This document shows positions 1 to 64,000 of a DNA stretch of 64,000 nucleotides, in pieces (the first letter of the stretch is position 1; each line of letters opens with the position of its first letter). Below the pieces are notes generated by a model. The model had not been told where the DNA came from, ran no database searches, and worked only from the letters and a program-made list of their open reading frames with translations. Source of the DNA: an uncultured Clostridiaceae bacterium (GTDB taxonomy: Bacteria; Bacillota; Clostridia; Lachnospirales; Lachnospiraceae); NCBI GenBank assembly GCA_947177415.1, contig CAMWUK010000004.1:1-64000 (forward strand), in the 5' to 3' direction. The translations under genes and the position numbers were made by a program.

Positions 1-93
1 TTGTTATAAAAAATGTGTCGCATTTATGCGGCTTGTGGCGTTTCGCAAACGCCTAGTATCATTTAAATGAAAGGAGTATGGTTAATCATTAAT

Positions 94-837
94 ATGAAGA
101 ATGTACACATAGATATTGAAAACCTAACATTTTCTTATGGAAAATCTCTTGTCCTAAAGGATATAACTATACATGCCCATGAGGGAGAGACTATAGGAAT
201 TATAGGGCAAAATGGAGCAGGTAAGTCTACACTTCTTAAGCTTATAGTAGGTTTGTATCTTGATTTCACTGGTGAAATCAAAGTGGAAGACATTTTGGTA
301 AAGAAAAAGAATCTTTCCGAAATCAGAAAAATCATTGGCTATGTATTTCAGGATTCTGACAGTCAGCTTTTTATGTCTACTGCCTATGAAGATGTAGCCT
401 TTGCTCCAAGAAATTATGGACTTCCAGAAGAGGAAGTAGAAGAGAGAACATTGTATGCACTAGAGAGGGTTGGTGCTTTAGGTCTTCGGGATAAACAAAT
501 TTATAAAATGTCTGGCGGCGAGAAAAAGCTGGTGTCTATAGCCACAATATTATCCATGACACCAGATATTATGATTATGGATGAGCCTTCTGTTGCACTG
601 GATCCGAAAAACAGAAGAAATTTGATAAAGTTAATGAATTCTTTTGATAAACTAAAGATTATTACATCCCATGATTTGGATTTTGTTATGGATACTTGCA
701 CCAGAGTTATATTGATAGATAATGGTTCTGTGATTCAAGATGGGAAAGCAGAGGATATCCTTCAAAATGAGAAATTACTTGAGGCACATGGACTGGAACT
801 TCCATTGTCTCTATACCATAAAAGGAAAGGAGATTGA
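94..837 (+). CDS. ECF-type ABC transporter ATP-binding protein (cobalt/nickel type)
   Basis: ATPase that would power an energy-coupling-factor importer at the membrane. Visible motifs are Walker A (GQNGAGKST), the signature MSGGEKKL and Walker B (IMIMDEP), all in one domain of about 247 residues, the size usual for CbiO/NikO/EcfA. The substrate is not shown by the sequence. larE starts 2 nt after its stop, and larB and larC follow, so nickel or cobalt is the reasonable inference; membrane partners would lie left of the window. Start is uncertain: AAGGAG at 71-76 lies between in-frame ATGs at 67 and 94, and the later one gives a normal N-terminus (MKNVHIDIENLTFSYG). Confidence 0.82.
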   Translation: MKNVHIDIENLTFSYGKSLVLKDITIHAHEGETIGIIGQNGAGKSTLLKLIVGLYLDFTGEIKVEDILVKKKNLSEIRKIIGYVFQDSDSQLFMSTAYEDVAFAPRNYGLPEEEVEERTLYALERVGALGLRDKQIYKMSGGEKKLVSIATILSMTPDIMIMDEPSVALDPKNRRNLIKLMNSFDKLKIITSHDLDFVMDTCTRVILIDNGSVIQDGKAEDILQNEKLLEAHGLELPLSLYHKRKGD

Positions 838-838
838 G

Positions 839-1609
839 ATGAACTTAGAAACTTTTTTTGCAGAAAATAGAAAATGTGCAATTGCCTTTTCTGGTGGAAC
901 TGACTCCGCCTTTCTTCTGTATGCAGCAAAAAGTTATGGATGTGATGTCAAGGCATACTATATACATAGTCCCTTTCAGCCTGCATTTGAACTTGAGGAT
1001 GCAAAAAGGATGGCGGAACAATTAGATATAGATCTGACAGTAATAGAATGCAATATTTTAGAAAATGAGCAGGTAAGAAGCAATCCAGTAAACAGATGTT
1101 ACTATTGTAAGAAAAATATATTTGAAAAAATAATAACACAAGTCCAAACAGATGGTTATCCAGTTATTCTTGATGGAACAAATGCATCAGATGATGTAAA
1201 TGACCGACTGGGAATGAAAGTTTTGGCAGAATTAAATGTGTTATCACCATTAAGAATATGCAAAATTACAAAAACAGATGTCCGCAGACTGTCTAAAGAG
1301 GCAGGGTTATTTACTTATCAGAAACCATCTTATGCATGTCTTGCCACAAGAATTCCGTCAGGACATAGAATTGAAGAAGCAGATTTATTGAAGATTGAGA
1401 AGTCAGAAGACGTACTTTCCAAAATGGGTTTTCAAAATTTTCGTATAAGAATGTACCGCTATGAAGACAGCGTGGCTGCACTGGAGACAGAGGAAGGACA
1501 GTGGAAATATGCATACAATAATCTGGATAAGATTGAGGAAAGATTAAGTCCATGGTTTGATAAAGTTGTTTTGGAGAATACATATAGAAAGTCAGAAATT
1601 ATTTTCTAA
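839..1609 (+). CDS. larE: ATP-dependent sulfur transferase LarE (nickel-pincer cofactor synthesis)
   Basis: LarE adenylates the nicotinate-derived precursor made by LarB and inserts sulfur to form the pincer ligand that LarC metallates with nickel. The 256-residue protein has the PP-loop SGGTDS at residues 18-23. It carries three cysteines placed as in the [4Fe-4S]-type LarE: CYYC (C87, C90) and C167 in YACLATRIP. Single-cysteine LarE proteins sacrifice their own sulfur, whereas the three-cysteine type is thought to hold an extra sulfide on a cluster. The start at 839 is set by GGAAAGGAGA at 824-833 just upstream. The gene is tightly packed in an ATPase-larE-larB-larC operon. No larA (lactate racemase) is in view. 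Confidence 0.9.
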   Translation: MNLETFFAENRKCAIAFSGGTDSAFLLYAAKSYGCDVKAYYIHSPFQPAFELEDAKRMAEQLDIDLTVIECNILENEQVRSNPVNRCYYCKKNIFEKIITQVQTDGYPVILDGTNASDDVNDRLGMKVLAELNVLSPLRICKITKTDVRRLSKEAGLFTYQKPSYACLATRIPSGHRIEEADLLKIEKSEDVLSKMGFQNFRIRMYRYEDSVAALETEEGQWKYAYNNLDKIEERLSPWFDKVVLENTYRKSEIIF

Positions 1610-1628
1610 CGGGTATATGGAGGTTGAG

Positions 1629-2402
1629 ATGAACGAATCAGGAATTATCACATTATTAGAACAGGTCAAGGAAGGAACTGTAGATGTTTCAGAGGCAGTA
1701 TTGAAGTTAAAAATGGAACCATTTGAAGAGTTAGGGTATGCAAAAGTAGATCACCATAGAGGGGTAAGACAGGGGATGCAGGAGGTAATCTATGGGCAGA
1801 GCAAAACCCCGGAACAGATTTGTGGAATTGTAAACAGTATGTGGAATCGTGGAGCAGAAAACATACTAATTTCCCGGATGAAACCTGAGGCAGCAAATTA
1901 TGTAAGAAAAGAACTTGGAACGAAAGTGGAATTGTTTTATGATGAAATATCACATACTGGTGTTGTCAACTGGTATAGAGATAGAGAATTAGTTGGAAAT
2001 ATAGTAATTGCATCTGGTGGTACAAGTGATATGCCAGTTTGCGAAGAAGCTGCTATAACGGCGGAAGTTCTTGGTAACAAGGTAACCCGCTTGTATGATG
2101 TCGGGGTATCAGGTATTCATAGACTTCTTGCACATTCCAAAATTCTTATGGAGGCGAGAGTGATTATTGTAGTTGCTGGTATGGAAGGTGCACTTCCAAG
2201 TGTAATAGGCGGATTAACAGACTGCCCGGTTATAGCTGTACCAACCAGTGTCGGATATGGAGCCAACTTTGGAGGACTTTCTGCACTTCTTTCCATGCTT
2301 AATTCTTGTGCCAGTGGTGTAACGGTTGTGAATATAGACAATGGATTTGGTGCGGCATATAGTGCCAGTATGATTAATCAGATGAAAGGGATGGATGAAT
2401 AG
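1629..2402 (+). CDS. larB: Pyridinium-3,5-biscarboxylic acid mononucleotide synthase LarB
   Basis: LarB carboxylates and hydrolyses nicotinic acid adenine dinucleotide, the first step of nickel-pincer cofactor synthesis. The C-terminal half is the AIR-carboxylase-like (PurE-like) domain, with SGGTSDMPVCEEAA and the glycine-rich GMEGALPSVIGGL stretch, and the length of 257 residues is usual. The start is chosen at ATG 1629 because GGAGG (1619-1623) lies 5 nt upstream; an in-frame ATG at 1617 lies ahead of that site. The stop TAG (2400-2402) directly abuts the larC ATG, which suggests translational coupling. Confidence 0.92.
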   Translation: MNESGIITLLEQVKEGTVDVSEAVLKLKMEPFEELGYAKVDHHRGVRQGMQEVIYGQSKTPEQICGIVNSMWNRGAENILISRMKPEAANYVRKELGTKVELFYDEISHTGVVNWYRDRELVGNIVIASGGTSDMPVCEEAAITAEVLGNKVTRLYDVGVSGIHRLLAHSKILMEARVIIVVAGMEGALPSVIGGLTDCPVIAVPTSVGYGANFGGLSALLSMLNSCASGVTVVNIDNGFGAAYSASMINQMKGMDE

Positions 2403-3701
2403 ATGGGTAAGACTTTATATCTGGAATGTAATATGGGAGCGGCAGGGGATATGATTACCGCTGCATTATATGAACTTCTTGAAGAAAAGGAAAAAGAGGA
2501 ATTTTGTCAAGTAATGAACAAGGAAGAATTGGGAATCCGTGTTGTGCCTGAGAAAGTAGAGAAGTGTGGTGTACAGGGAACACATATAAAGGTATTGATA
2601 GGAGAACAAGAAGAGGAAAGCTGCGAAAAATATATAAAAGAACATAGTCATCATAAGCATCATCACTCAAACCATGAAGACACTCATTATCATTCCCAAC
2701 AGGAACATACACATCACCATAAGCATTTTCATGCTTCCCTTGCAGAAGTTCATTCTATTATTGACAGTTACCCTGTAAAGGAATCTGTGAAGAATAGAGC
2801 GAAAGCTGTGTATGAACAGATTGCAGAAGCAGAAAGCCATGCTCATGGAAAGCCCGTGTCTGAAATTCATTTTCATGAGGTAGGTATGAAGGATGCCATC
2901 GCAGATGTATTAAATACATGTTGGATTGCAGACAGGCTTTCAGTTGATAACATTATAGTCTCTGATATAAATGTAGGATTTGGAGAAGTGCATTGTGCTC
3001 ATGGAATTTTACCAGTACCAGCTCCTGCTACAGCATTTCTTTTGCAAGGAGCACCTATTTACCAAGGAGAAATCCGTGGGGAGATGTGTACCCCTACAGG
3101 GGCAGCATTATTACAACACTTAAAGACTGGATTTGGAAGAATGCCAGCCATGAAGATAGAAAAGATTGGATATGGCATGGGAAAAAAAGACTTTCCACAA
3201 GCTAATTGCATTAGGGCTTTTCTAGGTGAAGAATCGGAAAGTTTATCAGACAAAATCGTAGAATTGTCCTGTAATTTAGACGATATGACAGGTGAAGAGA
3301 TCGCATTTGCCACAGAGATATTAAGGACAGCAGGGGCTTTAGATGTATATACAGAGACAATTACAATGAAGAAAAACCGACCAGGAATAAAGCTTGTATG
3401 TCTCTGTAAACCTGCTGACGCAGACAGAATGGCACATACGATTTTAAAAAATACCACTACTTGGGGAGTACGGAGATTAGAGTATGACCGTTATATTTTA
3501 GAACGTCACATAAAAAACATAGAAACAGAATATGGATGTGTAAGAATAAAAAAAGGTAAAGGATATGGAATTACCAAATGGAAACCAGAATATGAGGATA
3601 TGGCAGATATAGCAGAAAGTAAACAGATTTCTATTAAGGAAGTAGAGCAGACCGTAATCAGAGGTAATAGTTCAGGTAGGTCTGCACATTTACTGTGCTG
3701 A
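2403..3701 (+). CDS. larC: Nickel insertion protein LarC, His-rich, with element-derived C-terminus
   Basis: LarC is the CTP-dependent nickel insertase (cyclometallase) completing the pincer cofactor. Here it is one uninterrupted 432-residue frame, unlike lactobacilli where larC1 and larC2 are joined by frameshifting. A strongly His-rich segment spans about residues 81-110, a likely nickel store or handling loop, and NLDDMTGEE marks the C-terminal domain. The last 12 or so codons (from 3664) lie inside a truncated copy of the GTAAC palindromic repeat (GTTCAGGTAGGTCTGCACA), so the native C-terminus has been replaced or extended by mobile-element sequence. Confidence 0.92.
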   Translation: MGKTLYLECNMGAAGDMITAALYELLEEKEKEEFCQVMNKEELGIRVVPEKVEKCGVQGTHIKVLIGEQEEESCEKYIKEHSHHKHHHSNHEDTHYHSQQEHTHHHKHFHASLAEVHSIIDSYPVKESVKNRAKAVYEQIAEAESHAHGKPVSEIHFHEVGMKDAIADVLNTCWIADRLSVDNIIVSDINVGFGEVHCAHGILPVPAPATAFLLQGAPIYQGEIRGEMCTPTGAALLQHLKTGFGRMPAMKIEKIGYGMGKKDFPQANCIRAFLGEESESLSDKIVELSCNLDDMTGEEIAFATEILRTAGALDVYTETITMKKNRPGIKLVCLCKPADADRMAHTILKNTTTWGVRRLEYDRYILERHIKNIETEYGCVRIKKGKGYGITKWKPEYEDMADIAESKQISIKEVEQTVIRGNSSGRSAHLLC

Positions 3702-3745
3702 CCGTAAGAAAAACTAAAACAGGATTAGAATTGGCATAATGATTC
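3664..3745 (+). repeat. Truncated GTAAC-family element overlapping the larC 3' end
   Basis: Begins GTAATAGTTCAGGTAG, then hairpin 1 (GTCTGCACA, a loop, then a weakened partner), then CGTAAGAAAAACTAAAACAG and the first strand of hairpin 2 (GGATTAGAATTGGC). It matches the left halves of the copies at 13586 and 39862, but the right half and terminal GTTAC are missing. No target duplication can be assigned. It encodes the last residues of LarC. Confidence 0.75.
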
Positions 3746-3766
3746 ATATATTTGTAAGGTAAATAT

Positions 3767-3892
3767 ATGCTTACTGTTGCAGGTCTTGTGTTTGGAGTTT
3801 TATGTCTTATATCATACATAAAGATTGGATGGAATGGTCTGGGTGGTGTGGATTATTGTTTTTTTGAACTACTATTTGGAAATAATAAATAA
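3767..3892 (+). CDS. Possible 41-residue membrane peptide or gene remnant
   Basis: Small frame with an N-terminal hydrophobic run (LTVAGLVFGVLCLISYI) that could span the membrane, and AAGG (3756-3759) 7 nt before the ATG. It lies between a truncated mobile element and a complete one. It is either a genuine small membrane protein or the 3' end of a larger broken gene. No family is recognised. Confidence 0.3.
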   Translation: MLTVAGLVFGVLCLISYIKIGWNGLGGVDYCFFELLFGNNK

Positions 3893-3895
3893 GAT

Positions 3896-4038
3896 GTAAC
3901 TATTCAGGTAGAAACACGCATTTACTGCGTGTTTCGTAAGAAAAAGCAAATCTTAAAATCTTACAATGTTTAAGCCCTATCGCCGAAGGCGAATTAATAT
4001 GGGCTTAAACGTAACTGTTCATGGTTCTGAACAGTTAC
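3896..4038 (+). mobile_element. GTAAC-family MITE-like element, full length, 8-bp duplication (7/8)
   Basis: Left end GTAACTATTCAGGTAG, hairpin 1 (GAAACACGCA/TGCGTGTTTC, 3911-3935), CGTAAG, hairpin 2 (TTTAAGCCC/GGGCTTAAA capped by CGCCGAAGGCG), CGTAAC, and a terminal hairpin ending GAACAGTTAC. Flanks are AATAAGAT (3888-3895) and AATAAGTT (4039-4046), an 8-bp target duplication with one mismatch. Nearly identical copies lie at 16164 and 52492. It carries no gene. Confidence 0.88.
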
Positions 4039-4050
4039 AATAAGTTTATT

Positions 4051-4091
4051 AAGTCTCATAAACCTTATTGTTGGATTTATGGGACTTTTTT
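4051..4091 (+). terminator. Rho-independent terminator before the CODH promoter
   Basis: AAGTCTCATAAACC pairs with GGATTTATGGGACTT (one bulged base) and is followed directly by a T tract. It would end transcription arriving from the lar operon and insulate the CODH promoter at 4275. Confidence 0.7.
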
Positions 4092-4095
4092 GTGC

Positions 4096-4160
4096 TTGAG
4101 TTATATTATATCTCAACTTGTACAATTTTTATTTTAAATACAAGAATAATTGTGCAAGTT
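4096..4160. promoter_or_regulatory. Paired dyads upstream of the CODH promoter (possible operator)
   Basis: Two inverted repeats stand in tandem. TTGAG/CTCAA arms occupy 4096-4116 around an AT core. AACTTGTACAATT (4115-4127) faces AATTGTGCAAGTT (4148-4160), complementary at 12 of 13 positions. They lie about 115-180 bp ahead of the promoter. The dyads are seen directly; a role in binding a regulator of the CODH operon is only inferred. Confidence 0.35.
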
Positions 4161-4274
4161 GCATGTGATGAACCATGGATTCTGAAAAGTCATTGCAAGT
4201 TATACATACTTAATCAATAAAAATGGTAACATTATGTAAGAAAGGATAAAAAGAAGAAAGGTTAAAGTATTTTC

Positions 4275-4303
4275 TTGACAATAAAAACCACCAATGATAA
4301 AAT
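4275..4303 (+). promoter_or_regulatory. Sigma-A type promoter for the CODH-ABC transporter operon
   Basis: TTGACA (4275-4280), a 17-bp spacer and TAAAAT (4298-4303). Transcription would start near 4310, leaving a leader of about 265 nt, most of which is the palindromic element at 4379-4555, before the CODH ATG at 4578. Confidence 0.7.
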
Positions 4304-4378
4304 AAATACATACTAATCATATAAGATAAGTAGGATTTGAAAGCACAAAGCACTATACAAAGAAAAAATAATGTTCCG

Positions 4379-4555
4379 AGATTATTCACGGCCTTAAGCA
4401 TGAACTAAGTCTTATGTAAGCCGAAGGCTAGAAATAAAGACTTAGTCATGCTTAATAGGTCAATTGACAATGATTGCAGACAGGTGACGCTGCCAAGCGG
4501 CTCCTAGCTGCGATAGCAGCGGTCTGCAATATAAGTCGTGAATAATTGAGGATAT
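4379..4555 (+). repeat. Family-B palindromic element in the CODH leader (structured)
   Basis: Ends are ATTATTCACG and CGTGAATAAT (10 bp, perfect). One internal hairpin is ACTAAGTCTT/AAGACTTAGT enclosing AGCCGAAGGCT. A second is ATTGCAGAC/GTCTGCAAT enclosing CGCTGC/GCAGCG. The right end (TGCAATATAAGTCG, then AATAATTGAGGAT) recurs at 12491 and, partly, at 12886 and 51828. Because it lies between promoter and gene it would be transcribed as a folded leader. It could affect expression, but no known riboswitch class is recognised. Confidence 0.6.
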
Positions 4556-4577
4556 TGATTCAAAGAAAGGATAAACT

Positions 4578-6677
4578 ATGAGCGAACATATACATAATCA
4601 TAAACAAGAACATACACACACACATTCACATAATGGCAGTCCTGCAAATATTCATTCCCATCGTGCCTTAATTGGCTTTGATGAACATGGAATTCCTACA
4701 GTTGTTGCAAAGGCTGACCACAATGATGATGACGATCCACAGGCATTTATCCGTGACTATATGAATGCTGTGTCGGAATACCGTAAAACATTTCCATCCA
4801 AGCAGGATGTAATGGAGCAGACCCCTGACCCGGCAGTACGTGAAATGCTTCTTAGAACGGAGCAGCTAGGTATTGATACTACCTTTGACCGTTTTGATAA
4901 ACAAAAGCCACAATGTAATTTTGGACTTGCCGGAATCTGTTGTAAAATCTGTAATATGGGTCCATGCCGGATTACTGCCAAAGCACCAAAAGGAGTGTGT
5001 GGTGCAGATGCTGACCTTATTGTTGCAAGAAACCTCCTTCGTTCTGCTGCCGCAGGTGTGGCACAGCATGGTATGCACGCAAGGGAAGTTATTTTAGCTC
5101 TTAAATGGGCAGCGGAAGGCAAGCTTGATGTGCCAATTATGGGAAAACAGAAAATTAAAGATACTGCAGAAGCTTTTGGAATAAAGACAAAGAACCGTCC
5201 TCTTAAAAAAATTGCATCAGAACTTGCAGATGTTCTTTTAGAAGATCTCTCAAGAACAATTCCAGACGATTATAAAACAATTCGTGCCTGTGCACCTTTA
5301 GAAAGGCAAAAGGTTTGGGAGAATCTGGATATTCTTCCTATTAGTGCCTACCATGAAGTTTTTGAAGCATATCATAAGACAGGCTGTGCTACAGATGGTG
5401 ATTGGAAAAGCATTATGCAGCAGTTTCTACGCTGTGGGCTTGCTTTCACATTTTCCGGTGTTGTGGGTGCTTCCATTGCAACAGATGCCCTGTTTGGTGT
5501 AGGTGACAGAGTTACTGCAAAGGTGAATCTTGGAGCATTAAAAAAGGGATATGTAAATATTGCCGTACATGGTCATTTACCTCTTCTTGTCAGCCAGATT
5601 GTGAAAACAGGCCAGCAGGAGAAGTTTATAGAACTTGCAAAATCGAAAGGTGCAAAAGGAATCCGTTTTTATGGAATATGCTGTTCGGGACTTTCTGCAA
5701 TGTACCGTTATGAGGGGGTAATTCCTCTTTCTAATGCAGTTTCTGCAGAGCTTGTTTTAGGTACAGGTGCCCTTGATTTGTGGGTAGCAGATGTCCAGGA
5801 TGTTTTTCCATCCATAATGGAAGTTGCAAAGTGTTTTAAAACTACCGTTGTTACCACCAGCGAATCCGCAAGACTGCCTGGTGCAGAGCGTTTTGAATAC
5901 GACCATCATCATGCAAATATTGACGAAACGAAAGCGTTGGCAGAAAAAATCGTTCTTCGTGCCATTGAAAGCTTTGAGGAAAGAAAGGGAATCCCTGTCT
6001 ACATACCGCCTTATGAATCAGATGCGGAAGTTGGTTTTTCAGTGGAATATGTACACAAGCGTTTTGGAAGTATGGCACCATTGGCAGAGGCAATAAAAAG
6101 TGGAAAAATTTTAGGAATTGTCAACATGGTAGGATGTAATAACCCAAAGGTGCTTTATGAAAAGGCAATTGTGGATGTAGCAAAGGTTCTGCTTGAAAAT
6201 AATGTTCTCATTTTGTCAAATGGCTGTGCATCTTTTCCTCTTATGAAGCTGGGATATTGTAACACTTCGGCTCTTGAGCAAACCGGGGAAAGTCTTAGGG
6301 AATTTTTACAGCCTGACCTGCCTCCTGTGTGGCATGTTGGCGAATGTATCGACAATACCCGTTCTTCTGGTATTTTTGCAGGCATTGCGGGAGAACTGGG
6401 AAAGAAAATTTATGAATTGCCATTTGCATTTTCCTCACCAGAATGGGGAAATGAAAAAGGAATTGATGCAGCACTAGGTTTCAGGCTTATGGGCGTAAAT
6501 TCCTATCATTGTGTAGAAGCACAAATATATGGTTCTAAAAATGTAATAGAATTTTTAAAACATGGTACAAAGGAGCTTTTAGGCTCTACTATGAACGTTG
6601 ACACAGATCCAGTATCACTAGGTCACAAAATTGTGGAAGATATGAAGCTAAAAAGAAAGCAGTTGGGATGGGATTAA
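4578..6677 (+). CDS. Ni-dependent CO dehydrogenase catalytic subunit homologue (CooS-like), altered C-cluster ligand
   Basis: Family enzymes interconvert CO and CO2 at a Ni-Fe-S C-cluster. D- and B-cluster cysteines are intact at C113, C121, C122, C125, C130 and C141. C-cluster positions visible are HGH (H331/H333), GICC (C368/C369), GCNNPK (C520), NGCAS (C550) and GECIDN (C590), plus a conserved lysine K627. However, the motif usually written V-D-x-Q-C reads VADVQD, with Asp at residue 408 where a ligand cysteine is expected. The N-terminus adds a His- and Asp-rich stretch of about 55 residues, suggesting metal binding. No cooC or cooF lies nearby; an SsuABC-like importer follows in the same operon. 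CO oxidation activity is therefore not assured. AAAGGA at 4564-4569 precedes the ATG by 8 nt. Confidence 0.88.
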   Translation: MSEHIHNHKQEHTHTHSHNGSPANIHSHRALIGFDEHGIPTVVAKADHNDDDDPQAFIRDYMNAVSEYRKTFPSKQDVMEQTPDPAVREMLLRTEQLGIDTTFDRFDKQKPQCNFGLAGICCKICNMGPCRITAKAPKGVCGADADLIVARNLLRSAAAGVAQHGMHAREVILALKWAAEGKLDVPIMGKQKIKDTAEAFGIKTKNRPLKKIASELADVLLEDLSRTIPDDYKTIRACAPLERQKVWENLDILPISAYHEVFEAYHKTGCATDGDWKSIMQQFLRCGLAFTFSGVVGASIATDALFGVGDRVTAKVNLGALKKGYVNIAVHGHLPLLVSQIVKTGQQEKFIELAKSKGAKGIRFYGICCSGLSAMYRYEGVIPLSNAVSAELVLGTGALDLWVADVQDVFPSIMEVAKCFKTTVVTTSESARLPGAERFEYDHHHANIDETKALAEKIVLRAIESFEERKGIPVYIPPYESDAEVGFSVEYVHKRFGSMAPLAEAIKSGKILGIVNMVGCNNPKVLYEKAIVDVAKVLLENNVLILSNGCASFPLMKLGYCNTSALEQTGESLREFLQPDLPPVWHVGECIDNTRSSGIFAGIAGELGKKIYELPFAFSSPEWGNEKGIDAALGFRLMGVNSYHCVEAQIYGSKNVIEFLKHGTKELLGSTMNVDTDPVSLGHKIVEDMKLKRKQLGWD

Positions 6678-6711
6678 AGTAAAAGTCAAGGAAAGAAAGG
6701 ATAAGATTATT

Positions 6712-7668
6712 ATGAAGAAAAGAAAGATACAAAAATATGCTGCAATATTTGCGATAGCAGTACTGACATTTGCCTTATCCTCCTGCAGTAAGGGAACTGG
6801 CAAGGCATCTGACGGCACAGCTTCTCCTAAAAATACTGTAAAAATAGCATATCTGCCAATTACACATTCTCTGGCTGTTTTGGAAGAAGCAGAAGAATTG
6901 GAAGAAAGCACTGGTTTAAAGATTGAGTTAGTAAAATATGGATCTTGGCCGGAACTTTTAGATGCTCTTAATACAGGTCAGGTAGATGGTGCAGAGGTGC
7001 TTATTGAACTTGCAATGAAATCAAAACAGGAAGGTATTGGAATTAAGGCAGTAGCCCTAGGTCATAAGGATGGTAATGTTATTGTAACCAATAAAAATAT
7101 CAAATCTATATCCGATCTGAAAGGCAAGAAGTTTGCCATACCTCACCGCCAGTCCTCACACAATATTTTACTTAACGATGCATTGGCAGAGGCAGGTTTA
7201 ACCACAGCCGATTTAGAGGTGGTAGAGCTTGCACCAACGGAAATGCCATCAGCGTTAGCATCAGGTCAGATTGATGGATACTGTGTGGCAGAACCATTTG
7301 GGGCAAAGGCAGTTTCCCTTGATGTAGGACAGGTGCTTTTAAAGTCTGAAGAAATTTGGAAAGATTCCCTATGCTGTGGATTGGTATTGACAGATGCCTT
7401 CCTTAATGACAGAACTACAGATGCAAAATCATTTGTAGAAAGTTATAAAAAGGCAGGAAAAAATCTTACTCAAGAAAAGGCGAAAGAGGTTGCTAAAAAA
7501 TACTTGAACTCGGATGATAAGGTACTTGACCTTTCTCTTCAATGGATTTCATACGATGATCTTGAAATTACAGAAGAGACCTACAATACCCTTGTAGAAA
7601 AAGTGAAGAAGTATGGTCTTTCTGACAATCCGCCTGTGTTTGATGATTTTGTAAAAAAAGATTTGTAA
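6712..7668 (+). CDS. ABC transporter substrate-binding lipoprotein (SsuA/TauA/NMT1-like)
   Basis: Extracytoplasmic binding protein with a lipoprotein signal (MKKRKIQKYA, hydrophobic core, lipobox LSSC), followed by a periplasmic-binding type II fold of about 290 residues. It resembles binding proteins for sulfonates, nitrate and thiamine precursors. The substrate is unknown; linkage to CODH and the lar genes makes a metal or cofactor precursor possible, but nothing in the sequence shows this. The stop codon TAA (7666-7668) begins TAACAGTTTAG, a degenerate end of the GTAAC repeat. The permease and ATPase genes follow, completing the importer. Confidence 0.85.
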   Translation: MKKRKIQKYAAIFAIAVLTFALSSCSKGTGKASDGTASPKNTVKIAYLPITHSLAVLEEAEELEESTGLKIELVKYGSWPELLDALNTGQVDGAEVLIELAMKSKQEGIGIKAVALGHKDGNVIVTNKNIKSISDLKGKKFAIPHRQSSHNILLNDALAEAGLTTADLEVVELAPTEMPSALASGQIDGYCVAEPFGAKAVSLDVGQVLLKSEEIWKDSLCCGLVLTDAFLNDRTTDAKSFVESYKKAGKNLTQEKAKEVAKKYLNSDDKVLDLSLQWISYDDLEITEETYNTLVEKVKKYGLSDNPPVFDDFVKKDL

Positions 7669-7757
7669 CAGTTTAGAACCTGCAAAAGTGATGGACAAAT
7701 CAGACAACAGAGTATTTGACTTATGTGCAAAAGGCATGCACAAGAATGGAGAATAAA

Positions 7758-8519
7758 ATGAAAAAATTAATTTCTATAAAAAATATAATCGTTTCATTTG
7801 CTTTTATTATAGTTTTATGGCAGATTGTTTTTTTAACAAGCGATTTTAACGAAGCTTTGTTCCCGTCGCCTTATCAGGCATTGCAGGCTTTTCTTGAAAT
7901 GATAAAAGATGGTTCAATTTTTGTTCATATTGGTACAAGTATGTATCGGTTTGGAGCAGGTTACATAAGTGCCATTGTAGCTGCCGTTTTGCTGGGGCTG
8001 GTTTTAGGTTGGTTTAAAGGGATATTTCAATACGTTAACCCATTAGTACAGCTTTTACGGCCAATTTCGCCTATGGCTTGGATGCCGTTTATTGTATTAT
8101 GGTTTGGTATTGGTGATACTCCTGCTATTGTTATTATTTTTATAGCAGCATTTTTTCCTGTGTTATTATCCACGGTTTCTGCGGTAGGTGGTATCAATCC
8201 TATTTATTTTAAAGTTTCAAAAAACTTTGGTATTAAACAGCCACAAATTATGTGGAAGGTAATTTTCCCAGCAGCTTTTCCACAAATTGCTAATGGTATT
8301 CACCTTGCACTGGGAACAGCATGGATCTTCTTAGTTGCTGGCGAAATGGTAGGAGCTCAGTCAGGTCTTGGATATTTAATTATTGATGCCCGAAATAATC
8401 TTCGTGCAGATATCCTTCTTGCAACGATAATTGTAATAGGTTTGATAGGATTATTGCTTGATACCCTGCTTAAGTGGGCAGAAAAGAAAATTTTGAAAGC
8501 GTGGGGAGGTGCTTTGTAA
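7758..8519 (+). CDS. ABC transporter permease (SsuC/TauC-like)
   Basis: Membrane subunit of the importer, 253 residues, with several hydrophobic spans and the BPD_transp_1-type EAA region near FGIKQPQIMWKVIFPAAFPQ. The start at ATG 7758 is preferred over in-frame ATGs at 7716 and 7746 because GGAG (7748-7751) is 6 nt upstream and the N-terminus then runs directly into the first membrane helix. Its stop TAA (8517-8519) overlaps the ATG of the ATPase gene, so the two are translationally coupled. Confidence 0.88.
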   Translation: MKKLISIKNIIVSFAFIIVLWQIVFLTSDFNEALFPSPYQALQAFLEMIKDGSIFVHIGTSMYRFGAGYISAIVAAVLLGLVLGWFKGIFQYVNPLVQLLRPISPMAWMPFIVLWFGIGDTPAIVIIFIAAFFPVLLSTVSAVGGINPIYFKVSKNFGIKQPQIMWKVIFPAAFPQIANGIHLALGTAWIFLVAGEMVGAQSGLGYLIIDARNNLRADILLATIIVIGLIGLLLDTLLKWAEKKILKAWGGAL

Positions 8520-9289
8520 TGTATATCGAAGTTAAGGATGCAGTAAAAACTTTTAAACAAAATAGTGGAGAATTCACTGCACTGGACCATGTTTCATTAG
8601 ATATTGAAAGAGGGGAATTTATCTGTCTCTTAGGACCTTCCGGTTGTGGAAAAAGTACACTACTAAATGCAATTGCAGGCTTTGACAAGATAACAGAAGG
8701 TTCCATAAAAATCAATGGAGAAGAAGTGACACAGCCATCTATTCATAATGTCACTATTTTTCAAAACTATGGATTATTGCCCTGGCGGTCAGTTCTAAAA
8801 AATGTGGAATTGGGACTTGAGGCAAAAAAGATTCCGAAAGAGGAACGAAGGGAAATTGCAGAAAAATACATTGATCTTGTAGGGCTTTCCGAATTTAAAA
8901 ATTCCCATCCAAACCAGCTATCTGGAGGAATGCAGCAACGTGTTTCCATAGCAAGAGCCTTAGCAGTTTCCCCTGATATTATATTTATGGATGAACCCTT
9001 TGGGGCATTGGATGCTATAACCCGGATGAAACTTCAGGATGATATTTTAAATATTTCAAAACAGGAAAATAAGACCATTATTTTTGTTACTCATGATATT
9101 GAGGAAGCGGTTTTTCTGGCAGATAGGATAGTAGTAATGACACCAAACCCCGGAAGAATTAAAAGTGTGGTTACTGTTCCCCTTACACATTATCGGGAAC
9201 GCACAAGCGAGGATTTTTTATTGGTACGAAATAAAATCTTTGAATTGTTTAACATGAAGCCAGATGATAATATTGAGTATTTTATTTAG
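8519..9289 (+). CDS. ABC transporter ATP-binding protein (SsuB/TauB-like)
   Basis: ATPase of the same importer, 256 residues, with Walker A (GPSGCGKST), Q-loop region (FQNYGLLPW), signature LSGGMQQRVSIARAL, Walker B (IIFMDEPFGALD) and H-loop (VTHDIEEAV). The ATG at 8519 overlaps the permease stop by one base, with GGGGAGG at 8503-8508 as ribosome site. It ends the CODH operon; a strong terminator hairpin follows at 9341-9391. Confidence 0.9.
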   Translation: MYIEVKDAVKTFKQNSGEFTALDHVSLDIERGEFICLLGPSGCGKSTLLNAIAGFDKITEGSIKINGEEVTQPSIHNVTIFQNYGLLPWRSVLKNVELGLEAKKIPKEERREIAEKYIDLVGLSEFKNSHPNQLSGGMQQRVSIARALAVSPDIIFMDEPFGALDAITRMKLQDDILNISKQENKTIIFVTHDIEEAVFLADRIVVMTPNPGRIKSVVTVPLTHYRERTSEDFLLVRNKIFELFNMKPDDNIEYFI

Positions 9290-9340
9290 CGGGAATTATT
9301 TATGTAAATAGAATACTTGAGGATTAAGTCCAAATAGATA

Positions 9341-9391
9341 GCAAAGTCCGCAATGCAATATAAATACTGGTTTTGCGAACTTTGCTTTTTA
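9341..9391 (+). terminator. Rho-independent terminator after the CODH-ABC operon
   Basis: GCAAAGTCCGCAA pairs with TTGCGAACTTTGC (one mismatch) and is followed by TTTTT. It separates this operon from the convergent gene at 9514. Confidence 0.75.
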
Positions 9392-9513
9392 AGGTACTTC
9401 TATCTTTGCATTTTATTCTTTCTAAATAGGGATTATACACCAATAATATTTATAAAAAATTCAAAAGCTTCATTTGATGTAATGAAATAAAGGAACATCC
9501 CCAAATGGCACCA

Positions 9514-10281
9514 TTATTTTACTATTACTTTTTTTGTCTTAGACCATGCACTGTATTTTTTCGTGCCATTTACTGTACACATGGATCTTACCCGAATCGA
9601 ATATTGCTTTTTTGATTTTAAATTTTTAATAGTGTATGTATTCTTTTTGGTTTTATATGTTTTCCAAGAACCGCCCTGTTTTTTCACAGCAATCTCATAA
9701 GATTTTGCGATTTGTGTTTTTGAAAACTGTACCACTACTTTTCCTTTTTTGGGAGTAACCTTTTTTAGTGCTGGAGTTCGGGACACCTGGTATACAGAAA
9801 AACGATATGGTGTTTCCTTCAGATAGAACGGATTCAAACTTATAAGATATTTGGTATTTTTCTTCAAGGTAACTCTATTTTTATAGGTTCTTGCCCTTGT
9901 GGGATCCACATAGTCCCCTTTAATGACCTGTTTGTTATAATCATAAATGCCATCTTTGCGAAATGGTTGAACTACAATGTTAATAAATAGTATACTAAAA
10001 TCGGGGTCATCCGATGGTGCATCATTGATTAAAAGGAACTCATAATCTACATTTTTATTATCAGTTGTAATGGAATAATAATGTGCTCTGTCATGTACCA
10101 GACTGTCTGTTATCTTTGTGTTAAGTGCCAAATTTTCCGGTTCAGCTATTGTTGTCATGACTGGTTCACTGGTGGTATCTGCAGCATCCACAACTGGCAC
10201 AGAAGGATTTTGTGTCAATATACTTCCTGTCAGCATTAAAAATGCCATTGCTAGGTATCCAAGTTTTTTTATTTTTCTCAT
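9514..10281 (-). CDS. Secreted protein with C-terminal fibronectin type III-like domain
   Basis: 255 residues with a Sec signal peptide (MRKIKKLGYLAMAFLMLTG, cleavage probably after VVDAA near residue 34). The C-terminal 85 or so residues have the FN3 pattern SYEIAVKKQGG, TYTIKNLKSKKQYSIRVR and YSAWSK that is common in cell-surface and sortase-linked proteins of Clostridia. The middle part (residues 45-160) resembles no family I can name. No LPXTG motif is present, so the protein is probably released or weakly bound. It is monocistronic with its own promoter at 10344-10372. Confidence 0.75.
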   Translation of the reverse strand: MRKIKKLGYLAMAFLMLTGSILTQNPSVPVVDAADTTSEPVMTTIAEPENLALNTKITDSLVHDRAHYYSITTDNKNVDYEFLLINDAPSDDPDFSILFINIVVQPFRKDGIYDYNKQVIKGDYVDPTRARTYKNRVTLKKNTKYLISLNPFYLKETPYRFSVYQVSRTPALKKVTPKKGKVVVQFSKTQIAKSYEIAVKKQGGSWKTYKTKKNTYTIKNLKSKKQYSIRVRSMCTVNGTKKYSAWSKTKKVIVK

Positions 10282-10343
10282 AGTTGTTCATTTTCCTTTC
10301 TTCATAAATGTGATAAATATATGTTATAAACAATATTGCGTCT

Positions 10344-10372
10344 AGTATATCACAAAAATATTTTGTTTTCAA
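10344..10372 (-). promoter_or_regulatory. Sigma-A type promoter of the FN3 protein gene
   Basis: On the minus strand: TTGAAA (10367-10372), a 17-bp spacer and TATACT (10344-10349). It lies about 60 bp before the ATG at 10281, which is preceded by GAAAGGAAAA. Confidence 0.7.
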
Positions 10373-10411
10373 TTGTATTCAACAAATCGTTCAGAATAGA
10401 TGTAGTAGAAT

Positions 10412-10556
10412 GTTACTGTTCACTCACAAGCTTGACACTTGCTGTCAAGCTATGTGACAAGAATCTAGAACAGCCAAGAATCCAGCCTTTCGCCGAAGGC
10501 GAATTATAAATAGGCTGGATTCCGTTACTGTTTGCACCGTAGGTGTGAACAGTAAC
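10412..10556 (+). mobile_element. GTTAC-family MITE-like element with perfect 8-bp target duplication
   Basis: Ends GTTACTGTTCAC and GTGAACAGTAAC. Internal hairpins include AGCTTGACA/TGTCAAGCT and AATCCAGCC/GGCTGGATT capped by CGCCGAAGGCG. AGTAGAAT flanks it on both sides (10404-10411 and 10557-10564). It sits inside the remnant of an ABC-ATPase gene; removing one duplication plus the element restores a reading frame running into LSGGQ. Confidence 0.9.
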
Positions 10557-10563
10557 AGTAGAA

Positions 10564-10707
10564 TTATCAGGGGGACAGAAACAAAGAGTTGGCATTGCCA
10601 GAGCCATTATCAATGATCAGGACATTATCCTGACAGATGAACCAACTGGGGCTTTAGACACAAAGACCGTACAAAATATTATGGAGTTATTTGAAAGATA
10701 TTGTTGA
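10564..10707 (+). pseudogene. Remnant of an ABC transporter ATPase (LolD/MacB type)
   Basis: The frame encodes [15 protein letters not shown], the Walker B stretch [12 protein letters not shown] and a short tail, then TGA. These are the signature and Walker B motifs of an antibiotic-peptide or MacB-type ATPase. Walker A and the rest of the 5' half are absent, and the C-terminal half ends early. A GTTAC element is inserted directly upstream. It cannot encode a working ATPase. Confidence 0.8.
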
Positions 10708-10759
10708 ATTTCTTATTTTATTATAATATAATCTATAAAAAAGTAAGGAAAATGGCAGA

Positions 10760-10963
10760 ATGAATAAAAAGGATAAAATAGCTGCAAAAAAGGCGGCTAT
10801 AGAAATATTAAACGAATATGGAATTAAAAATGATAATGACCTGTATTCCCAAGACTGTGAACAAGTAGCTGAATTATATGGATATCTCAAAGCGGGAGTA
10901 TTAGAAGAATATAATTTAGACGATGATGATATGGAAGAACTTCTTGATGAAATTTTGTCATAA
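10760..10963 (+). CDS. Small acidic hypothetical protein
   Basis: 67 residues, lysine- and alanine-rich at the N-terminus and strongly acidic at the C-terminus (DDDDMEELLDEIL), predicted soluble and helical. The ribosome site AAGG (10745-10748) is weak and 11 nt away. No family is recognised. It precedes the zinc-ribbon-like gene at 11015 by about 50 bp and is probably co-transcribed with it. Confidence 0.55.
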   Translation: MNKKDKIAAKKAAIEILNEYGIKNDNDLYSQDCEQVAELYGYLKAGVLEEYNLDDDDMEELLDEILS

Positions 10964-11014
10964 TAACCAGATAACTATTTGAAAAAATAAAACAGAAGGA
11001 GGTTACAGACAAAC

Positions 11015-11968
11015 ATGAATGAACAGGAATTAATCAACCAAATGATAGAAGAAGACGATGCATATACTTATGTGGAATATATGCGTAAAGAAAATTTAAA
11101 AAGCAGTGAAGCTGCGAAAGCTGCATTTGAACATGCTATTCTTTACCCAAACACTAGCATTATCTATAAATATGCATCAAATGATATAAGGGATGCTATT
11201 ATAAATGAACTTAATAAAGAGGAATTAGATGAAACAGTTAATGTAAATAATTTACTGATGGCACTGGCACAAATTGGTGATGATGTAGTTTTTGAAGCAT
11301 TTTCAAAATGGGAAGAACAACCGCCTAAGTGGAGGGAGGAGTTATATGTAGGACCAGCCAGTTATGCTATGGAAGGTGGCTGGTGCATAGAAAATGGAAA
11401 AAAGAAAATGCTTACCTATAACAGATGTTATTCTCTTCACAAAACAGATAATCCTTTGGAAGCTGATATTGTCATGGGGGGTGTTTCCAAACAAAAATGT
11501 CCATACTGTGAATCCAGTTATTCTAATCTATTGGTGTTAGATGGAAAAGATGAGAGATTGTCTGATATTGGTATAAAGGGAAAAATAAAGATAAAATATT
11601 GTGGTAGTTGTGTGCCATACGAACCATTTACTTTCAGTAAATATGAAGTAAATGGGGAAGGAGAAGTGATTCATAGAACAGATGGAGAAGACTATTATGT
11701 GGAAGATGAGGATTTAAACGAACTTACCTATTTTAAATTATCCAAAGAACCAGTGTCTGATATTTATTGTAATGAATTTGAGAGAAGTGCTATTGGCGGT
11801 TTTCCAGCATTTATAAATGATGCAGAGTATGCGGATTGTCCAATATGTAATAAGAAAATGAAACATTTTGCACAGCTTTCAGAAGAGGATAGTGGAGCAG
11901 GTGGAACTATATATGTACAAATATGTACCGATTGTGAGACCGCTGCGGTGCATTATCAGCAAACTTAG
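11015..11968 (+). CDS. Hypothetical protein with three or four paired-cysteine (zinc-ribbon-like) sites
   Basis: 317 residues, soluble. The first 100 residues are helical and charged. The C-terminal two thirds carry CPYC, CGSC, CPIC and CTDC pairs expected to bind zinc. The stretch IGGFPAFINDAEYADCPIC recalls the YwqG/DUF1963-like pattern, in which a GG-P-W motif precedes cysteine pairs. The start has a good site (AGAAGGAGG, 10995-11003). Function is unknown; such proteins often accompany immunity or toxin-related genes, but nothing here shows that role. Confidence 0.65.
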   Translation: MNEQELINQMIEEDDAYTYVEYMRKENLKSSEAAKAAFEHAILYPNTSIIYKYASNDIRDAIINELNKEELDETVNVNNLLMALAQIGDDVVFEAFSKWEEQPPKWREELYVGPASYAMEGGWCIENGKKKMLTYNRCYSLHKTDNPLEADIVMGGVSKQKCPYCESSYSNLLVLDGKDERLSDIGIKGKIKIKYCGSCVPYEPFTFSKYEVNGEGEVIHRTDGEDYYVEDEDLNELTYFKLSKEPVSDIYCNEFERSAIGGFPAFINDAEYADCPICNKKMKHFAQLSEEDSGAGGTIYVQICTDCETAAVHYQQT

Positions 11969-12046
11969 AAAAAGAAGTAAGTAATGAGAGCCGAAGAACC
12001 AATCACTATTTTTACAAAGTTATGTCATAAGAAGGAGATAATAACT

Positions 12047-12484
12047 ATGTTTTGCTATCACGCAGAAGTAATAAACTTAAGCTTGAAAAATGATAAAATA
12101 CTTGAGGAATTTCAAATACTCGAAACAAAGAAAAGGTTTTTAGGAATCGTAAAAATTCATACAATTGCTATACCAGAGAAAGATTTGGAAAAGTCTGTTA
12201 GGATGTTTCAAAAAAATATGAGTACAAAGATGAAAAAGGAGTGGTATATCACTTTTCATAATGCAGAACAAATTATCATTGTTTTTCGGAAACGAATCTT
12301 TTATTTATCAGGTAAAGGAATTATTCCAGTTTATCAAAAACTATTAGATATATCAGGAGCAGAGGAAAAAGAAAAGTGGGAAGAACTCATACAGTATGCA
12401 AAACTTTTGGGAATCCCAGATAACCAATGTGATTTTTTGCCAGAAAATTTTAGGACACAAATATACACCATACCCAATAAATAG
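12047..12484 (+). CDS. Hypothetical protein, 145 residues
   Basis: Start taken at ATG 12047, 9 nt after GGAG (12034-12037), rather than the in-frame ATG at 11984, which has no site and yields an unlikely N-terminus. The product is soluble with mixed alpha/beta character and has no motif I recognise. It lies about 80 bp after the zinc-ribbon-like gene on the same strand, so the two may form an operon. Confidence 0.55.
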   Translation: MFCYHAEVINLSLKNDKILEEFQILETKKRFLGIVKIHTIAIPEKDLEKSVRMFQKNMSTKMKKEWYITFHNAEQIIIVFRKRIFYLSGKGIIPVYQKLLDISGAEEKEKWEELIQYAKLLGIPDNQCDFLPENFRTQIYTIPNK

Positions 12485-12490
12485 TAAAGT

Positions 12491-12550
12491 GAGATTATTT
12501 ATGATTAATAGGACAGAGTTTTGCAATATAAGTCGTTAATAATTAAGGAT
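12491..12550 (+). repeat. Short family-B element
   Basis: GATTATTTATGATTAATAGG, a short middle, then TGCAATATAAGTCG and TTAATAATTAAGGAT. It matches both ends of the 177-bp copy at 4379 but lacks its two large internal hairpins. Confidence 0.55.
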
Positions 12551-12569
12551 AAATATATTTTTATAAGCA

Positions 12570-12611
12570 CAAGGCAGGGATTGATGATAAGAAGTCTATT
12601 TCTGCCTTGAT
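12570..12611 (+). terminator. Probable terminator hairpin after the gene at 12047
   Basis: AAGGCAGGGAT and ATTTCTGCCTT form an imperfect stem over a loop of about 20 nt, followed by GATTTAT. The T tract is short, so confidence is moderate. Confidence 0.4.
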
Positions 12612-12616
12612 TTATA

Positions 12617-12759
12617 GTTACTGTTCACACCTCCAGTGCTCACAGTAACAAATCTGGTCTATTTATAATTCGCCTTCGTCGAAAGACCAGATTCTTCACT
12701 ACCACTACTTATTCTATAGGACTTTGCAGCAAGTGCAAAGTCCTATAGTAAACAGTAAC
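12617..12759 (-). mobile_element. GTTAC-family MITE-like element, reverse orientation, perfect 8-bp target duplication
   Basis: Ends GTTACTGTTCAC and AACAGTAAC. Internal stem AATCTGGTCT/AGACCAGATT carries the reverse of the CGAAGGCG loop (CGCCTTCG), and a second stem is TAGGACTTTGC/GCAAAGTCCTA. GATTTATA flanks both sides (12609-12616 and 12760-12767). Orientation is assigned from the loop motif. The following 120 bp hold nothing recognisable. Confidence 0.9.
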
Positions 12760-12885
12760 GATTTATAAACTAAATATATGAAAATTTAGAAAAGAAAAGT
12801 AATTGATTTACATATAGAAAAGTTATAAGATAGAAGGGTGGTAACCTTTAAAGAAACAATACAACAAGAAAGAGAAGTATACTTA

Positions 12886-12930
12886 GATTGTTCACATGGT
12901 CTGTAATATAGAGTGTGAATAATTGATGAT
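12886..12930 (+). repeat. Short family-B element upstream of nth
   Basis: GATTGTTCACATGG, CTGTAATATAGAG and TGTGAATAATTGATGAT. The ends pair as ATTGTTCACA/TGTGAATAAT, and the sequence is a diverged match to the ends of the copy at 4379. Confidence 0.5.
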
Positions 12931-12958
12931 ATAAAAAACAAGGAGATGACAAAAAACG

Positions 12959-13642
12959 ATGACTAAAAAGAAACTTGCATTAGAAATTATAAATCGTTTA
13001 AAAGAAGAATATCCAGATGCCGGGTGTACTTTAGACTATAAGGAAGCATGGAAATTACTAGTTAGTGTTCGTTTGGCAGCACAATGCACCGATGCCCGTG
13101 TAAATATGATAGTACCAAAACTATACGAAAAATATCCAGATGTGAATGCACTGGCAGATGCGGACGTAGAAGAGATAGAAGAAATTGTAAGACCTTGTGG
13201 TCTAGGGCACAGCAAAGCAAGGGATATCAGTGCATGTATGAAGATATTAAGAGATGAATACCAAGGAAAAGTTCCTGATAATTTTAATGACTTATTAAAA
13301 TTGCCAGGGGTGGGGCGTAAAAGTGCAAATCTAATTATGGGAGATGTATTTGGGAAACCTGCAATTGTAACAGATACGCATTGTATCCGTTTAGTAAACC
13401 GGATGGGGCTGGTTGATGGAATAAAAGAACCAGGAAAAGTAGAGAAAGCATTGTGGGAAATTATTCCTCCCGAAGAAGGAAGCGATTTTTGCCACAGATT
13501 GGTTTACCACGGAAGAGATGTCTGTACGGCAAGGACAGCTCCTCATTGTGAAAAATGTTGCTTGAAAGATATATGTGCAAAAAATGTAACAGTTCAGGTA
13601 GGTCTTGCACACTCCGCTGTGCAAGACCGTAAAAAAGACTAA
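12959..13642 (+). CDS. nth: Endonuclease III, C-terminus extended by mobile-element sequence
   Basis: Base-excision-repair DNA glycosylase/AP lyase for oxidised pyrimidines. The helix-hairpin-helix LPGVGRKSANLI is followed by the catalytic Asp region (VTDTHCIRLVNRMGL) and four cysteines for the [4Fe-4S] cluster (C-x7-C-x2-C-x5-C, in CTARTAPHCEKCCLKDIC). From residue 210 the reading frame enters the GTAAC element at 13586, adding about 18 residues (VQVGLAHSAVQDRKKD) unrelated to the family. Without the insertion the protein would end within a few codons of ICAKK, close to normal length. Confidence 0.92.
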   Translation: MTKKKLALEIINRLKEEYPDAGCTLDYKEAWKLLVSVRLAAQCTDARVNMIVPKLYEKYPDVNALADADVEEIEEIVRPCGLGHSKARDISACMKILRDEYQGKVPDNFNDLLKLPGVGRKSANLIMGDVFGKPAIVTDTHCIRLVNRMGLVDGIKEPGKVEKALWEIIPPEEGSDFCHRLVYHGRDVCTARTAPHCEKCCLKDICAKNVTVQVGLAHSAVQDRKKD

Positions 13643-13721
13643 AACAGGATTGGAATTGGGCAATTTACAATGCGAAGCTTGCCCAATTCCGTAACAGGTC
13701 AGCTCTTGGCTGAACTGTTAC
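13586..13721 (+). mobile_element. GTAAC-family MITE-like element inserted in the nth 3' end
   Basis: Left end GTAACAGTTCAGGTAG, hairpin 1 (GTCTTGCACA/TGTGCAAGAC), CGTAAAAAAGACTAAAACAG, hairpin 2 (GGAATTGGGCAA/TTGCCCAATTCC), CGTAAC, and terminal hairpin ending CTGAACTGTTAC. Flanks are CAAAAAAT (13578-13585) and CAAAAAAA (13722-13729), 7 of 8 matching. Its first part is translated as the C-terminus of Nth. Confidence 0.85.
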
Positions 13722-13753
13722 CAAAAAAAGGTGTGTAGAAAGGTAAAGATAGG

Positions 13754-14596
13754 ATGGATAAGATTATCATTGAGGATTTAGAGTGTTTTGGTTATCATGG
13801 AGTATTAAAAGAAGAGCAGGTATTAGGACAAAAATTTTTAGTTTCTATTATTTTATATACCAATACTCAAATTGCTGGAAAGAACGATTGTCTGGATAAA
13901 ACTTTGAATTACGCAGAGGTATGTAAAAAGGTACAGACCTTTATGCATGAACAAAAATTTTTATTAATAGAAGCAGCCGCAGAGCATTTAGCACAAATGC
14001 TCTTATTATCCTATTCCCTTTTAAAAGAAGTGAAGATTACAATTAAAAAACCTTGGGCTCCGGTGCATATTTCCATGAAGACGGTTGCTGTTGAAATAAA
14101 ACGTGGGTGGCATACAGTATATCTTGGCATAGGTGCAAATCTTGGAGACAAAGAAAAGAATATACAAACTGCAATAAACTTTTTTAAAGAACATCCTTTA
14201 TGTAAATTGGGAAAAATTTCCTCATTGCTTTCCACAAAGCCTTATGGTGTAAAAGTTCAGGATGATTTTCTAAATGGAGTTTTTGGTATCCAGACTTTAA
14301 TGACACCAAGAGAAATTTTAGCATGTATCCAGGAAATTGAAGAGAAGCTACAACGGGTACGCACTATGCATTGGGGACCTAGAACCATAGATGTGGATAT
14401 TTTATTATATGATAATTTAATTTGCAGGGAAGAAGATTTGATAATTCCCCATATTGAAATGCATAAGAGAGATTTTGTCTTAAAACCTCTTTGTGAAATT
14501 GCTCCTTACATCCTGCACCCAATTTATCAAAAAAATATACAGGAACTTTGGGAACAATTGCAAAAAAGCGAAATCTATGAATCTAACCTAAAGTGA
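13754..14596 (+). CDS. folK: Dihydroneopterin aldolase / HPPK fusion (FolB-FolK)
   Basis: Bifunctional folate enzyme. Residues 1-115 are the FolB aldolase (YHGVLKEEQVLGQKF, with the conserved Tyr/Glu), which makes 6-hydroxymethyl-dihydropterin. Residues from about 122 are FolK, the pyrophosphokinase, with YLGIGANLGD, LLSTKPYGV and GPRTIDVDILLYD holding the magnesium-binding Asp pair. The fusion channels consecutive steps and is common in Clostridia. No folP or folE is adjacent, so the gene stands alone here between nth and the convergent argG. Confidence 0.93.
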   Translation: MDKIIIEDLECFGYHGVLKEEQVLGQKFLVSIILYTNTQIAGKNDCLDKTLNYAEVCKKVQTFMHEQKFLLIEAAAEHLAQMLLLSYSLLKEVKITIKKPWAPVHISMKTVAVEIKRGWHTVYLGIGANLGDKEKNIQTAINFFKEHPLCKLGKISSLLSTKPYGVKVQDDFLNGVFGIQTLMTPREILACIQEIEEKLQRVRTMHWGPRTIDVDILLYDNLICREEDLIIPHIEMHKRDFVLKPLCEIAPYILHPIYQKNIQELWEQLQKSEIYESNLK

Positions 14597-14599
14597 TAT

Positions 14600-14672
14600 G
14601 TAAACTGCTTAGAACCATGAACAAACAAATTCAACCATGCAAAATATGAATGGCATGACTGACACTTTTACT
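14600..14672 (-). repeat. Degenerate GTAAC-family fragment
   Basis: GTAAACTGCTTAGAACCATGAAC is a decayed reverse copy of the terminal hairpin found at 4010-4038, and AAAATATGAATGGCATGACTGAC matches the right end of the copy at 36353-36528. No target duplication is visible. Confidence 0.45.
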
Positions 14673-14712
14673 CATAAAAGTGCTTGTAAAGCAGACATAT
14701 AAGTTTTATAGA

Positions 14713-14745
14713 AAAACCGCCAGAAAAAATCCTGACGGTTTTTGT
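14713..14745. terminator. Bidirectional terminator between folBK and argG
   Basis: AAAACCGCCAG and CTGACGGTTTT form a stem with one mismatch, flanked by A-rich and T-rich tracts. It serves both converging genes. Confidence 0.75.
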
Positions 14746-14746
14746 T

Positions 14747-15967
14747 TTATTTATTCTTTTCGGCTTCTGCCATTTTCATAGCACGAACTTTTAGAGATAA
14801 ACCAAATAAGTTGATGAAACCATCTGCATCATGATGATCATATAAATCACCAGTTGTAAAGGATGCAAGGCTTTCATTGTAAAGAGAATATGGAGAAGTA
14901 GTTCCGGCTTTAATGATATTACCTTTGTAAAGTTTGAATTTTACTTCACCAGTTACATATTGCTGTGTAACTTCAATAAATGCCTGAATAGCTTCACGTA
15001 TTGGTGTAAACCATTTTCCTTCGTAAACAATCTGTGCAAATTTATTTCCCAAATCCTTCTTTAATGTATAAGTATCTCTGTCAAGAATCAATTCTTCCAA
15101 TTGCTGATGAGCCTCCATTAAGATGGTTCCGCCAGGAGTTTCATAAACACCACGGGATTTCATACCAACCACACGGTTTTCTACGATATCAATAATACCA
15201 ATACCATGCTTTCCGCCAAGTGTATTTAACTCTGTAATAATTTCAGATACTTTCATTTTCTTGCCATTCAATTCAACTGGAACACCTTTTTCAAATTTCA
15301 TGGAAACATATTCTCCTTCATCAGGTGCTTTTTCAGGAGAAGTGCCAAGTACCAGCAAATGATCATAATTTGGCTCATTAGCAGGATCTTCTAATTCAAG
15401 ACCTTCATGACTGATATGCCATAAGTTTCTGTCACGGCTATAGCTGGAATCAGCAGAAAATGGCAAATCAATACCATGTTTTTTACAATATTCAATTTCT
15501 GCTTCTCTGGAATCCATCTGCCAGCTATCTAATCTCCAAGGAGCAATAATCTTGATATCTGGAGCTAATGCTTTGATTCCAAGTTCAAAACGAATCTGGT
15601 CATTTCCTTTACCTGTTGCACCATGACAGATAGCAACCGCATTTTCTTTTCTTGCAATTTCTACTAATCTCTTTGCAATGACAGGTCTTGCCATAGAAGT
15701 TCCAAGTAAATATTTGTTTTCATAAACAGCAGCAGCCTGCACACAAGGAACAATATAATCGTCACAGAATTCATCAATGACATTTTCAATATATAATTTG
15801 GATGCACCAGATAATTTTGCTCTTTCTTCCAAATCATCCAGTTCTTCCCCTTGTCCACAGTTGATGCAGCAGCATACAACATCATAGTCATAATTTTCTT
15901 TTAACCAAGGGATAATTGCTGTGGTGTCTAGTCCGCCTGAGTAGGCAAGAATAACTTTTTCTTTCAT
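14747..15967 (-). CDS. argG: Argininosuccinate synthase
   Basis: Joins citrulline and aspartate with ATP in arginine synthesis, in the cytoplasm. The 406-residue, full-length protein shows the N-type PP-loop AYSGGLDTTA at residues 8-17 and the family stretches ATGKGNDQIRFE and RDRNLWHISHEG. GAGGTAAC lies just before the ATG on the minus strand. argH is not adjacent. A consensus ARG box (15994-16007) sits about 30 bp upstream of the start, so ArgR-type repression by arginine is expected. Confidence 0.96.
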   Translation of the reverse strand: MKEKVILAYSGGLDTTAIIPWLKENYDYDVVCCCINCGQGEELDDLEERAKLSGASKLYIENVIDEFCDDYIVPCVQAAAVYENKYLLGTSMARPVIAKRLVEIARKENAVAICHGATGKGNDQIRFELGIKALAPDIKIIAPWRLDSWQMDSREAEIEYCKKHGIDLPFSADSSYSRDRNLWHISHEGLELEDPANEPNYDHLLVLGTSPEKAPDEGEYVSMKFEKGVPVELNGKKMKVSEIITELNTLGGKHGIGIIDIVENRVVGMKSRGVYETPGGTILMEAHQQLEELILDRDTYTLKKDLGNKFAQIVYEGKWFTPIREAIQAFIEVTQQYVTGEVKFKLYKGNIIKAGTTSPYSLYNESLASFTTGDLYDHHDADGFINLFGLSLKVRAMKMAEAEKNK

Positions 15968-15993
15968 AAGTGTTACCTCCGTATGAATAATAA

Positions 15994-16007
15994 TGTATAA
16001 TTATGCA
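15994..16007 (-). promoter_or_regulatory. ARG box (ArgR/AhrC operator) of argG
   Basis: TGTATAATTATGCA fits the TGNATWWWWATNCA core exactly in either orientation. It lies 27-40 bp upstream of the argG start. A close relative is at the GNAT-argJBD promoter (16425-16438). Confidence 0.72.
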
Positions 16008-16163
16008 TCTCCTAAAAGAGATTCATATAGGGATTGCAATAGATACCAATCCATTTACTTATAAATATATAACAAATGTTGGGATTATTCAAGTGTTTCT
16101 CCAAGATTATTGCAGAACGTATATAGAAACGAAGTCTTAATAAGTGAAAAATTTACAACAAAT

Positions 16164-16297
16164 GTAACTATTCAGGTAGAAACACGCATTTACTGCGTGT
16201 TTCGTAAGAAGATATAAATTTTACAGTGTTTAAGCCCCTTGGCGAAGGCGAATTATAATGGGCTTAAACGTAATTGTTCATCGTTCTGAACAGTTAC
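16164..16297 (+). mobile_element. GTAAC-family MITE-like element, 8-bp duplication (7/8)
   Basis: Same type as the copies at 3896 and 52492: GTAACTATTCAGGTAG, hairpin GAAACACGCA/TGCGTGTTTC, CGTAAG, hairpin TTTAAGCCC/GGGCTTAAA with the CGAAGGCG loop, then a terminal hairpin to GTTAC. Flanks are CAACAAAT (16156-16163) and CGACAAAT (16298-16305), matching at 7 of 8. It interrupts the gene remnant that ends at 16407. Confidence 0.87.
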
Positions 16298-16407
16298 CGA
16301 CAAATAAAGGATTAGACAAAATAAGAGATTTTCTAAATATACACATTGACGGGGAAAATATTCATGTACTTTATGAATTATTTAAAGATTTTCAAGAAAA
16401 GTGTTGA
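16298..16407 (+). pseudogene. Unidentified coding remnant downstream of a GTAAC element
   Basis: An open frame reads KGLDKIRDFLNIHIDGENIH then VLYELFKDFQEKC and TGA. Excising the element with one duplication joins it to an open upstream frame (SEKFTTNKGLDK). There is no start codon or ribosome site, so this is probably the tail of a decayed gene. The family is not recognised. Confidence 0.4.
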
Positions 16408-16438
16408 ATAAAAATAAATTTAGTTGTATAATTATAAA
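16404..16438 (+). promoter_or_regulatory. Promoter with overlapping ARG-box-like site, GNAT-argJBD operon
   Basis: TTGAAT (16404-16409), an 18-bp spacer and TATAAT (16428-16433). TGTATAATTATAAA (16425-16438) overlaps the -10 and differs from the ARG-box core at one base. Repressor binding would block polymerase. The transcript starts about 60 bp before the GTG at 16498. Confidence 0.65.
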
Positions 16439-16497
16439 ATCTAAAATAGAAATAAAATGCTAGATTTTCATAGATGGATAAAGAAGGGAGTGAGGCT

Positions 16498-16953
16498 GTG
16501 AAAATCCGGGCAATGGAGATTGTAGATTATCAAAAGGTATATCATTTATGGACACAAATAGAAGGATTTGGATTGAGAACCATTGACGATTCCAAAGAAG
16601 GCATTACACGTTTTCTGATGCGAAACCCGCATACAAGCGTAGTTGCAGAGGAAGATGGTAAAATAATAGGATCTATTCTTTGTGGTCATGATGGCAGGAC
16701 TGGTTGTTTTTACCATGTTTGTGTGGAAAAAAATCATAGAAACCGGGGAATTGCGACAAAAATGACAAGCTTTGCCATGGAGGCTTTGAGAAAGGAACAT
16801 ATTAATAAAGTAAGTTTAGTAGCCTTTCGCCAAAATGAAACTGGAAATGCTTGCTGGCATGAACTTGGCTGGGAAGAACGGGAAGATTTGAATTGCTATG
16901 ATTACATACTAAATTCGGATAATGTGGTCATTTTTAATAAAGATAAAAGGTAA
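16498..16953 (+). CDS. GNAT-family N-acetyltransferase in the arginine operon
   Basis: 151-residue acetyl-CoA-dependent acetyltransferase with the acetyl-CoA motif HRNRGIATKMTSFA. GTG 16498 is preferred because GGGAG (16486-16490) lies 7 nt upstream; the ATG at 16474 precedes that site. It is first in an operon with argJ, argB and argD under an ARG-box-like promoter. A role as the N-acetylglutamate synthase that primes the pathway is plausible but only inferred, because ArgJ can itself make acetylglutamate. The stop TAA (16951-16953) begins TAACTGTTCAG, the motif of the GTAAC element end. Confidence 0.8.
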   Translation: MKIRAMEIVDYQKVYHLWTQIEGFGLRTIDDSKEGITRFLMRNPHTSVVAEEDGKIIGSILCGHDGRTGCFYHVCVEKNHRNRGIATKMTSFAMEALRKEHINKVSLVAFRQNETGNACWHELGWEEREDLNCYDYILNSDNVVIFNKDKR

Positions 16954-17004
16954 CTGTTCAGAAAAAAATAACTGGTAAAAAGTTTGAGAAATGGAGGTCA
17001 TCAA

Positions 17005-18228
17005 ATGAAAAAAATTGAAGGTGGTGTAACTGCGGCAAAAGGTTTTCTGGCAACTGCCACAGCAGCAGAAATAAAATATAAAAATAGAGATGATATGGCT
17101 CTGGTATATAGTGAAGTTCCGGCAAAAGTAGCTGGTGTATTTACCCGTAATGTAGTGAAAGCAGCTCCCGTAAAGTGGGATATGAATATTGTGGCAAAAG
17201 AAGAAGTGGCACAAGCAGTAGTATTAAACAGCGGAATTGCTAATGCAGGTACTGGAAGTGAAGGAGACAAAGTGAATGAAGCAATGGCACAGCAAGTTGC
17301 CGATGCTCTGCAGATTCCACTTTCTTCTGCATTAACAGCTTCTACTGGTGTAATTGGTGTGCAGATTCCAGTAGATAGAGCCAAAAAAGGAATTGCAGAC
17401 ATGGCAGGAAACCTTTCTGATAGTCTGGAAGCGGGAAACCGTGCAGCAAAGGCAATTATGACTACAGATACCATTTGTAAGGAATGTGCAATAGAATTTA
17501 CCATTCAGGATACAACGGTAACTATTGGTGGTATGTCCAAAGGCTCTGGTATGATTCATCCGGATATGGCAACTATGCTTTGTGTAGTTACAACAGATAT
17601 TGCGATTTCCAAAGAATTGCTACAAGAAGCAGTAAAAATTGATGTAAAAGATTCTTTTAATATGATTTCTGTAGATAGGGATACTTCTACCAATGACAGT
17701 ATGATTGTTCTGGCAAATGGTAAAGCTGGAAATGTGGAAATTACAACAAAAGGACAGGAATATGACCGTTTCTGTGAGGCTTTGGCAATGGTCACAAAGA
17801 CTCTGGCAAAAATGATGGCAGGTGACGGAGAAGGAGCCACAAAGCTTTTAGAAGCAAAGGTAGTAAATGTGAAATCCAAAGAGGATGCCGTTGTACTAAG
17901 TAAATCTGTGATTACTTCTAATCTGGTAAAAACAGCGGTATATGGTTCTGATGCAAACTGGGGCAGAATCCTTTGTGCGTTAGGCTATGCAGGAGTAGAA
18001 TTTAATCCAGATATTGTAGATATCTATATAGAGAGTGAAGAAAAACGTATCAAGCTATGTGAGAATGGTCTGACAACCGATTATAGTGAAGAAGAGGCTA
18101 CAAAGATTCTTTCTGCAAAAGAAGTAACTGTCATTGCAGATATGAAGGATGGAAAGGCATCTGCAACCGCATGGGGATGCGATTTAACATACGATTATGT
18201 GAAAATAAATGGTGATTATCGTTCGTAA
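17005..18228 (+). CDS. argJ: Glutamate N-acetyltransferase / amino-acid acetyltransferase ArgJ
   Basis: Recycles the acetyl group from N-acetylornithine to glutamate in the cyclic arginine pathway and often also uses acetyl-CoA. The proenzyme cleaves itself at an Ala-Thr bond; the motif HPDMATMLCVV is present with Thr as the new N-terminal nucleophile. The 407-residue length is typical. Start ATG 17005 follows GGAGG (16994-16998). Both chain halves are intact. Confidence 0.95.
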   Translation: MKKIEGGVTAAKGFLATATAAEIKYKNRDDMALVYSEVPAKVAGVFTRNVVKAAPVKWDMNIVAKEEVAQAVVLNSGIANAGTGSEGDKVNEAMAQQVADALQIPLSSALTASTGVIGVQIPVDRAKKGIADMAGNLSDSLEAGNRAAKAIMTTDTICKECAIEFTIQDTTVTIGGMSKGSGMIHPDMATMLCVVTTDIAISKELLQEAVKIDVKDSFNMISVDRDTSTNDSMIVLANGKAGNVEITTKGQEYDRFCEALAMVTKTLAKMMAGDGEGATKLLEAKVVNVKSKEDAVVLSKSVITSNLVKTAVYGSDANWGRILCALGYAGVEFNPDIVDIYIESEEKRIKLCENGLTTDYSEEEATKILSAKEVTVIADMKDGKASATAWGCDLTYDYVKINGDYRS

Positions 18229-18272
18229 GACGATAAATGGGATTTAATGGAATAGAAAAGAGGAAAATAATA

Positions 18273-19181
18273 ATGCAGGCAACAGATATGGAACAGATTT
18301 TAATCAAAGCAGAAACGTTGATTGAGGCATTGCCATATATACGTGATTTTAACAATAAAAAAGTAGTCGTAAAATATGGCGGAAGTGCCATGATTGATAA
18401 ACAGCTTGAAGAAAGTGTTATTAAAGATGTGGCACTTTTGAAGCTGGTTGGTATGAAACCAATTATTGTGCATGGTGGAGGAAAAGAAATCAGTAAATGG
18501 CTTAACATGGTTGGCAAGGAGACAAAATTTATTGAAGGTCTCCGTGTAACAGATACGGAAACTATGGAAATTGCTGAAATGGTATTGAACCGTGTAAATA
18601 AAGGTTTAGTACAACGTATTGAGAAACTTGGTGTAAAAGCAGTAGGAATTAGCGGAAAAGATGGCGGAACCCTGAAAGTAAATAAGAAAACCGTAAATGG
18701 ACAGGATATCGGTTTTGTGGGAGATGTAAATGAAGTAAATGAAGGATTAATTGATACTTTGTTAGACAATGATTTTATTCCCGTTATTGCACCAATTGGT
18801 CTTGGAGATGATTACGAAAGTTACAATATCAATGCAGATGATGCAGCTTGTGCTGTAGCAACAGCGATTAAAGCAGAAAAACTGGCATTTCTCACAGATA
18901 TTGAAGGGGTTTGTAAAAATCCAGATGATAAGAGTACCCTAATTTCTGTTCTAACATTAGATAGAGCAGATGAAATGATTCAAAAGGGAGAAATCAGTGG
19001 TGGAATGCTGCCAAAAATCCGTAATTGTATTGATGCGGTAAATAATGGAGTAAATCGTGTGCATATCTTAGATGGCAGAAGAGAACATTGTCTGTTACTG
19101 GAATTCTTTACCCAGAAAGGTATTGGTACAGCTATTATTGATGATGAAAACAAGCTTTATGAACATGAAGTGCAACGTTAG
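18273..19181 (+). CDS. argB: Acetylglutamate kinase
   Basis: Phosphorylates N-acetylglutamate, the second committed step, and is often feedback-inhibited by arginine. Amino-acid-kinase fold with VVKYGGSAM near residue 30, VHGGGKEIS and the C-terminal nucleotide region [14 protein letters not shown]. Length is 302 residues. ATG 18273 follows AGAGGAAAA; the in-frame ATG 12 codons upstream has no site. Confidence 0.95.
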
Positions 19182-19193
19182 GAGGAAATAACC

Positions 19194-20375
19194 ATGACAG
19201 ATCAGGAATATATTGAAAAAGCGGAACAAAATTTAATCCATACCTATAACCGTTATCAGATTGTATTGGAAAAAGGTGATGGCGTATATCTATATGATGT
19301 AAATGGAAAAAGATATCTGGATTTTATGGCAGGAATTGCAGTATATGCTTTGGGATATAACAATAAAGCATACAATGACGCCCTAAAAGATCAGATAGAT
19401 AAACTTATGCATACTTCTAATTTATTTTACTCATCCATTTTAGGAGATGCAGCGGAAAAGCTTACCCAAGCAAGCCAGATGGATCGGGTTTTCTTTACAA
19501 ACAGTGGAACAGAAGCAATTGAGGGAGCAATTAAACTTGCTAGAAAATATGCATTTCTCCGGGATGGACATACGGATCATGAAATTATTTCCATGAATCA
19601 TTCTTTTCATGGAAGAAGTCTTGGATCACTTTCCGTTACTGGAAATACCCACTATCAGGAAGCCTTCAAGCCATTAATTGGAGGAGTGGTATTTGCAGAA
19701 TATAATAATTTAGAAAGTGTACGTTCTAAGATTACAGACAAGACTTGTGCCATTATAATGGAAACGGTACAGGGGGAAGGTGGAATTTATCCAGCTACAG
19801 AGGAATTTATCCATGGAATAAGAAAGTTATGTGATGAGCATGATATTTTATTGATTTGTGATGAAATTCAATGTGGTATGGGACGTACTGGTACTATGTT
19901 TGCCTATGAAAATTATGGTATAAAACCAGATATTATGACTTGTGCAAAGGCTCTTGGATGTGGTGTTCCAGTTGGGGCATTTGGAGCAACCAAGGAAGTA
20001 GCAAAAGCTTTTGTTCCTGGAGACCATGGAACCACTTATGGCGGAAATCCTTTCGTACTTGCTGCAGTTAGTAAGGTCTTTGATTTATTTGAGGAACAAA
20101 AGATTTTGGAAAATGTAAAGGAAGTGTCTGCATATTTAGAAGAAAAATTAGATGCCTTAAAAGATAAATATGATTTTATTATAGATAGACGTGGTAAAGG
20201 ATTGATGCAGGGATTAGAGTGCAGCATACCAGTGGGAACAATTATTCAGAAAGGCTTGGATAATGGATTAATTTTAGTTAATGCTGGTACTAATATTATT
20301 CGTTTTGTTCCTCCACTTACCATTACAAAATCCCATGTGGATGAGATGATTACTCTAATTGAGAAATGTTTTTAA
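19194..20375 (+). CDS. argD: Acetylornithine aminotransferase
   Basis: PLP-dependent class III aminotransferase forming N-acetylornithine. Visible are FTNSGTEAIEGAIKLAR (cofactor phosphate site), the aspartate in LICDEIQCGMGRTG and the PLP lysine in TCAKALGCG. 393 residues, full length. A strong AGGAGG site lies 6 nt upstream, in the 12-nt gap after argB. The stop TAA at 20373 starts TAACTGTTTAAG, a degenerate element end. Confidence 0.95.
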   Translation: MTDQEYIEKAEQNLIHTYNRYQIVLEKGDGVYLYDVNGKRYLDFMAGIAVYALGYNNKAYNDALKDQIDKLMHTSNLFYSSILGDAAEKLTQASQMDRVFFTNSGTEAIEGAIKLARKYAFLRDGHTDHEIISMNHSFHGRSLGSLSVTGNTHYQEAFKPLIGGVVFAEYNNLESVRSKITDKTCAIIMETVQGEGGIYPATEEFIHGIRKLCDEHDILLICDEIQCGMGRTGTMFAYENYGIKPDIMTCAKALGCGVPVGAFGATKEVAKAFVPGDHGTTYGGNPFVLAAVSKVFDLFEEQKILENVKEVSAYLEEKLDALKDKYDFIIDRRGKGLMQGLECSIPVGTIIQKGLDNGLILVNAGTNIIRFVPPLTITKSHVDEMITLIEKCF

Positions 20376-20438
20376 CTGTTTAAGTACGGAACAGATATAA
20401 ATGTTTTGCATAGAAAACAGAAAAAAGGAAAAAATAAA

Positions 20439-20467
20439 GAAAGAGCATAAATGCTCTTTCTTTTTTA
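20439..20467 (+). terminator. Rho-independent terminator of the argJBD operon
   Basis: GAAAGAGCAT/ATGCTCTTTC perfect stem followed by TTTTTT. Confidence 0.85.
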
Positions 20468-20469
20468 TG

Positions 20470-20575
20470 TATGAAAGTCCTGACAAATACAGTTAGTGAT
20501 TGTGGGAGTGCGTAGCACGTAGCAATCAACTTTCATATATGGTGGAACTGTCGAAGGCAACATGGAGGTTACTTT
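20470..20575 (+). repeat. Nested inverted repeat sharing a 19-bp head with 53880
   Basis: TATGAAAGT pairs with ACTTTCATA, and inside it TGATTG/CAATCA and GTGCGTAGCAC form a nested stem. The first 19 bp, TATGAAAGTCCTGACAAAT, recur exactly at 53880-53898 in front of a different hairpin, and ATACAGTTAG follows in both copies (directly here, about 90 bp later there). Confidence 0.5.
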
Positions 20576-20596
20576 ATAGGAAAGGATAGATGAAAC

Positions 20597-21034
20597 ATGT
20601 GGGGAATTCTTATTGCTTTATTATCTGGTGCTTTAATGAGCATACAAGGTGTGTTTAACAGTGGTGTAACAAAACAGACTAGTATATGGATGGCAGCGGC
20701 TTTTGTGCAGCTTACCGCATTTTTAGTTTGTATTACAGCTTGGTTTTTTACAGGAAGGGAAAGCTCAGTAGGAGATATCTTTCATGTGACACCTAAATAT
20801 ATTTTACTTGGTGGGGCAATTGGAGCCTTTATTACAATTACCGTGGTAAACAGTATCAATACACTTGGAACGGCTAGAGCAGAAATGTTTATTGTATGTG
20901 CACAGCTTATTGTGGCATATTTAATAGAATTATTTGGATTGTTTGGTATGGAGAAATCAAACTTTGAGTGGAAAAAAGTATTTGGTGTAGCTTTGTTTTT
21001 AGCAGGTATTGTTCTATTTAAATGGAAAAATTAA
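20597..21034 (+). CDS. DMT-superfamily membrane protein (YdcZ/DUF606-like)
   Basis: 145 residues with about five hydrophobic segments and the pattern ALLSGALMSIQGVFNSGV at the N-terminus, matching the small half-size YdcZ/DUF606 type of the drug/metabolite transporter superfamily. Such proteins usually act as dimers; the substrate is unknown. AAAGGA lies 10 nt before the ATG. It stands alone between the argD terminator and the two-component genes. Confidence 0.75.
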   Translation: MWGILIALLSGALMSIQGVFNSGVTKQTSIWMAAAFVQLTAFLVCITAWFFTGRESSVGDIFHVTPKYILLGGAIGAFITITVVNSINTLGTARAEMFIVCAQLIVAYLIELFGLFGMEKSNFEWKKVFGVALFLAGIVLFKWKN

Positions 21035-21057
21035 TGGTGGAATTTATATATTTGACA

Positions 21058-21088
21058 TTTCACAGCAAAAAGTATCCGTTTCACAGCA
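21058..21088 (+). promoter_or_regulatory. Direct repeats resembling a LytTR-type operator
   Basis: TTTCACAGCA occurs at 21058-21067 and again at 21079-21088, spaced 21 bp (two helical turns), with AT-rich sequence after each. Direct repeats two turns apart are the usual target of LytTR DNA-binding domains, and the next gene encodes a LytTR regulator. Self-regulation is inferred. Confidence 0.5.
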
Positions 21089-21138
21089 TTTTGTTATCGT
21101 TACTTAAATAAAATTCCGATACATTAATAAAAAATGTG

Positions 21139-21166
21139 GTAACTATTCATGGTTCTGAACAGTTAC
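21139..21166 (+). repeat. Minimal GTAAC-family hairpin
   Basis: 28-bp hairpin with arms GTAACTATTCA and TGAACAGTTAC, equal to the terminal hairpin of longer copies. The flanks AAAATGTG and AAAACACC do not form a convincing duplication. Confidence 0.65.
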
Positions 21167-21198
21167 AAAACACCCAAAAATGTAAAGGAAGTGGAAAA

Positions 21199-21930
21199 AT
21201 GCAGATAGCAGTATGTGATGATGAAAAAGAAATCCGGGATATGCTTGCAGAAAAGAATAGAAAATGGTATCCAAAGGCAGCCTTGTCGTTATATCAATCA
21301 GGAAATGAATTGCTTTTATCAGACCAGCAGCCGGATATTTTGCTCCTTGATATTCAGATGCCAGAAAAAAATGGTATGGAAACAGCTAAGGAATTACGCA
21401 AAAATAATAAAGAAATCATCATTATTTTTGTGACAGCTTTGGACGATTTTGTATTTCAGGCATTTGATGTATGGGCATTCCATTATCTGGTAAAACCCTT
21501 TAATGATGAGAAATTTACAGAAGTATTACAAAATGCTATAAGACAGTTTGAGGACAGAAAGAAGCTGAAAGCTGCAAAAATAAAAAAAGAAGTGCCTAAT
21601 TTGATGATATCCAAAAGAGGGAAACATATTATTGTCAATATAGAAGATATTGTATATGCGGAAGTATTTGACAGGAAAGTGATTATCCATACCATGGATT
21701 CAGATATAGAATATTACGGAAAAATGAAAGAATTAGAGAAAAAGGTTGGAGATGAATTTTACCGTCCTCACAGGGCATATCTGGTGAATTTCAATTTTAT
21801 CAGAAAATATGATGCTACAACTATCTATCTAAAAAAGGGACAAGCACTTATGGCAAAGCAGAATTACAAAGAGTTTGTGAAATGCTATTTAAGGTACAAT
21901 CAGAGAAAGGGAAGAGAAAATGGTACATGA
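21199..21930 (+). CDS. LytTR-family response regulator (AgrA/LytR type)
   Basis: 243 residues: a receiver domain (residues 1-120; acidic VCDDE at the N-terminus, phosphoacceptor Asp in ILLLDIQMP, and the lysine of LVKPF) followed by a LytTR DNA-binding domain (FYRPHRAYLVNFNFI). ATG 21199 is chosen for its near AAAGGAAGTGG site; the upstream in-frame codons fall in a palindromic repeat. It overlaps the histidine kinase start by 11 nt. Direct repeats at 21058-21088 may be its operator. Confidence 0.88.
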   Translation: MQIAVCDDEKEIRDMLAEKNRKWYPKAALSLYQSGNELLLSDQQPDILLLDIQMPEKNGMETAKELRKNNKEIIIIFVTALDDFVFQAFDVWAFHYLVKPFNDEKFTEVLQNAIRQFEDRKKLKAAKIKKEVPNLMISKRGKHIIVNIEDIVYAEVFDRKVIIHTMDSDIEYYGKMKELEKKVGDEFYRPHRAYLVNFNFIRKYDATTIYLKKGQALMAKQNYKEFVKCYLRYNQRKGRENGT

Positions 21931-23290
21931 TGAAATATATTGGACAATTATACCGTATGTGATACTAATTGCACAATGCTTTATGGAAGGATATTGTCTA
22001 TACCGGCTTGCAAAACCGTTTATGAAAAATAAAAAAGGCATATTTTGTGTTGGAGTGATATATCCTTTAACCATGCTAATGCTTTATATGATACCTCTGC
22101 ATCTTGATAGTTTTATAGCATATAGTATAGGCGTTTTTGCAGCTTTTGTTGTGATGTGCCGGATAGATCAGAGAAATTATGAACAAAAAGCCTTTATTGT
22201 GGTGACATTTTTCTCTTTGCGTTGGTTTAAATCAGCAATAGCAGAAATTCTATATGATAATCTATACAATTATGGTACAAATATGGGTTACATGATAATT
22301 CATCCAAATATGTCATTTGCCCTATATGTCGGGGTAAGTCTGCTTTATCTGGGCTTGGAGTTTTTGTTTACAGCTATTGGTATATGGTGTATTAAAAAAA
22401 ATTATGCTTACAAGTATGCCAGGATGTCAAAAAAAGAGCTGCTTATGTTGGCTGTTCCATCGTTTTTAGGAGTAGTGGGTTATGAAATTATATGGTATTA
22501 CCGTAACTTTTACATAGTCAAAATGGGAAAAAATTCTGATATGTATGATATTATGTCGTTGCTTTATTATGCAGCAGCCATTATTACAATTGTAGTGGTT
22601 ATTGTACTGTATCAAAGTATTAAGGCAGGGCAGAAAGAAAAGTTGCAAAATGAATTGCTTGCCACGCAGATGGACAGCATCAGACAGCATATTGAACAGG
22701 TAGAAAACCTATATCAGAGCATCCGCAGTATGAAGCATGACATGACCAATCATGTTATTACTTTGGAAAGGCTTTATGCTGGAAATAAAGTAGAAGAGGC
22801 AAAAGCCTACAGCACAGAATTAAAAGCCATGCTTGCCAAAGTAACAGATAAGGTAAACAGCGGAAACCCTGTAACTGATGTTATTTTGCAGGAAATGCAA
22901 AGTGAAGCCGGGAAAAGAAAAATCCGTTTCCATATAGATTATCATTATCCTACAGATTCTAATGTGAATGCCTTTGATATGAGTGTAATTTTGCATAATG
23001 CTTTGCAAAATGCGATGGAAAATGCTGGAAAAAGCGAAACGCCTTATATATCTATTTTGTCTTACCGCAGAAATAATGCCTATATGATAGAGATAAAAAA
23101 CAGCTTTGAAGGAAATCTTAAATGGGATGTAGAAAGTGGGCTGCCAATTACATCAAAAGGGAACATGGACGGTCATGGGTATGGGTTATTCAACATCCGC
23201 AGGATGGCAGAAAAATATTCTGGAGATATCGCCATTGACTTAAATGGTAAGGAGTTCTGCCTTAGCATTATGTTGATGATGGAAATATGA
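21920..23290 (+). CDS. AgrC-like sensor histidine kinase (GHKL ATPase)
   Basis: 456 residues. The N-terminal 230 or so residues hold about six membrane spans, as in peptide-sensing AgrC kinases. A coiled linker and dimerisation region carries the likely phospho-His in SMKHDMTNHVITL. The C-terminal GHKL ATPase has LHNALQNAMENA (N box) and GHGYGLFNIRRM (G box). The ATG overlaps the regulator gene. No agrB/agrD-like peptide genes are nearby, so the ligand is unknown. Confidence 0.87.
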   Translation: MVHDEIYWTIIPYVILIAQCFMEGYCLYRLAKPFMKNKKGIFCVGVIYPLTMLMLYMIPLHLDSFIAYSIGVFAAFVVMCRIDQRNYEQKAFIVVTFFSLRWFKSAIAEILYDNLYNYGTNMGYMIIHPNMSFALYVGVSLLYLGLEFLFTAIGIWCIKKNYAYKYARMSKKELLMLAVPSFLGVVGYEIIWYYRNFYIVKMGKNSDMYDIMSLLYYAAAIITIVVVIVLYQSIKAGQKEKLQNELLATQMDSIRQHIEQVENLYQSIRSMKHDMTNHVITLERLYAGNKVEEAKAYSTELKAMLAKVTDKVNSGNPVTDVILQEMQSEAGKRKIRFHIDYHYPTDSNVNAFDMSVILHNALQNAMENAGKSETPYISILSYRRNNAYMIEIKNSFEGNLKWDVESGLPITSKGNMDGHGYGLFNIRRMAEKYSGDIAIDLNGKEFCLSIMLMMEI

Positions 23291-23340
23291 GGATGTCTTA
23301 CAGTGTGCAAAAATATGGTTACAAGAATAACAAAATATGT

Positions 23341-23463
23341 ATAACAGGTCAGCCAAGGGATGGGAACCCTGCAAGCTTCGCATGTAAATTGCCCAATTCT
23401 AATCCTGTTTTAGTCTTTTTACGGTCTGCACAGCGGAGTGTGCAGACCTACCTGAACTGTTAC
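23341..23463 (-). mobile_element. GTAAC-family MITE-like element, reverse orientation, perfect 8-bp target duplication
   Basis: On the minus strand: GTAACAGTTCAGGTAG, hairpin GTCTGCACA/TGTGCAGAC, CGTAAAAAGACTAAAACAGG, then the hairpin-2 and right-end parts, ending at ATAAC. AAATATGT flanks both sides (23333-23340, 23464-23471). Same subtype as the copies at 13586 and 39862. It lies 50 bp after the histidine kinase stop. Confidence 0.88.
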
Positions 23464-23586
23464 AAATATGTTCACAGCAGAAAAAGGTTGTTCTACATCA
23501 TATCTGTTTAGTTTGAAAGAAAAGATTCCGAAACAAAAAATGAGGACAGTTAAGCCAAAACGTTACTCAGATAGAACAACAAATAA

Positions 23587-23876
23587 TAGGGATTTGCGAA
23601 ACTCAATTTACTCATAGAGTTTTTGTGCAATATTCACATATCAACACAAGGCACGTTTTCACTGCTCTCAACCGTAACGGTACATATGCTAGTAAAGCCT
23701 AAGAAACCGAGCCAAAAGGCGAAGGTTGATTAGCTGCTTTACTGTATGCATGCGAAGCGTTTTTGCTAGGTGCTAAAAGACAGCACCTAAGTACCGACGG
23801 TCTCGAAAGCACCTTGCTTATGATATGTAAATCTGCACAAAATAATTTAAGTTAACAAGAGTTTCGCAATTACCTA
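23587..23876. mobile_element. Family-E composite palindromic element, about 290 bp, flanked by a 12-bp direct repeat
   Basis: Ends are TAGGGATTTGCGAAACTC and GAGTTTCGCAATTACCTA, complementary at 16 of 18 positions. Inside are nested pairs TTGTGCA/TGCACAA and ACATATCA/TGATATGT, then separate hairpins AGTAAAGC/GCTTTACT and TAGGTGCT/AGCACCTA, giving a multibranched fold. AACAACAAATAA occurs at 23575-23586 and 23878-23889, most simply a target duplication. No coding content. Another weak inverted repeat (GTTGTTCTA, 23487-23495, with TAGAACAAC, 23572-23580) lies just left. Confidence 0.7.
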
Positions 23877-23910
23877 AAACAACAAATAAACAAGAAAGGA
23901 GATGCATATT

Positions 23911-24669
23911 ATGATGATTGGTAGTATAGCAGGAACAAATAATATGCAGGCAGGATGTTCTGGCATGAATATGCAGACAGATGCTGTCAGCAGAAATATT
24001 CAGAACAAGATAGCAAATGCACAGAAACAGCTACAGGAACTTTCTTCCGATGAGGAAATGACACCAGAAGAAAAAATGAAAAAAAGACAAGAAATCCAGC
24101 AAGAGATTACTAATTTGAACCAGCAATTAAGACAGCACCAGATTGAGAAAAGGAAAGAACAGCAGTCTAAAGGTGCATCCATGGATGATATGCTTGGTGG
24201 AAAACAGAGTGAAGGAAGGACAAAGGAAGGTGACAAAGGAACCGGTTTGTCACAGGCGGGCATGCAGGCAATGATTTTGGCAGATTCTTCTATGAAGCAG
24301 GCACAGGTACAAGGAAGTGTAGCTACAAGAATGGAAGGCAGAGCAGGCGTGTTAAAGGCAGAAATAAAACAGGATGCAGGCAGAAATACGGAAGCAAAAG
24401 AAGCGGAACTTGCAGAAGTAGAGCAGAAAGCTATAAATGCCAGTGCTGCACAGATGGATACATTTGCAAGCACAAATCAGGCAGTAAAAGAAGCTGCAAA
24501 AGCTGAACGGGACAGCAAAGAAGATGAAGTGGATACAAAGAGCGATAGTAAAGATGGCAAGATGGACAAAGCAGATAACAATGGACAGACAATAGAAAAT
24601 ACCAAAGCGGATGAGGCAGAGGGGTCTGCACAGCTTGCTGCCTATGCACATGTAGATGTTCGTTTGTAA
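23911..24669 (+). CDS. FlxA-like coiled-coil protein
   Basis: 252 residues, hydrophilic. Residues about 20-80 form a coiled coil with the FlxA-family pattern (KIANAQKQLQELSSDEEMTP, then KMKKRQEIQQEI); the rest is low-complexity, rich in Ala, Lys, Glu and Asp. FlxA-like proteins are linked to flagella in enterobacteria, but in Clostridia they occur without flagellar genes, and none are in this window. ATG 23911 is preferred because AAAGGAG (23896-23902) lies 8 nt upstream. It is co-directional with the next gene, 13 nt away, and follows the AgrAC-like pair. Confidence 0.68.
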   Translation: MMIGSIAGTNNMQAGCSGMNMQTDAVSRNIQNKIANAQKQLQELSSDEEMTPEEKMKKRQEIQQEITNLNQQLRQHQIEKRKEQQSKGASMDDMLGGKQSEGRTKEGDKGTGLSQAGMQAMILADSSMKQAQVQGSVATRMEGRAGVLKAEIKQDAGRNTEAKEAELAEVEQKAINASAAQMDTFASTNQAVKEAAKAERDSKEDEVDTKSDSKDGKMDKADNNGQTIENTKADEAEGSAQLAAYAHVDVRL

Positions 24670-24682
24670 GGAGGTGGAAATC

Positions 24683-25438
24683 ATGTCAGAGATTAACAGT
24701 TTCAGCGATTATGCAAGTAAATACAACAGCAATATAGATTTTACTGCATTATTGGGCGGCACTTCTGAAACGGCATCAGTTGGGAATTCTAATCTGCTGG
24801 CAGACTATGGGGCTATCAAAAATGGCAGCTACAAAAAACTGCTGAAAGCATATTATGCAATGCAGGATGCTGAGAAATTGTCTGGCAGAGGGGATACTTC
24901 ACAGAAATTAACATTGATGAGATCGGGTGCGGATTCCTTGAAAAAATCAGCAGATGCCTTAGACAACGATTCTCTTTGGGAGAAGAAAAAGATTAAGAAA
25001 AAAGATGACACCACTGGAGAGGAAACAGAGACAGAGGATTATGACTGGGATACAATCACAAAGGCGGTCAAATCCTTTATCAAAGATTACAATGACGTAG
25101 TTGGCATGGCAGGAGAATTAAACACCAAAAATGTACTTCACAATGCGGTATGGATGACGAATTTGACAGATAAGAACAGCAATATGCTTTCGAAAATTGG
25201 GATTACCATAAACAAGGAAAATAAACTTGAGTTAAACGAGGATGCTTTGAAGAAAGCAGATATAAGCTCCCTGAAAATAATTTTTACAGGATATAATTCC
25301 TTTGCAAGCAAAATATCGCAGAAGGCAGCAGGTATATCAAGTGCTGCGAACAGGGCGACAGCCACTTACACAAGTGGTGGGGCATATTCTAATACACTTT
25401 CCTCTTTGGTATCAAGCAAGATAAATGAAGAAGTATAG
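24683..25438 (+). CDS. FliD-like hypothetical protein
   Basis: 251 residues, starting at ATG 24683 behind AAGGAGGTGG. The C-terminal half (SFIKDYNDVVGMAGELN, then MLSKIGITINKENKLELN) follows the layout of the FliD hook-cap C-terminal domain: a helix, a short linker, then LGIT-x-NK-x-G-x-L-x-L. It is much shorter than FliD. Together with the FlxA-like gene it forms a two-gene unit that could build a surface or secreted structure controlled by the upstream two-component system; this is inference. Confidence 0.55.
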   Translation: MSEINSFSDYASKYNSNIDFTALLGGTSETASVGNSNLLADYGAIKNGSYKKLLKAYYAMQDAEKLSGRGDTSQKLTLMRSGADSLKKSADALDNDSLWEKKKIKKKDDTTGEETETEDYDWDTITKAVKSFIKDYNDVVGMAGELNTKNVLHNAVWMTNLTDKNSNMLSKIGITINKENKLELNEDALKKADISSLKIIFTGYNSFASKISQKAAGISSAANRATATYTSGGAYSNTLSSLVSSKINEEV

Positions 25439-25459
25439 GCTGTTCTAAGGAGGGTTGGG

Positions 25460-25498
25460 AAAGCGTTTGTTGAAAAAATCAATGAACGCTTTTTTTTG
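25460..25498 (+). terminator. Rho-independent terminator after the FliD-like gene
   Basis: AAAGCGTTTGTTGA and TCAATGAACGCTTT form a stem followed by a run of eight T. Confidence 0.85.
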
Positions 25499-25522
25499 CA
25501 TTTAACAATTATTAAACACTGT

Positions 25523-25595
25523 GTGTAATCTGCCCTCTGTGAGCAAGCTCCCTCGTGCAATTTGCACATATACTTTTGCATGGCTGAACTGTTAC
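25523..25595 (-). repeat. Truncated GTAAC-family element
   Basis: On the minus strand it starts GTAACAGTTCAGCCATGC and follows the copy at 36353 for about 70 bp (including GTTGCAC-type and GAGGGAGCTTGCTCACAG segments), then diverges. The distal end is missing and no target duplication is found. Confidence 0.65.
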
Positions 25596-25703
25596 CAAAT
25601 AATTAAATTTTTATTAAAAAAAGTGTTGTAATTATGACAAAAAGTAGGTAAAATATAAATTGGTTCATAGTATAGAGGGTGTACCATAAATGAGGTGCAA
25701 ACT

Positions 25704-26333
25704 ATGAAGATACAAAATATAATAAAAGTTATAACAATAGGTGTATTTGTCTGTGTGGCTGGTTTGTTTTTTTATTTAAACCAAAACCAACAGGAAGAGG
25801 GTGCAGAGGAGGTGCTCATTGCCAGTGAGGATGCACAGGAGTCCCAGAATTCTACTATAGAAAATACACCAAAAAAAACAGAGGCTGGCAAAGAAAAAAA
25901 GAAAAGTATTTTTGTTCATATATGTGGTGCTATAAAAAAAGCTGGAGTATATGAACTCAAAGAAGGTTCTAGAATTTGTGATGCCATTAAGGCAGCAGGA
26001 GGTTTTAAAAAGACTGCTAACCAGACATTTCTAAATCAGGCACAGGTTTTATCAGATGGAGAACAGGTTGTGGTTCCTGTGAAAGAGAATACAGAAAAAA
26101 ATGTGCAGAATATGGAAGAAATGCCAGCTTCACAAAATACGCAAAAAGTAAGTATTAACCATGCTACTTGTGAAGAACTTATGACATTACCAGGAATTGG
26201 AGAATCAAAAGCCAATAGCATTATTAAGTTCAGGGAAGAAAATGGTGGTTTTCAAACTTTAGAAGATTTGAAAAAAATACAAGGAATTAAAGATGGAGTG
26301 TATAGTAAAATTGCAGACTACATCATGTTATGA
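25704..26333 (+). CDS. comEA: ComEA-type competence DNA-binding protein
   Basis: Membrane-anchored DNA receptor for natural transformation: N-terminal hydrophobic helix (residues 6-24), a charged linker, an SLBB domain (VHICGAIKKAGVYEL) and a C-terminal helix-hairpin-helix pair (ELMTLPGIGESKANSIIKF). 209 residues. The start at 25704 follows GAGG (25692-25695). comEC lies about 2.5 kb downstream, separated by a two-component pair. Confidence 0.88.
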   Translation: MKIQNIIKVITIGVFVCVAGLFFYLNQNQQEEGAEEVLIASEDAQESQNSTIENTPKKTEAGKEKKKSIFVHICGAIKKAGVYELKEGSRICDAIKAAGGFKKTANQTFLNQAQVLSDGEQVVVPVKENTEKNVQNMEEMPASQNTQKVSINHATCEELMTLPGIGESKANSIIKFREENGGFQTLEDLKKIQGIKDGVYSKIADYIML

Positions 26334-26357
26334 TAAAAATTAGATGAGGTGAATGTT

Positions 26358-27047
26358 TTGAAAAAAGTTTTAGTGGTAGATGATGAAAAATTAATTGTAA
26401 AGGGTATCCGTTTTAGCTTGGAACAGGATGGAATGGAGGTAACCTGTGCATACGATGGAGAAGAAGCATTAGAACTGGTACAAAACAATGAATTTGATGT
26501 CGTATTGTTAGATGTAATGTTACCCAAATTAACTGGTTTTGAGGTTTGCCAGCAGATTCGTGATTTTTCCAATGTGCCTATTATCATGCTAACTGCAAAG
26601 GGAGATGATATGGACAAGATTTTAGGTTTGGAATATGGTGCAGATGATTATATTACAAAACCTTTTAATATATTAGAAGTAAAAGCAAGAATTAAAGCAA
26701 TCATGCGAAGAAGTAAAAATGCTAAAATGGAAGAACCGGAAACTACCAAAGTTGCAGTTTATGAGGAATTAAAAGTAGATTGCGACAGCCGCAGAGTGTA
26801 TATTAATGAAATAGAAGTAAATCTTACTGCAAAGGAGTTTGATTTATTAGAATTGCTCTTATTTAACCCAAATAAAGTGTATAGTCGTGAAACCTTATTG
26901 AATACAGTATGGGGATACGATTATCCAGGTGATGTCCGTACAGTAGATGTGCATATACGGAGATTACGCGAAAAAATTGAAGCAAACCCAAGTGAACCCA
27001 AATATATACATACAAAGTGGGGTGTAGGATATTTTTTCCAGGGTTAG
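26358..27047 (+). CDS. OmpR/PhoB-family response regulator
   Basis: 229 residues: a receiver domain with VVDDEK at the N-terminus, phosphoacceptor Asp in VVLLDVMLP and lysine in ITKPF, then a winged-helix DNA-binding domain (LTAKEFDLLELLL, TVDVHIRRLREKI). TTG 26358 is preferred over GTG 26349 because GAGGTGA (26346-26352) lies 5 nt upstream. The kinase gene follows directly. Confidence 0.9.
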   Translation: MKKVLVVDDEKLIVKGIRFSLEQDGMEVTCAYDGEEALELVQNNEFDVVLLDVMLPKLTGFEVCQQIRDFSNVPIIMLTAKGDDMDKILGLEYGADDYITKPFNILEVKARIKAIMRRSKNAKMEEPETTKVAVYEELKVDCDSRRVYINEIEVNLTAKEFDLLELLLFNPNKVYSRETLLNTVWGYDYPGDVRTVDVHIRRLREKIEANPSEPKYIHTKWGVGYFFQG

Positions 27048-27102
27048 TGCAAAATTTCGTTTTCTCCGTACACTACGGGTACAGCTTCTAGTTGTACTCT
27101 TA

Positions 27103-28530
27103 TTGATTGGTATTATTCCGACTATACTAATTAATTGGGTTGCTTTATTTTCTTATCGTGAAAACATGATAAATAGCGAACTGGAAAGTATTCAAAAACA
27201 ATGTACCTCTCTGGTGGAAATTTTAGAAAGAGAGGATTATTTTTCTGCTGATACCAGAGTAGAAAGTCCATGGGAAATTAGCAATTGTATTACATTAATG
27301 CAAAGTTTATACAAGGAACGGATTCTTCTTAACAGAGGCACAAGTGTTCTGTATGATTCTGCAAATAGCAAGTCCTCAAATGCAATTACCAACAAAATCA
27401 AAGGTACCATAAAAGATGTATTATCAGAAGAAGATGTAGAACTTCTTTTGCAATCTTATGATAAAAAAGAAAGTGTTACTTTAAAAGGAAATAAGGTACT
27501 AAAGGTAGTAATACCATTATATAAAGAGGAATGTTCCATAGAAGAGACAGGTTTTATTTATGTGATTGCAGATACCAAAGAAATCTTTTCAAATTACCAC
27601 AAAATAAGAGAAAATTTAATTACGATTTCTTGTATTTTGTGGGCTTTGGTTTTTGTAGTAACTTTATTTTATTCCGGTTTTGTAGTAAAACCACTAAAAG
27701 AGTTAATCCAATACATTGAAAGAATTACAGAAGGCTTTTTAGGGGAAAAAGTTTCCATCAAAAGTTATGCAGAAGTGGAGGATGTGGTGGATAGCATCAA
27801 TCACATGACCACCAAATTGGAAACTTTAGAAAGTTCCAGACAAGAATTTGTTTCTAATGTGTCCCATGAATTAAAAACACCAATTACCTCCATTAAAGTA
27901 TTGGCAGATTCCCTGCTTCAGCAGGAAGACGCTCCAGCAGAGTTATATAGAGAGTTTTTGACAGACATCACCGATGAAATTGAAAGGGAAAATAAGATTA
28001 TTACAGATCTGCTTTCTCTTGTTAAATTAGACAAAACATCCGGCGAATTAAATATCGAAACAATCAATATTAATGAATTGCTGGAGCAGATTTTAAGGCG
28101 GATTAAGCCAATTGCAGCAGAGCGTAATATTGAATTGGTTTTTGAAAGTTATCGTCCGGTACTTGCAGAGGTGGACGAAGTGAAGCTTTCCCTTGCTGTA
28201 AATAATTTGATAGAAAATGCTGTGAAATATAATTTTGATGATGGATGGGTCCGGGTTTCATTGAATGCAGACCATAAGTTTTTTTATGTAAAAGTTTCCG
28301 ATTCCGGAGTTGGTATTCCTGAGGATGAGCAGGAAAATGTATTTGAACGTTTTTACCGTGTGGATAAGGCACGTTCCAGAGAAACCGGCGGTACCGGGCT
28401 GGGATTGTCGATTACCCGGAATGCAATATTAATGCATCGGGGAGCTATTAAAGTTTATAGTAAAGAAAAGGAAGGAACTACATTTACTGTACGAATTCCT
28501 CTTAATCATGTAAGAAAAAATGAAAGTTAA
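27103..28530 (+). CDS. Sensor histidine kinase (PhoR/WalK type), start unclear
   Basis: Membrane kinase partner of the preceding regulator. Two membrane helices flank an extracytoplasmic sensor region (about 150 residues); then HAMP, the HisKA motif SNVSHELKTPITS with the phospho-His, and HATPase with NNLIENAVKYN and GGTGLGLSITR. The first ordinary start in frame, TTG 27103, cuts into the first helix. The frame stays open upstream to 27028 and encodes a natural beginning (KFRFLRTLRVQLLVVLLLIG) without ATG, GTG or TTG. A non-canonical start, a +1 shift from the regulator gene or a sequence error are all possible. Confidence 0.87.
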   Translation: MIGIIPTILINWVALFSYRENMINSELESIQKQCTSLVEILEREDYFSADTRVESPWEISNCITLMQSLYKERILLNRGTSVLYDSANSKSSNAITNKIKGTIKDVLSEEDVELLLQSYDKKESVTLKGNKVLKVVIPLYKEECSIEETGFIYVIADTKEIFSNYHKIRENLITISCILWALVFVVTLFYSGFVVKPLKELIQYIERITEGFLGEKVSIKSYAEVEDVVDSINHMTTKLETLESSRQEFVSNVSHELKTPITSIKVLADSLLQQEDAPAELYREFLTDITDEIERENKIITDLLSLVKLDKTSGELNIETININELLEQILRRIKPIAAERNIELVFESYRPVLAEVDEVKLSLAVNNLIENAVKYNFDDGWVRVSLNADHKFFYVKVSDSGVGIPEDEQENVFERFYRVDKARSRETGGTGLGLSITRNAILMHRGAIKVYSKEKEGTTFTVRIPLNHVRKNES

Positions 28531-28554
28531 TTAAGATACCTTTCTATATATTCA

Positions 28555-28729
28555 CTATCTTCAGGTAGAATCTTGCACTCTGCTGCAAGGTTCGTATAAG
28601 TGCCAAGTGCTGCTTTTGCACTTGTGTGCATCATCGTTTACGAAACTCCCATGCGGAATATATTTATGGTGATGCCTAATTGTGCGAGGCATGGGAGTTT
28701 TGTAACTGTTCAGAATCATTAATAGTTAC
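28555..28729 (+). repeat. GTAAC-family element, left end decayed
   Basis: TCTTCAGGTAG, hairpin 1 (ATCTTGCA/TGCAAGGT), CGTATAAG, a long internal stem (AAACTCCCATGC/GCATGGGAGTTT), then TGTAACTGTTCAG and a terminal hairpin to AGTTAC. The first bases (CACTA for GTAAC) are altered and no sure target duplication remains. Confidence 0.65.
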
Positions 28730-28780
28730 ATACTTTTCTACTATAATTCAAAACGAATCCTTTATCTATACAAAAGTTTG

Positions 28781-28821
28781 GTGTACTGTCTCATGTATAT
28801 TTTGAGAATGAGACAGTACAC
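28781..28821. repeat. Short family-C hairpin upstream of comEC
   Basis: GTGTACTGTCTCAT and ATGAGACAGTACAC are a perfect 14-bp inverted repeat over a 13-nt loop. It matches the ends of the 165-bp element at 36611 (GTGTACTGTCCCAT). It lies 26 bp before the comEC start. Confidence 0.6.
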
Positions 28822-28847
28822 TTATATTTAATGAAAGCAGGTGAAAT

Positions 28848-31139
28848 ATGACAAAAAGACCATTTGTAATTTTGTTTCTGATGGTTGTAATTTATGCCCT
28901 ATATCAATTTTACCATCCTGTACCTTTAGGCATAGACAAGTTATTTGATATAGAAGCACACAGTAAATTAGAAGGAACGGTTACGCAAATTATTCCAAAA
29001 GAAAAAACAACAGCTATCTATTTAAAGGATGTTACAATCCTTACCATAGACAATAAACAAATAAATTCTACAGATATAAATAAAATTCTTCTTTATTATA
29101 CAGATACCAATAATCTGAAAATCGGTAATAAAATCTGCCTGACAGGAACCCTTCAAAAATTTCAGGAGGGTACCAATCCGGGACAATTCAATGAATATCT
29201 TTATTATAAAAGCAATAACATAGACTATAAAATTTTTGGGGAAAGCCTGCAGATAATCCATAAAAAATATGATTTTTTAGGGGAGAATTTTCGGAAAATA
29301 CGGGAGAAATTTTCCAAAGTATATCAAGATATTTTAGGTGAAGACGCAGGGATAATATGTGCCATGGTATTAGGCGAGAAATCTGCAATTGATATAGATA
29401 CAAAGGAACTATACCAAAAGAACGGAATTGCACATATACTTGCGATTTCGGGACTTCATATTACTATGATTGGAATGTTTCTTTATAAAATTTTAAAAAA
29501 ATTATATCTTCCCAACGAAACAGTGATCCCTTTGGCAATTCTGGCTTTGATCTTATATGCAAAAATGACGGACGCGGGGATATCAACGAACCGGGCGGTA
29601 TTAATGCTTGCAATTTCTTTATTTGCAAAGTTGTTAGGAAGAACCTATGATTTGATTACCGCGATGTGTATCAGTGGAAGTATTACTTTACTGCAAATGC
29701 CGTTACAAATTGCAAATAGTGGCTTTTTGCTTTCTTATGGGGCTGTATTTGCTATAGCTGTGGTATATCCTGTTTTTCGGGATATTTTCCTTCCTGATGA
29801 AAGAGAGAGAAAGAAATTACAGAAAAAAACAAGTGTTTTACAATTAGATCTTTTGTTTTTTCATAAGAAGGATGTGGAAGAGAAAAGAGAGACAGCAAGA
29901 AAAAAAGCTGCACGGCAAGTTATATTAAAATTGCTGGATGGATTTCTTCTTAGTTTTAGCATCAATCTTGTAACCATACCGGTTATTCTTTATTTCTATT
30001 TTGATTTACCTATATATAGTATCTTTTTAAACCTATGTATTTTGCCTTTTTTATCCTTGCTCCTTGGAATGGGTATTATAGCTGGCTGTATCGGAAGTTT
30101 TTCTATTTCTTTTGGAATATTTCTTGGAGGGAGTATTCATGGGATTTTAAGGCTGTATGAACAGCTTTGTAATATTTTTTTACAATTACCTTGCAGTATT
30201 ATTACCTTAGGAAGACCAGATAAATTTACTTGTATGTTATATTATGGGGGATTGTTCATTTTTTTAATTTGCTATTCTTATTTTCAAAAAAAATGGGTAA
30301 TAATTTTTTGTCTTAGTATGTTAAGTGTGTTCTATATGCCAAATCCCTCTTGCTTGACAGTCACTATGTTGGATGTGGGGCAAGGGGACGGAATTTTAAT
30401 TGAAAATTCAACTGGCAAAATTTTTTTTATTGATGGAGGCAGTACATCAGTAAAACAGTTAGGAAAATATCGTATATCCCCTTGTTTAAAATCAAAAGGA
30501 ATTTCCAGTATTGACTATGCATGCGTTACACATCTGGATCAAGATCATATTTCTGGTTTAACCGAGTTAATGGAGGGCTGTGATACAACAGGAAATATAA
30601 AAATAAATCATCTGGTACTGCCGGATACTTCCCTAAAAGATGAAGCTTATCAGAATATGGTACAGCTTGCAGCAGATAAAAATATACCGGTTATTTATTT
30701 AAAAAAAGGGGATAAACTAATGGATGGAGACTTAAAATTTACCTGTTTACACCCTTATCCCGAATTTATAACAAATGATAGAAATAATTATTCTACCGTT
30801 TTATGGATGCAATATGGAAATATGGATATGTTGTTTACAGGAGATGTTTCTGATGAAGGAGAAGACGCAATTACAGAGAGCGGGTTACCAGAATGTGAAG
30901 TTTTAAAAGTAGCACATCATGGTTCAAAATACACCAGTTCAGAAAAATTTCTTGAACAGGTTTTGCCTAAATATGCCATAATATCTGCGGGTGAAAACAA
31001 TAGGTATGGACATCCTCATAAGGAAGCATTAGAACGTTTAGAGGAAATTGGTACAAAAACATTTTGCACCATTGATTATGGAGCGATTGTGCTGCAAACA
31101 GATGGAAATAAACTTAAAATGTCATGGTTTGGAAATTAA
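28848..31139 (+). CDS. comEC: ComEC/Rec2 DNA-uptake channel with C-terminal MBL domain
   Basis: 763-residue polytopic protein carrying single-stranded DNA across the membrane during transformation. An N-terminal soluble region (residues 30-150, DUF4131-like) precedes the Competence domain (LAISGLHITMIGMFLYKILK) with many membrane helices. The C-terminal metallo-beta-lactamase-like domain (MLDVGQGDGILIE, THLDQDHISGL, VAHHGSKYTS) is the presumed nuclease. All parts are full length. GCAGGTGA lies 5 nt before the ATG. Confidence 0.93.
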   Translation: MTKRPFVILFLMVVIYALYQFYHPVPLGIDKLFDIEAHSKLEGTVTQIIPKEKTTAIYLKDVTILTIDNKQINSTDINKILLYYTDTNNLKIGNKICLTGTLQKFQEGTNPGQFNEYLYYKSNNIDYKIFGESLQIIHKKYDFLGENFRKIREKFSKVYQDILGEDAGIICAMVLGEKSAIDIDTKELYQKNGIAHILAISGLHITMIGMFLYKILKKLYLPNETVIPLAILALILYAKMTDAGISTNRAVLMLAISLFAKLLGRTYDLITAMCISGSITLLQMPLQIANSGFLLSYGAVFAIAVVYPVFRDIFLPDERERKKLQKKTSVLQLDLLFFHKKDVEEKRETARKKAARQVILKLLDGFLLSFSINLVTIPVILYFYFDLPIYSIFLNLCILPFLSLLLGMGIIAGCIGSFSISFGIFLGGSIHGILRLYEQLCNIFLQLPCSIITLGRPDKFTCMLYYGGLFIFLICYSYFQKKWVIIFCLSMLSVFYMPNPSCLTVTMLDVGQGDGILIENSTGKIFFIDGGSTSVKQLGKYRISPCLKSKGISSIDYACVTHLDQDHISGLTELMEGCDTTGNIKINHLVLPDTSLKDEAYQNMVQLAADKNIPVIYLKKGDKLMDGDLKFTCLHPYPEFITNDRNNYSTVLWMQYGNMDMLFTGDVSDEGEDAITESGLPECEVLKVAHHGSKYTSSEKFLEQVLPKYAIISAGENNRYGHPHKEALERLEEIGTKTFCTIDYGAIVLQTDGNKLKMSWFGN

Positions 31140-31156
31140 AAAAAAGAAAAAAACAC

Positions 31157-31226
31157 TTGACAAATAAATGTTATAGTGGTAATTTAAGTTATGAAGATAT
31201 TAGCACTCTAATTAAATGAGTGCTAA
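31157..31226 (+). promoter_or_regulatory. Promoter and CIRCE operator of the hrcA-dnaK operon
   Basis: TTGACA (31157-31162) and a weak -10, TAATTT (31180-31185), at 17-bp spacing. A perfect CIRCE element follows: TTAGCACTC, 9 bp, GAGTGCTAA (31200-31226). HrcA binds CIRCE to repress heat-shock genes. Confidence 0.92.
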
Positions 31227-31247
31227 CAAAAAAATGGAGGTGAGTAC

Positions 31248-32279
31248 TTGGATTTAAGCGAACGTCAGGTAAAGATTTTACAGGCCATTATTTGTAATTA
31301 TCTGGAAACTGGTGAGCCGGTTGGTTCTCGTACCATTTCTAAATACAGCGATTTGAATTTGAGTTCTGCTACCATCCGTAATGAAATGGCTGATCTGGAA
31401 GAACTTGGATACATTGTACAGCCCCATACTTCGGCAGGAAGAATTCCTTCTGATAAAGGATACCGCTTCTATGTAGATGGTCTTATGAAAGAACAGGTAC
31501 AAGAAATTGTGGATATGAAGAAGGATTTAGAAGATAAGTCCGATAAGATTGAAATATTACTTCAGTATGTGGCAAAGCTGTTGGCAACGAATACGAATTA
31601 TACCAGTATGGTATCGAAACCACATTATAAATACAAAAAGATAAAGTTTGTCCAGCTTACAGATGTGGATGTAAACCAGATTTTGGCAGTTATTGTTATG
31701 GAAGGCAATATTATTAGAAACCGTTTAATTATGGTAGAGGATTTGGTTGATAAAGAAATTGTTCTAAAGTTAAATATTATTTTGAATACATTTTTGCAAG
31801 GTCTTGATATGACTGAGATAAACATGCAGATTATTACGAAAATGAAAGAACAGGCAGGACAATATGCTTCTTTGTTAAATGAAATTCTGGATGCAATTGC
31901 CAAAGAGGTATCAGAAGTAGATAATGTTGAAATTTACACAAGTGGTGCAACGAATATTTTAAAATATCCAGAGCTTAGTGACCGGGAAAAGGCAACTGAA
32001 TTATTATATACCTTTGAAGAGAAGAAACAGCTTACCCAGTTAATTGGAGATAAGTTTCAAGAGGAAGAACAGCGGGGAATCCAAGTGTATATTGGAGATG
32101 AAACACCAGTGGAATCTATGAAAGATTGTGCCTTAGTTACTGCAACTTATGAGATTGAAGAAGGGGTTTACGGTAAGATAGGTATTGTTGGTCCAAAGAG
32201 AATGGATTATGAAAAGGTAGTCAGCACATTACAAAATTTGATGATACAGCTTGATGAAATATTCAAAAAAAAGAGTTAA
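31248..32279 (+). CDS. hrcA: Heat-inducible transcription repressor HrcA
   Basis: Represses its own operon through CIRCE; its activity depends on GroEL. 343 residues: an N-terminal winged helix (SERQVKILQAIICNYLETGE, SSATIRNEMADLEELGY), then the HrcA core. It starts at TTG 31248 behind a strong GGAGGTGA (31237-31244), a choice supported by the conserved N-terminus LDLSERQ. Confidence 0.95.
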   Translation: MDLSERQVKILQAIICNYLETGEPVGSRTISKYSDLNLSSATIRNEMADLEELGYIVQPHTSAGRIPSDKGYRFYVDGLMKEQVQEIVDMKKDLEDKSDKIEILLQYVAKLLATNTNYTSMVSKPHYKYKKIKFVQLTDVDVNQILAVIVMEGNIIRNRLIMVEDLVDKEIVLKLNIILNTFLQGLDMTEINMQIITKMKEQAGQYASLLNEILDAIAKEVSEVDNVEIYTSGATNILKYPELSDREKATELLYTFEEKKQLTQLIGDKFQEEEQRGIQVYIGDETPVESMKDCALVTATYEIEEGVYGKIGIVGPKRMDYEKVVSTLQNLMIQLDEIFKKKS

Positions 32280-32297
32280 TGGAAAGGTGGTCTATAC

Positions 32298-32867
32298 GTG
32301 GCAAAGATGAAAGAAAAGAAAGAGCAGGAAGTAGAGCAGAGTGAAGAAACAACGGAGGATACTGTAATAGAAGAAACAGAAGAACAGGATACCGAAGCTG
32401 TGGAAGCTGCAACTGAAGAAGGTGAAAAGGATAAGAAAGATTTACAAATTGAAGAATTGAATGACCGCCTGATTCGTAATATGGCAGAATTTGATAATTT
32501 CCGTAAACGCTCTGAAAAAGAAAAATCACAGATGTTTGAAATTGGAGCAAAAAATATTATTGAAAAGATTTTGCCGGTTATTGATAATTTTGAGAGAGGG
32601 CTTGGCACTGTTACAGAAGAAGAGAAAGAAAGTTCTTTTGTACAGGGAATAGAACAGATTTACAAACAGTTCATAACTGCTCTTGAAGAAGCTGGTGTAA
32701 CTGCCATTGAAGCAGTAGGACAGGAATTTAATCCTGATTTTCATAATGCAGTTATGCATGGTGAAGATGATAATTATGGTGAAAATATTATTTCTGATGA
32801 ATTTCAGAAGGGATATATGTATAAAGATACTGTAGTAAGACATAGTATGGTTAAAGTTGTAAATTAA
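32298..32867 (+). CDS. grpE: Nucleotide exchange factor GrpE
   Basis: Releases ADP from DnaK. Acidic N-terminal tail (residues 1-45, Glu/Thr-rich), a long helix with RNMAEFDNFRKRSEKE and a C-terminal beta domain ending in VVRHSMVKVVN. 189 residues, GTG start with AAAGGTGG upstream; an ATG three codons in is an alternative. The stop TAA (32865-32867) lies within the 8-bp duplication made by the 56-bp element that follows. Confidence 0.94.
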   Translation: MAKMKEKKEQEVEQSEETTEDTVIEETEEQDTEAVEAATEEGEKDKKDLQIEELNDRLIRNMAEFDNFRKRSEKEKSQMFEIGAKNIIEKILPVIDNFERGLGTVTEEEKESSFVQGIEQIYKQFITALEEAGVTAIEAVGQEFNPDFHNAVMHGEDDNYGENIISDEFQKGYMYKDTVVRHSMVKVVN

Positions 32868-32868
32868 G

Positions 32869-32924
32869 GTTACTGTTTACAGGTAGTACTTTGCACTTGC
32901 TGCAAAGTATGTAAGAACAATAAC
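32869..32924 (+). mobile_element. 56-bp GTTAC-family element with perfect 8-bp target duplication, between grpE and dnaK
   Basis: GTTACTGTTTACAGGTAG, one hairpin (TACTTTGCA/TGCAAAGTA), then TGTAAGAACAATAAC. AAATTAAG flanks both sides (32861-32868 and 32925-32932). It contains only the hairpin-1 module of the longer elements, which shows that this module alone can be mobile. Inserted inside the heat-shock operon. Confidence 0.85.
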
Positions 32925-33014
32925 AAATTAAGTTTTGCTTGAACATAATCTGTGGCTTAGATTAGGTACAGATAGAATATGTTTATATAAATCTAGGTAA
33001 GATATTAAGTTTAG

Positions 33015-34901
<1,887 letters not shown>

Positions 34902-34905
34902 AATA

Positions 34906-35039
34906 GTAACAATAAATATATCTGTTCAGTACCTGAACAAATACCAATAAGTTATGATAAAGATTTGGAACTACAGCTTGATGATACTCAAGCTGTAGTT
35001 TCCGATTATGTATAATTGTTCATGGTTCTGAACAGTTAT
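34906..35039 (+). repeat. Diverged GTAAC-family element between dnaK and dnaJ
   Basis: GTAACAATAA, a CTGTTCAG/CTGAAC hairpin, a stem GGAACTACAGCTTGA/TCAAGCTGTAGTTTCC, and the terminal hairpin TAATTGTTCA/TGAACAGTTAT. No T tract follows, so it is not an evident terminator. No duplication is seen. Confidence 0.6.
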
Positions 35040-35072
35040 AATTCTATCAATTCATAGAAATGAGGAAAAATC

Positions 35073-36254
35073 ATGGCAGATAAAAGAGATTATTATGAAG
35101 TACTTGGTGTGTCCAAAGGTGCTTCTGATAGTGAAATAAAAAAGGCCTATCGTGTATTGGCAAAAAAATATCATCCGGACACCAATCCGGGTGACGCAGA
35201 AGCAGAAAAGAAGTTTAAAGAAGCTTCCGAGGCTTATGCTGTACTTAGTGACTCTGAGAAACGAAGTAAATATGATCAGTTTGGTCATGCTGCTTTTGAA
35301 GGTGGAGCAGGTGGTGGAGCTGGCGGATTTGATTTTTCCGGAATGGATATGGGCGATATTTTTGGAGATATCTTCGGAGATTTCTTTGGTGGTGGAAGAA
35401 GCCGCAGTTCCTATAATGGACCATCTAAAGGTGCCAACTTAAGAACCGCTGTCCGCATTACCTTTGAGGAAGCATGTTTTGGTGTAGAAAAAGAAATTGA
35501 GTTGAATTTAAAAGAAGAATGTGAAACTTGTCATGGGACAGGAGCAAAGCCTGGAACCAGTCCTGAGACTTGTCCAAAATGTGGGGGTAAGGGACAGACT
35601 GTGGTTACCCAACAATCTTTATTTGGTGTAATCCGAAATGTTACCACATGTCCGGAATGTCGTGGTAAAGGCAAGATTGTTAAGGAAAAATGTCCGGATT
35701 GTTATGGCAGTGGATATATTACCAAAAAGAAAAAGATCCAGGTTTCCATACCTGCAGGTATTGATGATGGACAATGCGTCAGAATCCGTGATAAAGGTGA
35801 ACCGGGAGAAAACGGCGGACCAAGAGGTGATTTGCTGGTAGAAGTTATCGTAAGCAGACATGCAAGTTTCCAGAGAGAAGATTATGATATTTATTCAACA
35901 GAACAGATCAGCTATGCAAGAGCTGTCTTAGGTGGAGATGTTCGTATCAAAACAATCGATGGAGATGTAATTTACACCGTAAAACCAGGAACACAAACCA
36001 ATACAAAAGTCCGTTTACGTAGTAAAGGTATTCCTACTTTAAGAAACAAACAGGTTCGTGGGGATCACTATGTTACTTTAGTAGTGCAGGTTCCTACAAA
36101 GTTAAATAATGAGCAAAAAGAATTGCTTCGTAAATTTGATTTGGCTTTAAATGGTGCAGAGGAAAATTATACTCCTGAGAAAAATGAAAAACCCAAAAAA
36201 AAAGGATTTAAAGAAAAGCTAAAAGATGGTCTTAATGAATTTTTAGATAATTAA
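35073..36254 (+). CDS. dnaJ: Chaperone DnaJ (Hsp40)
   Basis: DnaK co-chaperone, 393 residues: a J domain with HPD near residue 32, a Gly/Phe-rich linker ([12 protein letters not shown]), four zinc repeats ([32 protein letters not shown]) and the C-terminal peptide-binding domains. All parts are intact. Last of the CIRCE-led core; a strong terminator hairpin follows. Confidence 0.97.
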
Positions 36255-36289
36255 AATAACCGCAGGAGTCACATCTAAATTTCTTTGAA

Positions 36290-36325
36290 ACAGAGCTTAT
36301 AGTAATCTATAAGCTCTGTTTATTA
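36290..36325 (+). terminator. Rho-independent terminator after dnaJ
   Basis: ACAGAGCTTATAG/CTATAAGCTCTGT perfect 13-bp stem followed by TTATT. It probably separates the heat-shock genes from prmA-rsmE. Confidence 0.75.
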
Positions 36326-36352
36326 CGTTTAGCAGGGATTTGGTAACAGTTC

Positions 36353-36528
36353 AGCCATGCAAAAGTATATGTGCAAGTTGCACGAGGGAGCTTGCTCACA
36401 GAGGGCAGCTTGCACATATACTTTTATATGCTTAACGCCATACATGAATATTTTGCCAGCCAATTTATAATACTTTTAGTCATGTTGTATATTCTGGCAA
36501 AATATGAATGGCATGGCTGACCTGTTAC
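36353..36528 (+). repeat. 176-bp GTAAC-family element with 18-bp terminal repeats
   Basis: GTAACAGTTCAGCCATGC and GCATGGCTGACCTGTTAC are complementary at 17 of 18 positions. Internal stems are AAAAGTATATGTGCAAG/CTTGCACATATACTTTT and GCCA...TATTTTGCCAG/CTGGCAAAATA. The flanks GGGATTTG and ACGAAATT do not match, so the duplication has decayed or been lost. A truncated relative is at 25523. Confidence 0.8.
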
Positions 36529-36610
36529 ACGAAATTTGAGGTTTTTTCATGGATTTACTTGCAACATAAAGAAATTCAGTATAAAATAGAAAGTAATTGT
36601 GCAAAGGTGC

Positions 36611-36775
36611 CTAGTGTACTGTCCCATTCACATTTCGCCAAATAACTTGTCTGAATTTCCATCTGCCACGTTGTCTTCACTCAACGATGCCACCGCATCG
36701 CCTCGTTCAGCCACCTTGCAGACTGAAAATTCATTCTGCGTTATTTAACTGAAAATGAATGGGACAGCACACTAG
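36611..36775. mobile_element. Family-C MITE-like element, 165 bp
   Basis: CTAGTGTACTGTCCCATTCA and its complement at the right end (one mismatch in 20) enclose a long imperfect palindrome (AAATAAC/GTTATTT, GAATTT/AAATTC). CTAG at both edges could be a 4-bp duplication but is itself palindromic. No coding content. Short relative at 28781. Confidence 0.7.
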
Positions 36776-36842
36776 TGTATGTTACCAATAATATGTATAT
36801 ACCCACACTAGTGTAATGTGTTTGCAAGGAGGAAATTAATAT

Positions 36843-37802
36843 ATGAAATACACAAAGATATCTTTAAAAACAACTACAGAAGCTGTGGACTTAATAAGTA
36901 ATTTATTTGATGAACTTGGATTAGAAGGAATTCAGATAGAAGATAATATTCCTTTAAGTGAAGAAGATAAGAAAGCTATGTATATTGATATATTACCAGA
37001 GCTTCCAGAAGATGATGGGACAGCAGTTGTAAGCTCATATTTTGAACCAGGTTCATTTGATGTGGAAGACTTGATACAAAAAATACAGGATGGTCTGGAA
37101 GAAATTGCAATATTTACCAATATTGGTGAAGGAACCATACAACTTGGAGATACGGATGATAAAGACTGGATAAATAACTGGAAAGAATTCTTTAAACCTT
37201 TTCGTGTGGCAGATGACATTGTAATTAAACCAACTTGGGAAGAACTTGAAGCGACCAGTGAAAATGATATCATAATTGAAATTGACCCTGGAACTGCTTT
37301 CGGAACAGGTTCTCATGAAACAACAAAGCTATGTATTCAAGGATTGCGTAAATATATTACACCAACCACAGAATTGTTAGACGTAGGTTGTGGTAGTGGT
37401 ATATTGTCTATTATTGGTTTAAAATTAGGTGCAAAACATGCACTTGGAACAGATATTGATCCAAATGCTCTGACTGCTACTTTAGAAAATATAGAAGTAA
37501 ACCAGATTAAAAAAGAACAGTTTTCTGTATTTGCGGGAAATATTATAGAAGATAAGAACCTACAGAAAGAAGTCGGAATGAAAAAATATGATATTGTAGT
37601 GGCAAATATTTTGGCAGATGTGATTATTCCATTATCAGGTATGATTCAACAACACATGAAAGAAGATGGTGTATTTATTTCCTCTGGAATTATTAATATG
37701 AAAAGAGAAGAAGTAAAAGAGGCATTGCTTGCCAATGGTTTTACGATTATAGAGACCATTGAAATGGGAGACTGGGTATCCTTCGTGGCAAAAATTGCAT
37801 AA
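36843..37802 (+). CDS. prmA: Ribosomal protein L11 methyltransferase
   Basis: SAM-dependent methylation of ribosomal protein L11. 319 residues with an N-terminal L11-recognition domain and a Rossmann methyltransferase core: GTAFGTGSHETT, LLDVGCGSGILSI and VVANILADVI. AAGGAGG lies 9 nt upstream. The order dnaJ-prmA-rsmE is conserved in Firmicutes. Confidence 0.95.
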   Translation: MKYTKISLKTTTEAVDLISNLFDELGLEGIQIEDNIPLSEEDKKAMYIDILPELPEDDGTAVVSSYFEPGSFDVEDLIQKIQDGLEEIAIFTNIGEGTIQLGDTDDKDWINNWKEFFKPFRVADDIVIKPTWEELEATSENDIIIEIDPGTAFGTGSHETTKLCIQGLRKYITPTTELLDVGCGSGILSIIGLKLGAKHALGTDIDPNALTATLENIEVNQIKKEQFSVFAGNIIEDKNLQKEVGMKKYDIVVANILADVIIPLSGMIQQHMKEDGVFISSGIINMKREEVKEALLANGFTIIETIEMGDWVSFVAKIA

Positions 37803-37867
37803 TATCACTAAACACAGATGATTGGATATTGACTATATGTATTATGATTGTAGAAATGAGGACGAAA

Positions 37868-38617
37868 ATGCATTGGTTTTATGTAGAAAATGGACAGATA
37901 GATGAGCATACGATAACAATAACAGGAAGTGACGTGAACCATATAAAAAATGTTCTTCGTATGCAAAAAGGAGAAAAAATTGTTATTTGTGACGGACAAG
38001 GAACTGATTACTATTGTAGTATTGCAGAATTTTCAAAGGATAAAGTGATTACCAATATTTTAGAGATGAATGATACAGAAACAGAATTGCATACTAATAT
38101 TTATTTGTTTCAAGGACTCCCTAAAAAGGATAAGATGGAGTTGATTATCCAAAAAGCTGTAGAGCTTGGTGTACATGAGGTAATTCCAGTTTCTATGAAA
38201 CGCTGTGTGACCAAAATCGAAGATAAGAAAAAGGAACAAAAAAAACTGGAACGTTGGCAGACAATTGCCACCTCTGCAGCAAAACAATCCGGCAGAGGCA
38301 TAATTCCTAAGGTAAAAGGAGTAATGTCTTTTGAGGATGCTTTGCAAAAGGCTAAAGAGTTGGAATGTGCTATAGTACCTTATGAACAGGCAGAAGGTAT
38401 GGCAGAATCAAAGAAACTGATTGAGACAGCATGTAAGAAAAAATCCATTGGAGTATTCATAGGGCCTGAAGGCGGTTTTGATGATGCAGAAATTCAAAAA
38501 GCAATAGAAGCCGGATTTTCTACATTTTCTTTAGGAAAACGAATTTTACGAACAGAGACAGCAGGACTTACCATTTTGTCTATTCTTATGTTTCAAATAG
38601 AAACAGACAATGAATAA
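37868..38617 (+). CDS. rsmE: 16S rRNA m3U1498 methyltransferase RsmE
   Basis: SPOUT-class methyltransferase acting on 16S rRNA. 249 residues: an N-terminal PUA-like domain and a C-terminal knot with VFIGPEGGFDDAE, SLGKRILRTETA. Start ATG 37868 gives the family N-terminus MHWFYVEN, with GAGGA 5 nt upstream; the ATG at 37829 adds 13 unrelated residues. Confidence 0.94.
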   Translation: MHWFYVENGQIDEHTITITGSDVNHIKNVLRMQKGEKIVICDGQGTDYYCSIAEFSKDKVITNILEMNDTETELHTNIYLFQGLPKKDKMELIIQKAVELGVHEVIPVSMKRCVTKIEDKKKEQKKLERWQTIATSAAKQSGRGIIPKVKGVMSFEDALQKAKELECAIVPYEQAEGMAESKKLIETACKKKSIGVFIGPEGGFDDAEIQKAIEAGFSTFSLGKRILRTETAGLTILSILMFQIETDNE

Positions 38618-38622
38618 AGCAG

Positions 38623-38653
38623 GTAACAGTTCAGTCCTTGGCTGAACTGTTAC
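38623..38653 (+). mobile_element. 31-bp minimal GTAAC element with 8-bp duplication (7/8)
   Basis: GTAACAGTTCAG, a 7-nt loop, CTGAACTGTTAC. Flanks are TAAAGCAG (38615-38622) and TAAAGTAG (38654-38661). The right duplication runs into the AGGAGG site of the next gene. It is the smallest copy with apparent insertion flanks. Confidence 0.75.
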
Positions 38654-38671
38654 TAAAGTAGGAGGAACATC

Positions 38672-39835
38672 ATGAAGGCATATTTAGATAATGCAGCAAC
38701 TACCATACCATTTCCAGAAGTGCGTGAAATTATGATGCAGACTATGGAAACGGATTATGGAAATCCTTCATCCATGCATCAACTAGGTGTAGATGCTGAA
38801 AAATATATTAAAAACGCCAAAGAAATTATTGCCAAAAGTTTGAAAGTAGAAGAAAAAGAAATTGTATTTACTTCCGGAGGAACAGAATCTAATAATCAGG
38901 CATTGATTGGAACAGCATTTGCTAATAAAAGAAAAGGTATGCATCTGATTACTACTAACATAGAACATGCCTCCATTCACAATCCAATGTTATTTTTAGA
39001 AGATTGTGGATTTCGTGTAAGTTATATTTCTGTGGATAAAAATGGTCATGTAAATATGGATGAATTATTAGATGCTATTTGTGAGGAAACTATATTAGTA
39101 TCCATTATGTATGTGAATAATGAAATTGGGGCAGTAGAAGATATTGCCTCTATTGCGAAAAAAATTAAAGAAAAGAAGAAAGACCTTATATTTCATGTAG
39201 ATGCCATACAAGCTTATGGCAAATATCCTATTTATCCGAAAAGAATGGGAATTGATTTACTTTCTGTCAGTGGTCATAAAATTCATGGACCAAAAGGAAT
39301 TGGTTTTTTATATATAAAGGATAAATTAAAAATTAACCCTTATATTTATGGTGGAGGTCAGCAAAGGGGTATGCGTTCTGGAACAGAAAATGTACCTGGT
39401 ATTGCCGGATTGGGAATGGCAGTAAAATTGATTTATGAAAATCAAGAAGAAAAACGGGAAAAACTTTATGAGTTGAAGCAGTATTTTATTGATAAAATAA
39501 CTTTATTAGAAGATGTATTTATCAATGGAATGGAAGATATGGAACTGAAAGACACAGCACCTCATGTAGTGAGCGTTTGTGCAAAAGGTATAGGAAGTGA
39601 AGTGTTACTCCATGCTTTAGAGGATAAAGGTGTTTATGTATCGTCAGGCTCTGCTTGTTCTTCTAATCATCCAGCACTTAGTGGAACCTTGCAGGCAATT
39701 GGATTGGAAAAACAAATGGTGGAATCCACAATCCGTTTTAGTTTTTCTATATTCACAACAAAAGAAGAATTAGATTATGCAATCGTTGCTATGGAAGAAT
39801 TACTTCCAATGTTACGACGATATGTTAGAAAATAA
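38672..39835 (+). CDS. Cysteine desulfurase (NifS/IscS-like), probable ThiI partner
   Basis: PLP enzyme that removes sulfur from cysteine to form a protein persulfide. 387 residues: TSGGTESNNQAL, the PLP lysine in SVSGHKIHGPKG, and the active cysteine loop SSGSACSSNHPALS. thiI follows, which fits a dedicated sulfur donor for tRNA 4-thiouridine, as with NifZ-ThiI in Bacillus. TAGGAGG lies 6 nt upstream. Confidence 0.92.
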   Translation: MKAYLDNAATTIPFPEVREIMMQTMETDYGNPSSMHQLGVDAEKYIKNAKEIIAKSLKVEEKEIVFTSGGTESNNQALIGTAFANKRKGMHLITTNIEHASIHNPMLFLEDCGFRVSYISVDKNGHVNMDELLDAICEETILVSIMYVNNEIGAVEDIASIAKKIKEKKKDLIFHVDAIQAYGKYPIYPKRMGIDLLSVSGHKIHGPKGIGFLYIKDKLKINPYIYGGGQQRGMRSGTENVPGIAGLGMAVKLIYENQEEKREKLYELKQYFIDKITLLEDVFINGMEDMELKDTAPHVVSVCAKGIGSEVLLHALEDKGVYVSSGSACSSNHPALSGTLQAIGLEKQMVESTIRFSFSIFTTKEELDYAIVAMEELLPMLRRYVRK

Positions 39836-39861
39836 AAAGAAACATAACTATGAAACATATA

Positions 39862-39994
39862 GTAACAGTTCAGGTAGGTCTGCACACTCCGCTGTGCAGA
39901 CCGTAAAAAAGACTAAAACAAGATTGGAATTAGGCAATTTACATGCGAAGCTTGCAGGGTTCCGTAACAGGTCAGCCCCCGGCTGAACTGTTAC
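39862..39994 (+). mobile_element. GTAAC-family MITE-like element with perfect 8-bp duplication, between nifS-like and thiI
   Basis: GTAACAGTTCAGGTAG, hairpin GTCTGCACA/TGTGCAGAC, CGTAAAAAAGACTAAAACA, a hairpin-2 region with ATGCGAAGCTTGC, CGTAACAGGTCAGC and a terminal hairpin to CTGAACTGTTAC. AACATATA flanks both sides (39854-39861, 39995-40002). Confidence 0.9.
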
Positions 39995-40019
39995 AACATA
40001 TAAGAAAGAGGTTTTAACG

Positions 40020-41204
40020 ATGATGAAATATAAAGCATTTTTGATTAAATATGCAGAGATCGGCATTAAGGGAAAGAATCGTTATATTTTTGAAAATGCA
40101 TTAGTAAGTCAGATAAAGTGTGCATTACAAAAGGTAGATGGATCCTTTCAAGTTACAAAAGAACAGGGCCGCCTTTATGTAGAGGCTTTATCAGATTATG
40201 ATTATGAAGATGTAACAGAAGCATTAAAATGCGTATTTGGAATTGTAGCTATTTGTCCAGTAAAAATCATAGAAGACACTACATGGGAAACGTTGGTTAA
40301 GGAAGTTGCAAAGTATATGGAAGAAACTTATGAAGATAAGAATTTTACTTTTAAAGTAGCTGCCAAACGGGCAGATAAGAATTATCCATATACTTCCCCG
40401 GAAATTTGTATAGAAATGGGAGCTTATTTGTTGGAGCAGTTTCCGGAGCTTACTGTAGATGTACACAATCCTGAGGTTGTTGTGAATGTAGAGATTCGTT
40501 CCAAAGCATATATTTATTCGGTTATTATTCCCGGATTAGGTGGACTTCCTGTAGGAACTGCTGGAAAAGCCATGGTACTCTTATCTGGTGGAATTGATAG
40601 TCCGGTTTCCAGTTATATGGTTGCAAAACGGGGAGTAGAAGTAGAAGCTGTATATTTCCATGCACCACCATATACCAGTGAACGTGCAAAACAAAAAGTA
40701 ATAGACTTAGCAAAAAAAGTATCAAAATATACTGGCCCAATTAAACTTCATGTAATTAATTTTACAGAAATACAAATGTATATTTACGATCAATGCCCTC
40801 ACGATCAGTTAACGATTATTATGAAACGTTATATGGTAAAATTAGCGGAAGCATTAGGAGAAAAGGATGGTTGTCTTGGTTTAGTTACAGGAGAAAGTAT
40901 TGGTCAAGTGGCTAGCCAGACAATGCAAAGTATGGCAGTTATCGAAGAAGCATGTTCTATGCCAATTTATAGACCAGTTATTGCTTTTGACAAACAGGAT
41001 ATTGTAGATATTGCAGAGAAGATTGGTACTTATGAAATATCCATCCAGCCTTATGAAGATTGCTGTACTACATTTGTAGCTAAACATCCCGTAACAAAAC
41101 CTACCTTAAAATCCATTTGTAAATCAGAAACACATTTGGAAGAAAAGATTGGGGAAATGTTTCAAAAAGCATTAGATACTGTAGAAATTATTGAGATTGC
41201 ATAA
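40020..41204 (+). CDS. thiI: tRNA 4-thiouridine synthetase ThiI
   Basis: Makes s4U in tRNA (position 8) and can feed thiamine thiazole synthesis. 394 residues: ferredoxin-like and THUMP domains (residues 1-165), then a PP-loop ATPase (LLSGGIDSPVS). It lacks the C-terminal rhodanese domain of the enterobacterial protein, as is normal in Gram-positives that use a separate desulfurase. Two adjacent ATGs (40020, 40023) are possible starts. Element D begins right after its stop. Confidence 0.94.
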   Translation: MMKYKAFLIKYAEIGIKGKNRYIFENALVSQIKCALQKVDGSFQVTKEQGRLYVEALSDYDYEDVTEALKCVFGIVAICPVKIIEDTTWETLVKEVAKYMEETYEDKNFTFKVAAKRADKNYPYTSPEICIEMGAYLLEQFPELTVDVHNPEVVVNVEIRSKAYIYSVIIPGLGGLPVGTAGKAMVLLSGGIDSPVSSYMVAKRGVEVEAVYFHAPPYTSERAKQKVIDLAKKVSKYTGPIKLHVINFTEIQMYIYDQCPHDQLTIIMKRYMVKLAEALGEKDGCLGLVTGESIGQVASQTMQSMAVIEEACSMPIYRPVIAFDKQDIVDIAEKIGTYEISIQPYEDCCTTFVAKHPVTKPTLKSICKSETHLEEKIGEMFQKALDTVEIIEIA

Positions 41205-41441
41205 GAACAAAGTGGGCAAGCCCACATCAACTCCCTCTAACCCCTCATTCATGAGGGGATTGCACACTTTGCGTGCCAGATGCGTGTTGCATGTTTTTTG
41301 CAACAATATTCCTTACGCATCTGTGCACATCCTAAGCGGAGCGTTTTTTCTTTATAGGACGAACTTTCCTATAAAGGAAAAAGATGTCCAATAGGGGAGT
41401 ATTCCACTATTTGGACATCCATTATGTAACTTTATTTGTTC
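41205..41441. repeat. Element D: multihairpin palindromic block directly after thiI
   Basis: It starts at the base after the thiI stop with GAACAAAGT and ends ACTTTATTTGTTC. In between are GTGGGCAAGCCCAC, CCCCTCATTCATGAGGGG, AGATGCGT/ACGCATCT, CTTTATAGGA/TCCTATAAAG and GATGTCCAATA/TATTTGGACATC. This is at least five hairpins inside a closing pair. No coding frame. A structured RNA or a non-autonomous mobile element is possible; no duplication was found. Confidence 0.6.
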
Positions 41442-41447
41442 TTTAAA

Positions 41448-41681
41448 TTATCCAACAATATATGGCTTTAATGTTTCAAGAATAGCATCTATTTCAGTTT
41501 CGCTATGGATGTTCAAATCAATGGTATTTGATAAATCCAAACTGAAAATACCCATAATTGACTTAGCATCAATGACATATCTTCCAGATACTAAATCAAA
41601 GTCAGAATCAAACTTTGTAATATCGTTTACAAAAGATTTTACCTTGTCAATTGAATTTAAAGAAATTTTTACTGTTTTCAT
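41448..41681 (-). CDS. HPr-like protein lacking the phosphorylatable His15
   Basis: 77 residues or so with the HPr fold pattern; KSIMGIFSLDLS matches the region around regulatory Ser46. At the position of His15 (normally GLHARPA) the sequence reads IDKVKSFVN, without histidine. It therefore cannot act as an ordinary PTS phosphocarrier and may be regulatory (Crh-like). ATG 41681 is chosen because GGGAGGAAC precedes it closely on the minus strand; the longer frame to 41750 has no site. Confidence 0.75.
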   Translation of the reverse strand: MKTVKISLNSIDKVKSFVNDITKFDSDFDLVSGRYVIDAKSIMGIFSLDLSNTIDLNIHSETEIDAILETLKPYIVG

Positions 41682-41877
41682 AATAGTTCCTCCCATATAA
41701 TTATTTTTTACTACCGTAATAGGCAGTCCCTTACTCCAATATGGAGCCAAGACGTTTTAATAAAATATAAACTATTTCATTTAATGCCTATACTAATATA
41801 CTACTGTTTACAGATAAAAAAGTCAATAAAAAAATGAAATAATTGGAAGGAAACAAAAAAAGAAAGTTGGTGTACTA

Positions 41878-43233
41878 TTGTATCATACAAAAAACAAAAT
41901 TGCTTTTTATACATTAGGCTGTAAAGTAAATACTTATGAAACGGAAGCCATGAAACGATTGTTTTTAGAAGCAGGATATGATATTGTTGCATTTTCTGAT
42001 GTAGCAGATATTTATGTGGTAAATACTTGCTCCGTAACCAATATGGCAGATCGTAAGTCCAGACAGATTTTACATCGTGCAAAAAAAAATAACCCAAATG
42101 GAATTGTAGTAGCAGTAGGATGTTATGTACAAGCAGCTGCTGAGGAGATAAAAAAAGACCATTCTATTGATGTAGTAATAGGAAACAACCTAAAGTCTAC
42201 AATTGTAGAATCTATAGAATCTTATTTAAAGGATAGAAATGGTCATGAAGAAATTATGGAAGATATTTCTGTTACAACAGAATACGATCCTTTACATATA
42301 AAAGATGCTGGAGAACGAACAAGAGCATTTATAAAAATCCAGGATGGATGTAACCAATTTTGCAGTTATTGCATAATTCCGTATACAAGAGGGCGTATTC
42401 GCAGCCGGAGTATAGAAGATATTTTAACAGAAGTCAGAGGATTAGTAGAAAAAAATTATAAAGAGATTGTTTTAACCGGAATACATTTGTCTTCTTATGG
42501 TGCTGATGTGGCTGGAAAGAATTTTGTCAGTTTAAAGGGAGAGCCTTTGCTGGAAGTAATCGAAAAACTTCATGAGATAGATGCTATCAAAAGGATACGC
42601 TTGGGTTCCTTAGAACCCCGTATTATTACAGAAGAATTTGCAAAAAAGCTGTCATCTTTTGATAAAATATGTCCGCATTTTCATCTTTCTCTGCAAAGTG
42701 GCTGTGATACTACTTTAAAACGCATGAACCGGCATTATACCACAAAGGAATATGAAGAGGGTTGTCATATACTCAGAAAATATTTTGATAATCCAGCTTT
42801 GACTACAGATGTTATTGTGGGTTTTCCGGGAGAGACACCAGAAGAATTCCAGAAAACGCAAGCTTTTCTGGAAGAAGTTGCATTTTCACAGATGCATATT
42901 TTTAAATTTTCTCCAAGAAAAGGCACAAAAGCTGCAGATATGTCAGAGCAAGTTCCAGAACAAATAAAAACACAACGAAGTAATCTTTTATTGGAATTAG
43001 ATGAAGCACTTCAAAAACAATACGAAAGTTCTTTTTATAATCAAAAAGAAAAAGTTCTTTTTGAAGAAATTGTGGAATTTGAAGGGAATCCATATATGGT
43101 AGGGCATAATGAAAGATACATAAAAATTGCAGTTCCTTATGAAGATTGCATGAAGGGGTATTTAAATGAAATTATGGAGGTGTTTGTAATCGGTAAGTTA
43201 CGGGAACATCTTTTACTTGGAAAAATAGGTTGA
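41878..43233 (+). CDS. mtaB: tRNA t6A37 methylthiotransferase MtaB
   Basis: Radical-SAM enzyme converting t6A to ms2t6A at tRNA position 37. 451 residues: an N-terminal UPF0004 domain with cluster cysteines (LGCKVNTYE, VNTCSVT, VGCYVQ), a radical-SAM triad (CNQFCSYC) and a TRAM-like tail. The start is TTG 41878; no ATG is close, and the ribosome site is weak. Confidence 0.93.
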   Translation: MYHTKNKIAFYTLGCKVNTYETEAMKRLFLEAGYDIVAFSDVADIYVVNTCSVTNMADRKSRQILHRAKKNNPNGIVVAVGCYVQAAAEEIKKDHSIDVVIGNNLKSTIVESIESYLKDRNGHEEIMEDISVTTEYDPLHIKDAGERTRAFIKIQDGCNQFCSYCIIPYTRGRIRSRSIEDILTEVRGLVEKNYKEIVLTGIHLSSYGADVAGKNFVSLKGEPLLEVIEKLHEIDAIKRIRLGSLEPRIITEEFAKKLSSFDKICPHFHLSLQSGCDTTLKRMNRHYTTKEYEEGCHILRKYFDNPALTTDVIVGFPGETPEEFQKTQAFLEEVAFSQMHIFKFSPRKGTKAADMSEQVPEQIKTQRSNLLLELDEALQKQYESSFYNQKEKVLFEEIVEFEGNPYMVGHNERYIKIAVPYEDCMKGYLNEIMEVFVIGKLREHLLLGKIG

Positions 43234-43353
43234 TATTTTAATGTATTTATATTATGATATAATTAAGTGATTTGTGTGCGGAAATTAAAAAACATTCTAA
43301 TAAAAAGGGATAGTATTTTGTTAGAAGAGTAAAGGAAAAGAGAGGTAACATTT

Positions 43354-43620
43354 ATGAATGAATTAAGTCATACACAATTTTTTAAAGCACAAAAGGCACA
43401 AGAGGTACAAGTCAAAGATATTATTGCAGAAGTATATCATGCTCTTACGGAAAAGGGATATAATCCAGTGAATCAGATTGTTGGATATGTTATGTCCGGT
43501 GATCCTACTTATATTACCAGCCATAAAGGTGCCAGAAGTCTTGTAATGAAGGTAGAAAGAGACGAAATTATTGAAGAAATACTTGCAGATTATATTAACC
43601 GGAATTTTGAGAATCAGTAA
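43354..43620 (+). CDS. IreB-family regulatory phosphoprotein
   Basis: 88 residues matching the IreB/DUF965 family throughout (ALTEKGYNPVNQIVGYVMSG, DPTYITSHKGARSL). In Enterococcus IreB is phosphorylated by the Ser/Thr kinase IreK and tunes cephalosporin resistance. The neighbours ruvX and the DUF1292 gene are its usual companions. GAGAGGTAAC precedes the ATG. Confidence 0.92.
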   Translation: MNELSHTQFFKAQKAQEVQVKDIIAEVYHALTEKGYNPVNQIVGYVMSGDPTYITSHKGARSLVMKVERDEIIEEILADYINRNFENQ

Positions 43621-43650
43621 TAAAACACACATATAAAGGGTATTTTAAGA

Positions 43651-44070
43651 ATGAGGATAATGGGATTGGATTATGGTTCGGTTACAGTAGGTGTAGCAAT
43701 TAGTGATGCATTGTTATTGACTGCACAAGGTATTGAAGTAATCAGACGAAAAGATGAGAATAAATTGAGACAAACCTATGCCAGAATTGAACAACTGGTT
43801 GAAGAATATGATGTTGAAAAGATCGTTGTAGGTTATCCTAAAAATATGAATAATACCATCGGAGAACGTGCGATGAAATCGGAAGATTTTGCAAAAACAT
43901 TGGAAAGAAGAACCGGATTGCCAGTGGTACTTTTTGACGAACGATTATCCACGGTTTCTGCACACAATGCCATGATAGAAGGGAATATGCGAAGAGAGAA
44001 ACGGGCAAAAGTTGTTGATAAAGTTGCAGCAGTTTTTATCTTACAAACATATTTAGATTCTATACATTAG
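43651..44070 (+). CDS. ruvX: Putative pre-16S rRNA nuclease / Holliday junction resolvase YqgF
   Basis: RNase H-like nuclease of 139 residues. [16 protein letters not shown] carries the first catalytic Asp, [10 protein letters not shown] follows, and [10 protein letters not shown] holds the Glu/Arg pair. It acts in 16S rRNA 5' maturation in bacteria tested; the resolvase name is older. Part of an ireB-ruvX-DUF1292 set with gaps of about 30 bp. Confidence 0.92.
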
Positions 44071-44099
44071 TTATGATATAGAAAGATAAGGAAAAAGAC

Positions 44100-44357
44100 A
44101 TGAAGAATACAACAATTACATTTGATTTGGATGATGGATCAGAAGCTTTATTTGAGGTATTGGAAGAAACAAAAATTAATGGAGTGAATTATCTTTTGGT
44201 AGTTTCTGCGGAAGAGAATGAGGATGAAGCGTTAATCCTAAGAGAAGATAAACTGGATGAGAACGAAATAGTATATATTCCTGTAGAGGATGAACAAGAA
44301 TTACAGGCTATTTCTAAAGTTTTTTTAGAATTGGTAGATGATATTTCCTTTGAGTAA
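44100..44357 (+). CDS. DUF1292 domain protein
   Basis: 85 acidic residues, with the family pattern TITFDLDDGSEALFEVLEET and EDEALILRED. Function unknown. It nearly always follows yqgF in Firmicutes, as here. AAGGAAAAAG precedes the ATG. Confidence 0.88.
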   Translation: MKNTTITFDLDDGSEALFEVLEETKINGVNYLLVVSAEENEDEALILREDKLDENEIVYIPVEDEQELQAISKVFLELVDDISFE

Positions 44358-44936
44358 GAAGGATAAGCAAGTTTGTATACAATAATAATTGTTTATGCAA
44401 TTATTTCACAATAAAGAGTTACAAAAGATGATGGCATGTAACTGTTTTAGGTATGGAACAGCTAGCATAAAAAAATATGGACATTGTATGGTTGAATTTG
44501 TAAATATGTAATCTTTATGCAATAAATGCAAAAATATTATAAAAGGATTGTTTTGTCAATAGAAGTAGTATTTTTTGTAAAATGTTGTGTAGGGAATTAT
44601 GCAATAGATGAAAGAATAAATATCAGAAGGAATGAATATACGAGATAAAATATTTTTGATTAATGCACGGGAACAGCAAAATAAGGCTGTTAGTTTATGA
44701 TTCATAACATAACGCTATTTTTGTGCTTTTTTAAGTGTGTACATATTTTTAACGATATAGATAGGATAGTTAAGATATGTAGAAGAGTGGTATTTGATAT
44801 GTGTATCGTTTTATGAAAGCATAACCTGATGACTGTGGTTGTGCATTCTTTAAGTGAGAAGAACAGAGAAAAGTTTAATTTTAGGAAAAACATATTTGCA
44901 ATTGAGACTGTACATAATTTATGGAGGTGCAGTTTT
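44358..44936. other. 579-bp intergenic region with little recognisable content
   Basis: The only recognisable piece is GTAACTGTTTTAGG with GGAACAG (about 44435-44460), a decayed GTAAC-type hairpin. The rest is AT-rich with no open frame, promoter or terminator I would defend. In related genomes a fur-type gene often lies between the DUF1292 gene and RNase J; none is found here. Confidence 0.4.
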
Positions 44937-46607
44937 TTGAAAGAAAAAAGAAGAATAGAATCAGGCGTGAAAATTATTCCGCTAGGTGGTCTTGAGCAGA
45001 TTGGTATGAATATTACTGCTTTTGAATACGAAGATAGCATTATCGTTGTGGATTGCGGATTATCCTTTCCTGAAGATGAAATGCTTGGAATTGATTTGGT
45101 TATCCCAGATGTAACTTATTTAAAAGAAAACCGGGATAAAGTAAAAGGATTTATCATTACACATGGTCATGAAGATCATATTGGTAGTCTTCCTTATGTT
45201 TTAAAAGAAATTAATGTACCAATTTATGCTACAAAGCTGACAATAGGTATTATTGAAAATAAATTAAAAGAACATAATCTTATGAAGACAACAAAGCGAA
45301 AAATTATAAAATATGGACAGTCTATCAATCTTGGCTGTTTTCGTATAGAATTTATCCGAACCAATCACAGTATTGCAGATGCAACCGCATTAGCTATTTA
45401 TACACCTGTAGGAATTGTTGTGCATACAGGGGATTTTAAGGTGGATTATTCTCCGGTATTTGGTGAACCAATTGATTTACAGCGATTTGCAGAGATTGGG
45501 AAAAAAGGTGTTCTGGCACTTATGGCAGATAGTACCAATGCCATGCGTCCGGGATTTACCATGTCAGAAAAAACAGTTGGAAAGACTTTTGATAATATTT
45601 TTGCAGATAATACAGAAAGCCGTATTATTGTTGCCACTTTTGCTTCTAATGTAGACCGTGTACAGCAGATTATTAATTCTGCTACAAAGTATAAACGAAA
45701 AGTAGTAGTAGAAGGAAGAAGTATGGTAAATATTATTGGAACAGCAAAAGAGTTAGGTTACTTAAATGTGCCAGATGGTGTTCTGATTGATATTGAAGAA
45801 ATGAAAAATTATACAAATGAACAATTAGTATTAATTACTACAGGCAGTCAAGGGGAGGCAATGGCAGCTCTTTCAAGAATGGCTGCATCTATTCACCGCA
45901 AGATTACCATTCAACCGGGAGATGTTGTTATTTTTAGTTCTACACCGATTCCGGGAAATGAGAAGTCCGTATCAAAAGTAATCAATGAACTTTCTATGAA
46001 GGGTGCCAAGGTTATTTTCCAAAATACACATGTGTCTGGACATGCATGTCAGGAAGAAATTAAATTGATTTATGCTCTTACAAAACCTAAATTTGCCATT
46101 CCCGTACATGGAGAGTATAGCCATCTTATCGCACATAGTGAATTGGCACAAACTATGGGAATTCCAAAGGAAAATGTTAAACTTCTTTCTTCTGGTGATG
46201 TTTTGGAATTAACAGAAAGTTCAGCCAAAGTTATAGATAAGGTTCCTGCACAAGGAATATTGGTAGATGGTTTAGGAGTTGGAGATGTTGGAAACATCGT
46301 TCTTCGTGACCGCCAGCACTTATCAGAGAATGGATTGATTATTATTGTTGTTACCTTAGAAAAATATAGTAATCAGGTACTTTCTGGACCAGATATTGTA
46401 TCCAGAGGATTTGTTTATGTAAGAGAATCTGAAAATCTTATGGATGAATGCCGTTATGTAGTAAATGATGCACTGGAACGATGCTTAAACTCCAATGTAA
46501 CAGATTGGGGAAAAATTAAAATGGAAATAAAAGATACTCTTAGTGAGTATTTATGGAAAAAAACAAAACGTAATCCTATGATACTACCAATTATTATGGA
46601 AGTATAG
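44937..46607 (+). CDS. rnj: Ribonuclease J
   Basis: Endo- and 5'-exoribonuclease of Gram-positive mRNA decay and rRNA processing. 556 residues: a metallo-beta-lactamase core with HGHEDHIGSL, beta-CASP motifs and a C-terminal domain. The start is TTG 44937, 8 nt after GGAGGT (44923-44928); upstream in-frame codons to 44829 lack a site and do not fit the family. KIIPLGGLEQIGMN matches the usual N-terminus. Confidence 0.94.
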   Translation: MKEKRRIESGVKIIPLGGLEQIGMNITAFEYEDSIIVVDCGLSFPEDEMLGIDLVIPDVTYLKENRDKVKGFIITHGHEDHIGSLPYVLKEINVPIYATKLTIGIIENKLKEHNLMKTTKRKIIKYGQSINLGCFRIEFIRTNHSIADATALAIYTPVGIVVHTGDFKVDYSPVFGEPIDLQRFAEIGKKGVLALMADSTNAMRPGFTMSEKTVGKTFDNIFADNTESRIIVATFASNVDRVQQIINSATKYKRKVVVEGRSMVNIIGTAKELGYLNVPDGVLIDIEEMKNYTNEQLVLITTGSQGEAMAALSRMAASIHRKITIQPGDVVIFSSTPIPGNEKSVSKVINELSMKGAKVIFQNTHVSGHACQEEIKLIYALTKPKFAIPVHGEYSHLIAHSELAQTMGIPKENVKLLSSGDVLELTESSAKVIDKVPAQGILVDGLGVGDVGNIVLRDRQHLSENGLIIIVVTLEKYSNQVLSGPDIVSRGFVYVRESENLMDECRYVVNDALERCLNSNVTDWGKIKMEIKDTLSEYLWKKTKRNPMILPIIMEV

Positions 46608-46660
46608 GGATTTTATTCTAGTAATTACATGACAGAAGAAATGTATGGGGAGGAACCGTT

Positions 46661-46990
46661 ATGAATGTTATGCAGCAAACAGATGCCTTAATTGAGGCAA
46701 TTGAAACAAGTAGTGAATTTGCACAATACCATCTTCTTCAAAAAACAATTATGAAAGAAGATGTATATAACCGTTTAAATGAATTTCGCCGAAGAAATTT
46801 TGAAATTCAAATGAATCCACAGGTGGATGCCATTAACAGTAGTGCAAATTTGTACCAGGAATATGCGGATATTCTTAACCGTACAGAAGTAAAAGAATTT
46901 CTGAATGCAGAGCAGCGTTTTATTAGAATGTTGCGAAAAATTCATGAGGAAATAGATAAACATGCCAATATAAATGTAGATTTTTTGTAA
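46661..46990 (+). CDS. YlbF/YmcA-family regulator
   Basis: 109 residues, mostly helical, of the YlbF family. In Bacillus, YlbF and YmcA with YaaT form a complex that directs RNase Y processing and affects competence and biofilm. GGGGAGG lies 8 nt before the ATG. Placement just after RNase J supports a role in RNA turnover. Confidence 0.82.
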   Translation: MNVMQQTDALIEAIETSSEFAQYHLLQKTIMKEDVYNRLNEFRRRNFEIQMNPQVDAINSSANLYQEYADILNRTEVKEFLNAEQRFIRMLRKIHEEIDKHANINVDFL

Positions 46991-47056
46991 GTTTGTAATC
47001 TTAGACTCAAACAAAGTTTTTCGCTTATTAATAAATAGGAAGGAGGTGTCCATACA

Positions 47057-47731
47057 ATGAAAAAGAAAAAGAAAAAGTCAAAAGCTTCTAATCGTTCCAA
47101 AAAAAATGTGAGACACACAAAATCTTCCAATCAGAAAAATAGTAATGTAAAAAGTACAAATTCTTCAAATCGGGCAAATGCTAGTATAAATAAAACAGAT
47201 TATCAGAAAAATGCAATGGCACAGTCAAAATCTCCGATACCAGACTCAAGAACAAGAACTTCAGCAACTAGAATTAGTCCATATTCTTCTCAAAGCAGGA
47301 GTTCTATAAATACAAAATCGTCTGTAAAGCGGAATACACAAAAGACTAATCAAAATTGGGGACTTTGGTTTACAAAGCTGACCATTCAAGCTGCATTATG
47401 TATTTTGTTTTATTTTGCTATTTATGCAATTGTAACAGATTATGCCGGGGAAGCATACGATTTTGCATATCAAATTTTTGGAGATGTATGTGTGGAGCCT
47501 TCTTCCGATAAAAAAGTAAAAGTAACAATACCAGAAAATGCTTCCTTAAAAGAAATTGCTTCCCTATTGGCAGATAAAGAGTTAATTAAAAATGAGTATA
47601 GTTTTTATATTCGTGGAAAACTCTCAACAAATGATAAGAGAGTAATTGTACCAGGAACCTATGTATTATATGCTTCAGATAATTATGAGGATATTTTAAA
47701 TGTTCTTACACAAAGTGATAATGTAGAATAG
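47057..47731 (+). CDS. MltG-like membrane protein without the catalytic domain
   Basis: 224 residues. A basic, Ser/Lys/Asn-rich cytoplasmic N-terminus (about 105 residues), one membrane helix (LTIQAALCILFYFAIYAIV) and a LysM-like region (VTIPENASLKEIASLLADKE, then VPGTYVLYAS) as in the first part of MltG/YceG. The lytic transglycosylase domain with its catalytic Glu is absent, so the enzyme activity cannot be present. A strong AAGGAGG site shows it is translated. It may be a regulator or binding protein of the cell wall. Confidence 0.72.
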   Translation: MKKKKKKSKASNRSKKNVRHTKSSNQKNSNVKSTNSSNRANASINKTDYQKNAMAQSKSPIPDSRTRTSATRISPYSSQSRSSINTKSSVKRNTQKTNQNWGLWFTKLTIQAALCILFYFAIYAIVTDYAGEAYDFAYQIFGDVCVEPSSDKKVKVTIPENASLKEIASLLADKELIKNEYSFYIRGKLSTNDKRVIVPGTYVLYASDNYEDILNVLTQSDNVE

Positions 47732-47742
47732 GAGATATACAT

Positions 47743-48405
47743 ATGATAGAACAGGAAAGAATAGGATTATACATACACTCTTTGGATTCTAATTTGCCGG
47801 AAAACCTTAGTATAATTGAGAAGGAAGCATTAAAAGATGAGGTTCCAATTATAAAGAAATCAACACAGGGATTGCTTCGTTTCCTTGTTAGAAGTAAGAA
47901 ACCGATGCGTATCTTGGAGGTTGGGTGTGCTGTCGGTTTTTCTGCTTTATTGATGTGTGAATATATGCCAGAAAATGGACATATTACTACTATTGAAAAA
48001 GTACCACAACGTATTGCAAAGGCAAAAGAGAACTTTGCTTTTGCTAATAGGAATTCTCAAATTACATTGTTATCTGGTGATGCAACAGATATATTAAAGG
48101 ATTTAGTGACACAAAAGAAAGAATATGATATGATTTTTATGGATGCCGCAAAGGGACAATATCTTAATTTTTTTGAGGATATTTATAACCTTTTATGTCT
48201 GGATGGACTTCTGGTTTCGGATAACGTATTACAGGATGGGGATATCATAGAATCCCGTTATGCCATAGAAAAAAGAAACCGGACCATTCATAGAAGAATG
48301 CGGGATTATTTGTATTTATTAACACATCATGAAGAATTAGATACGGTTATCTTACCAATAGGTGACGGTGTAACATTAAGTACCAGAATCCGCAAGGATA
48401 TATAG
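47743..48405 (+). CDS. trmR: tRNA 5-hydroxyuridine methyltransferase TrmR-like
   Basis: O-methyltransferase of 220 residues: LEVGCAVGFSALLM (SAM site), IEKVPQRIAKAKENF and FMDAAKGQYLNFF (metal-binding Asp). In Bacillus, TrmR (YrrM) methylates ho5U34 to mo5U34 in tRNA and is encoded next to U32 hydroxylation genes. The same order here supports this over a catechol-type role. Confidence 0.83.
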   Translation: MIEQERIGLYIHSLDSNLPENLSIIEKEALKDEVPIIKKSTQGLLRFLVRSKKPMRILEVGCAVGFSALLMCEYMPENGHITTIEKVPQRIAKAKENFAFANRNSQITLLSGDATDILKDLVTQKKEYDMIFMDAAKGQYLNFFEDIYNLLCLDGLLVSDNVLQDGDIIESRYAIEKRNRTIHRRMRDYLYLLTHHEELDTVILPIGDGVTLSTRIRKDI

Positions 48406-48429
48406 TTATGAGAAAGGAATCATAGAGCC

Positions 48430-49662
48430 ATGAGAAGAGAAAAACCAGAATTATTAATTCCAGCAAGTAATATGGAGGTATTGAAGGTTGCAATAACCTA
48501 TGGGGCAGATGCGGTATACATTGGTGGTGAAATGTTCAGCCTGCGTGCGAAAGCAAAAAATTTTTCCAAGGAAGATATGAAAGAGGGAATTGCATTTGCA
48601 CACCAACATGGAAAACAGGTTTATGTTACTGCGAATATTACTGCACATAACCGTGATTTGGATGCTGTACATGCATATTTTCAAGAATTAAAAGAAATAA
48701 AGCCAGATGCATTGATTATTTCTGATCCTGGTGTTTTTATGATTGCCAAGGAAGTATGTCCTGAAATAGATGTTCATATTTCTACCCAGGCGAATAATGT
48801 AAATTATGCTACCTATCATTTTTGGCATAAACTTGGTGCTACCAGAGTAGTTTCTGCGAGAGAATTATCTATTCGTGAAATTGGAGAAATACGGGAAAAT
48901 ATTCCTGATGATTTAGAAATTGAAACTTTTATTCATGGTGCCATGTGTATTTCTTATTCCGGAAGATGTCTGTTAAGTAATTATTTTACAGGAAGAGATG
49001 CAAATCTTGGGGCATGTACCCATCCCTGCCGCTGGAAATACTATATTACAGAAGAGAGCAGACCGGGAGAGTACCTGCCAATTGAAGAAAATGAAAGAGG
49101 TACTTATATTTTTAATTCAAAAGATTTATGTATGATTGAACATATTCCGGATATTATAGAGGCAGGAATTGACAGCTTAAAAATTGAAGGCAGAATGAAG
49201 ACTGCACTTTATGTGGCTACTGTTGCCAGAACCTATCGTCAGGCAATTGATGATTATTTCAGAGATCCTGCATTATATGAGAAAAATATCCCATACTATA
49301 AAGAAGAGATAGCAAAATGTACGTATCGTCAATTTACTACTGGTTTCTTTTATGGACCAACCACACATGAAACACAAATATATGATAGCAACACATATAT
49401 CCGGGAATATACTTATTTAGGATTAATAGGAGAGAAAAATTCTGCAGGCTTATACAGCTTAGAACAAAGAAATAAATTTTGTGTAGGTGATACAATCGAG
49501 GTTATGAAACCAGATGGAAGAAACCTAACAGCTATTGTAAAAACAATTACAGACGCAGATGGAGAACGGATGGAAAGTTGTCCACACCCAAAACAGCAGA
49601 TTTATGTAGATTTAGGAATGGATCTTGATGTTAGAGATTTATTGCGAAAAAAAGAAGATTAG
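48430..49662 (+). CDS. U32-family protein, probable tRNA uridine-34 hydroxylation factor (TrhP-like)
   Basis: 410 residues with the U32 signature IHGAMCISYSGRC and further cysteines (GACTHPCRW) thought to hold an Fe-S cluster. Annotated historically as peptidase or collagenase. TrhP/YegQ members use prephenate to hydroxylate U34, giving the substrate of TrmR, which is the preceding gene. The single copy probably replaces the yrrN/yrrO pair. Confidence 0.85.
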   Translation: MRREKPELLIPASNMEVLKVAITYGADAVYIGGEMFSLRAKAKNFSKEDMKEGIAFAHQHGKQVYVTANITAHNRDLDAVHAYFQELKEIKPDALIISDPGVFMIAKEVCPEIDVHISTQANNVNYATYHFWHKLGATRVVSARELSIREIGEIRENIPDDLEIETFIHGAMCISYSGRCLLSNYFTGRDANLGACTHPCRWKYYITEESRPGEYLPIEENERGTYIFNSKDLCMIEHIPDIIEAGIDSLKIEGRMKTALYVATVARTYRQAIDDYFRDPALYEKNIPYYKEEIAKCTYRQFTTGFFYGPTTHETQIYDSNTYIREYTYLGLIGEKNSAGLYSLEQRNKFCVGDTIEVMKPDGRNLTAIVKTITDADGERMESCPHPKQQIYVDLGMDLDVRDLLRKKED

Positions 49663-49675
49663 GAGGAAATAATTT

Positions 49676-50020
49676 ATGAGCAAAGAAATTTTTCAATCAA
49701 ATGGAGAAGTAATCACAATCACGAAAAACAATTTTAAAGAGGAAGTGTTGGAGAAAGATTACCTTGTTATACTTGATTTTTGGGCAACCTGGTGTGGTCC
49801 TTGTCAGATGCTCTCACCAATTGTGGAGGGTCTTTGTAAAGAATTTACAAATGTAAAGTTTGGAAAAGTTAATACAGATGAGGAACCAGATTTAGCAATG
49901 CAATTTGGAATCCGTAATATTCCAACACTGGCATTTATCAAACATAGCAAAACGGAAGATTTATCCATTGGTTTGGTTAGTGAAGAAGAATTAAAAGATA
50001 TGATAAGGAGATATCAATGA
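49676..50020 (+). CDS. Thioredoxin
   Basis: 114 residues, with the redox motif FWATWCGPCQ and the cis-proline region IRNIPTLAF. The N-terminus is slightly longer than in standard TrxA. AGGAGG lies 7 nt upstream. Its stop overlaps the next start (ATGA, 50017-50020), tying it to the small FTR-like protein as its probable reductant. Confidence 0.92.
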   Translation: MSKEIFQSNGEVITITKNNFKEEVLEKDYLVILDFWATWCGPCQMLSPIVEGLCKEFTNVKFGKVNTDEEPDLAMQFGIRNIPTLAFIKHSKTEDLSIGLVSEEELKDMIRRYQ

Positions 50021-50217
50021 AAAAAGTTCGTTTCAATGAAGATTCTGAGATGGTCAAGAAGATTCAGGAAGGCTTAAAAAAAAGAAAAGGTTATTGTCCC
50101 TGCAGGTTAGAGCAGACAGAAGATAATAAATGTATATGCAAAGAGTTTCGGGAACAAATTGCAGATCCTGATTTTGAGGGATATTGCCATTGCAGATTAT
50201 ACTATAAAGAACGCTAA
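50017..50217 (+). CDS. Minimal ferredoxin-thioredoxin reductase catalytic-domain protein
   Basis: 66 residues with cysteine pattern CPC-x9-CIC-x15-CHC, the layout of the FTR beta subunit: two redox cysteines plus [4Fe-4S] ligands (family form CPC, C-x-C, CHC). It is much shorter than plant and cyanobacterial FTR beta (about 110 residues), and no variable subunit gene is present. It is translationally coupled to thioredoxin and followed by an [FeFe] hydrogenase-like gene. Reduction of thioredoxin by ferredoxin is the inferred role. Confidence 0.8.
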   Translation: MKKVRFNEDSEMVKKIQEGLKKRKGYCPCRLEQTEDNKCICKEFREQIADPDFEGYCHCRLYYKER

Positions 50218-50253
50218 AGGTTTTGGAACTTTTTCGAGAAAGGATTGGTGGAT

Positions 50254-51756
50254 ATGAGAGGTATCAAAACTCCAGTTACACAATATAGACATAAAGTATT
50301 TACGGAAATTGCAAAGGTTGCTTTTGAATCTGAAAATATAAATAATGATATAGAAGCTATCCCCTATAAACTAGTAAATGGAGATGAACCAAATTACCGT
50401 GAAAGTATATATAGGGAAAGAGCTGTTATATCAGAGCGTGTACGTTTGGCAATGGGAATGTCCCTGCGACCGGAAGATAAACCGGTACATATTACAGATG
50501 GCATAGAAGAGAGCAACATAGACAGCAAATATTATGAACCACCTCTTATGCAAGTTATTCCATCTGCTTGTGATGCTTGCGAGGATAACAAATACGAAGT
50601 AAGCAATATGTGTCGTGGCTGTGTTGCACATCCATGTCAGCAAGTATGTCCTCAAAATGCTATTTCTATGGTTAATGGACATTCTTATATTGACCAGTCA
50701 AAATGTGTAAAATGCGGAAGATGTAAAAACGTTTGCCCTTATGATGCCATTTCTAAAAAAGAAAGACCTTGTTCGAAAGCTTGTGGTGTAAAGGCCATTG
50801 AATCTGACTTTCTTGGCAGGGCACATATTAACCCAGACAAATGTGTTTCTTGTGGTATGTGCATGGTTAGCTGTCCATTTGGAGCAATTGCAGATAAGTC
50901 GCAAATATTCCAATTAATCCGTGCTATGAAGAATGATAATAGCATTATGGCAATTATTGCACCAGCCATTGTAGGGCAATTTGGTAAAAATGCAACTATA
51001 AAAAATATTAAAGCAGCTCTTCAGGAAATTGGATTTGCAGAGGTTTTTGAAGTAGCATTAGGTGCTGATATGGGAGCGGTAAAAGAAGCCCATCATTATG
51101 TGGAGAAAGTCACAACAGGAGAGTTGCCATTTCTTCTCACTTCTTGTTGCCCATCTTGGTCAATGTTGGCAAAAAAATATTTTCCTGAGATGATTGATAG
51201 TGTGTCCAATGCGTTAACACCAATGGTTGCAACTGCCCGTTCCGTAAAAAAACAACACAAAGATTGTAAGGTAGTGTTTATTGGACCATGTGCAGCGAAA
51301 AAATTAGAGGCTTCCAGAAAAAGTGTACGTAGTGATGTGGATTTTGTAATCACCTTTGAAGAATTATCAGCTATTTTTGACGCAAAAGGAATAAACTTTG
51401 ATAACTACGAAAAAGAAGCATCTATACACAATGCAACTGGGGCTGGAAGAGGATATGCCGTTGCTGGCGGTGTTGCCAATGCAATCGAGAAATGTATTCA
51501 TGAGTATTATCCAGAGGTAGAAGTTAATATCGAACATGCAGAAGGTTTGGATGATTGTAAGAAAATTTTATTACAGGCAAAAGCAGGGCGTAAGAATGGC
51601 TGTCTAATTGAAGGTATGGGCTGTCCAGGAGGATGTATTGCCGGAGCTGGTACCAATATTTCTATTCAGGATGCGAAGAAAGAGGTAAATGCATTTGTAG
51701 CACATTCTAGCAAGCCACTTCCTCCAAAAGAACTAAAAGATATTGAATTATTGTAA
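50254..51756 (+). CDS. [FeFe] hydrogenase, group-B-like, with N-terminal 4Fe-4S domains
   Basis: 500 residues. Iron-sulfur motifs in the first 220 residues: CVAHPCQQVCP, CVKCGRCKNVCP, CSKACG and CVSCGMCMVSCP. H-cluster motifs: L1 TSCCPSW, L2 GPCAAKK (Gly in place of the usual Met), L3 GMGCPGGCIAGAG. The L2 change fits group B rather than group A enzymes. Expected to exchange electrons between ferredoxin and protons or to sense H2. ATG 50254 lies 9 nt after AAAGGA; TTG 50245 and GTG 50248 are less likely starts. Confidence 0.9.
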   Translation: MRGIKTPVTQYRHKVFTEIAKVAFESENINNDIEAIPYKLVNGDEPNYRESIYRERAVISERVRLAMGMSLRPEDKPVHITDGIEESNIDSKYYEPPLMQVIPSACDACEDNKYEVSNMCRGCVAHPCQQVCPQNAISMVNGHSYIDQSKCVKCGRCKNVCPYDAISKKERPCSKACGVKAIESDFLGRAHINPDKCVSCGMCMVSCPFGAIADKSQIFQLIRAMKNDNSIMAIIAPAIVGQFGKNATIKNIKAALQEIGFAEVFEVALGADMGAVKEAHHYVEKVTTGELPFLLTSCCPSWSMLAKKYFPEMIDSVSNALTPMVATARSVKKQHKDCKVVFIGPCAAKKLEASRKSVRSDVDFVITFEELSAIFDAKGINFDNYEKEASIHNATGAGRGYAVAGGVANAIEKCIHEYYPEVEVNIEHAEGLDDCKKILLQAKAGRKNGCLIEGMGCPGGCIAGAGTNISIQDAKKEVNAFVAHSSKPLPPKELKDIELL

Positions 51757-51790
51757 TTCTACAGTTGTAGAATGTAAAACTTCTTTTTTG
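51757..51790 (+). terminator. Possible terminator after the hydrogenase gene
   Basis: ATTCTAC/GTAGAAT hairpin followed after about 12 nt by TTCTTTTTT. The gap before the T tract lowers confidence. Confidence 0.4.
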
Positions 51791-51827
51791 TAAAATGATA
51801 CTATGTAAGAAGAATCTAATTTACTTT

Positions 51828-51866
51828 GGATTATTTATGCTTAATAAGTTATGAATAATTGAGGTT
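51828..51866 (+). repeat. Minimal family-B element
   Basis: GGATTATTTATGCTTAATAA then GTTATGAATAATTGAGG: only the two ends of the family-B repeat, joined directly. Confidence 0.5.
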
Positions 51867-51964
51867 TAGTTACTTGATTTAACTCTTTGATTATATATCT
51901 TGGCGGAAATTATTTTCTGCTAAGATATATAATCAGAAGAAATGATGGATTTAATGGAGGAAAT

Positions 51965-52495
51965 ATGGAACTGGAAACGGAACGACTATTATTACGTCCA
52001 TGGTCAATAGAAGATGCCAACACACTATTACAATTGGGAAGTGATGCAAGAGTAGGTCCTGCTGCAGGTTGGCCAGTTCTTCACAACATAGATGATAGTA
52101 AAAAAATGATAGAGTATATTTTTTCCTGTTGGGGTTTCTTTGCATTAGAGCGAAAAAATACAAATGAGTTAATAGGCTCTGTAGGAATTTTAGTTGGAAA
52201 AGCCAGTAATTTTAATATAGCTGATGATGAAGGAGAAATTCTTTACTGGCTTGGAGTTCCTTATTGGCATCAGGGATATGCTACAGAGGCGGTAAAAAAA
52301 ATTATCCAGTATGGATTTTCTTGCTTGGAATTAAATCAAATCTGGTGTGGTTATTTTGAAGGAAATGATGCATCTAAAAAGCTTCAGGAAAATTGTGGTT
52401 TCCAATATCAATACACCATACCTAATAAAGTTCAAACATTGGCAAATGAATGGCATATACAACATGTTACATGCTTAAAAAATAATTGCTTGTAA
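51965..52495 (+). CDS. GNAT acetyltransferase, RimJ/RimL type
   Basis: 176 residues, with ETERLLLRPWSIEDA at the N-terminus and WHQGYATEAVKKIIQYGF as the acetyl-CoA site. The family acetylates N-termini of ribosomal proteins or small molecules; the substrate here is unknown. ATG 51965 follows GGAGGAAAT. The stop TAA (52493-52495) is supplied by the first bases of the GTAAC element at 52492, so the original C-terminus has been cut or changed by the insertion. Confidence 0.82.
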   Translation: MELETERLLLRPWSIEDANTLLQLGSDARVGPAAGWPVLHNIDDSKKMIEYIFSCWGFFALERKNTNELIGSVGILVGKASNFNIADDEGEILYWLGVPYWHQGYATEAVKKIIQYGFSCLELNQIWCGYFEGNDASKKLQENCGFQYQYTIPNKVQTLANEWHIQHVTCLKNNCL

Positions 52496-52626
52496 CTATT
52501 CAGGTAGAAACACGCATTTACTGCGTGTTTCGTAAGAAAAAGTGAATTCTGGTTGTTCTAAGCCCTTCGCCGAAGGCGAATTTATATGGGCTTAGAACGT
52601 AACTGTTCATGGTTCTGAACAGTTAC
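52492..52626 (+). mobile_element. GTAAC-family MITE-like element with perfect 8-bp duplication, at a gene's stop codon
   Basis: GTAACTATTCAGGTAG, hairpin GAAACACGCA/TGCGTGTTTC, CGTAAG, hairpin CTAAGCCC/GGGCTTAG with CGCCGAAGGCG, CGTAAC and terminal hairpin to GAACAGTTAC. AATTGCTT flanks both sides (52484-52491, 52627-52634). The following 190 bp hold only an 18-codon frame from ATG 52661 with a good ribosome site, of doubtful meaning. Confidence 0.92.
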
Positions 52627-52818
52627 AATTGCTTTTGTTTCAGTGAAAGGGGAATGGAATATGAGTCAACATCAGTTTCTATCGAAAATACAAAAGTTAC
52701 ACAGTATAATAGTGTAGTAGTTTAGAAGAAATGAAGGGAAGGTTAAGGATATCTATTCGTGAAATAACCATTTTGCGAATAGATGGCATTGGAAATTAAC
52801 ATAAGAAAGGGGTTTATT

Positions 52819-53871
52819 ATGAAACGAATAACATATCATGAACAAGTAAAAAAAGACTATGTAAAACGGTTAAATGAAATTATACAAAAGCTTCCTGTAT
52901 TTACTAAAGATTATTTTAATCATATTGACCAAAGTACCTCAGCAAGTACACAGGTAGCTTATGCAGGAAATATTTTATTATTTTTTGAATTTCTAATAAA
53001 AAACAATCCATACTATAAGGACTATACACCAAAGGATTTTAAGTTGGAGGATATGGATAAATTAACCGCATCTGATATCGAAGAATTTAAACGTTATTTA
53101 AAAGTATATGAACATGATGGACAGGAATTATCAAACTCAGAGCGTGGAGTTGCCAGAAAAATGTCTGCCTTGCGAAGTTTCTATGGATTCCTGCAAAAAA
53201 GGGAGTTGATTACAAAAAATCCAACCTTATATGTGGATATGCCAAAACTTCACGAAAAAGAAATCATACGTTTGGATCCGGATGAAGTTGCTATTTTGTT
53301 AGATTACATTGAAAATGGCGGTGAAGGAATGACCAAACAGCAAAAAATTTATTATGAAAAAAATAAAGTCCGTGATTTGGCAATTTTTACACTATTTTTA
53401 GGTACAGGTATTCGTGTATCAGAATGTGTTGGCTTAGATATTGGAGATGTGGATTTCAAAAATAACTCCATTAAAGTTGTGCGAAAAGGCGGAAATGAAA
53501 TGTTTGTGTACTTTGGTGCAGAGGTACAAGAGGCATTACAAGATTATATTAAACAGGAACGCCCAAAAATCACACCTCAGGAAGGACATGAGGAGGCACT
53601 CTTCTATTCCACACAACGAAAGAGAATAACCGTTCGTGCCGTACAAAATTTAGTCAATAAATATACTTCCCATATAACAACCAAACATATTACCCCTCAT
53701 AAGTTCCGAAGTACCTATGGTACTACCCTATATAAAGAAACTGGGGATATTTATCTTGTGGCAGATGTACTTGGTCACAAGGATGTGAATACCACGAAAA
53801 AACATTATGCTGCTCAGGATGACGAACGCCGAAGAAAAGCTGCAACTGCAGTTACCCTTAGAAAACCATAA
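52819..53871 (+). CDS. Tyrosine recombinase (Xer/phage-integrase family)
   Basis: 350 residues: an N-terminal SAM-like core-binding domain (residues 5-125) and a catalytic domain with Arg in GTGIRVSE, Lys in VVRKGGNE, HKFR, H in LGHKDVNTTKKHY and the Tyr nucleophile in the same stretch. The full catalytic set is intact. No attachment sites, excisionase or cargo are visible nearby, so a chromosomal Xer-type role is more likely than a mobile-element integrase. AAAGGGG precedes the ATG. Confidence 0.85.
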   Translation: MKRITYHEQVKKDYVKRLNEIIQKLPVFTKDYFNHIDQSTSASTQVAYAGNILLFFEFLIKNNPYYKDYTPKDFKLEDMDKLTASDIEEFKRYLKVYEHDGQELSNSERGVARKMSALRSFYGFLQKRELITKNPTLYVDMPKLHEKEIIRLDPDEVAILLDYIENGGEGMTKQQKIYYEKNKVRDLAIFTLFLGTGIRVSECVGLDIGDVDFKNNSIKVVRKGGNEMFVYFGAEVQEALQDYIKQERPKITPQEGHEEALFYSTQRKRITVRAVQNLVNKYTSHITTKHITPHKFRSTYGTTLYKETGDIYLVADVLGHKDVNTTKKHYAAQDDERRRKAATAVTLRKP

Positions 53872-53879
53872 AAACTTAC

Positions 53880-54000
53880 TATGAAAGTCCTGACAAATGG
53901 CTATATTTCGTGCAAGCTTGTTTGCAAAGAAATATAGCCATTTGGCTGGCTAAACTGTATGAGTATGTAAGGCGGCAGCCTGGAATACGAATACAGTTAG
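53880..54000 (+). repeat. Palindromic block after the recombinase, sharing a head with 20470
   Basis: TATGAAAGTCCTGACAAAT, then a perfect 15-bp stem AAATGGCTATATTTC/GAAATATAGCCATTT, then a weaker stem ending ATACAGTTAG. The head and the last ten bases are shared with 20470. It abuts the 3' end of the convergent blaI-like gene. Confidence 0.5.
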
Positions 54001-54001
54001 A

Positions 54002-54367
54002 TCACACTTTTTGCTCTCGTATAATTCTCTCTAATTGTTCTATTACTCCAGCAGATAAATCTTGCACTCTTAAAAAATCAGAAATAAAAGTTTCCAAAGA
54101 ATCATTGTATAATTTCTGAATCAAACTTAAGGTTTCAATTTGCTGAATTGCTCTTTTAGAGATGGCAGCCCGGCAAATAAATCCCGGTTCTTCACGAACC
54201 ACTACTCCTTTATTAATTAATCGTTTGATAACGGTATATGTAGTATTTTTCTCCCAGCCAACATATTCTTTAATAATCTTTGCCATATCCTTTGCTGCCA
54301 AACTCTTGTTGGACCAAAGCAATTCCATAATATTTAATTCACCTTCATGTAAACGTATTTCTTTCAT
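54002..54367 (-). CDS. BlaI/MecI/CopY-family repressor, orphan
   Basis: 121 residues: a winged helix (LHEGELNIMELLWSNKSLAA, TTYTVIKRLINKGV) and a C-terminal dimerisation part. BlaI/MecI repressors are normally encoded with a BlaR1-type sensor protease or a CopA/CopZ target. Neither is present; the expected downstream position is occupied by a palindromic repeat. Its targets are unknown. Confidence 0.85.
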   Translation of the reverse strand: MKEIRLHEGELNIMELLWSNKSLAAKDMAKIIKEYVGWEKNTTYTVIKRLINKGVVVREEPGFICRAAISKRAIQQIETLSLIQKLYNDSLETFISDFLRVQDLSAGVIEQLERIIREQKV

Positions 54368-54404
54368 TTCACTCTCTTCCTCTCCTGCCTGTTAGTTTTT
54401 CATA

Positions 54405-54552
54405 TTTATTCCCGCGAAGCAACGAGCCAAGTGCGAGCTTGCTCGAATTTGGCGACTGCTGCGAGGGTCAAATACCCCGCCCCTTGGGGCGAACTTGCTA
54501 AAAAGAAGCTAGGTCATGCCCCATAGCTTGCTGCGGAGTATTTGATTTAAAT
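54405..54552. repeat. Element F: GC-rich multihairpin block
   Basis: In an otherwise AT-rich gap: GCCAA...TTGGC with CGAGCTTGCTCG at its tip, GCCCCTTGGGGC, AAGCTA/TAGCTT and a closing pair TCAAATAC/GTATTTGA. Base composition differs sharply from the surroundings. It resembles an intergenic palindromic repeat; no coding frame. The remaining 54553-54740 is AT-rich with nothing recognisable. Confidence 0.55.
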
Positions 54553-54740
54553 GTTGAATAGGTATATCATAACAGTTTTTTTTCTATTTGTATAGAATAA
54601 ATTTGAAAATTTTTATCTTTTTTTATTATTTTAAAATACTTGGAAACAACATGCCTCCCACAAACCCTTGTATATTTTAGTAGAAAAGCAAATAACACAA
54701 ATTCTACAGATGTAGTATTATATTTTGAAGCAAAAATACA

Positions 54741-54762
54741 GCAGACTACTTTTGTAGTCTGC
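54741..54762 (-). terminator. Terminator overlapping the rluD stop codon
   Basis: GCAGACTAC/GTAGTCTGC perfect stem whose loop and arm include the rluD stop (TAG). On the minus strand TGTATTTTTG follows. It ends the yggS-to-rluD cluster. Confidence 0.65.
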
Positions 54763-55666
54763 CTAATAATTCCAAATAATAAGCTGGTAAAGGTGCTTCA
54801 AATTCTATATATTTCTTTGTAGTGGGATGTATAAATCCCAAAACCATAGCATGTAAAGTCTGACCTTCTAATTTATAGGTATTTTTACCAGAACCATACA
54901 CATCATCTCCTAACAAAGGATGATGGATACTTGCCATATGCACACGAATCTGATGTGTTCTTCCAGTTTCCAACTGGCATTCAATATGAGCAAATTTTCC
55001 ATCCAAATTATCTAATACACGATAATGTGTAATGGCATGTTTTCCATTCCGTTCATTAATTGCCATTTTCTTTCTATCTGTAGGATGTCTCCCAATAGGA
55101 GCGTCAATGGTTCCATTAGAATCTTTGAAGGTATTCCACACAATGGCACGATATTTCCGGGTAATGGAATGTTCTTTTAATTGTTCTGCAATAAAACGAT
55201 GTGCCTTGTCATTTTTACAAGCAACAATTGCTCCTGTTGTATTTTTGTCAATACGATGAACAATTCCAGGACGCATAATTCCATTGATACCTGATAGCTG
55301 ATTTTTACAATGATATAATAATCCATTTACAATAGTTCCACTGTAGTGACCTGCCGCTGGGTGAACCACCATACCTTTTCCTTTATTAATAACAATAATA
55401 TCTTCATCTTCATATAATATATCCAACTCTATTGGTTCTGGTAAAATATCCAACCCTACTGGCTCTGGAATTACAAAAGAAACTTTGTCCTGCTCTTCTA
55501 CTCTGTAATTAGATTTTACTGTTTTTCCATTTACAATAACCTTGCCATCCTTCACTAACTTCTGTACAAAGGAACGGCTATATTCCTCACAATGGGAAGT
55601 AATTACCTTATCTATCCGATCTCCCCTATTCTGGCTTGAAATTGTAAATTCTACTAAACTTTCCAT
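54746..55666 (-). CDS. rluD: 23S rRNA pseudouridine synthase RluD-like
   Basis: 306 residues: an N-terminal S4 domain (residues 12-70) and a pseudouridylate synthase core with the catalytic Asp in VHRIDKNTTG (HRID, where HRLD is usual) and LETGRTHQIRVHM. It follows lspA by 3 nt on the minus strand, a pairing conserved across Firmicutes. Confidence 0.93.
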   Translation of the reverse strand: MESLVEFTISSQNRGDRIDKVITSHCEEYSRSFVQKLVKDGKVIVNGKTVKSNYRVEEQDKVSFVIPEPVGLDILPEPIELDILYEDEDIIVINKGKGMVVHPAAGHYSGTIVNGLLYHCKNQLSGINGIMRPGIVHRIDKNTTGAIVACKNDKAHRFIAEQLKEHSITRKYRAIVWNTFKDSNGTIDAPIGRHPTDRKKMAINERNGKHAITHYRVLDNLDGKFAHIECQLETGRTHQIRVHMASIHHPLLGDDVYGSGKNTYKLEGQTLHAMVLGFIHPTTKKYIEFEAPLPAYYLELLGRLQK

Positions 55667-55669
55667 ATA

Positions 55670-56140
55670 CTATTCCTCTTCTTCCTTTGAAAATGCCACA
55701 AGTAGTATTAGTAAAACAGCAGAAATAGTCACATAACAATCTGCTATATTAAAAATAGGGAAATCTATTAACTTAAAATACAGAAAATCAATTACATATC
55801 CCCGGAAGAACCGGTCAATCCAATTTCCAAAAGCTCCAGAAGCCATTAGAACAAAGCAGAAAGATAACCATTTATTCCCTGGTTTTTTAGATGTGTACCA
55901 AAAGCAGCCAACAATTACAAAAAAGACGATGATAGAAATAATAGATAAAAGAAAGGTATTTCCCCTAAATAATCCAAAAGCGGCTCCAGTATTTCCACCT
56001 TCAAGATAACAAAATTCAAAAACATTAGGAAAGACAGAAAACGCATTCTGTCCTTCTAAATATAACTTTGCTATATATTTTGTAATTTGATCAAAAAAAA
56101 CTAATACAATTAAAATAATTCCTGCCAACCATTTTTTCAT
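55670..56140 (-). CDS. lspA: Lipoprotein signal peptidase (signal peptidase II)
   Basis: 156-residue membrane aspartic protease with four hydrophobic spans. The catalytic Asp residues lie in GNWIDRFFRGYVIDF and in NIADCYVT. It removes signal peptides from prolipoproteins such as the binding protein at 6712. Confidence 0.94.
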   Translation of the reverse strand: MKKWLAGIILIVLVFFDQITKYIAKLYLEGQNAFSVFPNVFEFCYLEGGNTGAAFGLFRGNTFLLSIISIIVFFVIVGCFWYTSKKPGNKWLSFCFVLMASGAFGNWIDRFFRGYVIDFLYFKLIDFPIFNIADCYVTISAVLLILLVAFSKEEEE

Positions 56141-56179
56141 AAAAACTCCATTCCTGATGTCAAAATAAATTCGTAAATC

Positions 56180-57271
56180 TTACTTATTCACAATGTAGCG
56201 GAATCCTTCTAACATTTCTTCTGTTGTAACAGTAGAATCAATAATGGACTTTCCGATTTCCTCCAAAAGAATAAATTTGATTTTTCCAGCTTCCATTTTT
56301 TTATCATTTTTTGTTATTTCAATCAATTCCTGTTCATCTAAATTTTGTACAGAAACAGGTAAATGAAGTCTGCTTAAGGTATCCTTCATTTGTTCTATAT
56401 CTGCCATAGAAAGGTATCCATGCTTATAAGAAATATATGCTGCAGCTACCATTCCAATTGAAACACATTCTCCATGAAGAAGTTTAAAATGCATCATTTT
56501 TTCAATAGCATGTCCCAAAGTATGCCCAAAGTTTAAAGTAGCACGAATACCTAACTCTTTCGGATCTTCTTCCACTACAACTCGTTTATTGTCACAGCTT
56601 CGATAAATCATGTATTCCAAGGTATCTAAGTCTCTCTGGCACAATCCCTCAATATGTTCTTTTATCCATGTGTTAAACTCTGTATCTTGAATGTAACCAT
56701 ATTTAGTTACTTCGCCAAATCCACTGAAATATATACGGTCATCTAAGGTTTTTAATGTTGCTGTATTAATATATACAGCTTTTGGCTGCTTAAATGCACC
56801 AATCATATTTTTGTAAGCTTGAAAATCAACTCCTGTTTTTCCTCCAATACTACTATCTACCATAGATAATAAAGTAGTTGGCAACTGGATAAAAGAGATT
56901 CCTCGCAAATATGTGGCTGCTACATATCCTGTCAAATCTCCTACTACACCACCACCAAGAGCAATCAGGAAATCCTTTCTGTCAAATTTGGATGCAATTA
57001 AATATTCATAGAGCTGATATACTGATTCTAAATTCTTATATTCTTCTCCTGGTTTTAAAGTAAAGGTTTCTACAACAGAAGCATAATCCTTTGCAATATC
57101 TACTACTTCTTCCATATAGAAGTGACTAATTGTAGTGTCTGATACAATACAAATCCGATGATTTGAAGTATGCAGAGAAGAAAAAACTTCTTTTAAAGCA
57201 TTATAATTATGTTCAATTCTTATATCATAAATTGGTGTTCCGTTTTCTTTAACCTGAATTAGCTTACTCAT
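56180..57271 (-). CDS. aroB: 3-dehydroquinate synthase
   Basis: Second enzyme of the shikimate pathway; NAD- and metal-dependent. 363 residues with GGGVVGDLTGYVAATYLRG and the metal histidine regions GHTLGHAIE and LLHGECVSIG. Other aro genes are absent here. It sits between divIVA and lspA, an unusual place for it, on the same strand and possibly read with lspA-rluD. Confidence 0.94.
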   Translation of the reverse strand: MSKLIQVKENGTPIYDIRIEHNYNALKEVFSSLHTSNHRICIVSDTTISHFYMEEVVDIAKDYASVVETFTLKPGEEYKNLESVYQLYEYLIASKFDRKDFLIALGGGVVGDLTGYVAATYLRGISFIQLPTTLLSMVDSSIGGKTGVDFQAYKNMIGAFKQPKAVYINTATLKTLDDRIYFSGFGEVTKYGYIQDTEFNTWIKEHIEGLCQRDLDTLEYMIYRSCDNKRVVVEEDPKELGIRATLNFGHTLGHAIEKMMHFKLLHGECVSIGMVAAAYISYKHGYLSMADIEQMKDTLSRLHLPVSVQNLDEQELIEITKNDKKMEAGKIKFILLEEIGKSIIDSTVTTEEMLEGFRYIVNK

Positions 57272-57407
57272 AAACGATTCCTCCCTTGTTATTTTAAATA
57301 TAGTAAACGATCATTCCGCTCTTTGAGGCATTACCATAAAGGAAAAGAACGGATGCATATATGGTAAATATAGATTTATTACCATTTCTGCAACCGTTCC
57401 TTGTCAT

Positions 57408-59456
57408 TTATAGTTCTGATTCAAATTCCCGGAAGCTCTTAAATTTAGGAGTTTCTCCTTGTTTTGAACCATAAACATTTTGATTATTAACCATCTCAAA
57501 GTCCAAAGAATTTTCTTCCTCTACATTAGGTGTTATGCGAAAAGCACTTTCAGATTGTTCTGAAAGCTGGTGAAAGAAATTATCTTCAGCAGAATTTGCT
57601 TTTTCTGGCTTATTAAAAGTAATTGTTTCTTTGGAAATCTTAGTGTCTTTTTTTGTCATATCTAAAGGTTCAAAAGAAAGGAAATCATCCATCAATGGAG
57701 GTGGTGTTTCTTTCTTAGGTTGTTCTTCCTCTAAAGACTGCACAGTTGCTTTGGGAAGATCTACAGGAGAATTCTCAAGTTCCTGTTGCTGTTTTAAATC
57801 CTGTAAAGTAACAGTAGGTTCGCTGTCATCATTCTTATGCAAAGCACGAAAAATATCTGCAGGGTCTTGCTCCTTTTTCTGTTCCTGTTCTTTAGAAGGT
57901 GCTGATGTATGAGAATAATTATGATAATGATCGGATTTCAACATTGCCAATTGCTTTTCTTCCTGCTCCCGTAATCTCTCTAACTGCATTCTTTCAATTC
58001 GCTTCATTTCTTCTAAACTAACACCACTATTATGCTGTGTAACTTTTTTGTTTTCAATAGGAACTGGTGTTGCCTCAACTTCCTGTAAATTTTCTTCTGC
58101 AATATTAGAAGAATTTGAATTCTCTTCTTCTATTGGTACAGTCTGTGAGACATCTTTCAAAGCATCTTCAGATTCCGGAATAGAAATAGTATCCTCTACC
58201 AGATTAGTTTGTACTGGTATTTCAGTTTCCTGCACAGGATCAAAAGTAATATCTTGATCCATTTCCATATTCGAATCATTAATAGTTATATTAGTATCTA
58301 AATCATTAACCGGCATATTAACATTCGAATTATTAACTGGTATATTAACATTCAAATCATTAATCGGCATATTAACATTCAAATCATTAACCGGAACATT
58401 AACATTCGAATCATTAACCGGAACATTAGCATTCGAATCATTAACTGGAACATTAACATTTAAATCATTAACTGGCATATTATTTTCCGTGAAAGAATAT
58501 GGTCCTTCATACTCTTGTGCAAAATCATCAAAATCATCTACAGCATCCTCCTCTGAAACTGTATCCCATGGGTCAACTGTAGAACCAGGACCAGTAACTT
58601 CACGAAATTCATGAACCTCAACAACTTCCCCTCTGGCATCCACATATATTTTCTTTTCTTCTTCAGGATTTTCCGTTTGAATAGGAGTCTCTATAGCCTT
58701 CACAATTTCTTGACTACTATCTATAGTATCCTGTTCTGGTTCTGTCAAATCCTCCTTCAAAGAAACTACATCCTCTTCTATAGGACGTATTGCTCTCAAA
58801 ATAGGAGCATCCAGATTATATGCCTCACTTTCCAATACTTGCATTTGTGCTGTTGCAAGCTGTTTATATTGAGACTTATATTGCTCATATTGTTGTATAA
58901 GTGTCATAATCTGTGAGTGAATTCTTCTCAACTCTCCATTAGCAGATGCAATTTCTTGATCTGCCGTTTGTTTGGCATCATGTATAATATTCTTTGCCTT
59001 ATCATCTGCTTCTTTTTTATAAGAATCTGCTTGCATTCTTATATCTTTTTCGTAAGAATCTGCTTGCATTCTTTTATCTTTTTCATAAGCATCTGCTCGC
59101 ATTTTTACTTCTTTTTCATAAGCATCTGCCCGCATTTGTGCTTCTTTTGTTATTGCATTGGCACGGGATTGTGCTTCCTTTTCCATAGCAACTGCCTTTA
59201 CTTCGGCTGCCTGCATAGTCTCTGAGGTAGTTTTTTCTGCCAGTACAAGTGCTTTTTGAAGCGATTTTTCCATGTTCTTATAATATTGAACACCCTCGCT
59301 TAATACACCCAATTTATCCTTTAATTCTATATTTTCTTTAAGAAGTACCTCATATTCTCTTCGCAGTGTACCAATGTATTCCTCTGTCTCTCTTTTTTTA
59401 TATCCACCAACACCAGATTTAATCTTTTCTGCTGAAATATCTTCTGCTTTAAGCAT
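57408..59456 (-). CDS. Large DivIVA-family protein with two repeat arrays
   Basis: 682 residues, against about 160-260 in common DivIVA. Residues 1-95: DivIVA N-terminal domain and coiled coil (AEKIKSGVGGYKKRETEEYI), the polar-targeting part. Residues about 96-149: 11-residue repeats (RADAYEKEVKM, QADSYEKDIRM) that extend the coiled coil. Residues about 325-396: eight 9-residue repeats (VPVNDSNVN and variants, 27 bp each). The rest is acidic and disordered. Location next to ylmH-yggT-sepF supports a division or polarity role. Confidence 0.85.
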   Translation of the reverse strand: MLKAEDISAEKIKSGVGGYKKRETEEYIGTLRREYEVLLKENIELKDKLGVLSEGVQYYKNMEKSLQKALVLAEKTTSETMQAAEVKAVAMEKEAQSRANAITKEAQMRADAYEKEVKMRADAYEKDKRMQADSYEKDIRMQADSYKKEADDKAKNIIHDAKQTADQEIASANGELRRIHSQIMTLIQQYEQYKSQYKQLATAQMQVLESEAYNLDAPILRAIRPIEEDVVSLKEDLTEPEQDTIDSSQEIVKAIETPIQTENPEEEKKIYVDARGEVVEVHEFREVTGPGSTVDPWDTVSEEDAVDDFDDFAQEYEGPYSFTENNMPVNDLNVNVPVNDSNANVPVNDSNVNVPVNDLNVNMPINDLNVNIPVNNSNVNMPVNDLDTNITINDSNMEMDQDITFDPVQETEIPVQTNLVEDTISIPESEDALKDVSQTVPIEEENSNSSNIAEENLQEVEATPVPIENKKVTQHNSGVSLEEMKRIERMQLERLREQEEKQLAMLKSDHYHNYSHTSAPSKEQEQKKEQDPADIFRALHKNDDSEPTVTLQDLKQQQELENSPVDLPKATVQSLEEEQPKKETPPPLMDDFLSFEPLDMTKKDTKISKETITFNKPEKANSAEDNFFHQLSEQSESAFRITPNVEEENSLDFEMVNNQNVYGSKQGETPKFKSFREFESEL

Positions 59457-59473
59457 CCTCTAATCCCTTCCTC

Positions 59474-60235
59474 CTATACATACTTTTTAAGAATAACCTT
59501 GACTTTACCTTTTTTTGTTATTCCATGTTCTTCTTTATATAAGAACTTCCCTTTTCCGCGTACGGAAATAATATCCTCATTTTTTAGTATGTAGCTATTT
59601 GATGTAATTTGTCTTCCGTTTACAAAAACTTTTCCACTTGAAATCAAAGAAACCATACTACTTCTGGATTCCCGGAAAGCCAAAGCTATCAAACTATCTA
59701 ACCGGACAGAAGAAACTGTTCCATTAATTTCTTGAAACTGTTGAGTATAAGAAAAACTATTTGTTACTATGTTGCAGCATACATTGGTATGACGTACCTT
59801 GGTCAAACTATTACAAAGGTAATCTGCCAAAGTCTCTTCAACAAATATATATGCCATTTTTTCTTGTATTAAAATATCTCCAATTTTCCTGCGTTCAATC
59901 CCCAGATTTAAAATAGCACCTAAATAATCACGATGTGATAATTTTTCTGCAAATTTATCATGAACTGGTGCAATTTGTACTGTAGATAAAGGAAAATTTT
60001 CTTTTCTAATTTCCTCACAAGAAAAACATAACATTTTTCGTTCTGCAGCATCTATTCCTCCCCAAAAAGAATATTCTACAGAAGGTAATTCTGACAACAA
60101 ACCATAAAAAAGGGACTGTTCATTAAGGTTTAAAAAATCAGAATAAGTAGAATATCCCTTATAAAATGCATGATTTGCTAATTCCTGCAAACGTTTATTG
60201 CATATCATGTCTTCTTTATCATTTTGTGTTGCCAT
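59474..60235 (-). CDS. YlmH-family S4-domain RNA-binding protein
   Basis: 253 residues: an N-terminal YlmH domain and a C-terminal S4 domain (SLIALAFRESRSSMVSLISS, GKVFVNGRQI). YlmH homologues bind stalled ribosome-tRNA complexes and aid rescue; the link to division is by neighbourhood only. It lies 17 nt upstream of divIVA. Confidence 0.88.
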   Translation of the reverse strand: MATQNDKEDMICNKRLQELANHAFYKGYSTYSDFLNLNEQSLFYGLLSELPSVEYSFWGGIDAAERKMLCFSCEEIRKENFPLSTVQIAPVHDKFAEKLSHRDYLGAILNLGIERRKIGDILIQEKMAYIFVEETLADYLCNSLTKVRHTNVCCNIVTNSFSYTQQFQEINGTVSSVRLDSLIALAFRESRSSMVSLISSGKVFVNGRQITSNSYILKNEDIISVRGKGKFLYKEEHGITKKGKVKVILKKYV

Positions 60236-60258
60236 AAAAACACCTCATTTAGCATTTT

Positions 60259-60516
60259 TTATGGTTTCCTTATAAAAGTACGAATAAATAAGATAACCAT
60301 AATCGAAATAATTGCTGAGAAATCTGCCTTGGACTGCATAACAGAACGCTTCATTAATTTTTGTATTGGATACAATAGAGGAGCCACCAAATCACAAAGA
60401 ACTTCCCGCAGCCATCCCTTTTGCAATACAATCATTCCAACAGTATATATCCACAAAATACATTCCAAAAAAATGCAATACCAATCTATGCATGTTATCA
60501 AAAGTGAATCTGTCAT
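60259..60516 (-). CDS. YggT-family membrane protein
   Basis: 85 residues with two hydrophobic helices (residues 7-30 and 66-82) and the YggT stretch VAPLLYPIQKLM between them. Function unclear; always in this division cluster in Firmicutes. Confidence 0.8.
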   Translation of the reverse strand: MTDSLLITCIDWYCIFLECILWIYTVGMIVLQKGWLREVLCDLVAPLLYPIQKLMKRSVMQSKADFSAIISIMVILFIRTFIRKP

Positions 60517-60521
60517 ATATT

Positions 60522-61076
60522 TTAGAATCCTTTATTTATAGTCAAAGCATTCTTCTTATCTTCTGGAACAAAATCCAAATAATCACCAGAAATATCTACA
60601 TTATCAGGTGAAAAGATAAAGATATATTTTGAAATTCTATGTAACTTCCCATTAATGGAAAAGATACATCCAGAAATGAAGTCCATAATACGTTGTGCTT
60701 CATCTTCGTCAAATCCTTCCAAATTCACTACTACAGCCTGTCCACTAAGTAAAATTTCACATACTTCCTGAGAATCCTCAAAAGAAGAAGGCTTTACAAT
60801 ATGAACTTCTAAAGGTTTTGTTGTTGCACGCATAGGAACAACTTTAGATTGGCGTTCTGCTTTTGCTACACGTTCTCTTCTAGGTTCTTCTTCCGCTTCC
60901 TCTCTCTGAGATGAATAAGTTCTTCTGCTTGCTTTTCTTTCCTGTGCTTCCACACGACGGGAACTGCGGACTACAGGCTCATCTTTTACTTCATCCTCAT
61001 AGTCATCATAATCATCATATTCATCATCATCATTTAATTTAAAATAGTCTAAAATTCCATTAATTGAAAGCATCAT
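60522..61076 (-). CDS. sepF: Cell division protein SepF
   Basis: FtsZ-associated ring protein that bends membranes. 184 residues: an amphipathic N-terminus, an acidic run (DDDEYDDYDDYEDE), an Arg/Glu-rich linker and the C-terminal SepF core (VHIVKPSSFEDSQEV, VVVNLEGFD, FIFSPDNV). Two adjacent ATGs; GGAG precedes both. Confidence 0.93.
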   Translation of the reverse strand: MMLSINGILDYFKLNDDDEYDDYDDYEDEVKDEPVVRSSRRVEAQERKASRRTYSSQREEAEEEPRRERVAKAERQSKVVPMRATTKPLEVHIVKPSSFEDSQEVCEILLSGQAVVVNLEGFDEDEAQRIMDFISGCIFSINGKLHRISKYIFIFSPDNVDISGDYLDFVPEDKKNALTINKGF

Positions 61077-61138
61077 ATCAATCTCCTATCTACTCATTTC
61101 ATTTTAGGTAAGTCATACAATATTTTAACACCTAAGTT

Positions 61139-61843
61139 CTAAATTGTATAGTTTCTTTCACCAAATATTCCTGTTCCAACACGGATCATAGTTGCCCCTT
61201 CTTCAATAGCAACCTGATAATCTCCGGTCATTCCCATCGATAGTATTTCCATTCTTATATTATCAGCATTTTCGCTTCTCATGTCAACAAAAAGTTTGTA
61301 CATTTCAGAAAAATATTTCCGATTTTCTTCTGCATTTTCCACGTAAGGTGCAATCGTCATTAGTCCCTTTACACATACGTGCTTCAAATTCGCTATTTCT
61401 CTAAGTAACCCCCGTACTTCTTCCTTCGCAACTCCAAACTTACTATCTTCCTTAGCAATATTTACTTCAATGAGTATGTTAACAGTGATTCCTTTTTTCT
61501 TTGCTTCCTCCTCAATCTGCATGGCAAGCCTCATAGAATCTACTGAGTGAATTAAGCAAACACTGTCTAAAATATATTTTACCTTATTTCTTTGCAAATG
61601 TCCAATCAAATGCCAATTTAACTTTTCTGGAATTACTTCTATTTTACTTGTAAGTTCTTGTACCTTATTTTCTCCAAAATCCCGGATACCATAAGCCATA
61701 GCTTCCCGGATATCTTCCACAGGTTTTGTTTTACTTACTGCAATCAAAGTTACCTCATTAGGGTCTCTGCCTACCTTTTTACATGCTTTTACAATATTTT
61801 CTTCTACTTCTTTTAAATTTTCATGAATCAATTTTTCCATCAC
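61139..61843 (-). CDS. PLP homeostasis protein YggS/YlmE
   Basis: 234-residue pyridoxal-phosphate-binding barrel protein without known catalysis; balances B6 and amino-acid pools. PLP lysine in TLIAVSKTKPVE, then FGENKVQEL and a C-terminal SMGMTGDYQVAIEEG phosphate site. Usual partner of sepF. Confidence 0.93.
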   Translation of the reverse strand: MMEKLIHENLKEVEENIVKACKKVGRDPNEVTLIAVSKTKPVEDIREAMAYGIRDFGENKVQELTSKIEVIPEKLNWHLIGHLQRNKVKYILDSVCLIHSVDSMRLAMQIEEEAKKKGITVNILIEVNIAKEDSKFGVAKEEVRGLLREIANLKHVCVKGLMTIAPYVENAEENRKYFSEMYKLFVDMRSENADNIRMEILSMGMTGDYQVAIEEGATMIRVGTGIFGERNYTI

Positions 61844-61848
61844 CTTTC

Positions 61849-63279
61849 TTATTTCCCCTTATAATTATGAATCATGGCATCTTCCGTCACTGTAGCGGCA
61901 TCTACTACAATATGATCATAATTAGCAGCACCATTTTCTAATCCACTCTGCACAATGCTATATTCTTCATTTTTATATAAAATCTTAACCATACGGAATA
62001 AACAATAACCATAGTTAATATTATAAACACCCTTTAATTTTTTTGTCTTAGCTATCTGATAACGATCTTGTGTTTCCTGATTACGAATCCACACCCCATC
62101 AGAAAATAATTCTTTATCTACATAAGCTGTGCCATTTTCTGATACATAGTATGTATCGGCTTGTACAAACTTAAAAGTTACCTCGCCACTCTTATCATAA
62201 GTTTCTTGTATCAAACCGGTATCTCCTGAATCACCGCCTTCTGTAAAATAACTGGCAGGAACTGTGTAAAACTCTTTTTCTACAATAGCTGTATTTGGAA
62301 TCTTTAACCCTTCCACTGTTGCCAGATTAATCTCTACATCTAAAAACCGGTCATTAATAAAATGAATAACATAGTTATTTAAAGTAACTTCTGCATAATA
62401 GCCATCTTTTTTTGTAAAAGTCCGAAAAGGTACTGTAACAGATAAATTTTCTTTTACAAAAGTGATGGACACATAAGGCGTCTTTTTACTCTCTTTTTCA
62501 ATAGAAAGTAAGCGGTTATACAAATCTTCTGACAAATTCAATACAAGACTCCAATTTTCATCTGTTATAAGCTTATATGCTGCCTCTCCCTTTGCCACCT
62601 TTTCAGAAGAACGAAGCTGCTTCTTTTCATAATTTTTCATGGAAAACATCTCAGAAGTAACATCTTCTGGTTTTGTATTTTCATATCCATCTATGGAATA
62701 CGATATAATACCACTTGTATCTGTCTTGACACTATGATAAAGATTCGCTACATTATTATTTTCTAAAATTTTTTTCATATTTTTTTCCATACTGGAATTA
62801 GATAGTTCCAATAAAGAATTATCAAGATCATAAATAAAATCAGAAACACTTTGATATTGGTTTTTGGAATAGGTGCTACGAAAATCTGCTATATTATCCC
62901 AAAGCATCTCCCGCTCCTCTTTACTTAAAGAATTATCTATATTAGATTCTTTTAACATATTATAAATTTCACCAGTTTCATCTAAAGTATAAACTTTTGC
63001 ACCTTTGGCAATTTTTGTCCCATCACCATAATAAAAATTTAAATAGCCATTATTATTTGTATTCATTATAGTTTCTTCCCGGAAAACCATACCTACACAA
63101 CTATTGTTATCAGATATCTTTTTTTCTAAAACTTCGTAAACAGAAATATGTGGTTTTTTCATGTAAATAATAAAAATACTACATATATATACAAATATTA
63201 CTAAAAAGGCAATTCCTCCAATATTAAGATGAAAGGGAATGCGAAAAGGGACTACTTTTTTACTGCGTCTTCTTCCCAA
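61849..63279 (-). CDS. HlyD-like membrane-anchored protein
   Basis: 476 residues: a basic N-terminus, one membrane helix (residues about 18-37, IGGIAFLVIFVYICSIFIIY) and an extracellular part with beta-barrel and coiled regions like HlyD/efflux adaptors. No transporter gene is adjacent. It precedes yggS by 5 nt and heads the division cluster, a location conserved in Lachnospiraceae as far as I recall. Role unknown. Confidence 0.7.
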   Translation of the reverse strand: MGRRRSKKVVPFRIPFHLNIGGIAFLVIFVYICSIFIIYMKKPHISVYEVLEKKISDNNSCVGMVFREETIMNTNNNGYLNFYYGDGTKIAKGAKVYTLDETGEIYNMLKESNIDNSLSKEEREMLWDNIADFRSTYSKNQYQSVSDFIYDLDNSLLELSNSSMEKNMKKILENNNVANLYHSVKTDTSGIISYSIDGYENTKPEDVTSEMFSMKNYEKKQLRSSEKVAKGEAAYKLITDENWSLVLNLSEDLYNRLLSIEKESKKTPYVSITFVKENLSVTVPFRTFTKKDGYYAEVTLNNYVIHFINDRFLDVEINLATVEGLKIPNTAIVEKEFYTVPASYFTEGGDSGDTGLIQETYDKSGEVTFKFVQADTYYVSENGTAYVDKELFSDGVWIRNQETQDRYQIAKTKKLKGVYNINYGYCLFRMVKILYKNEEYSIVQSGLENGAANYDHIVVDAATVTEDAMIHNYKGK

Positions 63280-63468
63280 TGTCTATTCCTCCTTATTTTT
63301 CATAACAGTTCTAAACCTCAATTAAATGGATGATTAACTTTCGTGCAAAAAAAATACATATATAGTATACCACCCATTTGAGCAACGTGCAAGAACATAC
63401 AAGTGTATAAAAAAAAGGAATTGGTTTATACTATTAGCAGAAAAAATGAAACTATTAGGAGGTATCTA

Positions 63469-63669
63469 ATGAAAGCATTGGACTATTTGATTTTAATCTT
63501 AGTAATTATTGGTGCACTAAATTGGGGTCTGATTGGATTCTTTAGCTTTGATCTTATCCGGGTACTTTTTGGTGATATGTCACTACTCTCCAGAGTTATA
63601 TATACTATCGTGGGAATTTGTGGAATTTATGCCATTAGTTACTTTGGAAGAATCCGTAATAATCTATAA
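63469..63669 (+). CDS. DUF378 small membrane protein
   Basis: 66 residues with two membrane helices. MKALDYLILILVIIGALNWG and LIGFFSFDLIRVLFG match DUF378 end to end. TAGGAGG lies 6 nt before ATG 63469; the longer frame from 63403 has no site. Confidence 0.88.
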   Translation: MKALDYLILILVIIGALNWGLIGFFSFDLIRVLFGDMSLLSRVIYTIVGICGIYAISYFGRIRNNL

Positions 63670-63754
63670 CGAAAGTGGTACACTTATTGCAAAACCTGAT
63701 GTGTATGAACAAAGAGACCGAAGACCGATAGGTCAACAGGCATTTATTCGCAAG

Positions 63755-63799
63755 TAAAAAAAGAGAACAGACATTTTCATAATGTCTGTTCTCTTTTTT
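63755..63799. terminator. Bidirectional terminator between the DUF378 gene and mgsA
   Basis: AAAAAAGAGAACAGACATT and its exact complement around a short loop, giving A and T tracts on both sides. It serves both converging genes. Confidence 0.9.
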
Positions 63800-64000
63800 A
63801 CTTCACCACATCACGCCAATCTAAATCTCCACGATCCAACGCTTTCACCAACAACTCCGCCGTAGCAACATTAGTAGCCAATGGAATATTATGCACATCA
63901 CAAAGTTTAACAACATTATTCACATCCGGCTCATGAGACTTGGGAGTTAATGGATCTCGCAAAAAAATCACCAAATCAATCTGATTGTGTTCGATCTGAG
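63798..64000 (-). CDS. mgsA: Methylglyoxal synthase, C-terminal part (cut by window edge)
   Basis: The minus-strand frame ending at TAA (63798-63800) encodes [18 protein letters not shown], then [19 protein letters not shown]. These are the C-terminal motifs of methylglyoxal synthase, which converts dihydroxyacetone phosphate to methylglyoxal and phosphate. The start and the catalytic Asp region lie beyond the right edge. Confidence 0.9.

Follow-up and report, generated by a model that had tools for sequence, protein, structure and literature searches.

The window, the whole 64,000-nucleotide stretch of DNA analysed here, contains 17 copies or fragments of short, gene-less elements with inverted ends (Table 1). 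The ends read GTAACWRTTCA or GTTACTGTTCAC, and the elements are sorted into types A, B, D and E, which have GTAACTRTTCAG ends, and type C, which has GTTACTGTTCAC ends. A sequence-only reading of this DNA had named ten of the copies, and all ten were found again in the window sequence at their given positions and with their given 8-bp repeats, six of them matching at 8/8 and four at 7/8 positions. Its estimate of about 17 copies or fragments, the occurrence of both orientations and the lack of genes inside the elements are likewise borne out. The description as palindromic understates the predicted structure, which has three separate hairpins; the copy named at 38623, with its 7/8 duplication, consists of just a right-end hairpin. 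The 8-bp repeats were tested as a possible conserved part of the element; they differ from copy to copy and therefore lie outside the element proper. One type B element (13586) overlaps the 3´ end of the ORF at 12959-13642, and the solo hairpin at 21139 has the base A7 that characterizes outer left ends. The sole match to Rfam at gathering score, Clostridiales-1 at 53882-54012, is a different repeat.

Table 1. Elements in the window and predicted hairpins of the type copy. G002 and G003 are genomes of sister species.
Positions	Strand	Feature	8-bp duplication	Remarks
3664..3745	+	Type B fragment, left end GTAATAGTTCAGGTAGGTCTGCACA		Right limit approximate
3896..4038	+	Type A, 143 bp	7/8 (AATAAGAT/AATAAGTT)	
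7665..7692	+	Short D-like left-end fragment (GTAACAGTTTAGAACCTGCAAAAGTGAT)		Right limit approximate
10412..10556	+	Type C, 145 bp	AGTAGAAT, 8/8	G002 site: single AGTAGAAT, reads VELSGGQKQ
12617..12759	-	Type C, 143 bp	GATTTATA, 8/8	G002 filled; G003 empty
13586..13721	+	Type B, 136 bp	7/8	Empty in G002 and G003
16164..16297	+	Type A, 134 bp	7/8	
21139..21166	+	Solo type A right-end hairpin, 28 bp	None clear (4/8)	
23341..23463	-	Type B, 123 bp, right-end hairpin damaged	AAATATGT, 8/8	G002: intact 133-bp copy
25510..25595	-	Type D fragment		
28541..28729	+	Diverged element of similar design (AGGTA-H1-GTATAAG, H2, H3 by eye)		Left end uncertain; G002: type A element, duplication AGATACTT
32869..32924	+	Internally deleted type C, 56 bp	AAATTAAG, 8/8	G002: full 145-bp copy; G003: no element
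35012..35039	.	Solo type A right-end hairpin, 28 bp	None clear (5/8)	
36343..36528	+	Type D, 186 bp, long inverted ends	None (3/8)	G002: 31-bp hairpin
38623..38653	.	Solo type B right-end hairpin, 31 bp	7/8	G003: longer B-like remnant
39862..39994	+	Type B, 133 bp	AACATATA, 8/8	G002 filled
52492..52626	+	Type A (type copy), 135 bp	AATTGCTT, 8/8	G002 empty, one AATTGCTT
52507..52531	+	Predicted H1 of type copy (GAAACACGC-loop-GCGTGTTTC)		
52555..52598	+	Predicted H2 of type copy (lower stem and inner TTCGCCGAAGGCGAA)		
52599..52626	+	Predicted H3 of type copy (GTAACTGTTCA TGGTTC TGAACAGTTAC)		

Copy number, duplications and empty sites

The host genome (G000; a draft of 4.63 Mb in 250 contigs) contains hundreds of such elements, mostly of about 135 bases. 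A count across this genome, as the earlier reading had suggested, gives 1339 exact GTAACWRTTCA ends (663 + 676) as against 17 (8 + 9) for the reversed pattern used as a control. Among 174 end-pairs no more than 400 bp apart within 415,673 b of the host genome, 63 have flanks that match at 7/8 or 8/8 positions, where 1.045 are expected with the right flanks shuffled; a few of these 63 overlap or nest within one another at a single place. Chance is excluded as the origin of the flank repeats. The duplication is exactly 8 bp long, as none of 40 perfect cases extends to 9, and the well-duplicated copies span 27-192 bp, nested ones aside. A search of each stretch (415,673 b in total) for ends that lie 320-12,000 bp apart and have identical 8-mers found no full-length autonomous copy; the single long end-pair match, of 339 bp, is a nested MITE and was rejected. 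Searches of viral contigs with one exact 28-mer pattern and of phages with one type A copy gave no match.

Empty sites with a single copy of the 8-bp sequence, which the earlier reading had proposed to look for, are present in the sister species G002 and G003. Among 18 elements of the window and the L009 stretch, 14 sites could be aligned in G002, of which four are exactly empty (net -8), seven are the same and three are different; in G003, four of nine alignable sites are exactly empty, one has the same length and four are different. Conversely, the 28 elements of G002 have 16 alignable sites in the host (one empty, eight the same, seven different) and 11 in G003 (five exactly empty, one at -12, five different). 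The four G003 elements gave no empty site in G000 or G002, with three alignable in each; one is the same and two are different in G000, and all three are different in G002. Some copies are absent from a sister that is about 97% identical. The elements thus have the features of MITEs: they are short, lack a transposase gene, have inverted ends and a duplication of fixed length, leave empty sites and occur in many dispersed copies. Predicted hairpins, intergenic location and very high copy number would also fit REP or REPIN-type repeats, with a single-strand transposase (HUH, RAYT) as their mover. REPINs are not known to produce target duplications, and the exact, variable 8-bp duplications, together with the clean empty sites, contradict this origin and leave it practically no probability.

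Predicted hairpins and reduced copies

Types A, B, C and E have a common predicted layout of three hairpins (H1 to H3), with compensatory changes, although the covariation draws largely on a few inherited changes. In each of these types the right end is a predicted end-to-end hairpin of 27-33 bp (H3), made up of the right end and, joined to it, a second, inner copy of the left one. RNA folding gave z-scores of -4.46 to -10.23 in all six copies tested; of 50 single folds, 10 pair the outer ends with each other and lack H3. The consensus fold of an alignment of types A, C and E lacks the lower stem of H2, as far as visible because MAFFT shifts the stem by one column, and H2 was judged from single folds and the type B alignment. 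Palindromes can become symmetrical through template switching without selection.

Such folds, with their compensatory changes, are also what is expected of structured RNAs or terminator-like regulatory elements kept mainly for a function in the host, with mobility incidental. The intergenic location of 38 of 43 full copies and the like occupancy of half of the alignable sites in G002 agree with that explanation. Against it, no Rfam family at gathering score covers the elements, with just sub-threshold matches in the stretch tested, and in the more distant G003 four of the nine alignable sites are exactly empty and a single one has a similar length. Moreover, the 34 of 38 intergenic copies that have genes on both sides are distributed over tandem, divergent and convergent gaps (25/6/3) much as the available bases are (41,834/9,995/5,491), and relative to tandem genes 17 have the same and eight the opposite orientation. 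A role as terminator or regulator was rejected on this lack of a clear bias in gap type and orientation, and we regard retention for a host RNA function as very improbable. The reading we prefer for the hairpins, which is a guess, is that the folded single strand may have a role in transposition.

Some copies are reduced to the H3 right-end hairpin alone. At one site, the solo hairpin at L009 3281-3308 ends with TGAACAGTTAT and the full 135-bp copy in G002 has inner TGAACAGTTAC and outer TGAATAGTTAT; comparison of the two shows that the solo hairpin has a hybrid junction. The outer-end base A7 is found in two solo hairpins (window 21139 and L008 1346). The outer and inner copies of the end are direct repeats, and recombination or replication slippage between them could delete the body of the element and would leave a solo hairpin of 27-33 bp with its duplication, much like a solo LTR left by a retrotransposon. 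An alternative is that the hairpins of 27-32 bp are themselves the transposed units, i.e. the smallest MITEs, rather than products of collapse. Hairpins of this size make up 11 of the 63 well-duplicated pairs; both sisters have an empty site where L009 has its solo hairpin at 3891, and the one at 15834 is filled in G002 and empty in G003. The hybrid junction and the two A7 bases speak against direct movement, as does the B-like remnant in G003 at the 38623 site, and two transposase-bound ends only 6-9 bp apart are sterically unlikely. We consider direct movement of the hairpins doubtful, with a small probability left to it. Simple insertion followed by collapse does not explain the sites at 36343 and 28541, where the sisters have different elements.

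A more far-reaching and tentative possibility, which we hold to be rather less probable than its converse, is that the MITEs are selected for structure. The three-hairpin fold would be kept across genera as the single strand that is displaced or copied out in ISBst12-type transposition must fold like this. The left end's inner copy may be a built-in device for collapse into solo hairpins of 27-33 bp, making these the bacterial counterpart of solo LTRs.

Candidate transposases

The earlier guess of an IS66-like driver is supported and can be sharpened to the ISBst12-like group of IS66, from matching ends and 8-bp duplications in relatives. Relatives have IS66-family transposases of two related clades, with GTAACTRTTCAG ends in clade 1 and GTTACTGTTCAC ends in clade 2, and perfect 8-bp duplications surround four such IS elements (L030, L032, L055 and L062). 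In an Anaerostipes sp. (L030), an element of 1797 bp with GTAACTGTTCAG ends and a perfect duplication (GAATAAAG) holds a single IS66-family ORF of 482 aa and no apparent TnpA or TnpB, the other ORFs inside being of 55-144 aa and mostly overlapping it; the transposase scores 154.9 bits against PF03050 (DDE_Tnp_IS66; cut-off 23.1) and 262.8 bits against NF033517 (cut-off 180). In another Lachnospiraceae MAG (L032), the transposase between such ends, with perfect duplication AAAAATAT, has a broken reading frame. In a contig scan for clade 1, 17 of 20 loci have a GTAAC-type end with at most one mismatch close to the transposase match, and three have none; both ends are present at five loci, of which two have a perfect duplication and three have none or lie at a contig edge. 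For clade 2, both GTTAC-type ends are present at five of 32 further loci (a set that omits L065 and L077), again with two perfect duplications (L055, GCCGGAAT; L062, GTATTAGA, where the transposase has an internal stop) and three loci without one or at a contig edge.

In the transposase tree, which omits L050, L054 and L062 by choice and L034 (178 aa) for falling under the length cut, clades 1 and 2 and one row without known ends separate from the GTAAGCG-type IS66 (SH-aLRT 100). The clade 2 group includes the row without known ends, and how clade 1, clade 2 and L053 branch relative to each other is not firm. Canonical IS66 elements of the same bacterial family (L021, L072) belong to the same transposase family and make an 8-bp duplication (L072, GTCATTTG), but their GTAAGCG ends diverge after GTAA and they fall on the opposite side of the tree. 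Canonical IS66 was rejected as the driver, in the host for want of any PF03050 match in G000 and in relatives since the ends, where found, are GTAAGCG and not GTAAC.

The similarity to the likely drivers differs between types, as compared by eye. L013, a type D copy, has one end in common with L032 over 19 bases. In one type C subtype, 16 bases of the left end recur without change in an end that follows a clade 2 transposase relic in G002, although this end may be that of a type C MITE next to the relic. For types A, B and E, just about 11-12 end bases are common to them and the known drivers. An IS66-type transposase with matching ends, sought at the suggestion of the earlier reading, was found in relatives, and the host draft holds only a relic: searches for an intact driver gene there gave no PF03050 match, one 53-residue relic of clade 1 and nothing of clade 2. 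In six congeners searched with PF03050 and the clade 2 protein, all such genes obtained are broken or incomplete; the search with the clade 1 protein itself covered one of the six, G005.

The short match of types A, B and E, and the failure to find an intact IS66-like gene in the host draft, would fit another, unsampled DDE transposase as their mover, with the 11-12 common bases coincidental or convergent. This seems unlikely, as the agreement with the ISBst12-like drivers extends to the end sequence as well as to the exact 8-bp duplication, a type D copy and type C have their 19 and 16 bases in common with L032 and with the end beside the relic, respectively, and the two end types fall into two transposase groups. 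On the sequence comparisons, we find it very probable that the elements are non-autonomous MITEs with 8-bp target duplications and that IS66-family transposases of the single-ORF, ISBst12-like kind are their likely movers in trans. These enzymes would recognize the GTAAC or GTTAC ends of the MITEs, a clade 1 transposase having presumably mobilized types A, B, D and E and a clade 2 transposase type C; it is the match in ends and duplications from which we infer such movement. As a sister about 97% identical lacks some of the copies, the driver was probably present in the host until recently and has since been lost or degraded.

Related systems and implications

ERIC and other high-copy bacterial MITEs differ from the window elements in sequence and ends, and pneumococcal RUP differs in ends and duplications. 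ERIC, which reaches 711 copies in Photorhabdus, and other high-copy MITEs are likewise gene-less, intergenic and foldable (review, PMC10969869), and RUP and BOX are likewise small and predicted to fold, BOX being modular and RUP being hypothesized to move in trans by an IS and linked to IS630-Spn1 (PMC3049150). The word IS66 occurs nowhere in the main text of the former review, and the part of it that was accessible yielded no nested right ends or solo hairpins. ISDge4 of the ISBst12 group, for which transposition has been observed, is described in PMC12898284 as having ends GTGACTACTCAGCA/GTAACTGCTCAGCA, one transposase gene of 449 aa and an 8-bp repeat. The likely drivers in relatives resemble ISDge4 and the ISBst12 group in their single-ORF IS66 transposase, GTAACTGCTCAG-like ends and 8-bp duplication, and differ from ISDge4 in their GTAACTRTTCAG or GTTACTGTTCAC ends; it is by these features that they are called ISBst12-like. 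The window elements differ from the ISBst12 group in being gene-less. In open PubMed Central literature, including the accessible parts of PMC3281130, PMC3189936, PMC8024623, PMC12898284, PMC10969869 and PMC3049150, no description of these elements was found.

In conclusion, a very dense family of small repeats can be tied, at the strength given above, to a specific and little-studied group of transposases, the ISBst12-like IS66, with two end types that pair with two transposase groups. Added to this is the predicted design of nested ends and three hairpins, with the solo hairpin as its putative end state. The filled, empty and collapsed sites in sister species make the birth and loss of MITEs, and the extinction of their driver, directly testable.

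Target duplications and empty sites

The 8-bp repeats that the sequence-only reading placed around ten short, gene-less GTAAC/GTTAC-ended MITEs are present at all ten copies. In a host sample comprising the window and 20 fetched stretches from contigs C1–C7 (415,673 of 4,634,058 bases), 174 end-pairs lie no more than 400 bp apart and 63 have flanks matching at 7/8 or 8/8 positions, a few of the 63 being overlapping or nested readings of a single place; shuffling the right flanks gave a mean of 1.045. The duplication reaches 9 bp in none of the sample's 40 perfect end-pairs. Across the whole host genome, GTAACWRTTCA occurs 663+676 times (reversed control, 8+9). In the sample the exact ends number 167; counting type C and one-mismatch ends as well, 90 clusters of at least two ends are present (control, 0). 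With exact ends at 0.40 per kb in the sample versus 0.29 per kb on genome average, the roughly 700 elements extrapolated genome-wide are an estimate from a richer sample and not a count.

Empty sites were sought in two sister species, G002 (95–98% identical to the host in most aligned pieces) and G003 (about 80–94%), and exactly empty sites with a single 8-mer were found in both, which shows insertion. Of the 18 elements compared from the window and host locus L009, 14 have an alignable site in G002, where 4 sites are exactly empty with a single 8-mer, 7 are the same and 3 are different; 9 have one in G003, where 4 sites are exactly empty, 1 is of equal length and 4 are different. The 28 elements taken from G002 could be aligned at 16 sites in the host (1 empty, 8 same, 7 different) and at 11 in G003 (5 exactly empty, 1 at -12, 5 different). 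The four G003 elements yielded no empty site among the three alignable in the host (1 same, 2 different) or the three in G002 (all different). The 10412 site is uninterrupted in G002, with a single AGTAGAAT; it was scored as different by the script because ~43 adjoining bases differ there. At 32869, G002 has a full type C element, the window an internally deleted one of 56 bp, and G003 none. The host has a 186-bp type D element at 36343 versus a 31-bp hairpin in G002 (L110 8890–8920), and unlike elements occupy one site at window 28541–28729 and G002 L110 1050–1184, as if elements at these two sites had been swapped or reinserted.

Elements, transposase loci and RF01699 copies
Feature	Location	Length	Observation
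Type A		mostly 134–136 bp	GTAACTATTCAGGTA
Type B		133–138 bp	GTAACAGTTCAGGTAGGTC
Type C		143–146 bp	GTTACTGTTCAC
Type D		186–192 bp	long inverted ends
Type E		124 bp	
Element	window 12617		empty in G003
Element	window 13586		empty in G002 and G003
Element	window 52492		empty in G002
IS66 locus	L030, Anaerostipes sp.	1797 bp	perfect duplication; one 482-aa IS66 ORF
IS66 locus	L032	1696 bp	perfect duplication; IS66 ORF broken into two frames
RF01699	window 53882–54012		
RF01699	L012 11419–11576		
RF01699	L017 5495–5588		
RF01699	L020 12393–12550		
RF01699	L020 14556–14713		
RF01699	G002 L108 12810–12967		
RF01699	G002 L111 14071–14228		

Predicted fold and probable collapse to solo hairpins

The predicted folds of types A, B, C and E share one layout, left end, hairpin H1, linker, H2 and H3, where H2 of A, C and E encloses a TTCGCCGAAGGCGAA-like inner hairpin and H3 consists of the left end's inner copy linked to the right end by a short loop. 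Among 50 single folds from the host and G002 (21 A, 14 B, 14 C, 1 E), H3 forms in 40, and the outer ends pair instead in 10 (3 A, 6 B, 1 C). The type B alignment has 37 pairs with 97.9% of cells paired (at most 38.0% with partners slid) and the A+C+E alignment 25 pairs with 96.8% (at most 45.3%), each with 11 pairs changed on both sides, a number equalled by 0/500 shuffles; these controls overstate the evidence because the alignments tested also supplied the structures, and common descent accounts for several of the changes. Predicted RNA fold z ranges from -4.46 to -10.23 in all six elements folded. The nested three-hairpin design is an unusual feature of these MITE families. By DNA search the type A body is matched in 5 of 61 genomes, strongly in the host, G002 and G003 and weakly in G006 and G019. 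Related designs are seen in other genera, as a copy of 133 bp flanked by a perfect duplication (G019, L136) and a 148-bp copy folding into three hairpins (G008, L150); long-ended elements of 142 bp (G031) and 173 bp (G035) have two main inner hairpins and perfect duplications.

Eleven of the 63 well-duplicated end-pairs measure only 27–32 bp. The L009 3281 site is occupied by 28 bp in the host, by a type A copy of 135 bp in G002 and by a degenerate remnant of similar length in G003. The host end, TGAACAGTTAT, joins inner TGAACAGTTAC to outer TGAATAGTTAT, the product expected if the two direct copies had recombined. Base 7 of type A is A in the outer end of 19/21 copies and G in the inner end of 21/21. 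Type A hairpins lacking a nearby forward H2 stem number 14, three with A7 and five with a 7/8 or 8/8 duplication; two of the 14 are not solo, namely L006 140 (part of a full copy) and window 28702, itself one of the A7 matches and H3 of the diverged element 28541–28729. Solo copies at sites empty in both sisters (L009 3891) may instead reflect direct transposition of the hairpin itself.

Candidate driver transposases

The sequence-only reading proposed an IS66-like driver; a gene with matching ends does exist in relatives, and a PF03050 search found no IS66 gene in the host genome. PF03050 matched 4 of 14 relatives. Among these matches, a divergent IS66 gene in G020 is bounded by GTAACTGTTCAG-type ends, and a scan of the named genomes with this gene found 20 loci. 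Such an end (0 or 1 mismatch) lies near the gene in 17 of them, and five, of clade 1 (GTAAC-type ends), have both; L030 and L032 are the two of these five with perfect duplications. Among 299 genomes searched in the family, 29 had a match, and 5 of the 32 further loci examined have both GTTAC-type ends (clade 2). The flanking duplication is perfect at L055 and L062; at L051, L056 and L057 it does not match or could not be measured. In a midpoint-rooted transposase tree of 20 rows (support by SH-aLRT only), GTAAC-end rows form one side of a branch (99) and the GTTAC-end rows form a group (100) that also takes in a row whose ends are unknown; both groups, with L053, stand apart from the GTAAGCG-type side (100), and the tree does not fix the internal order. 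The ISBst12 group name and features follow PMC12898284.

G002 contains one GTTAC-type transposase as a broken relic. The end that follows the relic shares a run of 16 identical bases with a type C subtype and may instead be the border of an adjacent type C MITE. All that remains in the host is a 53-residue relic of GTAAC type. The last 34–35 residues of a GTAAC-type gene recur at five positions in G032, no fewer than three of them at a contig's first bases, as a collapsed multi-copy element would produce; the host search returned no such terminal pieces. Six contigs of Ruminococcaceae bacterium P7 (L038–L041, L043, L044) start inside the same ISBst12-like gene and continue into a GTAACTATTCAGAG end, which points to a driver that is multi-copy, and perhaps active, in that species. 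Judged by gene and ends, ISBst12-like IS66 elements are identified in relatives as the candidate drivers.

Neighbouring repeats and genomic location

Clostridiales-1 RNA (Rfam RF01699; 48.5–124.2 bits) behaves like a distinct dispersed repeat; seven copies are tabulated. Type A sequence adjoins or contains three of them (L012, L111, L020 14556) and not the others, and the copies in the window and L111 occupy a single site shared by the two species. Possibly, this 'RNA' is a mobile element in its own right. Further high-copy repeats, judged by many G002/G003 matches, lie at window 4376–4554, 23601–23877, 41197–41382 and 54404–54545. Elements are nested within elements at L007 6974–7238, L006 1282–1620 and G002 L110 14252–14396, in L007 and L110 inside a GTAAC end. 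Tandem repeats of 27 bp and 33 bp (window 58242–58511 and 59011–59142) fall inside a minus-strand ORF, 57408–59456. Host L004 4596–9187 carries five tRNA-like RNAs (RF00005, 29.9–51.2 bits; ARAGORN, none), their anticodon arm replaced by 41–57 nt, around a gene at about 7220–8732 that we take, by its look, to encode a putative Ro60/TROVE protein; the set is possibly a bacterial Y-RNA-like array.

ORFs of at least 100 aa cover 81.7% of the host sample. By simple ORF calls, 38 of its 43 full copies of types A, B, C or E are intergenic, 34 of them with genes on both sides, and these 34 show no clear preference for gap type or orientation. This distribution is more in keeping with insertion and subsequent filtering by selection than with a role in regulation. 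In conclusion, these are dense, recently active MITE families in a bacterium that its named relatives place in the Lachnospiraceae.
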